Shown here: positions 1-64,000 of the stretch, piece after piece
Layout of the letters: the number at the start of each line of letters is the position of its first letter
Position numbering within the stretch: position 1 is the stretch's first letter
Source of the DNA: Terebella lapidaria
Lineage: Eukaryota > Annelida > Polychaeta > Terebellida > Terebellidae
NCBI GenBank assembly: GCA_949152475.1
Contig: OX424570.1
Location: 16,922,694 to 16,986,693 of the forward strand
DNA length: 64,000 nt
Reading direction: 5' to 3'
Notes under the pieces: generated by a model
Seen by the model: only the letters and a program-made list of their open reading frames with translations
Told to the model about the DNA's origin: nothing
Databases searched by the model: none
Program-made: the position numbers and the translations under genes

Positions 1-1914
1 ACTTCAGCGTAGTGTCAGTTCGCCAATGATGAATAAATAGATAAAGATGACACAGAGAAAATATAGACAATGTGTAGTGTTGAAATATGGTGAAAACTGC
101 AAAAAAGTACCAGATAATAAAGTACGTTGTTCTGTTCTAAATAACTTGAATGAAGCTGTTGATTCTCTCACCACCGAATGCTAATTGCAAAAATATATGC
201 TTATGGAATAAGCAAAGAGGTTTGTAAGCTAGACCTGTGAATATGGTATATAAAGAGATACCATTCAATGGAAATAAATAGGCCTAATAATTACATGTCA
301 AATGTTGTTTCACATAATGAATATTATTCCATTATACTTTTTGCTATACGTTTTGAATAATTACACTTTTTGTTTCATTGTCGATTACCTATTTATAGCC
401 TCTTTATGGCTATTTTAACAGAAATCAACGTGTAAAACTAGGAACACTAAAATGAGTGTAGTAGTCTGAAGAAAGGAACAGCCCAATTATACATGTTTTG
501 ACATTTCATTTATAATATTTTCACAAGATGATCTGCTGTTAGCGCTTTATGATAACTATCTAAGTGGCTCTGCAAGAAATGTTGTTCAAGTTGTCAGTAA
601 GTTGGAGTGTGTCACTCTTATGTTGACATTTTGGTCGACATTCACAAACACACCTGAGATGTGTAAAAGTCAACATTGTGTGACATACGTTGAGAATATA
701 TCAGTGATTCTCATGCACACCGGAAGTGTGCAATCTTCTCTCCATCTTCTCCAATTTCGCTTGAAGTTTTAAAAAACTAATGCACAGTTTTTGGTGTACT
801 GACATCCATCCTCAGTGTTCTCAGTGTTCATGTGTGTGTAGAATGAACATTTGGTCATATAAACATATATTACACATGTAACGTCAATCAGTTTGTTCAT
901 TTATTCAATCAGTTTGTTCATGTGCCAATATACAAATATTTGAACAAATTACATTCTGAGTGCTACAACTGCAATACACACATTTACATCAGGCATATAT
1001 AGTGTCAGAAATATATTCAAGCCTTTTTGTTTATGTGCCAAATAAAATATCTGAAATACACACCTTTCTGGGTCATGTTTATTAGAATACACACGTGCTC
1101 ACATCACACATATCTTTAACCAGTTTTTATTCATGAATAAATATACTTTTACAATAGCTTAGACTGTGGTCTATTTGACGTAAATACAACTATCAATACC
1201 TCATATGAAAGGTAGAGTATTGATTCGTGTATTTGTCATACCTCACGGCTGTTCCTGGCCTATTCTATATAAATTTAACTCTCAATTTGCATGGGAAACC
1301 CTTTCCTCTCGTATATGAGTTTTCTTGAAATATTTCAATAATCAATAGATGTTTAAATTCCGAATCATTATACATGATTCACACTCTGCTATTTGATTTT
1401 TTTGCAATACTGTGTTAACAAGTTCATGATGCCAATAACAAACGTAAAATATAACATTCTACAATGGAAACATAGCCCAACCAAAAAGTTCATCCAAAAA
1501 CACACTGGCGTTATCAGAGGCAGTGTGGTAAGTATAGTTATTTCTACTGCCCCCCTGATGGATTTAGTATACAATTGCCCAACATCCTGTGAAAATAAGT
1601 AACAAATCCAAAGCAAACTCCATGGAATAGATATATGACAAATAGGCCTACATAATTTCCTAATCACAAGCCAAATGGCTACTGAGTTGATGGTAACCAA
1701 TACAACAATGATCAATACACAGATATTAAAAGCACATGTCATCAATACATAAACGCTTACAGAGTTAAAGCCTCACACAGCCACTGCGTACAATGTGCGT
1801 ATATTCCATGTATGAAATTTGGTCATATGTGGTATACGGGGAAAAACTGTGAAAAGTCGGGGTCTTTACGTGAAGTTTTGACGGAGATGTGACGGATGAA
1901 CCACGTTAAAACCA
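1..1914. repeat. End of first copy of a recent 7,068-bp tandem duplication
   Basis: These bases reappear at 7069-8982 at a constant offset of 7,068, with no substitution or indel seen in the lines I compared. The content is AT-rich flank that lies upstream of the minus-strand lectin-like genes. Diverged relatives occur near 33.6-35.7 kb and 26.4-27.1 kb. A 118-codon hydrophobic reading frame (1745-1389, minus) is not kept in those diverged relatives, so I do not call it a gene. Identity stops at 1914, where pearl-like sequence begins. Confidence 0.9.
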
Positions 1915-2316
1915 TAGGAGAATTTAACATGGGAAAGTCCCATTTGGGACGAGTTTAGGCCAAAAAGGCCCACTTCGAGCGATTCAAGCGCAACGAAATT
2001 TATGGACATCATAGGAGTACATATGAGGAGTGTTATGTATCAAAAAGAAAAAAGTTACTGAACAGATTTTGAGAAAATGGCCGCCAAAGTCCAAAATCAG
2101 GCATTTTTCGTCAAAACTGGCCGCCATTTCGAAAATAATGCGAAAATCAAAAAACTAAAAAATACCTCCTTCTTGAAATATTTTTAAGTATTTTTGTGCA
2201 AAATTTTAGAAAAATTCGCCCGTAAACAAAAAAGATAAAAATGTGGACGACGACGGACGACGTACGCAACGCCATGCCAATAGGTTATCGGACCATAGGT
2301 CCGGTAACCTAAAAAC
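1915..2316 (+). mobile_element. Right-end fragment of a pearl/CvA-like (Helentron-associated) element
   Basis: This matches the right-hand module of the fuller elements at 21691-22956 and 29728-31716: a start like CATAGGAGAATTTAACATGG, the phrase GCCGCCAAAGTCCAAAAT, a GACGG-rich microsatellite, then the hairpin TTATCGGACC...GGTCCGGTAA and a short A run. The tandem core repeats are missing. The left edge coincides with the junction of the 7-kb tandem duplication, so the breakpoint probably fell inside an older element. A G homopolymer follows. The family name rests on remembered architecture, not on a search. Confidence 0.6.
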
Positions 2317-2479
2317 TGGGGGGGGGGGGGGTGTTGCGTGCAGGGCAGGGCCAGCACGTCGTGGGCCAGACAGATGGGTAGCAGCCGGGTCGTGAATGCA
2401 TCCAAATTTTGTTTAAGTTTTTTGGCGGAGCCAGGTCGAGAGAAGCGTCATAATGCAAGGTGTAAAAACATTGGGAACA

Positions 2480-3019
2480 TTATGATGTACAATCATTGCA
2501 GAGTGGGTTGTTGCACTTAACATTTTGGGAATATTCAGATAGTAGCAGGGATTTAACCTTGTGTTTAATTGTGCATTTGAAAGGTATATTATCTAGCTTG
2601 GTGGTCCATTCATTCCAAATTTTGGGAAAATTAAAAAGAGGCTGTTTGCCAACAAAGTTTGAGTTGCATTTTTTAACATAAATCAGGTTTGACTGCCTTG
2701 TAGTGTAACTACAGTTTATTTCATGGTTGTATTTGAAAGTGCCTGCAAAAGATAAAGGTAGTTTATTACAGGAGAATTTGTGCATGAAGATAGTTGCTTC
2801 ATGGATATATTGATCATGAAGTTTTTGGCATTTTTTAAATAGGGGATCTGTGTGACTGTTATAAGTCGCTTTGTTGATATACCTGGCTGTTCTCAGCACA
2901 CAGGTAGACCCCATATAACCAATATAGTATTTTAGATAGTAATAGCTTAGGTTAGGAGAAAAAGCAGTCATCACACCCCAGTATAATATTTGTAAGACAG
3001 TTAAAAGTTTACCAACCAA
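2480..3019 (-). pseudogene. LINE ORF2 C-terminal fragment
   Basis: A 179-codon open stretch with the character of the C-terminal tail of a CR1/L2/Rex-like non-LTR retrotransposon. It has a basic LFKKCQKLHDQYI segment, then SYTTRQSNLIYVKKCNSNF, then FPKIWNEWTTKL, which resembles the YNTR...P.C.TN...P.WN.L pattern known from such tails. No reverse transcriptase core is present, so it is a truncated dead copy. It is unrelated in sequence to the fuller LINE at 57-61 kb. It ends near the pearl-like fragment, and the sequence from 2317 to 2479 may be its 3' UTR. Confidence 0.55.
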
Positions 3020-3034
3020 ACTGGATAAAAATAT

Positions 3035-3862
3035 ATGTAAGTGGGTCAGACTCAGGGGTCATCTAGTACCTCATGAGAGGGTTCATATAGGTACATTTAT
3101 TTGAAGGTCACTAAGTACAGTTTCCATGTTTGCTTTATGGCTAGCCATAAGGAAATCTATGTTAGGGTCATTGGGTACATATAGGTTACCAGGTACATCC
3201 TTGTTAGGGTCATTGGGTATGTGTAGGTTAACAGGTGCTCATATGTCATTGGGTGCATAGAATTGGGTCATGGAGGGCGAACCATGGGAGTTACTTAGTA
3301 CAATCCAGACACTGAGGTCATCAGGTACATCTATATCCAGCTTGTCTTAAAGGTTGTCAAGTGCAACTGTTGCGAAACCCCGTCAAGGTTATCAAGTGCG
3401 AGGGCTCAGGAAAAGTATTTAAGCTCGATGAGAGCAAGAATTGGTGGTGATTTTAGCCTTGATTTTTGCGTTGATTTTACGGTGATTCTTATAGCGATTT
3501 TCATAGAGATAGACAAAGATACATGTATTCAATTGTGTGCATACATGATATTTGTGAACATTTTGTGGACTTTACAAAATACAACATTTGATGAACTGCA
3601 ACTTGTGTTTTCTTCATCTGCGTTACAAATGGTTTGATGCATCCTGTTTAAAATGCATCTGGTGTCAGAAAAATAACAGTGAGAACTTAACAACTAGTCC
3701 CACACAACAAGACGATAACCACAACAAGAACTCGGAACAAAGCGTCTCTGGGTTCAAAACAACCGATGTCAGAGGTGGCATCTGAGACCGTAACAACTGG
3801 TGTCAGAGGTGGCATCTGAGACCGTAACAACTGGTGTCAGAAGTGGCGTCTGAGATCGTAAC
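3035..3862 (+). mobile_element. Possible LTR retrotransposon remnant (LTR plus leader), fossil
   Basis: No coding domain is visible. The right part carries TGGTGTCAGAAGTGG, which matches a primer-binding site complementary to the 3' end of tRNA-Leu, as used by Gypsy/Mag-type elements. A TATTTAAG promoter-like box lies about 400 bp upstream. Together these suggest an LTR followed by its leader. The left boundary is a guess and no partner LTR is seen. It is an old, incomplete fragment. Confidence 0.35.
3762..3862. repeat. 34-bp tandem repeat, about 3 copies
   Basis: The phrase GTCAGAGGTGGCATCTGAG recurs at 34-bp spacing (3768, 3802, 3836), the last copy slightly diverged. The unit contains the primer-binding-site-like motif of the LTR remnant. 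Confidence 0.85.
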
Positions 3863-4546
3863 AATAGTTAGAAACGAGAGCCAGAATATGAAGGTATACA
3901 TTTACCTGGGTGACCTGGGGATATACCATCATGAAAATTATCAACCTCACTTCTAAAAGTAATTTATTCGAAGCAATGGTGGGCATGTAGCTATCGATAT
4001 GTGCCATAAAAACCACAAGATTTTCGGTGGGTTTTGATGTTGTCACCTCTTCCCCCTAATATGGAAGCTTTCTGGAATAGGCATGTAGCCCATTCAAACA
4101 TTCATATTCGAAGACACCTCTGTCCTCAGGGGCAGAATAGTGAGATAGGAAGATGCCTCATCAGGGCAGATATTATATAAAATATTGGAAGAGTGAAGTA
4201 GGATGCCGGCACTATGCATGCACGGAGGAGTTTTAGCGAGAGTTGTCGGTTGACCAGTCATTATAGACACACTTTTGTGGTACGATGGTACATTTCTCAG
4301 GATAGGTTACGAGCATGTGGTATTTTTGTATTCATGATTTATAAAATAGGCTATTGTTGTTTCTACCATATACCTGGAAGAATTGAAGCAAATCTCCAAA
4401 TGCTATATATAGATACATATATTTCTCAGGCTATTCTCGAATACATAGACAGGTTACAATATGTTGACAACAAAGATTTCTAAAGAGTTTAGGTACATCC
4501 ATGACACTCAGAGACACAACGTTCATTTCCTCTAGTGCCCCTTCTT
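3863..4546. other. Non-coding 3' flank of copy A
   Basis: No supported gene. The segment around 4060-4150 (TTTCTGGAATAG, then TCAGGGGCAGA) recurs downstream of the other copies near 9490, 27310 and 35890, so this is diverged flank of the shared duplication unit. Confidence 0.6.
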
Positions 4547-5895
4547 TGTCGTGTGATCCATTGTGTCGCATATCCGTTCTCGGAACCCATCGTTGGGTTA
4601 TGGGTGGGTGTCACACCCATCATATCCAGTCACTCTTAGAGACGTAATTTCGCCTGGAAATTCCACTGGAAAAGTGTCACTTTCTTGTCCTGTGCAGTCC
4701 AACCAATATCAACTCCCATTGCATTGACGTGTTACCTGGAATAATGTAGGATACTACTAACTATTAAGGAAGAATTGTCTTTGAATATGGCGAACAGTTT
4801 ATTTTTCACCATTTCACTAAAATTGATTAAAAACAGTATTTCCCAACTGGTCACAATGTGAAAGCACGTTTTCATGAATTAATGATTTAATTTATGTTTT
4901 GTTCACCAACTCACAGCAGAGATAATGCATACGTTGCGTCTCTATTTAACTGTACATTTATAATGAACTACATAGAGCTGTTTTTATCCATTGATGAGTA
5001 TCCCTACAATTTTCCGATATTGTGCAGAAGATCATAGTGTCCATAGTGTTCTACTTGGTGACGGGTTTCACAATTTATTGCACCCAACTCAAGTTCAACT
5101 TGCTACATACCACTTACTTCAATCATGTTACCATTGTTGTCCTCAAACACGAGGCGACCGAACTGATCCTGACTCACACAACGAGACCACACTGTAATTG
5201 ATGTGAGGCGGACTGGAATCGGGAGATCCAGCTGAATCCATACACCATCTCCCTCAAGACTGGATGCCCATTCATTCCCAAACCCTGCATCGACAACCCC
5301 ATCGAAAGCATTTGTGCAATCCATTCCATTTTCTCGACTCGAGGCTGTGCAGGTTATGCCCGGAAGGGTGGTTACGTCATGGACGCCATCAGCTGTTTCA
5401 ACAGGCAGATATTTCTTCAATATTGTGCCTACATAGTACAATTTACTTGCTGTTTACCCACGATTTCAGGGAGTTCGGAAATGCGTCAGGTTCAGGAACT
5501 AATAGTTGCTCACATGTGACATCTTTTGGAACAAGAATTCTGGTGATATAAAACACATTTTTGGTACATCCAGCTAGAAACTTGTCCTTGCATTGCATTC
5601 AGACTGCTAGATACGTTATATAAACTGCACAGGATATTGTCAGGATCGGTGACCATGACAACAGCTGTCTTGCACAATTCAGATAGTGAACACTTCTTCA
5701 AGCAGTGCCATCGAGTTGTTTCATCCCATGTTCAAATGCAGAGTATGTCTCAGTTTGAAACGGTATAGTCGAAAATGTGTAGTCTTTCCCGATATCATTT
5801 ATAGCCTGAGATATATAACCATTTGCTTGGGTCACATTTGATATAAACAGTACAAAACATGTCCATAAAATCATGTTCGTGACCGTCATTGCCAT
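4547..5895 (-). pseudogene. Copy A: broken PAN/F5-8C-like secreted protein gene
   Basis: Three exons are recognisable by alignment with intact copies B, D and E. Exon 1 (5895 down to about 5540) starts MAMTVTNMILW with a signal peptide. It has a 1-base loss near 5731 that shifts frame after EHGM, and its donor site is lost by a short deletion (the GTAAGT of other copies reads GTGTTT). Exon 2 (5392-5118) is fully open and encodes the first half of the F5/8C-like domain (ITCTASS, CTNAFDG, DQFGRLVFEDNNG), with a good GTAAGT donor. Exon 3 (4735-4547) still reads as LDCTGQESDTFPV but has two in-frame stops, and its end has diverged. With four independent lesions it cannot make the family protein. 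It lies inside the recently duplicated 7,068-bp unit, so a twin should exist left of the window. Confidence 0.85.
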
Positions 5896-7068
5896 TGGTA
5901 TATATATCGATTGTGGAGAAAAATTAGGTCCTCAAAATCTCGCTGCCAGTTACGTTTCAATTCCACAGGCTGACATCCGTTCTATTTTTTTTCTTGTAAT
6001 GCACTGACTCATTCAATGCAATTATCAGCGTATGTTCCTCATGAGTTCTTTTCGATTGCCCTTCAGTGTGCTTTTTGAAGCCCTTCATCCCAATAAGTTC
6101 GACTGCATGACGTCATTGGCAATAAGCACAACACTTATCAAGCACCAATATTATCCCTTATCCTATTCAAAATTTATTAACCGTCACTATCTTATGAATT
6201 GTTGCGTCACCACTCTATTCATAAGACAAGTGTCATCACTTCTTTTGGTGGTGACAATTGTCAGGAGTAGTGTATGTATTAGATACAAGGGAGCCTAGTG
6301 ATTGTGTAGATTGCGATAGTCTCATGATAGAGTAACAATAGTGGCTCGTCTTCAGCAGCATTCATTATTCACATTAATACAATGAGAATTTTCATGAAAC
6401 ATCACTGCACATAGAATGCTGCTTGAAAGGTGATGATAAACGTGCATAAATATTATAGGCGAGAAGTTGGGTGTTGATATTGTATATTGTTCTGTTGGGT
6501 GCAGTGAAGTCTTCTATTGTAAGGTGAAGTGGATAGAGATTCCAAAATGAATAACTGTTTGGAAAATGGAAGGCTCGACCATACACTTATATCAGAATAG
6601 ATACTGGTAATTAGGAGAAATATTTAGTTATATCAAGGTTGTTTTGGAGTTGTTCAATTGCGGAATTCTGATGTCCTATAATCTTATGGTATTGGTAACA
6701 AAAGGTCAATACGTAAGTCATATGACCATGGCCAACATGCACTGTGAATAACATAATAAGGAGATCAGCTGGTGTTAAATGCAATTAATTTGAGGATGTC
6801 TAATTCCTCCATATTTAGACATAGCTTTAGAGAAGTTTTTAGTCTTATACCACTGAACAAAGGTCGTTGCATACACCGACGTGTCTGCAAGTTGGCAGAA
6901 CCACCATTGAAACCTGGTTGCCTTATGCTTGACGGAGTGAGCAGCGATGTATGGATAGGCGTAGCTCAGTCATAGCGTCATGATTATTTCCCAAGAGAAC
7001 AAGATGTAACCATGTAGTTCTTGATAATACTATCAGTTAAGGCAACTTGTGCCGAGTGTAGTTCCTCG
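5896..7068. other. 5' flank of copy A
   Basis: No gene supported. A TCGATATATA-type sequence sits just upstream of the start codon and is kept in the other copies. The stretch 6660-7068 aligns by eye with 33260-33690 upstream of copy D, which shows that gene and upstream DNA were duplicated together. Confidence 0.6.
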
Positions 7069-8982
7069 ACTTCAGCGTAGTGTCAGTTCGCCAATGATGA
7101 ATAAATAGATAAAGATGACACAGAGAAAATATAGACAATGTGTAGTGTTGAAATATGGTGAAAACTGCAAAAAAGTACCAGATAATAAAGTACGTTGTTC
7201 TGTTCTAAATAACTTGAATGAAGCTGTTGATTCTCTCACCACCGAATGCTAATTGCAAAAATATATGCTTATGGAATAAGCAAAGAGGTTTGTAAGCTAG
7301 ACCTGTGAATATGGTATATAAAGAGATACCATTCAATGGAAATAAATAGGCCTAATAATTACATGTCAAATGTTGTTTCACATAATGAATATTATTCCAT
7401 TATACTTTTTGCTATACGTTTTGAATAATTACACTTTTTGTTTCATTGTCGATTACCTATTTATAGCCTCTTTATGGCTATTTTAACAGAAATCAACGTG
7501 TAAAACTAGGAACACTAAAATGAGTGTAGTAGTCTGAAGAAAGGAACAGCCCAATTATACATGTTTTGACATTTCATTTATAATATTTTCACAAGATGAT
7601 CTGCTGTTAGCGCTTTATGATAACTATCTAAGTGGCTCTGCAAGAAATGTTGTTCAAGTTGTCAGTAAGTTGGAGTGTGTCACTCTTATGTTGACATTTT
7701 GGTCGACATTCACAAACACACCTGAGATGTGTAAAAGTCAACATTGTGTGACATACGTTGAGAATATATCAGTGATTCTCATGCACACCGGAAGTGTGCA
7801 ATCTTCTCTCCATCTTCTCCAATTTCGCTTGAAGTTTTAAAAAACTAATGCACAGTTTTTGGTGTACTGACATCCATCCTCAGTGTTCTCAGTGTTCATG
7901 TGTGTGTAGAATGAACATTTGGTCATATAAACATATATTACACATGTAACGTCAATCAGTTTGTTCATTTATTCAATCAGTTTGTTCATGTGCCAATATA
8001 CAAATATTTGAACAAATTACATTCTGAGTGCTACAACTGCAATACACACATTTACATCAGGCATATATAGTGTCAGAAATATATTCAAGCCTTTTTGTTT
8101 ATGTGCCAAATAAAATATCTGAAATACACACCTTTCTGGGTCATGTTTATTAGAATACACACGTGCTCACATCACACATATCTTTAACCAGTTTTTATTC
8201 ATGAATAAATATACTTTTACAATAGCTTAGACTGTGGTCTATTTGACGTAAATACAACTATCAATACCTCATATGAAAGGTAGAGTATTGATTCGTGTAT
8301 TTGTCATACCTCACGGCTGTTCCTGGCCTATTCTATATAAATTTAACTCTCAATTTGCATGGGAAACCCTTTCCTCTCGTATATGAGTTTTCTTGAAATA
8401 TTTCAATAATCAATAGATGTTTAAATTCCGAATCATTATACATGATTCACACTCTGCTATTTGATTTTTTTGCAATACTGTGTTAACAAGTTCATGATGC
8501 CAATAACAAACGTAAAATATAACATTCTACAATGGAAACATAGCCCAACCAAAAAGTTCATCCAAAAACACACTGGCGTTATCAGAGGCAGTGTGGTAAG
8601 TATAGTTATTTCTACTGCCCCCCTGATGGATTTAGTATACAATTGCCCAACATCCTGTGAAAATAAGTAACAAATCCAAAGCAAACTCCATGGAATAGAT
8701 ATATGACAAATAGGCCTACATAATTTCCTAATCACAAGCCAAATGGCTACTGAGTTGATGGTAACCAATACAACAATGATCAATACACAGATATTAAAAG
8801 CACATGTCATCAATACATAAACGCTTACAGAGTTAAAGCCTCACACAGCCACTGCGTACAATGTGCGTATATTCCATGTATGAAATTTGGTCATATGTGG
8901 TATACGGGGAAAAACTGTGAAAAGTCGGGGTCTTTACGTGAAGTTTTGACGGAGATGTGACGGATGAACCACGTTAAAACCA
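7069..8982. repeat. Second copy of the identical duplicated segment (matches 1-1914)
   Basis: Constant offset of 7,068 bp with no difference seen over 1.9 kb. The two copies part after the shared bases AACCA (1914/8982), leaving unrelated sequence on each side. This is the pattern of a tandem duplication whose unit is about 1915-8982. Confidence 0.9.
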
Positions 8983-10055
8983 CGTAAAGGGTACGAATAA
9001 ACCAAGCAAAGAACACTTAAATCTACATAAAAGCGAATTATTGGCGATCCATAAGTGATTTACGAAAGACCCGTCTGCCGACGGACATCTGCACACATGG
9101 ACGAATGAAAAACGTTTGAAACACTTTTGAATTACGTATATGGCGCATGTATCATGAATGACCACAAGTTCATATGTGCAATATGCACACATTGTACGTA
9201 GTGACTGTGTGATTCAGGCTTTAGAAACCAGGGCCAGGATATGGAGATATACAGACAGAAACCAGGGCCAGAATATGGAGATATACAGACAGAAACCAGG
9301 GCCAGAATATGGAGATATACAGACAGAAACCAGGGCCAGAATATGATTCATGCAGGAATCGTGACGTGTATATTCTGCAAAGAATATCAACCTCACTTCT
9401 GAAATAACTATATTTTAAGCTGACACTATCTGAGGAATGTACCTATAAATGTACCCAGAAAGCTAAACTGGAGCATTATATGTAACTATGTATAACCTTT
9501 CTGGAATAGGAATGTAGCCCATCCAGGCATTCATATCGGAATATACACGGGCATCATCAGGGGCAGATAGTGTATATCGTACTGAAAAGTGGATTAAGTA
9601 GCTGCGTCATCAATGGCAGATCGTGTTCAAAATACTTCAAAAGTAAAGTAGAAAGCCTGCACTGTGCATGCGCGGAGCAGTTCGGGCAGCTGGCCACTTA
9701 CTATGGACACTTTTTTCGTGATCCGATGATCTGGCTCAATATAGGTAAAGATCATGTTCGTGATTTGTATAAGGAACTATTGTGTTTTTTTATGTTTACT
9801 TGATGGAATTGGTATAAAAATGGACAGAAACAGACTGAGACATATTGCAAATCCGAAACGAACCCGCTAACACTGTGCATGCTCATATTCTTTTTCAGGT
9901 GACCCATGAATCCAAGGACCCGTTGACATATATGCTGATACCTGTAGGTATTGATAATAGTTTAGGTAGCTTTATGATACCAAGGAACATAGTGCTACTT
10001 TTTTTCTGGTGCCGGTTCATTGTCGTCTGATACAGTGTGGCCATTTTCTGCACTT
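8983..10055. other. Non-coding flank beyond the duplication, 3' of gene B
   Basis: No supported gene. It holds a 34-bp tandem repeat (9226-9344), then diverged unit flank (TTTCTGGAATAGGAATGTAG near 9500) as found 3' of other copies. The 3' flank of B lacks the AATAAA that copy D keeps just after its stop codon. Confidence 0.6.
9226..9344. repeat. 34-bp tandem repeat, about 3.5 copies
   Basis: The unit contains CCAGGGCCAGAATATGGAG followed by ATATACAGACAG and repeats with almost no variation, so it is young or recently homogenised. Single copies of the same phrase stand near 3875 and 35725 in sister units, so the array expanded here from one unit. Confidence 0.9.
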
Positions 10056-10065
10056 CACATAATAT

Positions 10066-10441
10066 TAGGGCCCGGATGAGCAAAAAGATTTTCGACCCGG
10101 TTGCCTGTGTGATCTGACCTGCCCTGTCCCAGGTAACCCGTCCAAATATATCCAAAATTGAACGATATTCACTGGAGCAATTTGTAACATGTAAATAATA
10201 GTCGTCAATCTTTGACACATGTTATACATTTTGTCGGTGTTTATTTTCAAGTTTGAACGAGATCACATGACTTCAGAAAACTATTTCGATTTTTTCCGAT
10301 GATTTCCTGTCATTCTTCTGATTTTACTAGTATTCATAGAAAAAAAAAACTATATCTTTATCAGTCCTCAGGTAAGGGTAACGAAATTCCAACCTGGGTA
10401 ATTGTATGACCCACCCGGAAATCGGGTTCCCATCCGGGCCC
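10066..10441. mobile_element. MITE in the 3' UTR of gene B, 10-bp target duplication
   Basis: Terminal inverted repeats GGGCCCGGATG / CATCCGGGCCC are flanked by the direct repeat CACATAATAT (10056-10065 and 10442-10451). Copy E at the matching place (near 40434) has no such insert. The right flank ends 7 bp from the stop codon of gene B. It has no coding capacity. The 9-10-bp target duplication would fit a Mutator-like family, but the class is not established. Confidence 0.75.
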
Positions 10442-10458
10442 CACATAATATGTAAACC

Positions 10459-13400
10459 CTACACAAGAAAAGTACCATGTAATTGTATTTCTCGGAATCC
10501 ACCATTGGTCATTGGACTGGTGTGACAAACATCGTATCCAGTAACTTTAAGAGACGTAATCTCGCCTGGAAATTGTACCTGGAAGGTGTCACTTTCTTGT
10601 CCTGTGCAGTCCAACCACTTCCAACTTCCATTGCAATGGCGTGTTCCCTGAAACAATGTAGGACACTGGGCGCGTTTCTTTGTGGCAGGTTGAATGTAAA
10701 CTTTCTCAACTTTTTAAACCTTTTTAGGGGAATTCCAGGTTTGCAATTTGTGCGCGTTTGATGTAAAAGTTTAATGTGAACTTTTTAAACCAGAAACTAG
10801 GGGAATCCCAACATTGGACAATTAGCTATTGTTATAATATCAGTTGCCATGACAGCATAAACAGTACCATTGTTGGAAAGTCTGACTGCATAAAGGTTGC
10901 TGTGCTAAACTCCTCAATTCACGTTATATGATGGCAACAGTTACTAGGCGTCATATACAAGCAGTTTCACTTTCTGTTATCAGTTTCTAGCTAAAGAAAA
11001 GGTTGAAAAGGTTCACGAACTTTGTCAACTCTTTCAACCTTGGGAAAACAGTTGACAAAGTTTACATTAAACTTGACACAAAGAAACGCGCCCACTATTG
11101 TTTATGAGGAACTACACTGCCAACTCGATTAGCGCTCCGAAAAATGACGATATTCCACAATACACGCTCTGTAGAGCAGCAGTGGTTAAGGCTATGAGCA
11201 CCAGAATTTGCAATTATACTGACATCATGATTGTTTTGTGACAGGAAAATAATGAGAAACATACTCATAATATTGATAGTCCTATAGATGTTTAAAGTAC
11301 ACCATAAATATCAAATCTAGGACTGATCTTTTCTCGATAAGCGGATAAGTAATACCCATCGAAACCATTTCTATTCATACATGTTAATAAATCACATCAT
11401 GGGTGCACCGTATATGGAAGGTTTTTGAAAATCCCATACGAGTGAGTTTGTCCAAAATATTTAGGGTTGTAGTTGGCATCTAGGCTCATCAACTAAATTA
11501 CACGGTAATAAACAACGTAGGCCTATGTTTGGTTTTGGACCACGTCACATGCCACCCAAGCAGCGATCAAAACTGTGTACGGTGCATTCAGTATGGTATG
11601 ATTCAGTATAATCATTACAATATTTCATGTGATTAATGCGTGGACTGAGTATCAGAAGCGATGGTTAAAATAAAAATATGTGTGGGTCATATGAGGATAT
11701 CACGCTTTGCCTTATAAATAAAGACCGCGCTTTGCGGGAGAATTGATGTACGTTGAGCCCGAGGAAAATATCCAATATGTTAAAAAAAATCCGTCGTGGT
11801 CTTCTAATCATGTCGGGGAAGCTCTGATTGTTGCTAGTAAAAATAAAAATTAACTTTCAATCAACAGAAATGTATACAAATGTATAATTATTATAGTGTA
11901 TAGAGAGCGTACGGAGTCGTGTAGCTACCAATGTGGAATGAATCAAGTTGAATCACCGATAAATACATTTGAATAATGTTGTAGTTGTGAAGAGCGGGCA
12001 AATGACGGCATGCAGATCCAGTCGTAATGCGTCACAGGCCTGGTGTCAAAGGCATGCATTCTCAGATGAGTTTCATTAATCTGTCCCACCAAATACACTG
12101 ACGAACATAATTTGTATTAATATTACATGTACAGTACATAACCTTTCTAGAATAAATGAATCATTGTCCGGGCCCCGGGCCCGGATATACTAAAAACGCA
12201 CTAATTTCAGCTGGTTCCGTTTTGCGAGGTCTCCCGCAGTGACGGGCAGGGAGTGATTCCACGGTGGACATACGTTGCGCGCTATTGTGCGGGCTTCGCC
12301 CGTTTACTATGCTGTGAACTGTAGCTCACAATGTCAGATGTCAGGGATGTTTGTGTGGTACGGTGGTCGCAAATATTGTCACTCTGTTTGCCCAGGCAGT
12401 GAAAACAAACCTGGAGTGAAGACTCGAGCACTGAGGAATAATAGGCGAGATATTAGTTTTAATTCATAAATAAAAAAAAAAACAGCAAAACATTTCCTCC
12501 GGACATATTCTTAACACTTTCCATTCCTACTATTTTGTAGCTTGTCTTTATCAATATAAATATAATATAAACACATAAATAGACTGATCGATGATCCTGT
12601 TGTACACCAACCTGTCAATATTTTTAACTATGTACATGCACGGTGGCTCTTTTAGGACATTGCTCTTTTATTTTATTAAAAGAAAGTTAGAAATATTTGT
12701 GGCACATATTCAATCATTTTATACGCGAATTTAATAATTTTATGAGGATATTTAATATTTTATACGCATATTTAATGATTTATCAAGCATATTTAATATT
12801 TTATATGCATACTTAATCACTAAGTACACGTATTTAATATTTTATATGCGTATTTAATATTTTTACGCATATTTAATCATTTATTACGTGTATTTAATAT
12901 TTTATACGCGTATTTAATATTCTATATGCGTATTCAATCATTTATTATGCATATCTAATATTTTATATGCAAATTTAATCATTTATCATGCATATTTAAC
13001 ATTTTTATGCATGTTTAATATTAAATATGCGTATTCAATCATTCATTACGTGTATTTAATATTTTATACGCATATTTAATATGCATATTTCATCGTTTAT
13101 TACGCATATTTATTATTTTTTTATTCAAATTCAATATTAAATACGCGTAGATAATCATTTACTACATGTATTTAATATTATATATGCGTACCTAATATAC
13201 TATATGAGTATTTAATCATTTATTGAGCATATTTAATATTTTGTATGCGTACTCAATAATTTATTATTATTAAAAATATTATTATTGAAAATTTGGTATA
13301 CACATTAAACAAATTTGACTACACATATTAAATATGCATATAAAATATTAAATATGCGTAATAAATGATTAAATACGCGTATAAAACACTAAATACGCAT

Positions 13401-16400
13401 ATAAAATATTTAATACACGTAATTAATGATTAAATATACACATTTAATATTAAATATGCATAAACAATATTAAATACCTATAATAAATGATTATATTTGC
13501 ATATAAAATATTAAATACACGTAATAAATTATTAAATACCCATATTTAATATTAAATATGCATAAACAATATGAAAGACCCATAATAAATGAGTATATAT
13601 GCATATAAAATATTAAATACGCATATATAATATTAAATACACGTAATAAATGATTAAATAGGCATATTTAATATGCATAAAAAATATTAAATACACGTAA
13701 TAAATGATTGGTCATGGATATAAAATATTAAATACGCATAATAAATGATTATATACGCGTATATATTATTAAATATGCGTGTACAATATTAAATATGCGA
13801 ATTAAATGATTAAATATGCGTAAAAAAATATGCATAAAAATATTAAAAAGATGTAATAAATGATTAAATATGCATATAAAATAATAAATATGCATAATAA
13901 ATGATTAAATATGCATATAAAATATTAAATACGCGTATAAAATAATTTAATATGCCCTACTAATATTTCAAATATTTAAAAAAAAAAAAATTAAAAGGCA
14001 AAAGGTCCTAAAAGAGCCATCGTATACATGTAAGTGTGGAATCTTTGATGTGTGCCAGCAAATCGAGAGATTTTATGTCAAGGACGAAGAAAATCGTCAG
14101 TTGAGGTAGATTTCTACTGAAACGTAGGCACTAGGATGTCGATACATGTACGTTTCACCAGTATATAATTCAATGTAAGTCTATCATTATGAATTAGCTG
14201 ACACCATATATTTAACCGTTATTTAACCTGAAAGACGGTGAAGGTGCAGAGACAACGGAGCTGAAGAGAAACAGCTGAAAGTTACATATTATATATGGGC
14301 CACAAAGTACCTGTAGAGGACTACTGTATGTCTCTTTCATACGCACCATTCAACTTTAGTAGTATATACTACAGATAATTTTTAGTTATGTTATAAAAGC
14401 ACAAAGGCGACAAACATAAGCAGTCGTTCCGTGCCCCCCGCGTCCGTGCCACAGGTTTACTGGGACATGTCTCACGACGCGAAAAAGACATGATTAGAAG
14501 ACCACAAAAGATTTTATTTTATCATATTGGATATTTTCTCCGGGCTCAACGTACATCAATTCTCCCACGAAGCGCGGTCTTTATTTATAAGCGTGATATC
14601 TTTTTATGATCACGCATATTTTTATTTTAACCATCGCTTCTGAAACTCAGTCCAGTCAGTAATCACATGAAATATTGTAATGATTTTCAAGCATTGATTT
14701 TTTGGAACATACTGCATGTACCATACACAGTTTGGATGACTGCTTGGGTGGCGTGTGACGTGGTCGAAAACCAAACATACATGTACGTTGTATATAACCA
14801 CGTAACTGAGTTGATGAGCCTAGATGCCAATACAACCCTAAATAATTTGGACAAACTCACTCGTATGGGATTTTTCAAAACCTTTCATACACGGCGCACC
14901 CATGATGTGATTTATGAACAGGTATGAATGGAAATATCGATATCGATGGTGTATTACCCCCACAGATGACTCTCGTCACACTGCATCGCTCGAGAATCAC
15001 ACCGAATCTCATCTCTGCTACAACACGCATAGGACTCTGGGAAATATAGGGAGCTACTTTCGGGGGGTAAACAAAAAGCTCACGTGTGTTGCCGAGTTGT
15101 GGCAGACGGTTCACAGGGTTACGCAGTGCAAGGAACCGGCAAAATCGATATGGTTTTCTCGTCATGTTGGCTTTTTCTCTCTAGTTTTCCTTCTTCTAGT
15201 TTACCTTTCTCGTATTGTATTTGCACCAGTAGTTGATAACATCATGGTCTATATATCGCGGACAAACCTGCGTAAACTGGTAGCGTAAGGATACAATATT
15301 AAAAATTTTAATGTTATAGGGCAAGAGTGACAGCGTCGACTGCTGGCTTTAGCGCAGAGGATGCTGGGAACAGTATGGACTCTCGCAGGTGACCGCATAT
15401 GATTTGCTATGTTCAAAAACGTTATGAAGTTTTCTATGTAATACAATAAAGCGGTCCGCTTATCGAGAAAAGATCAGTCCCAGATTTGATATTTCTTGTG
15501 TACTTTGAACATCAATAGGACTGTCAATACTATTAGTATGTTTCTCATTATTTTTCCGTCACATAGCAATCATGATGTCAGTATATCTACACATTCTGGT
15601 GCTCATAGCATCAACCACTGCTGTTCTGAAGAGTATTTATTGTGGAATATCGCCATTTTGCGGACCTCTAATCGAGTTGGCATTGTAGTTGTCAGTGAAT
15701 ATGGCGAACAGTGGTATTTTACCATTTACCACAATGACTGAAATATACCTCCCATCTGGTCGGTAAAGTCAGAGAGTGTAGAACAGAGAGGTTTCACTCC
15801 ACCGGCACCATTTTGTATTTTGAAATGGTGGCGCTCCTGGCAGATGGATGTGCTTTATGAATGAATTTGTTTACTACTATTACTACGACATGAATTTATG
15901 AATGAAAGAATATGTTAACAAAACGAAATGACGTAATTCACAATCGTCCCTGAGGACGACAGACTACAACACCACATCCAGCCACCAGGATTGCAGGGCT
16001 CCATGAGACAAATTGATGGACAATTGCAGCGTGAAACCTCTCTGTTCTACACTCTCTGATAAAGTATGAACACAGGGAGGAACCGTTTGTCTGATTCTAT
16101 GTGCATTTGCTGATTCCATGGGCAAAAAGTCTGATTCTATGAGCAAATTGTCTGATTCTATGGGCAAATAAGCAAGTAAGCTGCGGGGAACCAGTAAAAC
16201 ATGCTGGATCGATGGCTAATTTCTCAACACAATCTGATGGCACATGTTTACTGTTTACTTCTTAAATCATTGCAGAATATGATTCATGTTCAGTTTCTTA
16301 TGTGGTGTTCACCGCTCATCTATCTGTCGCACAAAAGTGGAACGGCTAGGCGGTGGAGCAGTTAGCCATTATAAATCACCAAAGACAAAGCGCTGTCAGC

Positions 16401-19400
16401 TACTTACCAGGATATCTTGACCACAATTGCATGACAATTATTCCAGTTAACATTTTGATTGTTCCTGGACGTGAAGTCAGCTACGTAATCCAACAAAATT
16501 GGATATAGAATAAAATAACAGAAACAAACCTGATTCTACGGGTAGGGTGTTGTTATAGCCATGGAACTAAGAGCTTCTCGATGCTGATCCTGAATAAATA
16601 TAGTATTGAAGCTTGCTTTTATGTTCTGTTTCTAGGAGAAGGTCAATAACATGGATGTCAGATCGTAGCCCATAGTTCCATGGTTATCAAATAAACCTAC
16701 CCATAGAATCAGGTTTGCTCCCATAGAATCAGGTTTGTTTCTGTTATTTTTAATCTATGATCAATTTTGTTTCATTAGGTAACTGATTTCACATCTAGGA
16801 ACAATCAGAAAGTCAACTGGACTGATTTTTGTCCAGATACTCAGGTAGGTTAGTGTGAACGCTTTGCAGTTGGTGATTTATCATGGATAACTGCTCCACC
16901 ACCTGGCCGTTCCACTTTTGTGCGACAAATGTATGAACAACGGTGAACACTGCATAAGAAACTGAACATAATCCATATTCTGCAATGATTTATGGAGTAA
17001 ACAGAACATATGCCATCAGATTGTGTTGAGAAATTTGTCGTTGACCCAGCATGTTTTACTGGCGCCCCACCGCTTACTTGCTTATTTGTCCATAGAATCA
17101 GACAATTTGCTCATAGAATAAGACTTTTTGCCCATAGAATCAGAAAAATGCACATAGAATTAGACAAACGGTCCCTCCCTGTGATGAAAGTGTGATCAAC
17201 GATCCTCTAGCTACGCAAAGATTGCCAACTCCGGCAAAAAAAAAATTCTCAGCCTGGTTATTTGAGCGTGGTAAAACAGCGGTGGGGTCCAGACTCAAAA
17301 TGTGGACAACGATCTATAATACATATCAACGGAATTTTGACTCAGCGATTGTGGTAAATGATATGGGAGCAAACGAGGTGGGGGTAAGGCCTAATATTCA
17401 TCAACAATATTTTATCCTTCCCGCTGCCGATGATATCGTATTTTGGCCTAAATTTATGCATGTTTAGTTGTATGTATACGCGTGTGTCCGAGCATGTAAC
17501 TCAAAAGATTATATACCAGTCGCCTTGAAAATTGAAAGTTTTAAAGTACAACCCTTTGGCTCGGAAATATCTCTCTCCTATGGAGATCGCCTGAATTTTG
17601 TTGCCATGGCGACTGATCAATTCTCATTTCTCCTCTCATTACTGCCAAAAACTGGCTCGAAATCTTTTGCATTGTGGCCATGACAGGAGATGTTGTATCA
17701 TTCCGAAAAATTCCCACAACTGTCAGATGGTTCTGGTGTAATTTGGATATTTACCAGGTAATCAGTCAGAGTCCTTCGTAAGTTACGACGCAACTTACAA
17801 GCCATTATATTTGTTGCTAGTTCACTGGAAATCAATTACTGTGTAATCGTAGTTAAGGTTGTTGGCTTCCTTTGGACCCAAGCAGAGGGGCTAAAATTTG
17901 AAATTCATCTGATGATTTTCAGACTTTTAAACAATCATCAATAGGATATTGCGCATTCCAAAACAGAGAATTCGGATGAAATATTTTGTTCAGTGTGGAA
18001 TTGTGGGTAATTTTACCCTCAAAATACCATGAAAACAGGTCATTTTGCGCCATTTTCACTATAACCAATATATAATAAAATCCTATGGATAAATATTTCT
18101 GAAATTTTGTTTGTTTATCAACGAATCGGTGTGCATGTTTTTGATACAAAAAAAATATGGGGGTCACCATGATAATTTTCCCTCTACATGCATCCATACG
18201 AGTCCAGAACAGAAAATTTTACCTAAATTTGCTGAAATTTCGATAAAATTCAGATCGACATTCACAAATATGACAACCTATACCAGAAAAAATAGCATGG
18301 TGACCTCCATATTTTTTCCTATCAAAAGCATGCCTATAGGTTCGTTAATAAAACAGCAAAAATTTAGCAAATTCTATTCACAGGTTTTCATTAAATATTG
18401 ATTTTAGTGAAAATGGCGAAAAATTACCCATTTTGCTGTTATTTTAAATATTCACACTATAGAGAATATTTGATCAGAATTTTCTGTTTTCGAATGCACA
18501 ATATCATATTGATGATTGTTTGAAAGTTTGAGAATCATCAAACGAATTTCAAATTTTAGCCCCTCTGCATGGGTCCAAAGGGAGCGAACATCCTTAAATG
18601 ATTCCGACGGTAACGTTTTTCCATGAATTTCCATCACAACGGGATATTTTCGAGCAAAGGTGTCATTCTTACCATCCAGGAATTTTCAAAAATATTGAAT
18701 TATATCCTTTCGAGATTTATGCCCAGTTATACGACTTATATATGCATAAACACGCAAACAAACATGGGTACACATTAATACCTCGTCACAATATCAACCT
18801 GGCGAGAAGTCGAAATATTTTCAGTGAATATTTACCTCAACCCCCATCCCGTGCCCCTCACGGTCACCAACCCCATGTCCATGGTCCGAAAGTCCTTTTT
18901 CCTCCTTGCAAACACGGGTCTAATCATTATGTGAAATATAATTTCGGGCACCTGCCACTGTTTTACCACGCTTGAATCAAATTGCGTCATTTTACGTATG
19001 TCACGGATTTTACGTCCAAATTGACCAAAGTTGGCTTTGCGAATCTATAGGATCGTTGGTGTGATTCTATGAGCGAGTGCATTGAAGCTATAATCACTTT
19101 TAGAAATGACAAAATGTATTCATTTTGCAGTAGCTTCATTTTGTCTATAGAATGAGAATTCATGCAAAGTTGGTACTGAAAATATGTATTACGTGCGTAA
19201 ATTGAGTTGCTAAATCAACAATCAAACTCGGACCAATCAATCGTGCAACAATTTTCTCTTCAAAGCGGCCCGCGTTGTGGGCGAGTTCTACACAAAGTCT
19301 CATGGCGTCATTGGTATTTGTCTAGATACTGTGGCAACCGGCAAAGTTGGCCGGCCGATCAATCTCTATCCAGTGTTTTCATGCAAGATTACTGGCAGTT

Positions 19401-20468
19401 TTTGGCATCTTTGTCATATTTCCTGTATATTCCTTACTATCTCGAGATGTACTTTCAATTTGTGTGATGAACCAAAATGCTCAATTTGGCTGATTTTGAA
19501 ATTGGTTGCAACTTTAATACTTTGTTCTACTAAGTTATATTAACTGTAAATATAACTAGCTCTCAGTTATCAAGAACTGTTTTCAGTGGTTGATGAATAT
19601 CTTTACCATTTTCTGATATTGAGCTGGACAACAATTAGCATTCCGAAGTACCTCTAAACCAAGTTCAAATGCTACATACCACTTACCTCAATCATGTTGC
19701 CATTGTTGTCCTCAAACACAAGGCGACCAAACTGATCCCGTCTGTGACAACGAGACCACACTGTAATTGATGTGAGGCGGACTGCAATTGGGAGATCCAG
19801 ACGAATCCATAGCCCACCTCCCTCAAGATTGGATGCCCATTCATTCCCAAACCCTGCATCGACAACCCCATCGAAAGCATTTGTGCAATCCATTCCATTT
19901 TCTCGACTCGAGGCTGTGCAGGTTATGCCCGGAAGGGTGGTTACGTCATGGACGCCATCAGCTGTTTCAACAAGCAGATATTATTCAATATTGTGCCTAC
20001 ACAGTATCATTTATTTGCCGTTAATCTACGATTTCAGGGAGTTCGGAAATGCGTCAGTTTTATGAAATAATAATTGCTCACATGTGACATTTTTAAAAAT
20101 AAAAATACTGGTGAAATAAAACACTTACATTTCTGGTACATCCAGCTAGAAACTTGTCCTTGCATTGCATTCAGACTGCTAGATACGTTATATAAACTGC
20201 ACAGGATATCGTCAGGATCAGTGACCATGACAACAGCTGTCTTGCACAATTCCGATAGTGTGCACGTCTTCAAGCAGTGCCATCGAGTTGTTTCCATCCC
20301 ATGTTCAAATGCAGGGTATGTCTCAATTTGAAACGGTATACTCGAAAATGTGTAGTCTTTCCCGATATCATATAAAGCCTGAGATATATAACCATTTGCT
20401 TGTGTCACATTTGATATAAACAGCACAAAAGATGTCCATAAAATCATGTTCGTGGCCGTCATTGCCAT
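10459..20468 (-). CDS. Gene B: secreted PAN/apple-like plus F5/8C-like (discoidin) protein, 3 exons
   Basis: Coding exons 20468-20129, 19961-19687 and 10647-10459 join in phase (340+275+189 bp) to give 267 residues with no stop. Residues 1-24 (MAMTATNMILWTSFVLFISN...) are a signal peptide. The rest of exon 1 is a PAN/apple-like module with Cys in KTCTLSELCK and ILCSLYN. Exons 2-3 form an F5/8C-like carbohydrate- or lipid-binding domain: ITCTASS, CTNAFDG, WIRLDLP, then ITSLKVTGYDVC and GGFREIQLHGTFLV. Donors are GTAAGT; acceptors are CAG/CT and TTTCAG/GG. The start aligned across copies is the second Met (20462). Intron 1 is 167 bp; intron 2 is about 9.0 kb and filled by foldback and MITE insertions. 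Inference: an extracellular lectin-like protein. The ligand is unknown, and splicing of the large intron is unproven. Confidence 0.75.
10668..11093. mobile_element. 426-bp MITE, 3-bp ACT flanks, in intron 2 of gene B
   Basis: The ends GGGCGCGTTTCTTTGTG and CACAAAGAAACGCGCCC are perfect inverted repeats, and similarity continues about 40 bp inward. ACT lies on both sides (10665-10667, 11094-11096). The sister intron of E reads straight through at this place (40655 onward). Because E already has ACTACT there, the 3-bp duplication is likely but not certain. No ORF. It sits 20 bp from the exon 3 acceptor. Confidence 0.75.
12634..14029. repeat. Nested AT-rich inverted array inside the giant foldback
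   Basis: Edges GGCTCTTTTAGGAC and GTCCTAAAAGAGCC are inverted. Between them are dozens of units of about 20-30 bp of the type TTTAATATTTTATACGCATA on the left, and their reverse complement (ATTAAATATGCATA) on the right; orientation flips near 13270-13290. Each unit carries a short palindrome such as ACGCGT or ATGCAT. Non-coding. Confidence 0.85.
14958..15454 (-). promoter_or_regulatory. Promoter-like insert in the right arm of the giant foldback
   Basis: This segment of about 500 bp is present in the right arm and absent from the left arm, and it is less AT-rich than its surroundings. On the minus strand it carries TTCCCAGCATCCTCTGCG, close to the ZNF143/Staf-type site, and a weaker relative (ATTTCCCAGAGTCCTATG). 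A 97-codon frame from ATG 15165 (MTRKPYRFCRFLALRNP) runs out of the insert into the arm. I do not recognise its product. Capture of a host promoter or first exon is inferred; the alternative is loss from the left arm. Confidence 0.35.
15769..16059. mobile_element. 291-bp MITE, 5-bp TAAAG target duplication
   Basis: The ends TCAGAGAGTGTAGAACAGAG and its inverse (16040-16059) are near-perfect for about 29 bp. TAAAG flanks both sides (15764-15768, 16060-16064). The sister intron of E has the single GGTAAAGT near 40770. No ORF. Confidence 0.8.
16071..17183. mobile_element. 1.1-kb foldback element, 5-bp ATGAA target duplication
   Basis: Arms of about 490 bp (16071-16560 and 16700-17183) are inverted copies, with ends CACAGGGAGGAACCG and CGGTCCCTCCCTGTG. 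ATGAA lies on both sides (16066-16070, 17184-17188). Inside each end a short motif, TCTGATTCTATGGGCAAA, is repeated about four times, as subterminal transposase-binding repeats often are. The class is not assigned; CAC ends with 5-bp duplications recall Transib. Confidence 0.8.
17189..17852. other. Intron 2 of gene B, unassigned sequence
   Basis: I see no exon, repeat or element boundary. It no longer aligns by eye with the sister intron of E after the first 20 bases, so further unrecognised insertions are likely. Confidence 0.4.
17857..18593. mobile_element. 737-bp foldback element flanked by TTAA
   Basis: Arms of roughly 350 bp are inverted, from GGTTGTTGGCTTCCTTTGG at the left to CCAAAGGGAGCGAACATCC at the right, with TTAA on each side (17853-17856, 18594-18597). 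TTAA duplication is typical of piggyBac- and Kolobok-type insertion. The inner part carries GGGGTCACCATG, also found as GGGGTCACCGTG in the TTAA foldback at 32839-33255, which suggests one family. No transposase. Confidence 0.8.
18598..19686. other. Intron 2 of gene B, remaining part
   Basis: No gene. The last 150 bp before exon 2 (19560-19686) resemble the start of intron 2 in D and E (ACCATTTTCTGATATTGAGC); the rest is unassigned. A single TGATTCTATGAGC near 19060 recalls the subterminal motif of the 16-17 kb foldback. Confidence 0.4.
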
Positions 20469-21690
20469 TGGTGTATATATCGACTCTGGAAAAAAATAAG
20501 GCTTTAAAATCTCAGTTCCCAGTTACACATCAGTTCCACAGCCTGACATCCGTTCTATTCTTCTTGTAATACTCTGATCATTCAATGAAATTATCATTTC
20601 ATTCCGCTGTGTTTTAATGAAACCTTTCATTATCAATAATGTTCAGAGGATTGTACATAGTGACGTCACTACTCTATTCATAAGACAAGTGTCATCACTT
20701 CTCTTGATGGTGACAAATGTCATGAATATTGTATGTATTATAAACAATTGAACCTGGCAACGTGTAGTTTGCAATAGTCTCACAATAGAATCGCCATAAT
20801 GTGGATCGCCTTCAACAGCATTCATTATTCAAACACAACAAACACAATGAGAATATCATGAAACATTACTCCCTATGGAAAGCTGCTTGGATAGATGAAA
20901 ATCATCTTATGGTATACGCGAGAAGTCAGGTGTTGGCATTGTATAATAGGTTCTGTTGGGTACAGTGTGGTCTTTTGTACCCTTATGCCTGGGTCACATT
21001 TGCACAAGTCACCGGCCGATGTGGGGACATCCGTGGTATTTACTGGCATCTTTCCCATATCTTTCGAGTGGTCATGAAATCACCAGGCCATGAAACCACC
21101 AGGCATTATCCACCGGTGACCGCTATATTCACCCATGATCGCGTGTCTTCTCCATGTCCGTACAAATTTTAGGAATTTCAAGAAAGACTGACCAACCAAC
21201 GATGCCCTTACCAGAGACCGAATGATATCCTACTGATGGATTTTTTTTAATACTAAAAATTCCATAATACTTTAAGTTAAAAGGTATCTATATGTTAAGA
21301 AATGTGAGGAACAGGCGGTGGGCATTGCGGGAGCAAAACATTTTATACAGCAAAACATGAGTAATGATTTAAACTTGAAAGATGAAACTTTCGAAACAGC
21401 AAGGTATATGGGCACCGATTTATTCTAAAGTAAATAATATGAAGTAAGCGTGTGGTATTATCTTGTGTATTTTAGCTTGCTTCCTGTTAATATCTTACTA
21501 TATATGGTTGTAGAATTTTTTTTCTCTATGTTAAAATTTACAATTTGAATTGCTGTACTGGTTGATATCTCGTATTACTTGTTGAGACTTGCGCACTGTA
21601 TGTAAGTAGGTGTTGTTTGTGTGTGAAGCTAATATACACTTCTTTCCAGAACGAATGAAGTTATTAAAAATTAGGCCGAGGGCCAAAGAT
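20469..21690. other. 5' flank of gene B
   Basis: No further exon is supported. The TCGATATATA-like motif lies immediately upstream of the start codon. Sequence up to about 20960 aligns by eye with the flank of copy A (6000-6600), including the AAGACAAGTGTCATCACTTC phrase; beyond that it diverges. Confidence 0.5.
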
Positions 21691-22956
21691 AGGATACCGG
21701 ACAATGTTTAATATTTTAGATGTTAGCCAGGCCACTGGTTAAATTCAAGGTCAAGAGAATATTCAGCATATAAAATATTAAGCATATATCATGTCCACAG
21801 TTGATTGCTAAGCTGTAAATTCAATAATCAGAGAGATATCAGCAATTTTGTGCTGTGGCCTTGTAAATGAAAGCAAAGTTCAAATTCAAGGTCATCAAAA
21901 TATTCAGTGTACATTGTATATCATTTTCTATATGTTCACAATTGATTCCCAAGCCATATAGACAATAGAGGAGCAAGATATGAGCCAGTTTGTCATGTGA
22001 CCTTGAAAATGAGGTCAGAGGTCAAATTCAAGGTCACGAGAATATTCAGCATATATCATTTCCTATATATCCACAATTGATTCCTAAGCCGTGAAATCGA
22101 TAACAAGCGAGATATTAGCCATTTTGTCCTATGACCTTGAAAATGGGGTCAAAGGTCAAATTTAAGGTCATCAGAATATTCAGTATATATCATTTCCTAT
22201 ATGTCCACAATTGATTCCTAAGCTGTAGAGTCGATAATAAGCGAGATATAAGCCATTTTGTACTATGACCTTGAAAATGGGGTCAAAGGTCAAATTCAAG
22301 GCCATCAGAATATTCAGCATATATCATTTCCTATCTGTCCACAATTGATTCCTAAGCTGTAGAGTCAATAATAAGCGAGATATAAGCCATTTTGTGCTCT
22401 GACCTTGAAACCGAGGTCAGAGGTCAAATTCAAGGTCGCGAGAATATTCAGCATATATCATTTCCTATATGTCCACAATTGATTCTTAGTCTCTAATTTC
22501 AATTTTAAGTGAGATATTAGGCTTAATGTGTCCCATTATAAAGCATAGGAGAATTTAACATGGGAAAGTCCCATTTGGGCCGAGTTTGGGCCCAAAATGG
22601 CCCACTTCAAGCGATTCAAGGGCAACGAAATTTATACATGTCAAAGGGGGTACATAGGAGGAGTGTCATGCATCAATAAGAAAAAAAGTTACTGAACAGA
22701 TTTTGAGAAAACGACCGTCAAAGTCCAAAATTGGCCATTTTTCGACGAAAAAGGCCGCCATTTTGAAAAAAATGCGAAAATCAAAAAACTAAAAAAAAAG
22801 CTTTCCTGGAAATATTTTTAGGTATTTTTGTGCAAAATTTCAGAAATATTCGACCATAAACTTTAAAGATAAAAATGTGAATGGACGACGGACGGACGAC
22901 GGACGACGGACGCAACGCCACGGCAATAGGTTATCGGACCAAAGGTCCGGTAACCT
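21691..22956 (+). mobile_element. Pearl/CvA-like (Helentron-associated) element with tandem core
   Basis: It begins AGGATACCGGAC and ends GGTCCGGTAACCT, a short inverted pair. The core is about five to six tandem units near 138 bp, each with TCAAATTCAAGGTC, TATCATTTCCTATATG and CACAATTGATTCCTAAGC. Then come the right module, a GGACGACGGACGG microsatellite, and a hairpin (TTATCGGACC / GGTCCGGTAA) followed by an A run. This is the plan known for bivalve pearl/CvA elements, which are thought to move as non-autonomous Helentrons. No coding capacity. Confidence 0.7.
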
Positions 22957-24894
22957 AAAAAGAAAGAAAAAAAGAAAAGATACCGTACTGATACCTGCTC
23001 GGTGACCATCTGATATGTACAAATCGGCCGATTATATAAAGGGCACCTCCCGGACATTTATCGGCGCTGGGAAGGATACTCTGGGGTGATCGCCTCGTTA
23101 GCTACCCACAATGGTCGGACGAAAATTTTCTATTGGGCATCAGAAGGAGTTCTGGCCGCTCGCTGAGAGGTATGCTAGCAATTCACTACCGATGTCATTT
23201 TTCCGCCGGTCGCCACAAGAAAAAAACTCTGCGTATTTTCATCCGATGCCTCCACTGGCATGTCTCTTATGTCCGTTTGTTGTGCGATGGTCAGGGATGA
23301 TCCTCAGGCGCACGGTGGGTGACCGACCGGAATGACCAAAATTTCAGCCTTTTCTAGCATCGTATCCTCATCGGCGTAGGCATTGGTGCAAATGTGACTT
23401 AGGCATTACGCATTCAAATGGTCCCCTTTGTGATGGATGTAGCCAGAGGATTATTGGTACTATAATTGTGTGTATCTACACCCACAGCTATCAGCAGAGA
23501 GCCTTTCTCCGCCACTGTATTCTGTCCAAAACAGCAGGCCAGCCAGTACGGGTGTTTGGGGAGTGGATTTTCACACCGCCATCCGAACTAACTTGTCCTC
23601 TGATATCAGATTATACAACATATATCTTGTGAAAAAGATATTCAAACAGTTCAATTATGTACCACAGTATAAGGACTGAGTACATCACATTCTGAATCAT
23701 ACAATCGTCTACAGCACACATATACTTCAGCGCTATTACACATGAGTGATTTTACCATGGTTTACACTGTCCCCCATAGCTCAAACTGTTTCTCTCTTCC
23801 ATGTAGACGTACTAACTATAGAATGATTCTACACCAATCATTCTTCTCACGACAGTATGGTTTCAGAGGTTTTACTGGTGTATTGGTCATAACCTACGGC
23901 TATTCGTGGCCTATTCTATACAAATTCAACTCTCCATTTTCATGGAAACCCTTTCCCTCGTAAATGAATTTTCATGAATTCCTTCAACTGAAATTCAATA
24001 ATCAATATATGTTTAAATTCTACAACATCTTATATGTACGTGTAATTTCTGCTACTTGTATATATACTCTTCTTCGAAAATAATAGGTTGAAATTGTTTT
24101 CTGCTTATAACTAACACATCAATATTAAATACACATATATTTAACGGATATGATCAACATAGCTAGAACCCAGCGCCAGAATGATCCATAATATAAATAA
24201 TGCAGAATTCGTGACGTGGAGATGCCTATTAAATATCAAGCTTAATCATGAAATAATTTTATCCGAAGCCGACAATATCTGAGGAATGAACTTTAGATCT
24301 GTTAGCATCAAAACCGTGAAATGGTGAAGTGAGAAGCCAACACTGTGCATACAGTTTCGGTGGTTGACCGATCAATATACATGTAACACTAAGTACACGT
24401 AACACTCAAGCAGTATTTTTCTTGTTCGTGATTGTGAGAAACTATCGTGGTATCCATTGACTTGATGAAATTGGTATGAAAAACGACAAATACGACGGAA
24501 ACATTCAGAAATCCAAATCGAACCAACAAACACAATACATCTACAGAAGTTCCTCAGGCAACCCCCTCCTCTGGCACTCGTAGATGTCTGACAACTCCAG
24601 TTAGCTCTATGTTACTCAGAAACACTGTGCTTCTTCCTTTTTGTGCCTCTTCACTGTCGTATGCACATTGTGATCACGGGATTAATGTTTATTCCCCACT
24701 TCACATAACATACAAACCATACACAGGACCAGAATATGATTCATGTAAAAACGACGTGGAGATTTATATCAACCTCACTTCCGAAATAACTTCATCTGAA
24801 GCTGACACTATCTGAGGAATGTATTAATAAAGGTACACAGGAAACTAAAACTAGTGGGCAGTATAACTAACGTTACTTAACACACACATACGTC
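22957..24894. other. Unassigned sequence, then 3' flank of copy C2
   Basis: The part 22957-23700 is more GC-rich and unlike its neighbours; a TATATAAAG box at 23033 is the only feature I would note, and I recognise no gene. From 23740 on, the sequence resembles the unit flank at 1200-1400 (ACGGCTATTCGTGGCCTATTC). From 24150 it resembles the 3' flank of the gene copies. Confidence 0.4.
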
Positions 24895-25462
24895 AAACAA
24901 AGTGCCATGTAATTTTATTTCACCGAACGCTCCATTATTGTATGAATAGGTACGACAGTCATCGTATGAGATGTAATTTCGCCTCGAAATTGCACCAGAA
25001 AAGTGTTCCCTTCTTGTCCTTTGCAGTCCAATCGAAATCCACTTCCATTGCATTGGCGTGTTACCTGAGATAATGTAGGATTCTACTATTTGGGAAATTG
25101 GTTGTCAGTGACTAGATCATGCAACGGATGGTTCACCATTCAGCAAAATCGAGAAAAAGAGTACCTCCCAACAGGTTGCTAAAGTAAAAAAGCGTGCTTC
25201 CAAGAGCGAGCTAAATCTTATTTTGTGCTACCAAGTTAGTGAGTCGTATGTTAACTATATATGTAACTAACTGTTATCGAGAGCTGATATCAGCAGTTGA
25301 TGAATGTTATTACCATTTTCCGATATTGAGCCAGATAACAGGGACGGTTTTGATTGCTTGAGGTGACTGCTTGGTAATGGGTTCCATAATCTATAGTCAT
25401 AATCTTTGATAAAGCAAAATGTGTCCATTAAATCGTGTTTGTGATCGCAATTGTTATTAGTA
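24895..25462 (-). pseudogene. Copy C2: deleted remnant of a PAN/F5-8C-like gene
   Basis: Exon 3 (25064 down to about 24900) is recognisable as VTRQCNGSGFRLDCKGQEG, with a 13-bp loss where copies B and E read LKVTG; this shifts the frame. Upstream, the start of intron 2 (25160-25380) runs straight into a degraded exon 1 start (about 25460-25400, matching the ATGATTTTATGG signal-peptide region). One deletion therefore removed most of exon 1, intron 1 and exon 2. The start codons are also lost (ACAATTG in place of GCAATGA). Clearly dead. Confidence 0.8.
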
Positions 25463-27881
25463 TATATATCGAATGTCAGAAGGTCTTCAAATATCGTTTC
25501 CATTCATCCATCAGTTCCACAAGCTGACATCAGTTTTATTTTTCATGTAATACACCAATCTTTCATTCAATTTCGTAACATTTTTTCTCTCACCAGAATG
25601 CTCTTATGACTTTTCAACCCCCCTTCGCATGACGTTCTTGATGATAAGCGCAACATTTGTCAAGCACCGATATTTCCCTAAATCTATTCAGAATTTATAA
25701 CCCATGTTCAGAACATCGCCCTATTCATAAAAAAAATGTCAGGAATATTGTATCTATTAGATACAATAGAACCTGGATAACGTGCAGATCGCGATAGTCT
25801 CACAATAGAATCGTCAAGTGTCGCTCGCCTTTGGCAGCATTCATTGTTCACGCCCACAGAATGGGATTTTCATGAAACCTCACTGAGCCTGGAGTCCTGC
25901 TCGGATAGATGAAAAACATATTGTAGTATACACCGGAATTCAGGTGTTGGCATTGTATAAGAACTTACATCAGAATAGATACTGGTAATCAGGAGAATTA
26001 ATTACCTGAATTAAGGCTGTTTTGGAGCCATTATTTTAATTTCGATGTCAACATTGTATACTATTTCCGTTTGGTACATTGGGGTACCCACAAATTGCCT
26101 ATAAGGGACAATTTTATGTCATCGGTAGTAAGGTAAATAAGTCAGAACTTACTGAGAAATATCCACTGTGAATGTCATATTAACTAGGTATAGATCAGCT
26201 GTTGCCAAGTCCAATTAATTTGAGGGTTTTTCAATTTGCACTGGATGTGTGTCAACATTTTGTGACACATGTCAACATTTTGTGACATATGCTGAAAATA
26301 TATCATAGTGATTCTCGTGAACAACGGAAGTGTGCATTCTTCTCTCACTCATCTCCAATTTCGCTCGGAGTTGGGAAAACGGACGCACAGTATTAGTGTG
26401 ATGACATTCACAAGTTTTCCTCATGTGTGTGCAGGATAAACAGCTGGTAATTTAAACAGATATTAAATCATAGGTATATAACTTCACATATTTATTCAAA
26501 CAGACAATATATATCATGACAAAAATAAATTCAAGCAGAATATTTTTTTGTTTGTGCCAAAATAAATACCTGAAATACACAACATTCTGAGTTGTTCATA
26601 TCACAATACAAACAAGCTAACATAACACATATATTTAGGCTGTTTTCATACATAAATAATTCTACCACAGTTTATGCTTTTCATAATAGCTTAGAATGTG
26701 GTTTACTCGACGTAGACACAACCATGGTACAGGTACAATAGACAACTCACGCATTCATCCATCCTCTCACCAAAACTCGAGGATTGAATGGTGTATTCAT
26801 CATACACTATGGCTATTTGGGATCTATTCTATACACAAATGCAACTTTCAATTTGCAAGGGAAACCCTTTCTATTTGTGAATGAGTTTTTATAAAATTCT
26901 TCAACTGACCTTCAGTAATTATTAGACCTTTAAATTCTGAATCATCATATATGTACATGTTATTTCTGCTACATATTTTTCTACTTGTATTAAAAAAAAA
27001 TATTGCTGGAAATTTCTCCTGTATAAAATCAATACAACAATGATCAACACACAGATATTAAACAGACATGTCATTAACATCACAATATTAGGATAATTAG
27101 ACAACAGTGCCAAAATGTGGAGATATATTGTTAGAATTCATCAGATGGAATTCATCAGGTGGAGATGTATACTCAGGAGAAATATCAACCTCTCTTCTGA
27201 AATAACTTTACCGGAAGCTGACAATATCTGAGGAATATACCTATTGATCAAAACCACATGATTTTGGTGGTGTCAATTAAAAGCCTATACTAGAAAATTA
27301 TACCGAACTAGGTAGCATTTCTGGAATATGAATGTAACCCATCCAGATATTCATATCCGAAGACACACTGGCATCATCAGGGGCAGATGGTTTATATCAT
27401 GTTGAAAAAGTTACGTAGGAAGCTGCTTCATCAGCGCCAGATAGTGTTCAGAAAAAAGTGCGCAGAGCAGTTTCGGTAGGAATTCGGGCAGTTGGCCACT
27501 CATTATAGAGACATTATACTGACCCGGTACAGGTAATGATCATGCAGTTTATGCTTATTCGTGATTTATATAAGACACTTTAGTGGTTTATAATATCTAC
27601 TTGATAGAATAGGTATAAAAATGGCTAAGTCAGATTTAGTCATTTTAGAAATCCAAAAACGAACCCGCAAACACTATACATGTACATACATTTCTCAGGT
27701 GACCCACAAAAGCATGGGCCTGTTGAATTATGCTGACACCTTTTGATGTCTAACATGTGCAGGCATATTCATGATACTCAGAAACAGTGTGCTTCTTTCC
27801 TCTGGTTCCTGTTCATTGTCGTCTGATACATTGTGACCATCTGATAAATGTTTATTCTGCACTTCGAATAACATGTAAACT
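25463..27881. other. Diverged unit flank between copies C2 and D
   Basis: No gene supported. Blocks align by eye with 6000-7000 and 780-1750 (for example TCTCCAATTTCGCTCG near 26350 against 750) and with the common 3' flank (27300-27880). A single 63-codon minus frame at 26922-27113 matches part of the hydrophobic frame of the duplicated segment but is not preserved as a protein. Confidence 0.5.
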
Positions 27882-30800
27882 CTACACAAAAAAAGTGTCA
27901 TGTAATTTCATTTCTCGGAACACACAATAGGTGTCCGGACGGGCGCGACAAGCATCGTATCCAGTAACTTTAAGAGACATAATTTCGCCTGCAAATTGCA
28001 CCGGAAAAGTGTCACCTTCTTGTCCTGTGCAGTCCGACCAATACCCACTTCCATTGCACTGGCGAGTTACCTGAAATAATGTGGAAAACTATAGTCAGGC
28101 ATGTATAATAGGTGTGCCTGCACCCCCCCCCCCTCTTGATCCTCCGTAACCAAATTTGCTAGCTGGTTTTTATCATATTATTGAATATTAGTGATGTTTC
28201 CGGAGGCCCATTCCTGGCAAAAATGGTTTTCTTGGCCTTTTTCAAAATGGCCGCTGTCGAAAATCCGGAAAATCATGTTTTGGGCTATAACTCAGCTTCT
28301 ATCGCACATATATACATCATTTTGGTGTCTACATCCATGTTTTTGATTTTGGGGAATACGATGATGTCATTCTTTTGTACCAGTGACTGTTGGTCGCTTC
28401 AGAATCCAGAATGGCTGACAATGAAACCATCGAAAATCACATTTCCGACCATGGTGCCACTGATATGTGAAGGAATCCTCAAATGAGGCCAGATTGATGA
28501 TAAAACAGTTCCATTCTCACAAATCAGGCTCACACCATAAGAATTAATTTTAAAAAATAGTCCCAAGATGGATTTTTTTTGAATGCCTGGATATATTTCT
28601 TGATGACGAGTGTGGCGCTCGCTCAAAGTCGGTGAAAAATATTGCATTTTTTCTGTCACTTGACCTAGTCAGATGGTTTGGGGTTCGTAGAAGCCAACAT
28701 TAGTAGTTATGCATCATTGCCAGCCATTTTGATTATTTATTCACATATCAGTGGCACCATGGTCAGAAATGTGATTTTTGCTGGTTTCAATGTCAGCCAT
28801 TTTGAATTCTGAAGCAACCAACAGTCACAGGTACTCAGGAATGACACCATTTGATTTCCCAGTATCAAAAACATGGGTATAGACAGCAAAATCATGTCTC
28901 TATGTGCAACAGAAGCTGAGTTATAGCCCAAAACATGATTTCCGGATTTTTGACAGCAGCCATTTTGAAAAAGGCCCAGAAAACCAAACCATTTTTGCCA
29001 GGGATGGGCCTCCGGAAACATCGCTAATATTAGAGAATATGATGGAAACCAACTAAAAAAAATTGGTTTTGGAGGATCATGGGGGGGGAGGCACACCTAA
29101 GATACATGCTCGACATATGAATGTGTGGTTCCATGAGCGAGTTTATTAATACTTTGCTCTACCAAGTTATTAGGTTGTATTTATTTGTATGACTAGTTGT
29201 TAGCAAGAAGTGTTATTGGTGATTGATGAATATCCTTACCATTTTCTGATATTGAGCGGGATAACAAGGGCAATTTTGATTTCTTAGAATGTTTTACTCG
29301 GTAATGGGTTCCATAATTTATTGCCTGTAACGCAAGCACAACTCGCTCCATACCGCTTACCTCAATCATGTTGCCATCGTTGTCCTCAAACACAAGACGA
29401 CCAAACTGATCCTTTATGTGACAACGAGACCACACTGTAATTGATGTGAGGCGGACTGCAATCGGGAGATTCAGACGAATCCATATACGATCTGCTCCAC
29501 CATTGGATTCCCATTCATTTCCAAGTCTTGCTTCAACAACCCCATCGAAAGCATTGGTGCAATATGTTCCGAGTTTTTGACTCGAAGCTGTACAGGTTAT
29601 TCCTGGGAGAGTGGTTACGTCATGGTCTCCATCAGCTGTTTCAACAAGAATATATTTCTACAATGTTATTCCCATCCGGTGTGTACACAGACTGTAGCCA
29701 ATCCAAAATTAGCCCAAGGGCTAAGAAAGGTTACCGGACTGATGAAGGTCTCATTTACGATCACCACTGAAACTGCAATATATGATTTCCCATTTGATAC
29801 TTCCAATATTTAAGCTCTACCTTGAAGTGTTCTAGGAGTTTTCTCCATACAGCTACCATTCAAGGAAGAATATCAAAGGTCAAATTCAAGGTCATAACAA
29901 TATTCATTATATATCATTTCATATGTACACAATTGATTCCTAAGCCATAATGTAGCTAACAAACAAGATATTATCCAAAGGTCAAATTCAAGGTTATGAG
30001 GATATTCAGCTTATATCAGCTCCTGTATGTACACAATCGATTCACAAACTGTACAGTTAATAATCAGCGAGATATTAGTCGTTTTGTGCTCTGACTTTGA
30101 AAATAAGCTCAAGGTGAAGTTCAAAGTCATGACAATATTCAGCACATATCATTCCCTATGTGATCACAATTGATTCCTAAGCTGTAAAGTCAATAATAAG
30201 CGAGATAATAAACATCTTGTTCTGTGACTTTAAAAACGAGGTCGAAGGTAAAATTCCAAATCATGAGTATATTCGGTATACCTCATTTTCTATGTGTCCA
30301 CAGTTGATTCCTAACCTATTAAGTTGATACTAAGCAAGATATTTCTGTTTTTGTGCTCTGTACATAATTGATTCCTAATCTGTAAAGTTGATAACAAGCG
30401 ATAACATCAATTACCCATTTTGTGCTTTGACCTTGAAAATTAGGTGCAAGATCAAGTTCAAGGTCAAAAGAATATTCAGCCCATGATTTCCTATATGTGC
30501 ACAATTGAATCCAAATCTGTAAAATTGATGATAAGCGAGATATTACCCATTTTGTTCTTTTGACCTTGAAAATGAGGTCCAAGGTCAAGATCGAGGTCAT
30601 AAGAATATTCAGTATATATCACTTCCTATTTGTCCACAGATGATTCCTAATCTGTAAAGTCAATAATAAGCGAGATATTACCTATTTTGTGCTTTGACCT
30701 TGAAAATGAGGCAGTTGTATACTAATTCCACTAATCAGGAATTACTAATTCCATCAGGTATACAGTAGAAACAACTACATTTAACACACTGTCTGCCTCT

Positions 30801-32136
30801 GATGACGCCAGTGTGTCTTTGGATAAACTATTTGGTCGGGCTTTGTTTCTATTGCAAAATGTTGTATTTTACGTTTCTTATTGGCATCATCAAAATCTGA
30901 TTATATAGGTGGTAATAGATCGATACTTACATTCAAGGTCAACAAAATATTCGGCATACATTATTTCCTATATGTTCACAATTGATTCCTAAGCTGTAGA
31001 ATTGATAAGCGAGATATTAGTCATTTTGTGCTCTGACCTCGAAAATAATCCAGAGGTCAAATTCAAGGTCAACAAAATATTCGGCATACATGATTTCTTA
31101 TAAGTTCACAATTGATTCCTAAGCTGTAAAGTCGATGATAAGCGAGATAGTAACCATTTTGTGCAGTAACCTCGAAAATTAGGTCAAAGGTCAAATTCAA
31201 GGTCACGAGAATATTTGGAATATATCATTTCCTATATGTCCACAATTGATTCCTAATCTCTTATCTCAATAATAAGTGAAATATCAGGAAAAATGTTTCC
31301 CATTATAAAGCATAGGAAAATTTAACATGGCAAAATCCCATTTGGGACCCGTCGAAAACATCAAAATGGCTGCCACGTGCAGACTGGCGATTGAAGGGCA
31401 ATGAAACTTATACATGTCACAGAGGTCCATGAGGGGAATTTTTTAAAACAAACATCTCAAAAGTGGTCAGAAAGTTTTTGAGTAAATGGCCGCCAAAGTC
31501 CAAAATTGACCATTCCCCCCCCCCCCCAAAAAGCCGTCATTTTGAGAAAAAAATTGCGAAAATAAATAAACTAAAAACTACCTCCCTCTTGATATATTTT
31601 TAGGTATATTTGTGCAAAATTTCAAAACGATTCGACTGTAAAGATAAAGATGTAGACGGACGACGACGGATGCAACGCCAAGGCAATGGGTTCCTGGACC
31701 AAAGGTTCGGTAACCTAAAAATGACATCAACAATTCCAAGAAATAATGTTCACATTAAACATTTAAAACTGCTTGTGAAACAAAATAACTCACATTTCTG
31801 GTACACCCAGCTGTCAACTTGTGCTTGCATTGCATTCAGGCTGCTAGATACGTTATAAAAGGAGCACAGGATATCATCTGAACCAGTGACCAAAGTGACA
31901 ACAGCTGTCTTGCACAGATCTGACAATGTGCACGTCTTCAAACAGTACCACGGAACTGTGTCTGTCCCATGTTCAAATGCAGAGTAAGTGTCAGTTTGAA
32001 ATGGTACAGTTGAAAATGTGTAGTCGTTCCTAATATCAAATAAACCTTCAGATATACCGCCATTTATTTGGGTCATACATGGTACAAATAGTACAAAAGG
32101 TGTCCATAAAATCATGTTTGTAACCGCCATTGTCAT
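27882..32136 (-). CDS. Gene D: secreted PAN/apple-like plus F5/8C-like protein, 3 exons
   Basis: Exons 32136-31794, 29635-29361 and 28070-27882 (343+275+189 bp) join in the same phases as B and give 268 residues without a stop. Exon 1 starts MTMAVTNMILWTPFVLFVPC, a signal peptide; the start conserved across copies is the second Met. The PAN-like part has KTCTLSDLCKTAVV and ILCSFYN. The F5/8C-like half in exon 2 reads ITCTASS, CTNAFDG, WIRLNLP and DQFGRLVFEDNDG; exon 3 reads LDC-like SDCTGQEGDTFPV, LKVTGYDAC and FREMKLHDTFFV. The NGGFRE core seen in B and E is YCVFRE here. Donors are GTGAGT and GTAAGC. An AATAAA lies about 30 bp past the stop (27851-27856). Intron 1 is filled by a pearl-like element and intron 2 by a foldback. 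Extracellular role inferred. Confidence 0.75.
28111..29097. mobile_element. 987-bp foldback in intron 2 of gene D, TA flanks
   Basis: The ends GGTGTGCCT and AGGCACACC, each next to a C or G run, are inverted and flanked by TA (28109-28110, 29098-29099). Arms of about 370 bp pair almost throughout (ATGTTTTGGGCTATAACTCA against its inverse near 28915). The middle, 28490-28735, is unique. No transposase. It separates exon 3 from exon 2 of D without touching either. Confidence 0.8.
29728..31716 (+). mobile_element. Long pearl/CvA-like element in intron 1 of gene D
   Basis: It begins AGGTTACCGGAC and ends GGTTCGGTAACCT. The core has about nine or ten diverged units near 138 bp (29875-30715 and 30925-31290), then the GCCGCCAAAGTCCAAAAT module, a C run, a GACGGACGACGAC microsatellite and the terminal hairpin. 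The core is split by a foreign piece at 30718-30912. It has more core units than the element at 21691-22956, the copy-number variation usual for this family. Confidence 0.7.
30718..30912 (-). repeat. Inverted piece of the gene-unit flank inside the pearl-like core
   Basis: Read on the minus strand it matches 1430-1570 and 8498-8638 (AACGCCAGTGTGTTTTTGG here reads GACGCCAGTGTGTCTTTGG on the plus strand). It is diverged, so it was captured long before the recent duplication. Confidence 0.7.
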
Positions 32137-32838
32137 TGGTGTATATATATCGATAAAGATGCTCAAAATCTCGTTTCCAGTCACTCATTAGTTCCACAGG
32201 ATGACGTCGGTTCTATTTTTCGTTTAACACACTGACCATTTATTGAAATTATCAACGTATTCTCCTCACGAGATGCTCTTATCTCTGTTCATTTCTCATT
32301 CGCCGTGCTCTATTGAAACCTTCCATCCCAGCATGTTTTAACTACACGACCTTGTTGGCAGTAAGCACAGTATTTGACGTCGCAAGAACTAATACTATCT
32401 CTTGGTCCATTCAAAATTTAGTGGTAATGTGGAGAGAGAAACGGTAACGTCACCACTCTATTCATAAGACAAGTGTCATCACTTCCCTCGGTGGTGAAGA
32501 ACATCAGGAACAATAGTAACAATAGTGTTGCTTGAATTCATCAGCATTCATTATTTACACCCACACAATGGGTGTGGATTTCATGATACATCACTGCACA
32601 TGGAATGCTGTTCGGATAAATAAAGAACATGCATAGATAGATAATGCCAGGAGTGCTGGCATTTTGTATGTTCTGTTAGGTACGAAGAGGTATTTTATAG
32701 TAAGGTGGAGTGGATAGAAAATCCAAAACGAATAACTTTTTGAATAGAGGAATGCCCGACCATACACTCACATCATAATAGATATTGGTAATCAGGAGAA
32801 ATATTTGGTTATATCAAGGCTGTTTTGGAGTTGTTTAA

Positions 32839-33255
32839 CGTAGTCCGCTACAAACAGTGAGGTAACGGAGAGTCAAAATTTAAAAGTCATTTCTTGAATA
32901 TTATATCCTCAAAATGACATTATTTTATAGAGTAAATGATCAGCATCCTAATACTGAACAGAAAAGAGGGGGTCACCGTGCTCGTTTTTTCTACATATTC
33001 GATCAAAATCACACATTTTTACCTAAAATAACATAAATTCTGGCATTTTTGCACATTTTTTGGTCCATATTCACATCTTGCATCGTGTTTTCCATGCGAA
33101 CGGATACGGTGACCCCCTATTTTCTTTTTAGTTTTAGGATGTTGAACAGTTACTCTATAAAATATATCATTTTGAAGCTCTAGATTTTGTTGATACAGGT
33201 ATTTCTTTTTAAAAAACCTTTGACCTCCTTCCCTCACTGTTTGGAGCGGACTACC
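32839..33255. mobile_element. 417-bp foldback flanked by TTAA
   Basis: The ends CGTAGTCCGCTACAAACAGTG and GGAGCGGACTACC are inverted, with TTAA on each side (32835-32838, 33256-33259). The sister flank of copy A reads GTTGTTCAATTGCGG near 6650 with no insert, which fits a near-TTAA empty site. Interior arms share GGGGTCACC with the 17857-18593 element. Confidence 0.85.
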
Positions 33256-34298
33256 TTAATTGCGGAATTCTGATGTCCTATAATCCTATGGTATTGGTAA
33301 AAAAAAGTCGATACATAAGTCAGATATGACCATGGCCAACATGCACTGTGAATGTCATATGAACCATTGAAAGGAGATCAGCTGGTGTTAAATGCAATTA
33401 ATTTGAGGATTTCTAATTCCTCCATATTTGGACATATCTTTAGAAATGTTTTTAGTCTTATACTACTCAGCGAAGGTCGTGTTGAAAGCTGGTTCTTTGA
33501 AATCTGGTTGCCTCATGCTTGACTGAGTGGGTTGCGATGTATGGAGAGGCGTAGCTCATGGTATTCTCAAACCTAACGCCATGATTAGTTCCCAAAAGTT
33601 GTAATCCGGTATTTCTAGATATTGCTATCAGTGCAAGGAACTTAAGGCCCAGTGTTCATCTTTCAATTTAGTGTAATGTCAGTTTGCCAGTGGTGAATAC
33701 ATGAAGTCGACATAGACAAAACCTAGACAAAAGGTAGTGTTGAAATATGGTGAAAACTGCAAAAAGGACCAGATAATAAAGAATGTTGGTCTGTTTTAAA
33801 AGACTTGAATGAAGCTTTTGATCCTCTCACCAACTAATGCTAATTGCGAAAATTATATGCTTATGGAATGAGCAAAGAGGTTTGTATGTTAAACCTGTGA
33901 ATATGATATGTAAAGAGAAACTATTCAAGGAAAATATGTAGGCCTAATAATTACATGTTGAATGTTGTTCCACATACGAATATTATTCAATTATACTTTT
34001 TGTTATACTTTTTTGTTAATTATACTTTTTGTTACATTGTTGTTTACCTATTTATAGCTTCTTTACGGCTATTTTAACTATTTGAACAGAAAGCAATGTG
34101 TAAAACTAGGAGCACTAAAAGGGAGTGTGGTAGGCTGATGAGAGGAACAGCCCAATGATATTTGTTTTGACACTTCATCCATAGTATTTTCACAAAGTGA
34201 TGTGTCGTTAGCTATTGATGATAACTATCTGAGTGGCTCTGCAAGAAATGCTGTTCAAATTGTCAGTAAGTTGGAGTGTGTCCCTGTTATTATTAACA

Positions 34299-34486
34299 TG
34301 GAAACAATACCCAAGTATATAGTATCCGAGCAAACAAAACCAAATCCATTATCCAATCTAAAAGTCCGGTGTCAGGCAAAATCGAGAAAATTTTATGGAA
34401 TTACATGAACCCCCCATATATGGCCATAAAGGGGTGAAATCAGATGTCCCAGAAAGAGTGAGCATTTCCTGCCCCAAATGTGGCAC
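34299..34486 (+). repeat. Dispersed repeat family, copy 1
   Basis: Shares order and sequence with 62395-62607 (minus) and a shorter piece at 51045-51165 (plus): CCGAGCAAACAAAAC, TTATCCAATCTA, then AGAGTGAGCATTTCCTGCCCC. I recall similar phrases as common in mollusc genomes, but I cannot name the element. Confidence 0.65.
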
Positions 34487-36344
34487 CCGTCATGAATTCC
34501 AAAACATTAACATGCAAACAGATCTTGTTGCATACTTGTGACAGATTTTGTGCATTTATCAACCAGATTGTGATGACGTCCATAAAATTTATTGAAAGCA
34601 GTTATTAGTCTTGGTATACATATCCTCGTCGCAGCAGTTTAGAGGCTAACTGGGAACTTCGGTGAACAAGGCCTCATATCTGTAACTAGCTTTGGAATAG
34701 CGTATGAGTTGTGAGACAAACACGCCATATGCCATATGATATTGGAACAAAATGTGGATATTTACATGGGATGTACAAGCACACCGGAATGATAAACATT
34801 TGGTCATATAAACACAATCATAATTATTACATCACATGCATGTGCCAATATACAAATATTTGAATAAATTACATCCTACAATTGCAATACACACATTCAC
34901 ATCACGCATATATGATGTCAAAAATATACTCAAGAGATTTTGTTTATGTGCCAAAATAAAATATCTGAAATACACAACATTGTGAGTCATGTATATTAGA
35001 ATACACACGTGTTCACATCATACATATATTCAAGCAGCTTTTATACATAAATATACTTTTTACACTAGCTTAGACTGTAGTATCTACGACGTAGATACAA
35101 CAATGCAACAGTTACAATAAACAACTCACAGTCTAGGGTATGAATCTATATCCACGAGTCCTCTCATTAGAGGTTGAGTATTGATTCGTATATTTGTCAT
35201 ACCTCATGGCCGTTCCTGGCCTATTCTATAACACTTAAACTCTCAATTTGCATGGGAAACCGATTCCCCTCGTTTATGAGTTTTTTTTAAAAGAAATATT
35301 TCAATAATCAATAGATATTTAAATTCTGAATCATTATATCATGTACATGTTAATTCTGCTACACACTCTGCTACTTGTATTTTTTTTTGCAATAATGTGT
35401 TAACAAGTTCATGATGCCAATAGCAAACGTAAAATATAACATTTTGCAACAGAAACAAAGTTCAACCAAATAGTTTATATCAACTATAGTTATTTCTACT
35501 GCCCAGCTGATGGAATTAGTATACAACTGCCCAACATCCTATGAAAGTAAGTTAGAAATCCGAAGCAAACTGCATGGAATAAATAGATGATAAGTGGGCC
35601 TACATACAGTAAGTACCTAACCACAAGCCGAAAGTCTACTGAGTTGATGGTAACCAATACAGCAATGATTAATTCACAGATATCAAACTCACCTTTCATC
35701 AATACGTGAACAAGTTAAAAGCCAGGGCCAGGATATGGGTAGAAACCCGAACCTGAATATGATTCGTGCCGAATTCGTAAGCTGAAGATGTATACTCAGG
35801 AGAAATATCAATCTCTCTTCTGGAATAATTTTACCCGAATCTGACAATATCTGAGGAATGTACTTATTGATAAAAACCACACGATCTTTCTGGAACCTTT
35901 CTGGAACAGGAGCGTAGCCCATCCGGATATTCATATCTGAAGACACACTGTTGGCATCAGGGGCAGATAGTATATATAATATCGGAAAGGTGGAGTAGGA
36001 AGCTGTGTCATCAGTGCCAGATAGTGTTCAAATTATTTAAAATTGCACGGAGCAGTTTTGGAAAGGGTTCGGGTGGCTGGCCACTTATTATAGAGACAAT
36101 TTTTCGTGATTCCATGGTCTGATTTGATATCATGCATTACTTTTTTATTCATGATTTGTGTTAGAAATTATTGTGGTTTGTAATGTGAATGGACAAAAAC
36201 AGACTGAAACATTTTAGAAATTCATAACGAACACGTAAACGCTATACATGTACCTAAATACAATTTTCGGTTGACCCACGAATGTAGCTCTATGATACCC
36301 AAACACAGTTCATTGTCCTCCGATACATTGTGACAATCAGATGG

Positions 36345-36760
36345 ATTTTGCGAACTCCGGAAACGCATTCCAAGAAATAATTGCCCACATTGAACACTTT
36401 GAAAACAACATTGGTGAAATAAGACACTCACATTTCTGGTACACCCAGCTGTCAACTTGTGCTTGCATTGCATTCAGGCTGCCAGATACGTTATATAAAC
36501 TGCACAGGATATCATCAGTCCCAGTTACCATGGCAACCGCTGTTTTGCACAATTCCAACAGTGTGCACATCTTCAAGCAGTGCCATCGAGATGTGTGTAC
36601 CCCATGTTCAAATACAGAGTACATCTCAGTTTGAAACGGAAGCCGAAAATGTGTAATCGTTGGTAACATCGAATAAAGCCTCAGAAATATTTGCTTGGGT
36701 CATACTTGATATAAATAGTGCTACGAAAAGTGTCCATAAAATCTTGTTTGTGGCCGTCAT
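36345..36760 (-). pseudogene. Copy F: exon 1 only, broken
   Basis: The signal peptide reads MTATNKILWTLFVALFISSM from ATG 36760. The PAN-like part is present (FEHGVHTSRWHCLKMCT, then ILCSLYNVSG) up to a GTGAGT donor at 36432. A net 2-bp loss in YTFS-PFQT shifts the frame. Exons 2 and 3 are missing: the 3' flank (CCTCCGATACATTGTGAC...CAGATGGA, as next to copy E) joins directly to intron 1 sequence near 36345. One deletion therefore took exon 2, intron 2 and exon 3. Confidence 0.8.
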
Positions 36761-37155
36761 TGCTATTGGTTCATATGTCGATTGTGAAAAGGAAAATATG
36801 TCCTAAAAATCTTGTTTCCAGTCATACATCAGTTCTACAGGCTGGGATCAGTGCTATTCTTTATATAATACACTGACTTTTCATCGAAATTATGAACGTC
36901 TTTTGATCACGAGATGCTTTTATTTCTTTTCAATCCCCTCTAATCATTCTGGCGTTTCATCCCAAGATGTTTGACCGCATGATCTTCTTGCCAATATGCG
37001 CAATACTTAACACGCACTTATCAATTTTCAATCCCCCTTCACGATGTTTTATTCAAGCCTTTCATCCCAACAAGTTTGACCGCATGACGTTCTTGCCACT
37101 GATTACAACACTTAACAGGCGCTAATATAGTCATAATTTCGTGTCGGAGAACATT
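36761..37155. other. 5' flank of copy F
   Basis: No gene. Aligns by eye with 41770-42300 upstream of copy E, which provides the empty site for the element at 37156. Confidence 0.6.
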
Positions 37156-37759
37156 CACGGTGGGGAGACGTACCAACTTCTTACATGATTACCGCTTTCT
37201 ATATGATGCGAAACTCTTTCTACATGATTGGTTTAGGCGGTAAGCACAGGGGGCTCTATGGAAAACACAATATTGTGGTGTCATTTTGCGCACAGAGAAA
37301 TTATCTGTACTTGCACGGAACATTAGACATACTTTATTTTCCAACACATTATTCATGTTGATGCACGGGCTTATGAATTTGTCACAATAGTCAATACAGA
37401 TCGAGAATGAAGCAACGATAACGGACATGTCGTTTTGCAATAGACGAAATAGTGTCAATAAAACACCTATTGTGCTATATAATTGAAGTTATACACGTAT
37501 TTATGTGTAAGTAGCCCAGTGGCGGTTACTTGATGACGAATTATTTAAATTGGACACCAATAACACAAGAAAAACTCCAAAAAGCAGGAACAAATTTAAT
37601 ATCCCTGTCTTGCATGGTCCCCCAAAGAAGTCTTGCATGATTTATATTTCTTATATATACCTGAATATTGAATAACATTTAACATTTTGACAGTTCATCC
37701 AATAAATTGTTGAGTATACGGTGGCTTCAATTTGTCTGGCATTCTTTTGGTCAGAGGGC

Positions 37760-38155
37760 TTTCTTGGCGCGAAATAAAACGTATTGTATGCGGGCAAACA
37801 ATTGTTTTTACGCACAAACAATGTTTAAGGACAAACAATGTTCTTCGCTCGAAAACAATATTATTTGCGCACAAAGAACTATTCTTTACGAGAGAACAAT
37901 GTTCTTTGCGCGACATTGAATATTCTTTTCGCGAAAACAACGTTCTTCATGCGCAAACAATATTTGTTAGCTTGCAAACAATTATTCTTTGCGGGAAAAC
38001 AACTTCCACGTGAACAATAATCGTTGGCGCGAAAAGAACTATTTTTTGCACGTAAAGAATACAATTATATTATTTTTGCGTAATAAATAATTGTTTGCAC
38101 GCAAACGAATATTCTTTATGCGCAAACAATACATTGAAGTTCACGCAAAGAATGG
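37760..38155. repeat. Array of short palindromic units inside the 2.09-kb element
   Basis: About a dozen degenerate units of roughly 25-30 bp alternate AAACAATGTTCTTT-type palindromes with GCGC or TGCGCA blocks, for example GCGCAAACAATATT and TTCTTTGCGCG. Spacing is irregular. Several overlapping reading frames here are by-products of the repeat. Confidence 0.8.
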
Positions 38156-38164
38156 ACCCTTGCC

Positions 38165-38640
38165 ATAAAGAATGCCTGGCAGATACTTGCAAAGCTTGAC
38201 GCCCGCTATCCCGGATCCCCGCAGATAAGCCGCTGACCTAGGGTCACGGCAGGCGTAGGTAATTACTTTCGAACGTTAACCAGGTAGCAGTCCGCCGAGC
38301 AAGCCCGGACAGTAGGGCACCACTCAGATATAGCATCATCACCGTGGTGTGAGTTGTTGCCGGCCGGCTCGCTGACGGTCCGCCGTGGGGATAGAGCCCC
38401 GGACAGCCCGACGGTCTGCCATAGCCTTTGTCACACCATCCCAGGGCGAGAGACCACTAATCCATGGGAGCGTGCGCCCCCGGATCAAAAGCGGCCTCCT
38501 TTCTGGGCTCCCAATTGGAAATTACGGACCCGCTTTAGCCGGTGAGAATGGACGTGGAGCACATAGTCGTGCCTTCCGTCGTCATCTCGCCTTGACAGCT
38601 CTGAGCCAACTCCGAGTAAGTAGGACGGGCCGGCAGTATT
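38165..38640. other. GC-rich block inside the 2.09-kb element
   Basis: Sharply richer in G+C and CpG than everything around it, and bounded by the palindromic array. It holds an 86-codon frame (38385-38645) with no recognisable domain. It may be a captured host fragment or CpG-rich promoter; I cannot identify it. Confidence 0.4.
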
Positions 38641-39247
38641 TATAGTGCCAGTGCATGATGGCAACGGATGACGTCAGACCACTGTTTCAATATAGTGGAG
38701 CTAGGATTAGTGTCCTTACTACTTACTACTCCGTTTCCGTCTTTTGATAGCGAAGAAAAAAATCATGCAAGACTAGGGGAACAACAGCATAAAGATCATG
38801 CAAGAAGGACGAAAATATGAACAAATGCATATAAGACGATGAATAGGCGTTACCGGTGCTCTATTTAGACGGAATGTGCTATAAGATATCAATATTTATC
38901 TTTCTGTTCCTTATTCCGTGGGTATTTCCGTGGAATCAGTGAGATTTCATAGAAAACGAAAGTATCAGAAAATTTAACGACACAATCACGCAAAGCTGTC
39001 AGTGCACGGCTTTACAGATAAACTGATGGGTTAAATATTAACCACAATTGGTCATTGCAAGAATGGACCACTTGGATGTTCCGTGGTGTGACTGCTTTTA
39101 TAAAATCCAACCTAAAATTGACGGATTATGGATTTTTAGTGACAGCCCCCTCGTCGACACCCATCTTTCAATCATGTAGAAAGGGTTTTGCATCATATAG
39201 AAAGCGTAATCATGTAAGAAGTCGGTATGTCTCCCCACCGTGACATT

Positions 39248-40458
39248 TGTTGAAACAAGTCTACCCAACATTGAATAAAGTTTTTTTTCTTATGATTAAA
39301 TGTATATTTTTAGCATAATACATTTCGTGCAAATATCCGGAATCTTGTTCTTTTCAATATACTCCGGCAACGCAAAGAATATTTGCATAATAGTTTGCCT
39401 TAATTATAGTTTTGCCGTTAAATGGATGAACTAATTCGCATTTTACCGACCATTTTCCGATCAGCAATGTGGCAGTCCTGCTAACGTGATCACCAATCAA
39501 GTACTTTCAAAGGTACCCATATATATATATTATTCAAGTGAAAGATTGGGATGCTGTGCCTATTGACCATCGTGTGACTCCAACATGTGGCTTCACTCTG
39601 TCACAAAACGCAGTCAACATTAATAAAATATATAATAGTGATTCTCTTGCACGCCAGAAGCATGTCAGTCTTTTCTCCATTTGAGCCGATTTCGCTCGAA
39701 CTTGACTGTAAAAACCTAGCGCTTGCACTCTACAATGATTCTTAATTTTTGTGTATTATAAAATGACCACTTTTGTGAACCATGGGAAGAAACGTACTAT
39801 GTCAGAAAGCACTTCCAAAAATAGACGTGCTGTTTCGGTGTAACAATTTTCAATATCAGTGGTCATTATATGTGTGTAGGATAGACAATAGGCCATGTGA
39901 ACAGGTATGACATTATATATAGGTAAAGTCATATCTATTCTAGCAATTTGTTCATGTGTCATTATACAAATAATTGAACACATTACTTTCTCAGTCCTAT
40001 ATATTGCAACACACACACATTTACATCGCAATGTATTATATAATATTATGTCAACTATACTCAAGCAATTTTTATAAGTGGAAAGTAAAATAACTGAAAT
40101 ACATCATATTCTGAGCCACTCATTATAGAGCCACTCATTATAAGGCAATCATGCATTATTATTTTTTATTCATGATTTATGTTGGAAAATATTGTGGTTC
40201 GTAGTACTGCATGCCTGATGGAATTAGTATGAAAATGGACAAAAGCAGACTGAAACATTTTAATAATTCAAACGTACCCGCAGACGCTATACATGTACAT
40301 GTGAATAAGATTTACATTGAAATAGGCTGACACCTATCGGTATTGAAGAAGTTTAGGTAGCTATATGATACCCAGAAACACAGTTCATTGTCCTCCGATA
40401 CATTGTGACCATCAGATGGATGTTTTTTGCTCTTCACATAGGCCTACCATGTAAACCC
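39248..40458. other. 5' flank of F unit, then 3' flank of gene E
   Basis: No gene supported. 39248-39720 follows 42300-42790; 40100-40450 is the common 3' flank of the gene copies, ending just after the stop of E. A short direct repeat GAGCCACTCATTATA occurs twice near 40115-40140. Confidence 0.5.
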
Positions 40459-41763
40459 TTACACAAGAAAAGTGCCATGTAATATTATTTCTCGGAACCC
40501 ACCATTGGTGTTTGGCCGAGTGCGACAAACATCGTATCCAGTAACTTTAAGAGACGTAATTTCGCCTCGAAATTGCACCGGAAAGGTGTCACTTTCTTGC
40601 CCTGTGCAGTCCAGCCAAAACCCGCTTCCATTGCATTGACGTGTTACCTGAAATAATGTGGACACTACTATACATGAGGAACTAGTTGTTAATGACTATG
40701 GCGAGCAATGGTACTTCACCATTAACTGAAATGGATAAAATGTAACTTCCATCTGGTCGGTAAAGTAGAAATGTGTGGTGCCATGAGGGAGTTTATTAAC
40801 ACTTCGCTCTATCAAGGTAGTAAGTCGTATTTACCTGTATATAACTGGCTGTTATCACGAACTGTTATCAATGATTTATGAATATTCTTACCATTTTCTG
40901 ATATCGAGCTGGGTAATTTTGATCCCCCAGAATACTGGTAATGGGTTCCATAATTTATTGCCTCTAACCCAAGCTCAATTTGCTCCAAACCACTTACCTC
41001 AATCATGTTGCCATTGTTGTCTTCAAACACAAGGCGACCAAACTGATCCAGCCTCGAACAACGAGACCAAACTGTAATTGATGTGAGTCGGACTGCAATC
41101 GGGAGATCCAGACGAATCCATACACCATCTCCACCTTCGGCTGCCCATTCTTTTCCACGCCCCGCATCTACAATCCCATCGAATGCATTGGTGCAATTCA
41201 GTCCGCGTTTTTGACCAGAGGCTGTACATGTTATTCCCGGAAGAGTGGTTACGTCATGGTCGCCTACAGCTGTTTCAACAAGCAGATATTTCTACAATAT
41301 TGTGCGTACATAATATCATCCAGTAGTGTTAGGTAAAGCATCAACAGTTCCAAGGAATAATTGCTCACATTTAAACACTTTTTGAAGAAATAGAAAACAT
41401 TGGTGAAATATAAAACTCACATTTCTGGTACACCCAGCTGTGAACTTGTGCTTGCATTGCATTCAGGCTGCTAGATGCGTTATATAAACTGCAAAGGATA
41501 TCATCAGGAGCAATGATCATGACAACAGCTGTCTTGCACAATTCCGACAGTGTGCACGTCTTCAAGCAGTGCCATCGAGATGTGTGTAGGCCTATCCCAT
41601 GTTCAAATTCGGAGTACGTCGCAGTTTGAAACGGTATGGTCGAAAGTGTGTAGTCGTTCGCAATATCAAATAAAGCATCAGAAATATTGCCATTTGCTTC
41701 GGTCATACTTGATATGAATAGTGCTACAAGAGTTGCCCATAAAATCGTGTTCGTGACCATCAT
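40459..41763 (-). CDS. Gene E: secreted PAN/apple-like plus F5/8C-like protein, 3 exons
   Basis: The most compact intact copy. Exons 41763-41421, 41269-40998 and 40647-40459 (343+272+189 bp) give 267 residues with no stop; introns are only 151 and 350 bp. The start ATG (MMVTNTILW) matches the second Met of B and D. A signal peptide of about 23 residues ends near MTEANG. The PAN-like part has RWHCLKTCTLSELCK and ILCSLYNASS. Exon 2 holds ITCTASG, LNCTNAFDG, WIRLDLP and DQFGRLVFEDNNG; exon 3 holds WLDCTGQESDTFPV, ITSLKVTGYDVC and GGFREIILHGTFLV. It is one codon shorter in exon 2 than B and D. Its introns are free of insertions and act as the empty-site reference for the elements in gene B. Extracellular lectin-like role inferred; ligand unknown. 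Confidence 0.8.
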
Positions 41764-42937
41764 TGCCGTTGGTGTATATGTCGATTGTGAAAAGGAAAGT
41801 ATGTTCTCAAAATCTCGCTTCCACTCGGACATCAGTCCTACATGTTGGCAGCGTTCCTCTTCTTTATGTAATACACTGATATTTCATTGATATTATTGAG
41901 ATCTTTTCCTAACGAGATGTTCTCATTTCTTTCCAATCGCGCTTCACAGTCTTTTATCCTCGCCTTTCCTCCTAACATGTTTGACCGGATGATCTTCTTG
42001 GCAATGAGTGCAATACTTACAATGCCCTATCTCTTTTCAATCCCGCCATTGAGGTGTTTCATTGAAGCCTTTTATCCCAACATGTTTCACCGTATGACCT
42101 TGTTGCCGATAATCGCAACACTAACAAGAGTAGTTTAAAAAAATAAGGTGGAAATCTCTATTGATAAAAACATTGTCAATCATGTTCGGACGCGATTAAC
42201 CAGCGTGATCAAAGAATTTCCTGACCGGGAGAAGAAAGTGAAAACAGATAGGGAAACCCTAAGAAAAGCACTAATATAGTCATAATGCTATGTCGGAGAA
42301 TATTTCTCCTGGTAATTCTACCCGACGTTGAATAAATTTGTCTCATTATTAAATGTATATTTCCAGCATAATACGTTTCCTGCAAATATTTTGAATTTTT
42401 GTTCCATTTCAATATATTCTGGAAACACACAAAAAATAATTGCAAATTGCATATTCTATTCATGCAACGATTTGCCACGATTATATTTTTAGGATCAGAT
42501 GGATAAAAACAATTACAATATTGTGGAAATACTTCGTTTCCGCAATGTGGCAGCCCTTCTGTTTCCAAGATGACTGGTCAAGTAATTTCATAGTTACTCA
42601 TCTACACATATTATTCGAGTTGATGTTTGGGATAATGTGCCAATTGGCTGTCGTATGGTTGTAGTATGGTGCTTCATTATGTCACAGAACGCAGTGAACA
42701 TTTTGTGACAGTGTTGACTATATCAAAACGATTCTCGTGCACTTCAGCCTATTTTACTTGAAGTTCACGTTAAAATTCTAGCGCTTGCACTATACAATTG
42801 TTAATTTTCGGGTAAACGACCACCGTTTTTTAGATTTCCGAATCATGGGTAAAAACATATGTCAGACAACTCTTCCAAAAATGGACGCACGGCTTCGGTG
42901 TATTGACATCCAAATCAATGTCTTCATGTGTGTGAAA
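41764..42937. other. 5' flank of gene E
   Basis: No gene supported. Contains the shared upstream blocks (AATCGCGCTTCACAG, CCAACATGTTTCACCG) seen before copies A, D and F. Confidence 0.5.
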
Positions 42938-43148
42938 TTATGTATAGGATAATGCCCTAGGCTGAGTATTTCTCACGAATAGAGACCGAGGCGGAAGGCC
43001 GAGGTTTCTATTCGTGAGGAATACGAAGCTGTAGGCATTATCCGACACAAAGTGCATGGACACCCCCTCCCCCCCCCCCCCACACACACACATTTCTGGC
43101 ACAAGCCACTACCCCTCCCCCCCCCCCATTTCACACACTCAGTTCATA
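42938..43148. repeat. Hairpin module, left copy
   Basis: A 97-bp near-perfect hairpin (42947-43043) runs from GGATAATGCC to GGCATTATCC with stem CTCACGAATAGAGACCGAGG. It is followed by C runs around CACACACACATTTCTGGCAC. The whole 210-bp module recurs inverted at 44532-44741. Confidence 0.85.
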
Positions 43149-44081
43149 GTGCATGATTCCATTGTCTCGAGCAGGTATCTATTTGTAATAAATATCTCTG
43201 TGGGAGGTATTTATTTCCAATAAATACCTGTCCCAGGTATGAAATGAAAATAAATCAATACTGGTGGACACAGTAAACACACCGGGATTTTATTTTTTAT
43301 TGCCAAGCATATACATGTATCAGACTCATTACTCGATGTACATAAACAGCTCATCGTTATGGTGTGCGAGTTTAATCCATGGGTCACAACAGTTGTTAAT
43401 TTTTGGACATTTGGTTCATGAAATCATCCGCCTTCTGCAGAAATCCAGTGAAAACGTATATATCCACAATATCCTTGGAATTCCGGAGGTTTTGATAATA
43501 ATCCTGCGATATTCCACATCCGCAAATGTACCAGAATCCTAGAGAAGCCTCCAGAGATCACGCATAACGTAATTTTCCTGCAAACATGAATGAAATATAC
43601 AAACATGAATATTTAACTTTTCCTCTTCAAATCTAGTTTATAGCTATTCAGCATATGTATTATGGGAACAATTTGAACAGAATTTTCACTTCGCCATATA
43701 AATTAAATGCACGAATAGCACACACACAAAATTTTTACTTACCAGTCGTACGTTGAAGTCATGGAAGTCATGGATCAAACTTTATAATCGCCGTAGTGAT
43801 TTTACGAGGAATTCTGTAAATACATGTGTACAAATCGTTTTTTATTTTCTTATAAGGATTGAAAGAACGCAGGATAAAGATATTCGTTCGGGCAAAAATT
43901 ATGATTCAATTCTTTGTAAACGGGTACAATCCGTTAGATAATGCGGAAGGAGAAAATGCTCGTTTTGTTTTGAATTCAAAGAAATAAGTGATATACTCAC
44001 CGGTTTACAAATCTGGTATGTTGTTCATGTACTGCATCTGGTTACACCAAAATTTTGAGTCATTCCCAGGAATAAAATTAT
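43149..44081. other. Unassigned spacer between hairpin module and foldback
   Basis: I see no gene. Near 43170-43235 a short TATTTATT-rich direct/inverted repeat (CAGGTATCTATT, AATAAATACCTG) is present. Confidence 0.4.
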
Positions 44082-45185
44082 GCAACAGTATCCAACAAAC
44101 AAGCGCGTCAGAACACGCGTATATCCGCACGCATCGTATCCATGTGTTCCATTTTTCATCACGAAAAGTTGATGTCACGTAGCTTGCTGTTTCAAAGTGA
44201 GCGCGTCTTTTGCCGCGTTTGTTTTTATAAGGTTCCATTTGAGCAATACTCACAAACGCGTTACTAGGGGGAGAAAACAGCTCAAAGGCACAGTGCGAGT
44301 CCACCAGAAACATACTGAATTGGAACCATGTATGCTGTAGCCATAACAACAGAATGCGGGCTAGGGTTGAATGTACAAATCTATGAGCTGAGTCATGTGG
44401 TGAAGCAGTTTCTGTAGCGAGTAATAGAAGCTTTCCTGACGGATACACTTGATTGGGCAAGGACTGTGCGTTGCATTTGCAGTTTTGTTGTTTATATAGT
44501 GAATTACGTGAAGTGTATGTGATATGTTGTTTATGAACTGAAAGAGTGTGAAGGGGGGGGGGGGGGAGGTAGTGGTTTGTGCCAGAAATGTGTGTTTGTG
44601 TGTGTGGGGGGGGGGGGGGGTGCATGCACTATGTCGGATAATGCCTACGGCTTCGTATTCCTCACGAATAGAAACCTCGGCCTTCGGCCTCGGTCTCTAT
44701 TCGTGAGAAATACTCAGCCTAGGGCATTATCCTATACATAAACAACATATCACACACACTTCATGTAACTCATTATATAAAAAACAAAACTGCAAATGCA
44801 ACGCACAGTCTTTGCCCAATCAAGTGTATCCGTCAGGAAAGCTTTGGATCTATTACTCGCTACAGAAACTGCTTCACCACATAACTCAGCTCATAGAATT
44901 GTACATAAACCCAAGCCCGCATTCTGTTGTTTATGGCTACAGTAGACATGATTCCAATTCAGTATGTTTCTGGTGGACCCGCACTGTGCCTTTGAGCTGT
45001 TTTCTCTCCCCAGTAACGCGTTCGTGAGTATTGCTCAAATGGAACCCTATAAAAACAAACGCGGCAAAAGGCGCGCTCACTTTGAAACAGCAAGCCACGT
45101 GACATCAACTTTTCGTGATGGAAAATGCAACACATGGATACGATGCATGCGGATATAAACGCGCTTGTTTGTTGGATACTGTTGC
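44082..45185. repeat. 1.1-kb foldback centred on the second hairpin module
   Basis: Arms of about 455 bp (44082-44535 and 44742-45185) are inverted copies, from GCAACAGTATCCAACAAAC to its inverse. No target duplication is evident. A reading frame on each arm (FVSIAQMEPYKNKRGKRRAH) is shared only because the arms are copies; it does not stay in one frame along the arms. Confidence 0.8.
44532..44741. repeat. Hairpin module, right copy (inverted)
   Basis: The reverse complement of 42938-43148, with its 97-bp hairpin at 44636-44732. It forms the loop region of the 44-45 kb foldback and carries two long G runs. Confidence 0.85.
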
Positions 45186-45855
45186 AGTTGTCCAAAACCG
45201 ACTCTTGAGAAAAGCTGATGTTCCTTTCAGTGAGTTCTCAGGTTAGTTGAGTCAAGGCACCATGACCACTGGCTGAATCCAAATCTGAGACTATGATTGG
45301 GCAGTCACAACGGTAATATAAACCCGTATCCTGAGTATCTAATTTGGCATAATCCACCTTCTATACGAGTTCCCGTATCCCTTGGGAGTCTCGGTTTCAG
45401 TCAGTGATATACTACTTTTGACATTAATAATCCAAGGGCTACTTTCAGTATTTGCTACTGTTGGCCTGGGGGCCCCATCCCGTTTCTGTCCCATTCACAA
45501 CGATGATACTAACGAGTTCATCACCAGAAAATTTATCAAATTCTTTATGGATCCGGTGATGACAAGTTTCTCCTTCTCGTCTTTTTCTTCATAATGTTTG
45601 TGAACACCAGATTGTTTTTCATATACCAAACTTGTGCACTTCCCGTGAAGATACCCAAATAACGTTTCTTATAATCCTAATTTCGGAGCCAAATAACTTC
45701 TCTGGTAATCAAGTAATGCTACTTTTGTAACCAAATGAATTTCTGGTAATTTGGTAATCCTACTTTCGTAAGACTGTGTTTTAGTTGATCAATTTCAGCT
45801 AATCTATTTCACTATTGTTTCGCTTTAATTCGATCTAGAGCACGTATATTTTGTC
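45186..45855. other. No gene recognised
   Basis: A 70-codon plus frame at 45382 (MGVSVSVSDILLLTLIIQG) begins like a signal peptide but has no support as a gene. Confidence 0.3.
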
Positions 45856-46107
45856 TTACACACCTTTCATTCCCGCACTTAGTTCATCCTGCATAGTGAT
45901 GTAGCTCGCGAGTATATCCGAGTTTCTCTTGTCATCAGGGGAACACCTCACCCGCTTCTTAGACTTTTTAGCCTTCGGTGGTTTTGATGAATCCTTACAG
46001 CAAGTTCTAATCACAAAAGTGTCCAGCAATGTTTGTTTAGGGGAGTCTCGCTTTTGGCGTGGACTGCAATAGCGACTCGACTCATTCTTCTGTAAAACTT
46101 TCGACGC
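45856..46107 (-). other. Orphan lysine-rich exon-like ORF with PIP-box-like motif
   Basis: An 83-codon frame without a start Met. It could be an exon from 46089 (after TTTTACAG) to 45864 (before GTGTGT), ending in phase 1. The translation is hydrophilic: SPRQKRDSPKQTLLDTFVIR, then PPKAKKSKKRVRCSP, then NSDILASYITMQDELSAG. QTLLDTF resembles a PCNA-interacting (PIP) box, and the KAKKSKKR run resembles a nuclear-localisation signal. I do not recognise a family, and no neighbouring exons were found. It could be a fragment of a mobile-element protein or of a host nuclear gene. Confidence 0.3.
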
Positions 46108-47827
46108 TCAATACGTCATGGTCGGCCAGGTTTGAATGCGACATTGTGGGTGACAATGACGATGTATCCAACTTGAATGCAAGTTGCAAAATAACCTGCT
46201 TATTTATATCCTTATGACATTGCAAGTGACACGGATATGTATGCATCATACGCCACGAATTATTCACGTATGTACTGACCTCTCCAAGAGACTACTTCAC
46301 CCAGCCATAAGCGATCTCTACCTTTTATTATATTTCATTGAAGATGTGTGAATAGTGTTTAGCACAAAAAGTTGTATATTGCTTGACTTCTCATCAATCA
46401 TAAATGTGTAAATACATCAGTCAACCTCTGGTGTACAAAGGCCCCTTAGGCCAACAAAAATAGGCCCCTCACAATATGTTACACGTAATATACACTGAAA
46501 AAATATAAGATTACAAGAACGCTAATAATAAATAACATCCACCAGATGCTTTCTCTGAGAGCCTTTTCTCTGACTGCCTTTGTGTTTTAGCCTTCCTCGT
46601 TTACTGTACAGTGTACATATTTTTCTACTAATTACAGACACTTCTGGTGCAGTCTCACAGCAAAAAAAAAACACGGGAAAAAATTGAAAAAAAAAAATCC
46701 TTAGAATCAATGGAAGATTACACACCAGTCTCAATACAATGAAAGAAATAATGTGGAGATGCATTTTTCTTAGGAGTACATCAAAGAAATTATGAAATAA
46801 ATGGACAGGCGTGTTTCTGAACAACTCCCCAAAATGCTTCATACCCTCGAGAAAATCAGACGATAGCTTGGTCAGACCAGCGTGATCCTTTGCTGTCGAG
46901 TTTTATGTTGCTAATCCAAAAGGTATGATCGAGCTCCAACAGAAATTTCAAAGCAGATAGCCACATATGTCATTGATGTAACGTTCTCCCGAAATTAAAC
47001 CCCGTCCACAAGGCCCAAAGTTTCTCATGACTGACACACACCATCAGCCTCTTTTTGACAAGACACTTGTTCAGCCATGTCAACCATTCCTCAAGGCCCT
47101 CCACTGAAATTAGTCAACAATAAATTCCGTACTGGTAGGTGAAAGTGTATAGCAATTTCAGATTATTGTTTGGCTTTTGACTTAAATACAAATTCACCAT
47201 ATCAGCAACATAAGTTACACTGCTTGAACTGAATATGAGTACAAGGTTCAGAAGCATACCAAGTTTATTAAGATCGTACCTGGATATAGTTGTCTCAGCC
47301 ATTGCATTTGGAAAGCGACTGAAACTGTCGCTTCAGTTGGTATGTCACGTGACGTTACGGTACGATTCTGATGACAAAAACATAGACATTTTATTCAGTG
47401 GGAGTAGTACTCCATTTAGAACTCGAGTTAATCTGGTAACACAAAGAAGGTATGAATGTATGTCACTAGAATCACACCATAACGTGACTACCAGCTTTAT
47501 TGCGGATACCTCAATTTTGTGTTGTTGACATAGTTTGTTGGCTGCCCCCACCCCCCCCCCCCCTCTCCCAACAGAATAAACTCGTCGCTCTTCATGGATC
47601 ATTATGTACACATAAAAACAACAACGACAGAACTAAATAATTCAGATTATCTCTATGAAGAAAACTACACACGTCGCTTTGATTGGTCAAAATATGTAGA
47701 TAAAATACACCATAATGAACAAAAGAGTCAGATCAACATGATCAATGGATTCGACGTGTAACCAATACATATTGCATACGATATGATGACTAAAAAAAAC
47801 ATACGTACAAGAAAACACATTTCACAC

Positions 47828-47950
47828 AAGTGTGTAAACATTATTGGGATCCGCAATGAACATGGTGAAATGGGCACAATGGTGTCAGCAATTAGTCGTT
47901 CCAAGTGTGTAAACGTTAATGGGATCCGCAATGAACATGGTGAAATGAGC
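47828..47950. repeat. 75-bp direct repeat, two partial copies
   Basis: AAGTGTGTAAACATTATTGG and the following GGATCCGCAATGAACATGG recur 75 bp later (47903) with two or three changes. Confidence 0.8.
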
Positions 47951-48159
47951 GCATGGAGAGATAAATGTTGGTATCGACCTATCAGCCTTTTATTACAATA
48001 ACCTTTTATTACAATATTTTGATGATGATAATAAAAAAAACTTAACATTAAACATTTTTGGCATAGAAATAGCAGACAGTGTCGGGAATTTTGGAATAGA
48101 AACAAAGCACAGTGTGTAAATACAGTTTTTTTTCCAATGTGCACAAGATGCAATTAGTG

Positions 48160-48440
48160 CACAATTGTCCAACGAACTATTGAAGGAATTTATGAATCCG
48201 AAACAAACCCCGTGAAATATAGGTGTATGACAAGTAATGAGTAACCAATCACAAGCCAAAAGGCTACTGAGTTCAATATAAGTATAATAAATGACTATCC
48301 AATCACTGACCAATTGTTGTGTATTTATATACTAATTTCATCAAGTGCGCAGTGGAAACTACTCTATTTTTTCATATTGTCTGCCCCTATGACACTAGTG
48401 TCTTTTAGATGTACGATATATAGGTGTGACAGGTGTTTCG
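48160..48440 (+). repeat. Fragment of the lectin-gene unit flank, far from the array
   Basis: Matches 1540-1740 in order: ACTGAGTT, AAGCCAAAAGG near ATGACAAGTA, and the CTGCCCC...TGTCTTTT block. It shows that a piece of the unit extends or was copied beyond copy E toward gene H. Confidence 0.5.
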
Positions 48441-49652
48441 ATTCCAGAAAGGTATTATACTTTAAGACTTTGTGGTGGCGGTGTTAATAGCGGGGTTGAT
48501 ACATCATACATAATGATACAAAATCACACGACATGCTCTTCCGTTACCTCGATACTGATACCATATATTTAATAAATACTGGATGCTGGAATTTACTGGC
48601 CAGAATTCCATTTGATTCTCATGGTGTTTTATTCACAGGTCTGCGACTGTCCATCAATTCGGTAGAACTCCAGCGCAGTAATATACCCATGCCATGCTTT
48701 TGTTGTCTGTTCCCGCATGACTATTTGTCGTAACCCTGGTTGTGTCGGCTCGCTAAGCATTGATCAAATATGGCGAAGCTTAATCAACGTCATGCTCATT
48801 CAACGTTGTACATGTAGTTGCATTTACATATTGACATGAGGGTTCTAATTTCATGTTTGTTATCCTTTTTAATGGTAATCACATGTGGGTATCTGTAACA
48901 CAAGCATTGAGATGGGAACAATGTTCTTATGTGCGTAAGTTATGAATGAACGAATAGCATATTTGGTTAACAAATATTGTATGTTATATCCTCATTGTAT
49001 ATTTTGTTTAAGTGACAAGTCATTCCAGCAAAAAGTTCTAACTGTCGCAGCAAAACAGTCCATTACGGTGCCAATAGTGATGACTGTCAACTGCCACGAG
49101 TTGAATATGTATTTGAGATCGCATTTGCCTCATGGAATGGTATCACTCATAAATAGGCATTAAACTGCAAAAACTTTTCTGTGCGGATGTTGCGCAACAT
49201 ATCGAATGTAACATGGAGTGTTTACTGTTTTACTTCTAACCTATTTCAGCAGCGCATAAGATCGTGAAGCATGTCATTGGAACGAACCATGGTACAATAC
49301 TGTATACACCCACTGAAGGGCTGATGACTAGCCGATGTTTTTTTTCACCTCCAGATGCAATTATACATAGTCATTGAAGTACCAGTGGATGGGTCTTTCA
49401 TAGTACAAACACTGTAGGAGGTGTTTTCCAAAACTATCAGGAAATGACAATATTTGTCACCAAGAACGGATGTCATGATTGTTTAATCAGAATCGCTCGT
49501 GGGTATATAAATATTCTCCGCAAAAATGCCATATAATTGTAACGTGTAGATTCCGTCTTACGCGTATAGTGGACTGTGAATTGCTGTCGAAATGAAACTT
49601 TGGATTATTTTTGTGTCAGTGTTGAACTGAATTGCAGAACCACAATCCCAAC

Positions 49653-52209
49653 ATGTCAAAACCTATTTTAGTTCTGATCGCACATTTTCTATTTTGTGCA
49701 TTGGCTGTGTTAGCTCTAGAGAACTCGCTAATATCCACAAAATACCTTACGAAACAAGATCGCAAATTTTCAACGGGGCCGTTTGAAACGAGGAAATATC
49801 TCGTAAAGCATCTTGGGAGCAGGAGCGCCCGGCTGTCCTGCTTGGTCACTTGCTCAGCCATCGACAAGTGCAAGGCAATGATTGTTCAGACAACAGGGGT
49901 TGGCGATCATACATGTGATTTATATGACCTCGCTGCCCTCTACCCAACCGTATACCAAGCTGGAAGCTGGATCTATCATAAAAGTGAGTAAAATACTTGA
50001 ACATAAAAGTGCGAAATATGATGGTCTAGGTTTCAAGACTCATCATGCTTCATGCACCCATTTTCAGATATATAAGTTATATATATATCATAAGTTATAT
50101 AAGCAAATAAAAAGCCATAGAAATATATATAATGTCAAGCCACAAATAAAAAGCCCATAGAAATATATAATGTTAAGCCACAAATACTTGTTCACCGTTA
50201 TCAACAAAATTTGCTTTGTTGATGTTCCGAGTTCACTGAAGGTCAAATTAAAGGTCGCCACTGATATATACACATATGATTTCCTATTGGAAGTACAATT
50301 GTACAACTGTTTAATTTCTAGCTTGAAGTATTTGACGAATTTACTTCATACAACTTCCATGGCGAAAGATAATATGGATGGAATTTTCTATATCCAAAAT
50401 AATTTTCAATGGGGAAAAAGCAATTTTAGGGGGCTGGAAATGATTAGAGAAGGGTAGGGAGAGTGAAATGCCCGCCAATATATTATTTTCTAAATCCAAC
50501 GAAACTTTCAATGGTGGAAAAAATGGGAGGGGGGGGGGGGGGGGGAGGGCTGCAAATGGTTGAAAACAGTTAGTGATAGTGAAATTTTAGAAACACATTT
50601 TAGAAAATATACGCCAGATTCCTAAAATACCATTTTTAAAAGCGCCAAAATAAAAACAAGAAACCGAACAAATTGAAAAATACCTCTCCGATTGTTTTCA
50701 GGTATTTTTGACGAAAATTTCAGGAAGTTAATATTGTAAATTCAGAAATGCCAATCGATTATCGGACCGTAGGTTCTGTAACCTGAAAAAGTCCGAGTCA
50801 CTTTCCCAAGGAAATGGGCGATGGTTTTTGTTCGTGGCGATCAGATTCTGTACGTATCACTTGTTAGGACTCCAGTCACTTAGAGAGCTACAGCAGAGTA
50901 TCCGCCACGCTTGTGTCGTATACATGGAGAAACTAGGCTGAAAGTCCAATCACGGTTTACAGACCACGTGCTTCTCAATGGAAACACGTGAAGCAACAAC
51001 AATAATAAAACTTGATATTTTTGTGACTATTCCTAAAAAAATTGGAACCATTACCCAAGTACGATATATTCCGAAGGAACAAAACCGAGTCCGTTATCTA
51101 ATCTCAAATTTCAGTGCCAGGCAAAATTGAGAAAATTTTATGAACAGGAAAAATATAAGATACCATACTATGAAACTGGTACTCGCCCTTTTCGTGCTGT
51201 GAATCTCGCAGCTCTCAAACTGCCATGGACTTGGTCCTTGTGCAAATTGAAGATCATGGCTTTGGCTCACTGATTGCGAAATCACTATTTTCGCCAGCTA
51301 ATCTAAACCAATGATTATTGACCAAGGACATTATATTTGATTTCGCTAAACATTTATAACTGAATAAAATGCTCGGCCGATTGACATTTTCACCCACGAC
51401 TCTCGTTTTAGTTCAAGAAACCGGCTGGGCTGTTGACATCACGTCAATTCCTGGCGTGACGTGCACAGCTTCTTCAGAGGAAGACGATCTCGAGTGCTAT
51501 AGGGCTCTCAACAAGCAAACACAAGGGGGATGGTATACCGAGTGGTCTGCTAATGGTGAAACAGACGGGGCGTGGATAAAATTTGATCTGCCGGAACCAG
51601 TGATCTTAGAGAGAGCCATCCTGTGGTTCCGCTGCAACAGCAACGACCAGTTCCGTCGTTTCAAAACAGAGACCAGCACTGGACTGCAGAAACAGGTAGG
51701 CAAAAATGAAAGGGTGTGACTTTTAAACGTCAATGTTGAGCAGTATTCGTTCAGTGATTCAACGCTTTCCGGTGCCACATAAAGTGAACTGGCCCTCCTC
51801 CGTGATAATTCGATTTGTTGTTTCGTGTGGCACAATACATTTGAAAGAAGATGGCCATCTTGAGACATTGTAGGCTGTGACCATAGGCGTTGTCAGACGC
51901 AAATTGAAGATTTAGTAGAATATATGAAGCATTTCAATTAGGAATGAGGAGTGCAATGAATAAATAAATGGAAAATGTGAAACAATAAACGGATCCCAAT
52001 AAAAAAATTTTCAGATGACTCGTTCCTGCAATGGTGGTATCGACTGGGAGTCTTGTGGTGGTCAACCTGGCGAAGAATTTGCGTTTGATTTTCCTGATCC
52101 GACGACTTTCGTGAAGTTCACCGGCTATGATATGTGCAGTTCAAATTTTCTCTTCCCCAGCAATGGAGGTTTCCGCGAAATTGAATTAAATGGGATCTAT
52201 TACTTGTAA
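49653..52209 (+). CDS. Gene H: divergent plus-strand paralogue, secreted PAN-like plus F5/8C-like protein
   Basis: Exons 49653-49983, 51412-51695 and 52015-52209 (331+284+195 bp) join in phase to 269 residues without a stop. The start ATG is MSKPILVLIAHFLFCALAVLA, a clear signal peptide. The PAN-like part has RLSCLVTCSAIDKCKAMIV and HTCDLYDLAA, ending SWIYHK like the SWVYQK of the tandem copies. The F5/8C-like domain has VTCTASS, LECYRALN, WIKFDLP, DQFRRFKTE, then SCNGGIDWESCGG, VKFTGYDMC and GGFREIELNGIYYL. Donors are GTGAGT and GTAGGC; acceptors are CGTTTTAG/TT and TTTTCAG/AT. Exon order and phases match B, D and E, but sequence identity is low and orientation is opposite, so it is an old relative. 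Intron 1 (1.4 kb) holds a pearl-like remnant. Confidence 0.8.
50390..50795 (+). mobile_element. Decayed right end of a pearl/CvA-like element in intron 1 of gene H
   Basis: Ends with the hairpin-like ATCGGACCGTAGGTTCTGT and AACCTGAAAAA. Upstream are a long G run and the TATTTTTGACGAAAATTTCAG phrase of the family's right module. The microsatellite is lost. Older than the copies at 22 and 31 kb. Confidence 0.5.
51045..51165 (+). repeat. Dispersed repeat family, copy 2 (partial)
   Basis: Shares CCGTTATCTAATCTCA and AGGCAAAATTGAGAAAATTT with the copy at 34299-34486. Confidence 0.6.
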
Positions 52210-52607
52210 AGAAAGCAGAAATGTTGAGAATGCTCACAGGCAACTTCTATTGCCATAAACGTGTCGTCAATTTGAGTCGGAAGTCGTTTTGTCAACCTTT
52301 TTCAAACTATCATTAAAATGTACGATAAAAGAAAGCAAAACAATGTAGAAACGTCTAATAATATGGAAGCAGACATGGATGTTCAAATATATCTGAAAAT
52401 TGGGGAACTCTAGGCGTGTCAGGCGAATCGTCAGGCTGTGACGGCACTTTTACGCGATTTGTCCACCAGCCGGCACTCCGAAGCACTCGTCATTGTAATA
52501 ACCGATTCTCCGGTCCCTTGAACCAGGGGATAGTGTCAGTGCGCGGTAACAAATACCCCGTATTAATGCGCGTTTTGTAAACACGAGCACATGCTTTCTT
52601 GTTTTGC
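52210..52607. other. Spacer after gene H
   Basis: 3' flank of gene H, then a more GC-rich stretch from 52410 directly upstream of the helicase fragment. No gene recognised. Confidence 0.4.
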
Positions 52608-52956
52608 ATGGGTCGATCAGACACTGACAGCTATGACTCAGCCATGGGCACTAAAGTTTGCCACGGAAAATTAGCATTGACAGATTTTTCATGGAAGGAA
52701 AAGCAATTAGAATGTCTAAAAAAGATATATGCTAACATATATTTATTCGCATTTCTACCCAATGGCTATAGGAAAAGTATCATTTTCCGAAGTGTGCCGT
52801 TCCTAGTGGAAGCCAGGGACCAGACGGCAAACGGGATTGTCATTGTTGTGACAAGTTAAAATAGCATTATGATCGACCAAGTGAAGACACTGTTCGAGAG
52901 AGGTATCAAAGCCTGCAGCCTGGACTACGAGTGTTCCCATGGGGTTTCGTTTTTTT
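52608..52956 (+). pseudogene. RecQ-like DNA helicase fragment, broken
   Basis: Reads MGRSDTDSYDSAM..., then SWKEKQLECLKKIYANIYLF, AFLPNGYRKSIIFRSVPFLV, NGIVIVVTS, and after an in-frame stop NSIMIDQVKTLFERGIKACS. This is the N-terminal part of a RecQ-type DEAD-box helicase core: the Q..CL motif, motif I and motif Ia. Motif I is degenerate (FLPNGYRKS where the family has LPTGYGKS), which by itself should abolish ATP binding. The fragment stops near 52956 and no DEVH, HRD or C-terminal part follows. RecQ-like fragments of this kind are frequent in invertebrate genomes, sometimes on mobile elements. I call it dead. Confidence 0.65.
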
Positions 52957-53029
52957 AATCAGAGAAGGAAGAAGGAGGCGAGGACAACAACCAAGATGAG
53001 ACAGGCATAAAATTTACCTGTGTTTTATA

Positions 53030-53342
53030 TACTCTGATTTTTCTAACTCGTTTACATCGATTTTGCTGATATTTTTGCGATGCTAAATCGTATCCTATTA
53101 TAACTTGGCACAGCTCACCTTGGGACCAAACGGCAATTTTCTGCAAACTTTCGGACTTCTACCCATGAAGCTGATAAAGGCAATATGGCAGCGCCCTACA
53201 GCAGTGAATATCCTTGCTTAAATCGGATTCGGAAGATAGATCTGTGAAAATCTATTGCCGTTTGCATCATAGACATGTGATATTCAGTTAAATAGTTCTC
53301 TTGAAGTAAGGCAAAAAACGGTGAGTTAGAAAAATCAGAGTA
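53030..53342. mobile_element. 313-bp MITE with TA target duplication
   Basis: The ends TACTCTGATTTTTCTAACTC and GAGTTAGAAAAATCAGAGTA are perfect over about 20 bp, with TA on each side (53028-53029, 53343-53344). Tc1/mariner-like by target site. No ORF. Confidence 0.8.
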
Positions 53343-53344
53343 TA

Positions 53345-56300
53345 GCTTGTATATGCATTCAGACTATACCAGTTTTACCAATACAAAGAAATAACACATA
53401 TGATTTTTTTCCAACAGGTTTTTATCAAGGTAAGCATCACATTGCAACATGTGGTGAACAACAGCATGGTGTACGCACACCCAGAGGCAATGACATAAGT
53501 CATATTAGGCGCATATTACACTGGCAAATCGCTTATACAAAAATTCTTATGATAATTACCTATATTTTCGCCCATAACAAAATACTGCCTTGTATCGCCT
53601 GATTATATTGCCATTATATCGATTTTACATGTACCTAGACACCGCTACTGGAGTTATTCGATCACAATCTCTAAGGGTATCATACACTCCTCCTTAATAC
53701 TACTCGTCCACTAAATGAATGCCATTTAAGCCATCTGTCACCTTATTGAATATCGAGGAAGGCGCAGGATATGATACTTGGGCCAAAAATTGTATAGTTT
53801 TCGACAATATGTCCTGTCTGTAACAAAATATCAGAAACATTCAATCTTGGCTACAAACTTACTTCAATTCATGGAGGCATCCATATTGGAACTATTTTCC
53901 GTTCCCCAGAAAGCAAAGAATGAATTGTGTGAAAGACGGGTGCTGGAGCGCCGCCTTTCGTGAAAACGCTGCCACCGCCATTTTTTTTTATTTCGCAAAT
54001 GCTAATGGCTATTTCGCACAGTTTCGATCATTCTGCTGCAATAAATTACTTCCCATCTTAGGCGTGGTACCCATGTTTGTCATGGCCTTTCATATTTGGA
54101 TAATAAACTGGTCCGAAACTTGTGGTATATCCCTTATTGATAATGATTTTGTTTCTATCATTTCAACATTAGGATAACCGTCTCCGAAATCAGTGCAGCA
54201 CATTGCTATTATTGGGATTCTGTACATAATGGGGTACATTATCGACAGGTACAAATTGTTTGTGCCTTCCTGTATATAGACCCGCTTTACCATATAAAGA
54301 TATTCAAACTGTCTCAGTTTAATCATGCATGACTAAAACTAATCGATATTCATATGACATGGTCGGTGCTGACCAGTAAGGTCACTAAAATATGTCAACA
54401 ATACTGACTTCTCTATGTATGAAAGATTTGGTATGATTTGATTTGATTCCATATGGTCATCCATGACAAACATATTGTGAATAGTAGTATAATGGTGAAC
54501 ACTTGTCAACGAAAGTTAATGTTTACATGTTTATGTCTTCTAAATGATCTTTATTAGTTATATAACTTATAAAAAAATTGAAACAATCTACAAGTGTTGT
54601 CGAGAAGGGTCGCTTCGGTTTGTCTACACCTTCACAATGAATGTCAATATTGAATGGGTTTCAAAAACTTTGTGTTTATAAGAAAATTGAGACAGTATTT
54701 TGAAACTTGATCTTCGGTACGGACAAAGTTGAATCTGTTGAACAAATAATTGTGTCTTTATAGAAAAATATAGGTTAACTTCCTTGATTGAAATGGATGT
54801 GTGATGATAATATTCCTTAACTCACGCATATTGCTATAAATTTGAAAAAAAAAATACTCATATCCAGGACTAAGGGAACTATAGATTACGGGCAGAGTAT
54901 TCAGCTAGGCGTTTCCCTAGAGGTGTATATTTTGATCAAAAAACACATTTGGATCAAAAAGCAATATTGATTCTACGTCTATGCCAATAACTGGTAGACA
55001 CTTTCAACACCTGATGAGCCATAGTTATCAGAATTCGTTGCATTTTTTGGCTGAAATTGAGGTTTCTCAGAAAGTTTTCGACTTGTGATCTTTTTCCATG
55101 TGTGTCAAATAAACATTCGTGTTCAATTTCGCAATACAACAATACTGCTAATGTTACTGCTAATACTGCTAATGATATGTAAAAAATATTTCCGAACAGA
55201 GGAATACATGTTCCAAACTACACAGGTAGTTGTTAGTCATATGCCATATTCATGGCATATCAACATTTTCCACAAGTTGATATGGGCTTCAGACCCCAAT
55301 ACGGCGTGATATCTGCCTTCAGTCACCATATGGGATATGCTGACTGAAGGCATGTATGCCGTATTGGGGTCTGAGGACCATGGTAACGATTATATCATTG
55401 AATAATAAAGAACTCTCCAAAACACCTTTCCGTAATACACCCCTGAATCCCATGATACAGACAATATTGTGGGGCCGCTTCACACAGCTCTCCAACTACG
55501 GCGTGGTATTGTCGGTCAATCGACCAATCAGGATCGTGCTTTTTAAGCAATTCTATGATACAATTTGATTGTGCAGTATGGTAATTTGGCTCATATCAAT
55601 GCAACTGACTCCCACGGGTGATCATTGACCAGAAAATGTGCCATGTGTTATGAATTGACAAAGTGTCAGACCAGGAAAATTAGGCGTCAGTCATCTTGGT
55701 TCTGCTCTGCAGCAGTTGGAACCAAGTAGTACCAAACCCACTACAACTCTGGCATAGACATGAGAGAGACATAGAGGTTGTTGCATTTTTTTTTGTGTTT
55801 GAGGACCTAATCAAATCGTAGTTACATACTTACGAAAAGTGCAGTGGCTCAACATTGGAATCGCCTCAGAACAACAGCTCTAATACATACAGCGATTTTT
55901 CGTAACCAGGGTGACATATTCAATTCGAGTGAATATGTTTTGTATTTCAGATTTATGACTTCCTTATGTTTATTCTCTTAAGGAATCAATAATAATCGCT
56001 CGTTCTAGTAAGAGAAAATGCGCGGAATACTGAGTGAACTCTAGTTAAACTGTTTGCCGATTGTTTGATAACAAATATAATTTAAACCATTGTTGATATT
56101 GTTAAGAACCTGAACGTTTCCAAATGGTATTTGATAAAAACAACTTTACTAACAAATGAATACTAACAACTTATAATATAAAGAATATATTTATTTATTA
56201 CTTTGGTAATAAATTCGTATCATGATGATTATTTAGGAGAAACGTTGTTAGTAGCATCGGGGCTATGGTATAACGTTATGACGGCAATAACGTTGAAACA

Positions 56301-56903
56301 TAGTGTTATGAGTTGATAACACCAGGGTAACTACCAGAACGCCTACAACATTGAAAATGGAGCTTTAGAGACACGATACTACGATTCACTCTGGTACAAA
56401 CTATCACCTAGCTGAAAATTTATCTTGGAATTCTGGCCATGTTCTAGCGATTTGAACCAATAATTTGCAGTGTGTCATCTGTTGTATTTCAGATAAATTC
56501 GTGAAATACCCGTTCAGTTTTTGTTATTTTTTTCAGTACTAAAATATATGACCACACAGAAGTTAGTACACGTGGCTGATAATTTAAACCATACCTATAA
56601 CCATACCATACCATCCATATAATCACGCACTAGGGTAGGCCGAGTACTGTAGTGACAGAGAGATCTTCGAACGAAAAATGCCGACTCGGCGAAAAAATTT
56701 TAGGTCAAGGTCAAAGTTCATCCATTACACCCCTTAGACATATTTGTCTAGTGTCACGAGTTCGAAAATAACGTCCGTTTCGCTCTACGACGCACCGTTT
56801 CCGAGATATCGGGGAAAAAAGATTCTGCTAAAACCATAAAGGCATTTCTTCCGAAATGCCTTAATCGGGTTGTCGAGAAATTGACCTGGACAGCCGTTGC
56901 GCT
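53345..56903. other. Gene-free spacer
   Basis: I see no exon. It holds the hairpin at 55290-55373. At 56660-56900 is a stretch with AGGTCAAGGTCAAAGTTCA and CCGAGATATCGGG, which looks like old repeat DNA abutting the LINE end. AT-rich, many short frames, none coherent. Confidence 0.4.
55290..55373. repeat. 84-bp hairpin
   Basis: CAGACCCCAATACGGC and GCCGTATTGGGGTCTG close a stem that continues through CTGCCTTCAGTCA / TGACTGAAGGCA. Another small palindrome (ATGCCATATTCATGGCAT) is 40 bp to the left. No target duplication seen. Confidence 0.8.
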
Positions 56904-57157
56904 AAGTAAGTAAGTAAGTAAGCAAGTAAAGGTTTATTCAACGCCATATTCTGGCACAAGAAACATGACAAGTACATGTAATAGACACATGGTACATACA
57001 TTATGCATTACATACCGGTATGTATAATCATTTCCAATTATGTATTTTAGTGGTTTTGACACTTTGATACACTTACAATATAACATATATATATGAGGGG
57101 AGAATGAATCGTATTTACTGGAATATACATGAGGCCCCAATCTGGGCATTACATTCC

Positions 57158-60100
57158 TTACAGCATCTTTTTTTGAATGGTTTTGACAAATATGCTTAAA
57201 CAGGTTAATATTTTTCCTTTACTGTTAAACAACACACTCATTTTTAACGTGGACGGATTATTTATAAATTCCCTGGGAATTAAACTTTTCCTTTCATTGT
57301 CAAAAAATTTACATTGAAAAACATAATGGTATTCATCACCAATTTCGTTTGCATTACACAGCTTGCATTTCCTACCAGATCTATCTATACCTTGGAAGAC
57401 CCCTTCTTCTATTGGCAATCTGTTGCTTCTACATCTAAATTGACTTACATTATTTCGTAGGTTCCGTGGTAGATCAATCAAATAACTTTCGAGTCCGAAT
57501 GTGGTCTTAAATATACGGTAATTAATACATTTAGTTGAGTTGAATATTTCATTTGACCAGTGTTGTTGGTATTGATCCCTTAGTATTTGCATGATTTGGC
57601 TCTTCAGCCATTTATGGTCAATATTTAAACCTTGCATATACCACACAAAAGACATCCCCGTATTGTCGAGAATTGTTCTTATGTTCCTTACCCATTTGTT
57701 CTCATGGGATAAAAGGCTGTAAATTTTGTATGACAGTTTATTATGCTTATTGTTCATCATTTTGGTCCAAAATGAAATAGTCCTAACAGTAATTATTGTT
57801 TTCAATGGATACATACCTAATTCCCCTAATGTCATTATGTTTGGGGTTGACTTTTTTACATTAAGCAATAGCTTACAAAATCACAGCTGCACTCTCTCAA
57901 TCACGGAGATGTCTTCATGTCCCCATACTTCACAACCATACGTTAGTATTGGGACAATTATAGAATTATAAAGGTGTATCTGTGTATCAATATCAAGTTC
58001 CAACTCCCTGCCTTTATTGATGAGCACAAACATTGCTTTCGTTGCAAGTACAGTTAATCTTTTTCTGGCCTTGCCAAATGAGCCATTATAGTTGAATACT
58101 GTTCCCAGATAAGTGTATTCATTGACAACATCTAATATATTCGAGTTATATGTAATTTCAGGCTTATTCCTAATCATACCCCTTGTTTTTGATATGTTTA
58201 TGGTGAGCTTGTTTTCCTCACAGTATTTCTGAAGAGAGTTAATGGCTAACTGTAAATCCGTTTCAGTTTCTGCTAACACTATTGTGTCATCTGCATAGAG
58301 TAGTGTGAACAGCCTAAGATATGTTTCAGGGTTGGTATCATTGCTATGTTCATTCGAACAGTACAGACCTTTGTATGTTTGGGATATATGTTCTTGTAAG
58401 TCATTTATGAATAAGGAAAAAAGCAATGGTGACAGGTTTTCACCTTGTCTTACTCCTGCTCTGCATTCGAAGAGAGGAGACATGAAATCACGGTTTTTTA
58501 TGCAGCTTTTCGCTTGTTTATAGAAGTTAAATATGACAGTGAAGATCTTGCCTTTAATTCCCGCGCTTATCAGTTTCTGCCATAGTTTTGTTCGGTCAAT
58601 AGAATCAAATGCTTTTTGATAATCAATAAAGGCACAATATAGCCTTTTCCTTTTTGACAGATATAAATCTATTATCGCTTTGAGAGTGAATATATGGTCA
58701 ACAGTGGAGAAACTGTGTCTAAAGCCAGCTTGTTCGGGTCCAATAATGTTGGTAGAGTCAACATATTTATTTAATCGTTCATTCAAAATACCTGTGAAAA
58801 GTTTGCCTAGGCAGCTTAGAATGGTAATACCCCTATAGTTGTCCGGGTTGGCACGTTCCCCTTTATTTTTATAAATTGGTTTTATCATTCCCTCTAGCCA
58901 AGACACAGGAATCTTACCGCTATCGAGTACCTTGTTAAAAAGTTTCACTAGGACCGGTAATAAAAGATCTTTGCTTGTCTTCAGGTATTCGTTTATGATG
59001 AGATCGCAGCCAAATGCTTTCCCATTTTTAAGTTTATTTAGGCACCGTTCTACTTCTGGTGCAGTGAATTGTGCATCCAATTCATTGGTAATACTTGTGG
59101 CAGCTTCTGCCAGGATTTTTTCTTCATCATTTTTAGTGATTGCATTCCCCGAGTTAAGGTTTCTAAAGTGCTCAAAAAATATTTGCATATTTATGTCTTC
59201 ACCTCGGTTTTTGCCTTTTTGGCTGTTTATCATGTTCCAATATTGTTTTGGCTCTGATTTTTTCAGAGATTTTAGATTTTCATTGAAAGATCTGGTATAT
59301 GACCATTTGGCTTTCTTCAGCTGTTTCTTGTAGTTTTTGCTTGCAATTTTGAGATTGCTTTTGTATTCATCATACGGGTTTTTATTCAAAGCATTTTTCG
59401 CCTGAAAAAATATGCGTCTGGCTGCTTCGCATTCAGCACTGTACCATTTTTTCTTTTCCAGCTTTCTCTTTGGTTTGTATGAGGTTTTAACTTTTTTGGT
59501 GGTTGAGACTGTCATAATGTTAGATTTTATTGCACTTTCCATAAGTATATTGCTGATTTCTTGGGTTATTGTATCTATATCATCTGGCCCGATTGAGTCT
59601 AGTTTAGTTAGGAGTGAAGCAACATCTTCTCTGTTCAAGTTTTGAAGAAAGTAATCGCTGCGCTCAGTTTCCCATTTAATTTTGAGTCTACTCCCAATTT
59701 CCGTACCGCTAATTCTGTCAGTGCTGTTTTGGTCAGCACTACATGTATCATTGTCCTCAGAGTCTGAGGTACTATTCGCGTCAAAAAGTATGGAAATATA
59801 TACAGGGTTGTGCTTATCAGAGAGCATGGGGTTGAAACTCAATACATCAAAGTTTGTAATGCGTTTGAACAGACTAGGTGAACAACATACATAATCGACA
59901 AGACTGCTATTGTCACATGTGACTTTACCAATATTTTTGTCTCTACCACATCTACCATTCACAATACATACATTAAGTGTTTTACATACATCAATAAACC
60001 TTTTCCCATAGTTGTTGACATATTTATCCTGGGAGTTTCGTTGTATTGGGAAGTTACTTCACCTAACATGGTTTCCGCATTCGCAGTACAGTTGTGTAGA

Positions 60101-60615
60101 AACGACAGTTCATCACTTAACATTTCTTTTTCAACGGATACAACATCATTTAGATTTCCCGTACGAGCATTAAAATCACCAATTAAAAAGAAACTATTGT
60201 TCAGCTGGTTAAAATGCAAGAATTGGTCTTCAATTGCCTCATACATTTCAATTTTTGAGTATTGCGAATTCTCGGGTGGTATATAAGCCAGACAGAAAAG
60301 TACATTTTCATGTTTTTCAGAATATTGTAGTGAGAACCATAACGAATAATCGTCCTCACTTGGCATGATAGTTATCAGACTGGTCTTAGTTTTCTTTGAT
60401 AGCAGTGCTACACCACCCGAGTTGCGCTTACATTTTTCTCTACTCTTGAATGATATGTCAAAATTAGAGAGTAAAATATCATCATATTTGTCCATTTTTG
60501 TCTCCGTAATACAAACTATATCATAATCTTCAATAAATTCTTCAAAGTCTGGTGATATTAGTTTTGATTTCAGTCCACAACAATTTAAAAGACATATTTT
60601 GATGCTGCTTTTCAA
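57158..60615 (-). pseudogene. LINE ORF2: endonuclease plus reverse transcriptase
   Basis: About 1,150 codons. The N-terminal APE endonuclease (60615-59960) shows LLNCCGLKSK, ITETKMDKYD, LAYIPPENSQYS and LIGDFNARTGN. The reverse transcriptase follows: NYRGITILSCLGKLF, FIDYQKAFDSIDR (near 58620), GVRQGENLSPLLFSLFINDL, and the YADD catalytic box (near 58295) in LLYADDTIVLAETE. The C-terminal part carries CKLCNANEIGDEYHYVFQC, a C-x2-C-x9-H-x4-C zinc-knuckle-like motif. Near 60045 a single-base shift separates GEVTS from the QRNSQDKYVNNYGKRF reading. At 57878-57880 a TGA interrupts ERVQL*FCKLLLNV where Arg would be expected. Cys/His pairs upstream of 60615 in the same frame (CRHSHRLCTCQNYPPHCHRC) may belong to the protein's N-terminus. 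Role in life: copying its own RNA at a nicked target. Confidence 0.85.
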
Positions 60616-61007
60616 TTCATCCTCCGAGTTATCTTCAGGACCACTGTGCCTGTACTGGATACACTGTGTGGCTTTGGTCTGGCAGCGATGGCAGTGGGGT
60701 GGATAGTTTTGGCATGTACATAGGCGGTGACTGTGGCGGCATGAACTGTTGTTGGTCAGTGAATCCTAACTGTTGTTGAGGTGGGTAGAGGTGTTCAAGG
60801 TGAGGTGCACTCACAGTCTGCGTGTGAAGGTTTGACTCAGGATTTCCTACAGCTTGGTGTTGGCCAGTTGATGTCTGTTCTTGCCTGTGCCATGTGTTCT
60901 CTGGTGTGCTGCGGTGGCGGGCGTCTGGCTGATTGCTAGACTGGTCTGTCAACATGGTCAAGTTGTTGTTTTGCCTACTTTGCCCGTGGTTCTGTGTGGG
61001 CCAGACC

Positions 61008-61235
61008 AGAGCCGTCTAGTAAGAGAGTTACGACAATGACGTGATAGGCGCCATTTTTTGTCCAATCACGTTTGACGTAAAACAACAATACCCCTAACAA
61101 AGCTCCATTGATATCATGAATACCTCGGGCTGTAAGGTCGTTTAAGCCGATGCAAAGCTTCTTTTGGACAAAAAATGGCGAATCACGCTAAAATCTCGAA
61201 CGGTCATTGTCACAACTCTCTTACTAGACGGCTCT
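61008..61235. mobile_element. 228-bp MITE inserted in the LINE 5' region, 10-bp target duplication
   Basis: The ends AGAGCCGTCTAGTAAGAGAG and its inverse are perfect over more than 20 bp. GGGCCAGACC flanks both sides (60998-61007, 61236-61245). It interrupts LINE sequence, so it is younger than the LINE copy. The 9-10-bp duplication would fit Mutator-like elements. Confidence 0.85.
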
Positions 61236-61370
61236 GGGCCAGACCATGCAGATTGGCATTTTACGTTCTTTGTGATCTTTGACGTCACGGGGGAACGACC
61301 GCGCTGGCAAAGACGTTTGTCGTCGCAGGTGGTTGTTTGCGGGTGTCTGGCGGTATTACTGTATTACTTT

Positions 61371-63469
61371 ACTAGTATTACTTCCAAATATAGAAATGTA
61401 GAAGAAAGCAAATTGAGTTTAAAGGCTAATAACTAGTTATCTCGATACTGTATGCCATACCATGCTACAGTATAACCACTATGCCTGATCACAGAGTCGG
61501 ATTCCATTCATCTTTCTAACAGCAAACATGTCAATCATTTGTCCGATCGCTGTCATATCGAAAAAAATGATGTAGTGATGCAAGTGTTAATATAATATCA
61601 GACACATTCAGTTGAATATCAATTTATTACGCCATGTCAGCAGACAAACCCCCATCCCCCCTCCCCCGCGCAAGACCCATCACGGTTTACATGGTTTATC
61701 CTGTCTGATTTTTCATCTTCCGGAGAGAGGGGTGGAGAAGAAGTAGAGGTTTTGCGTGCTACTCCCCTATGTCACTCACTATAAATATCGGATGTATATG
61801 TTATAGTTTACCGTATCATATCCATAATTTATCCTTTATATTTTGTCTCTCATATGCAGGCCTACCTGGTATGCATGGTCAGCTTTAGCGATACAGTGTA
61901 CAACTCATCCTGATTTAATCTTTATCTTGTGCCCAAAACCTCCCTCCCCCCGCCTCATTCCAGCTTGAAACACATCTTCTCACCCCCCCCCCCCCCCCAG
62001 CCCCGTTCTTCAGTGCTTATATACAAACCTGCAACCAATGAGATTTAGCTTAAGGGTTTGATCCTGGGTGTGCGGGCATTGCTGTCAGACACACGACCGA
62101 GGGCAGTCTCATGCAATGCCTGAGGCATTCCCAAACAATGGGTAGAATACATCAACACAAACATATCAAACTGCTCATCAGACTGCAAACTGCTCAGCAG
62201 GCAATGCCCAAAATACCTAGGATCAAACACGATTATAACATGTTTTTGTCGAGACAAACGAACGAAGACCCGCGATTCTACAAAAACGTCAAATTACGTT
62301 GATGAAATTTACGTCTTGACGACGGGCCATTGTAGGACCGCAAAGCCCGGGAAATAGGTCGTTTCCCAGGCATTGCAGAGAAAACCATGTGAAAGCCACT
62401 AGTGGGGCAGGAAATGCTCACTCTTTCCGGAACACCTGATTTCACCTCCTGATGGCCATTTACGGGGGTTCATGAGTTTCCCTGTCATTTTTGTTTTCTC
62501 TCACTTCGTATGCCTGATATGACTTTCTGTCCCCGGACTATGAGATTGGATAACGGACCCTGTTTTGTTTGCTCGGAATACTTGATACTGGGTATTGATT
62601 CCACGTCTATAACCACGTGGTTATTGTGTGGAAAGAGAGTTTTTCCCGGCCATTGTTGTCTGACAAACGTCATCCTCTGCAAACTAGTGTGTATAAGACG
62701 ACAGTGGCCAGCCATGTTATAATCATTGTTTGCAACATTTTCCCATCATCAAAGATTCTGTACAGGGAATCTTTGCCCCCGTGACATCAGAAACGTCATT
62801 TTACGTAAAAATATGCTGACCGCTCTCCGCGTGGAATATCGTTCTTCGGACCGCTGTAGATCTCATCTGTGTGTTTAGAAAGGCTCTATTTCCACATGCA
62901 TGCATACATATATGAATACTATTGCATGTAGAATAATTGAATAATCACATTGAATATCATGTCCATGGCCCTTTAATTACACTAAGAGGCATTAAAAGAG
63001 CAACATTATTTAGTATGTACTTTTCATAATGTATTGGGTGAAATCCCTTCGTATGATATCGAAAATAAATGAAGAAAAGAAACAAAGCAAAAATATTCGA
63101 CATGTGAACGAAAAACTTAGTCATTGAATCAAAATCCCAGCATCTTGTGTGCCCTCCGTTTGCACCCATGAGAGCTCACACTCGTCGTGGCATAGACATG
63201 ATGAATGCGTTTATTGGAATCACTTGCCATTCACTTCAAGAGTGCAGTACCGAGAGCAGTAACCGCTACGGGTTGCGTAAGAATATGTGGTGAAAATATA
63301 GATATTTGCAGAATTACAGATACACGGATGCACAGACAAAGAGTAAAAGCTCATGCATTATTAATAGCAACGACAACAAATCGAACATTCAGTATCTTCC
63401 TTCCTGTTTTTCCTCTAGTCTGGTGTGCTTTATCAAACCACGATATTTGACGTCACGTGCCAGAACAAT
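61371..63469. other. Gene-poor spacer
   Basis: No gene supported. It contains C-rich runs (61650-61680, 61985-62000), a dispersed repeat copy (62395-62607) and a short hairpin AAAGATTC/GAATCTTT near 62750. Confidence 0.4.
62395..62607 (-). repeat. Dispersed repeat family, copy 3 (inverted)
   Basis: The longest of the three copies; the reverse strand matches 34299-34486 through AGAGTGAGCATTTCCTGCCCC-type and CCGAGCAAACAAAAC phrases. Confidence 0.65.
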
Positions 63470-63504
63470 AAGTAAGTAAGTAAGTAAGTAGTAAGTAAGT
63501 AAGT
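63470..63504. repeat. AAGT microsatellite
   Basis: About eight AAGT units with one slip, directly beside the poly(T) tract. The same tetramer forms the tail of the LINE at 56904-56925. Confidence 0.9.
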
Positions 63505-64000
63505 ATTTTTTTTTTTTTTTTTTTTTTTTATAATTCTTTATTGCATATAATCAGTGATGTACATAATATTGCTCAATTTTCACACCAAAATAGAATACAA
63601 TATATCTATAAATATAAAGCAATCAGATTCCAGACAAATAAGAACATTATCGCTTGATAGTACATAATGCAGAGGGCATGCAGTCTTATACAGCAAGACA
63701 AGAGTTTAATTCGGCCACAGGGTACAGTGTCTTTACACACGTGAGCATGAATTATTAATAGTGACGGAGATATTATAGCAGAATGATATAATATTGTACT
63801 TACATGCAAATATGTTCATACAATACGATTGTATCGAAACACTATGTGACGTAGTATTCATATTACATTTATTCATAGAGAGGAAAATAGTTTTTCCAAC
63901 GTGGATTCAACAGCGCTAATTTCGTATTCACAATTTTTCATCAAAATATTTTTCTCGATAAGGATTTTTTCCTTTAACATCTGTAGATATTGCAGGAAGA
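63505..64000 (-). pseudogene. Poly(A)-tailed coding 3' end: retrocopy or LINE tail, partial
   Basis: On the minus strand the window edge opens in a coding frame of 42 codons ending in TGA at 63875-63873: LQYLQMLKEKILIEKNILMK, then NCEYEISAVESTLEKLFSSL. Heptad-like Leu/Ile spacing suggests a coiled-coil C-terminus. A 3' UTR of about 330 bp follows, then AATAAA (63542-63537), and 8 bp later a genomic run of about 25 A. A templated poly(A) right after a poly(A) signal is the signature of a retrotransposed mRNA or a LINE end. The rest lies outside the window, so the parent gene is unknown; it does not match the 57-61 kb LINE. Confidence 0.6.

Follow-up and report, generated by a model that had tools for sequence, protein, structure and literature searches.

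A tandem array of open and broken genes for compact proteins with a PAN-like part and a DUF7402 domain in the annelid Terebella lapidaria

A stretch of 64,000 nucleotides from Terebella lapidaria, here called the window, holds seven related gene copies, four of them open and three dead, and raises the question of what their small two-module products are for and whether the genes are still in use. The order nad3-nad2-cox1-cox2-atp8-cox3 on contig C438, with cox1 identified by a profile and the other genes by eye, itself points to an annelid source. The copies belong to a real, turning-over tandem family of known kind. A sequence-only reading had placed the limits of the cluster at 4547..52209; the array in fact continues past both ends of the window, as a tandem series on contig C17 that spans about 155 kb and comprises at least 18 copies. 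Eight of these are open (B, D, E, H, H2, H4, H6 and H7) and ten broken. The left flank adds two further copies of the B type and an exact duplicate of the dead copy A; the right flank adds six of the H type and another two that are more distant, with a map that is less complete beyond the H-type copies (for the first distant copy it lacks exon 1, for the second exon 3). The extra copy of A stems from an exact direct repeat of 6,159 bp. The right copy of this repeat, at 2824..8982, contains A; the left one begins 4,245 bases before the window and ends at base 1914. The birth-and-death pattern that had been proposed is thus seen on both its sides, with births in the two subfamilies (B-type and H-type) plus the two distant copies, and deaths in the broken copies, 10 of 18.

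The likeness among the copies, on sequence comparison, is far beyond chance. In tblastn searches between open copies, exon 1 of B matches that of E at 2e-59 and exon 2 of D matches that of E at 1e-67, while H matches the other open copies at 1e-8 to 1e-22. The open products are 33 to 86% identical over their 28 pairs, and 55 residues, 10 cysteines among them, are invariant across all eight; support at many of the inner nodes in the gene trees is low (30 to 61). Exon 1 of the array finds no match elsewhere in the genome at E below 0.1.

Three coding exons make up each open gene, whose product of about 268 residues is composed of a signal-peptide-like start, a four-cysteine PAN-like module and one DUF7402 domain. 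In the window, B, D, E and H are open as previously claimed, with GT donors and AG acceptors throughout, intron phases of 1 and then 0, and products of 267-269 residues, close to the predicted 267; canonical splice sites and constant phases extend to all eight open copies of the array. Copy B lies on the reverse strand. Its first exon (20129..20468) is open, encodes the hydrophobic start and the four-cysteine PAN-like part, and ends in a GTAAGT donor in phase 1; its second (19687..19961) has an AG acceptor and a GTAAGT donor in phase 0 and encodes the first half of the DUF7402/F5/8C-like domain (DUF7402 E 2.3e-9). The exon 3 assigned to it with some uncertainty (10459..10647) has an AG acceptor, is open to the stop and encodes the second half. 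The proposed junctions of B, 20129/19961 and 19687/10647, are correct, with GT donors and AG acceptors.

Copies D and E share the reverse strand with B. In D, an open exon 1 (31794..32136; GTGAGT donor, phase 1) and an open exon 2 (29361..29635; phase 0; DUF7402 E 1.5e-7) are followed by an exon 3 (27882..28070) that reads YCVF where the other open copies have NGGF, giving an odd extra cysteine. Copy E is open in exon 1 (41421..41763; GTGAGT donor, phase 1), exon 2 (40998..41269; phase 0; DUF7402 E 1.1e-6) and exon 3 (40459..40647). Copy H represents the second subfamily and lies on the opposite, forward strand, with open exons at 49653..49983 (GTGAGT donor, phase 1), 51412..51695 (phase 0; DUF7402 E 2.5e-9; F5_F8_type_C E 4.3e-5, under the cut-off) and 52015..52209.

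The three dead copies of the window, all on the reverse strand, had been said to have died by different lesions. Copy A is one base short near 5720 in exon 1 (5557..5895), still open in exon 2 (5118..5392), and carries two in-frame stops in exon 3 (4571..4735), the 3' end of which is lost. In C2 (36433..36766) exon 1 is the sole exon found and its frame is broken, and F (24895..25562) consists of a frame-broken remnant of exon 3 (24895-25079) with scraps of intron and 5' part. A common exon order with common phases, stated for all seven, therefore stands for A, B, D, E and H (5/7), too little being left of C2 (exon 1) and F (scraps) to show it. Several broken copies of the wider array (Y1, Y2) are disabled by a single missing base.

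Among the gene models, the last intron of B, of 9,039 bases, is the weakest joint. With an intron of this length and an exon 3 that is not close to that of A, B is, as a single gene, less certain than the other three open copies of the window. Exon 3 of B and A differs at 17.6% of sites, as against 4.8% in exon 1 and 6.2% in exon 2, which speaks against a plain recent duplicate pair, albeit over 153 sites only. In windows of 150 columns, A and B are 86 to 98% identical across exon 1 to exon 2, and just outside these exons they are 60 to 82% identical upstream and 70% downstream. The pattern would fit gene conversion spanning exons 1-2 or an exchange of exon 3, though constraint on the exons could also account for it. 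A bacterial promoter scan at exon 3 of B is irrelevant, B being an animal gene.

The C-terminal half of the protein had been described as a full F5/8C-like domain. Its best Pfam match is DUF7402 (PF24135), which lies above the curated cut-off of 27 bits in all eight open joined proteins, at 29 to 48.6 bits (E 29.0, B 36, D 31.8, H 36.5, H2 48.6, H4 38.8, H6 37.9 and H7 40.6). The match spans profile positions 7 to about 100 of 133, and the domain, split over exons 2 and 3, has six conserved cysteines. By contrast, none of the eight joined proteins reaches the curated cut-off of 28.2 bits for F5_F8_type_C (PF00754). Matches below that cut-off overlap the DUF7402 residues in six of the eight (12.3 to 28.0 bits, best E 2.5e-6), with no score listed for joined B and D; scored by exon, the four window copies give 12.3 to 24.1 bits. 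The earlier description survives as a likeness over the same residues and not as membership of the family. A profile search of the joined alignment against solved structures gave seven matches at E 0.13 to 0.69, none of them significant. Three of these, matched at positions 127-181 where the DUF7402 part begins, are short glucanase/chitosanase chains, carbohydrate-binding modules of the F5/8C-type fold. An NCBIfam search of the proteins returned nothing.

In the N-terminal half, all eight open copies carry four cysteines in exon 1, spaced C-x3-C-x5-C-x14/15-C (the last gap is 15 in D), which line up with the four invariant ones in five of this genome's PAN exons (loci L029 and L032). No Pfam PAN model matches the eight open joined proteins at E up to 10 or the exon 1 frames of the window at E up to 1, and a PAN_4 search of the genome gives nine matches at E up to 0.01, none within the array. 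Aligned by hhalign, the exon 1 profile and the five PAN exons reach a probability of 0.4% and an E of 0.16, with the cysteines in register. The label 'PAN-like' is thus favoured by cysteine spacing, by position and by a paralogue with a PAN_1 domain, described below, and opposed by the missing PAN match and the hhalign value. Structure prediction of exon 1 gave a mean pLDDT of 52.7 (exon alone, four rows) and 37.8 (mature part, six rows), too low for the models to be of use for fold identity. A search of solved structures with exon 1 included gave 115 matches at E up to 10, starting from 0.11; the best 60 are 58 G-protein beta subunits and two thyroglobulins, and are put down to chance. The putative signal peptides that had been proposed agree with the hydrophobicity of the proteins: in all eight the most hydrophobic 13 residues are the N terminus (1.84 to 3.41, versus 1.21 to 1.93 later), with a narrow lead in E (2.15 versus 1.93).

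The reading preferred here, and held as a whole with fair confidence, is that the array encodes soluble extracellular binders, probably of mucus, gut or body fluid, kept by selection on average. The genes would be transcribed, and their products secreted and disulfide-bonded, with the ten conserved cysteines of the mature protein presumably forming two bridges in the first module and three in the second. The presumed F5/8C-like jelly roll would hold a sugar or lipid ligand, the PAN-like module would bind a second partner or make a dimer, and the soluble binder may serve microbe or self recognition; copy number would drift through unequal crossing-over, gene conversion and decay.

The same modules could instead serve assembly and adhesion, as parts of structural secreted proteins of matrix, tube, cocoon or mucus. 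Both kinds of module, PAN and F5/8C, take part in matrix adhesion; the products are small, cysteine-rich and of two modules, and many copies could serve dosage. However, inspection of the products by eye shows neither low-complexity sequence nor repeats, and their divergence (see the pairwise identities above) exceeds what pure dosage needs; a structural role is judged unlikely.

Whether the genes are used at all is the point at which selection bears. The one-ratio dN/dS is 0.50 in the B group (p 1.7e-9; six sequences, three of them broken, with broken codons masked) and 0.33 in the H group (p 7e-22; five open copies); within the B group the PAN-like module has 0.53 and the F5/8C-like domain 0.45. 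The codon tests assumed the topology ((A,B),(D,E),(Y1,Y2)), in which A and B were joined by distances although the gene tree had put A by the H group with a support of 35; pairwise omega was tested for B-A and, among the open copies, for 11 of 28 pairs. Since dN/dS is below 1 in both groups, neutrality is rejected on average, though not copy by copy. On terminal branches it is below 1 for E (p 0.026), H (p 2e-18, on a branch near saturation at silent sites) and H4 (p 0.002), all uncorrected for 11 branches, and indistinguishable from 1 in B, D, H2, H6 and H7. Neutral dN/dS among the open copies, together with missing transcripts, had been named beforehand as evidence against the family; the averages are not neutral, while five of the eight open copies are individually indistinguishable from neutrality. 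As the broken copies A and Y1 also have values below 1, what the test registers is past constraint rather than present function.

These values leave room for a relic array of once useful genes, in which all copies are now silent or dying and the open frames are merely not yet broken. More than half of the known copies are broken, several by one base, with dN/dS as low as in the open ones; D has lost a conserved stretch and gained its odd cysteine, and B requires its 9-kb intron. Against such decay stand the persistence of eight fully open three-exon copies and the constrained branches of E, H and H4, and the relic explanation is considered quite improbable. Glandular or feeding secretions, like the anti-haemostatic PAN proteins of leech saliva, are very improbable: leech salivary secretions contain both PAN and F5/8C proteins, but the part of that account consulted treats the two domains as separate protein groups (PMC7191736), and the array has no evident link with glands or blood feeding.

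Soluble binders kept by selection on average stay the preferred reading, and the array offers a well-delimited case of birth and death among small two-module proteins in an annelid, with eight open beside ten broken copies. A bolder version, at present a long shot, would see in it a lineage-restricted, fast-turning annelid array of germline-encoded soluble recognition proteins: a degenerate PAN module would combine with one DUF7402 jelly roll in a minimal two-site receptor, copies would exchange sequence by gene conversion and sets would differ among individuals or populations, making it a so far undescribed recognition locus of an invertebrate. Variation between individuals in copy number or sequence, if it exists, would make the array a candidate for such a locus.

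Several known systems offer comparisons. F-type (fucose-binding) lectins have a discoidin-type fold, common to discoidins and clotting factors according to the part of the source consulted (PMC5712786), but their fucose motif, HX24RXDX4(R/K), is absent from all eight open proteins even with the spacing relaxed to 20-28, so membership of this group is rejected; no lectin motif among those tested was found. For the C-terminal half, DUF7402 is a better fit than the F5/8 type C (discoidin) proteins. Its Pfam entry states no function and a literature search found no paper naming it, and the array gives it a compact natural setting, in which each protein has a single copy beside one partner module; such compact proteins could be expressed and tested for ligands. 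Among the matches listed in the literature on the PAN domain, the discoidin domain and annelids, the compact family is not described. The PAN/apple proteins (PF00024), which include the leech anti-platelet protein in the part of the account consulted (PMC7191736), share with exon 1 the first two cysteine gaps, as judged from the five PAN exons of this genome, and differ in the last, 11 there versus 14/15 in the array. PAN exons adjoin F5/8C-like exons at at least 12 places in the genome, counted from 48 of 150 PAN_1 matches plus 24 matches chosen by eye, with single-gene structure worked out for L029 only. This paralogue (C9:29375500-29378500; 239 residues, its exons joined by hand from frames and splice signals) shows that the compact plan, which had been thought to stand alone, recurs. 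Its exon 1 encodes a hydrophobic start and a PAN_1 domain (27.6 bits, cut-off 21.4), followed by a phase 1 intron and a DUF7402-like domain (26.9 bits, cut-off 27) across two exons with a phase 0 intron. It matches the array profile over 184 columns (residues 50-233, E 7e-15, 26% identical), and so shares the plan and phases of the array, but with a true PAN_1 domain in its first exon.

The gene cluster in this stretch of Terebella lapidaria DNA is part of a larger array that extends past the window on both sides, with at least 18 copies of one three-exon gene over ~155 kb. Nine copies belong to a B-type subfamily (Y1, Y2, A', A, B, F, D, C2 and E), seven to an H-type subfamily, and two are distant; eight are open and ten broken. 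Within the window (C17:16922694-16986693, in an assembly of 762 Mb and 438 contigs), seven copies lie at 4571-52209, four of them open, as the sequence-only reading had counted. H is encoded on the plus strand and the other three, B, D and E, on the minus strand. All four display a phase 1 intron after exon 1 and a phase 0 intron after exon 2, with GT donors and AG acceptors throughout and a stop codon in the corresponding position, giving products of 267 (B), 268 (D), 267 (E) and 269 (H) residues. Copy A is broken by an exon 1 that is short by one base, an exon 3 with two stops and a missing 3' end, while C2 is a frame-broken exon 1 alone and F consists of a broken exon 3 and scraps. Before RE, D reads YCVF in place of the NGGF shared by the other seven open copies, and it carries an eleventh mature cysteine; it may be in the process of being lost. 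Two blocks, one between B and F (21737-22579) and one in the first intron of D (29948-31346), consist of a tandem repeat whose period is 134 bp, and a LINE-type element lies at 57884-60765 on the minus strand, with reading frames for a reverse transcriptase (RVT_1, E 2e-34) and an endonuclease (E 2e-10).

To the left of the window are the B-type copies Y1 and Y2, each missing one base (in exon 3 and exon 2, respectively), and A', an exact duplicate of A. Dead copy A is contained in an exact direct repeat of 6,159 bp, found at 2824-8982 and again from a point 4,245 bases outside the window's left edge to position 1914, with a spacing of 7,068 and 909 bases between the two. Its 100% identity would mean that it either duplicated very recently or is an artefact of the assembly. 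To the right are six further H-type copies, four of them open (H2, H4, H6 and H7) and two broken (H3 and H5), followed by the two distant copies. One of these has a stop in exon 2 and no exon 1 that could be found; in the other, exon 1 is open and the frame of exon 2 is broken twice. Searched against the genome at E up to 1, exon 1 of E gives 20 matches, 18 in the array and two outside (E 0.15 and 0.89), and exon 1 of H gives 18, 16 in the array and two outside (E 0.16 and 0.72). This type of exon 1 thus appears restricted to the array as far as such searches reach, these being shallow, single-sequence searches in which the array's last distant copy surfaced only at E 0.11. A second group of matches to the family's C-terminal domain, DUF7402, lies ~0.8 Mb away (C17:17765000-17968000, loci L019-L023) and comprises seven exons, one with three internal stops and one with one stop; no exon 1 of the array family was found beside it, either in the stretches examined or by the genome searches.

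The same assembly contains mitochondrial-type sequences. One contig carries nad3-nad2-cox1-cox2-atp8-cox3, open under the invertebrate code (cox1 identified by profile, the other genes by eye). That order of genes is the one found in annelids and points to an annelid as the probable source. A second cox1-like match at C417:44633-46450 (L026, L027) has in-frame TGA codons and is AT-rich (75.6% A+T in L026), and perhaps comes from a second organism whose mitochondrial genome was present in the sample.

The C-terminal domain, encoded by exons 2 and 3, is best labelled DUF7402 and F5/8C-like, because all eight joined open proteins score above the 27-bit DUF7402 cut-off, at 29.0 to 48.6 bits (best E 1.1e-12), and none reaches the F5/8 type C cut-off of 28.2 bits. 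The F5/8C-like half proposed earlier is upheld in part, as six of the eight match the F5/8 type C model over the same residues (12.3 to 28.0 bits). DUF7402 is abundant in this genome, with at least 150 matches at E up to 10 (all 150 scored, of 201 candidates). In exon 1, the hydrophobic start exceeds every later stretch in all eight proteins, by a narrow margin in E, and is followed by cysteines spaced C-x3-C-x5-C-x14-C (x15 in D). The PAN-like part suggested by the sequence-only reading is harder to place: PAN models give no match to exon 1 of the open copies, and a profile of exon 1 shows no significant likeness to five PAN exons from this genome (probability 0.4%, E 0.16), although the cysteines are in register.

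A gene on another contig bears on this question. L029, on C9, has the same plan: exon 1 begins with a hydrophobic stretch and contains a true PAN_1 domain (27.6 bits against a cut-off of 21.4), introns 1 and 2 are in phases 1 and 0, respectively, and exons 2-3 encode a DUF7402-like domain (26.9 bits against a cut-off of 27). Exon 1 of the array family is therefore likely to be PAN-related. The array family profile matches L029 over residues 50-233 (184 columns, E 7e-15, 26% identical), the likeness coming by eye mostly from the second half. In at least 12 places, most of them not resolved as genes, a PAN_1 exon also lies no more than 6 kb upstream of an F5/8C-like exon and shares its strand. 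Together with L029, these pairings place the compact plan elsewhere in the genome, and the array seems to be a branch of it that has diverged and expanded.

Codon evolution, earlier proposed as a check against neutrality, places the array below 1 on average. Under a GY94 model written for this analysis, the one-ratio dN/dS is 0.50 for the B group (2dL 36.3 against 1, p 1.7e-9; B, D and E with broken A, Y1 and Y2, codons masked) and 0.33 for the five open H-group copies (2dL 92.4, p 7e-22). Within the B group, dN/dS is 0.45 in the F5/8C-like part (p 1e-7), 0.53 in the PAN-like part (p 0.003) and 0.59, not below 1, in the start region (p 0.14). All 11 pairs tested, of 28 open-copy pairs, fall below 1 (p 0.011 or less), including B-E (0.47, p 4e-4), B-D (0.59, p 0.011) and D-E (0.58, p 0.010). 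Such averages do not prove that every copy is functional today. Terminal branches are below 1 for E (p 0.026), H (p 2e-18, on a branch near saturation at silent sites) and H4 (p 0.002), and are not distinguished from 1 for B, D, H2, H6 and H7. Among broken copies, A (p 0.002) and Y1 (p 0.001) are also below 1 and Y2 is not (p 0.19); at least two deaths therefore look recent.

A and B diverge by 4.8% in exon 1, 6.2% in exon 2 and 17.6% in exon 3. Calculated in steps along the two copies, identity is 86 to 98% within exons 1-2, against 60 to 82% just upstream and 70% just downstream. Possibly, a dead and an open copy swapped sequence by gene conversion over exons 1-2 (5118-5895 in A, 19687-20468 in B). 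Alternatively, the exon 3 at 10459-10647 may not be B's own; it lies 9,039 bases from exon 2, and frame and splice sites permit the join. Or the exons may be under more constraint than their surroundings. In B's long last intron, short tandem and inverted repeats are densely packed at 12692-14025, in steps of ~20 and 41 bases.

From its anatomy, the protein would be a secreted, disulfide-held binder of two modules. Ten cysteines are conserved in all eight open proteins, four in the first module and six in the second, and could form two and three disulfide bridges, respectively. The ligands of F5/8C-type folds are sugars and lipids, and those of PAN modules are proteins or glycans. PAN proteins and F5/8C proteins are both described from leech saliva (PMC7191736). 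The fucose motif described for F-type lectins (PMC5712786) is absent from all eight open proteins. A role in recognition or mucus would fit the turnover in copy number. Lophotrochozoans are known to have tandemly expanded families of secreted lectin-like genes, such as those for the C1q-domain proteins of bivalves (PMC6835236), and the array belongs among them.
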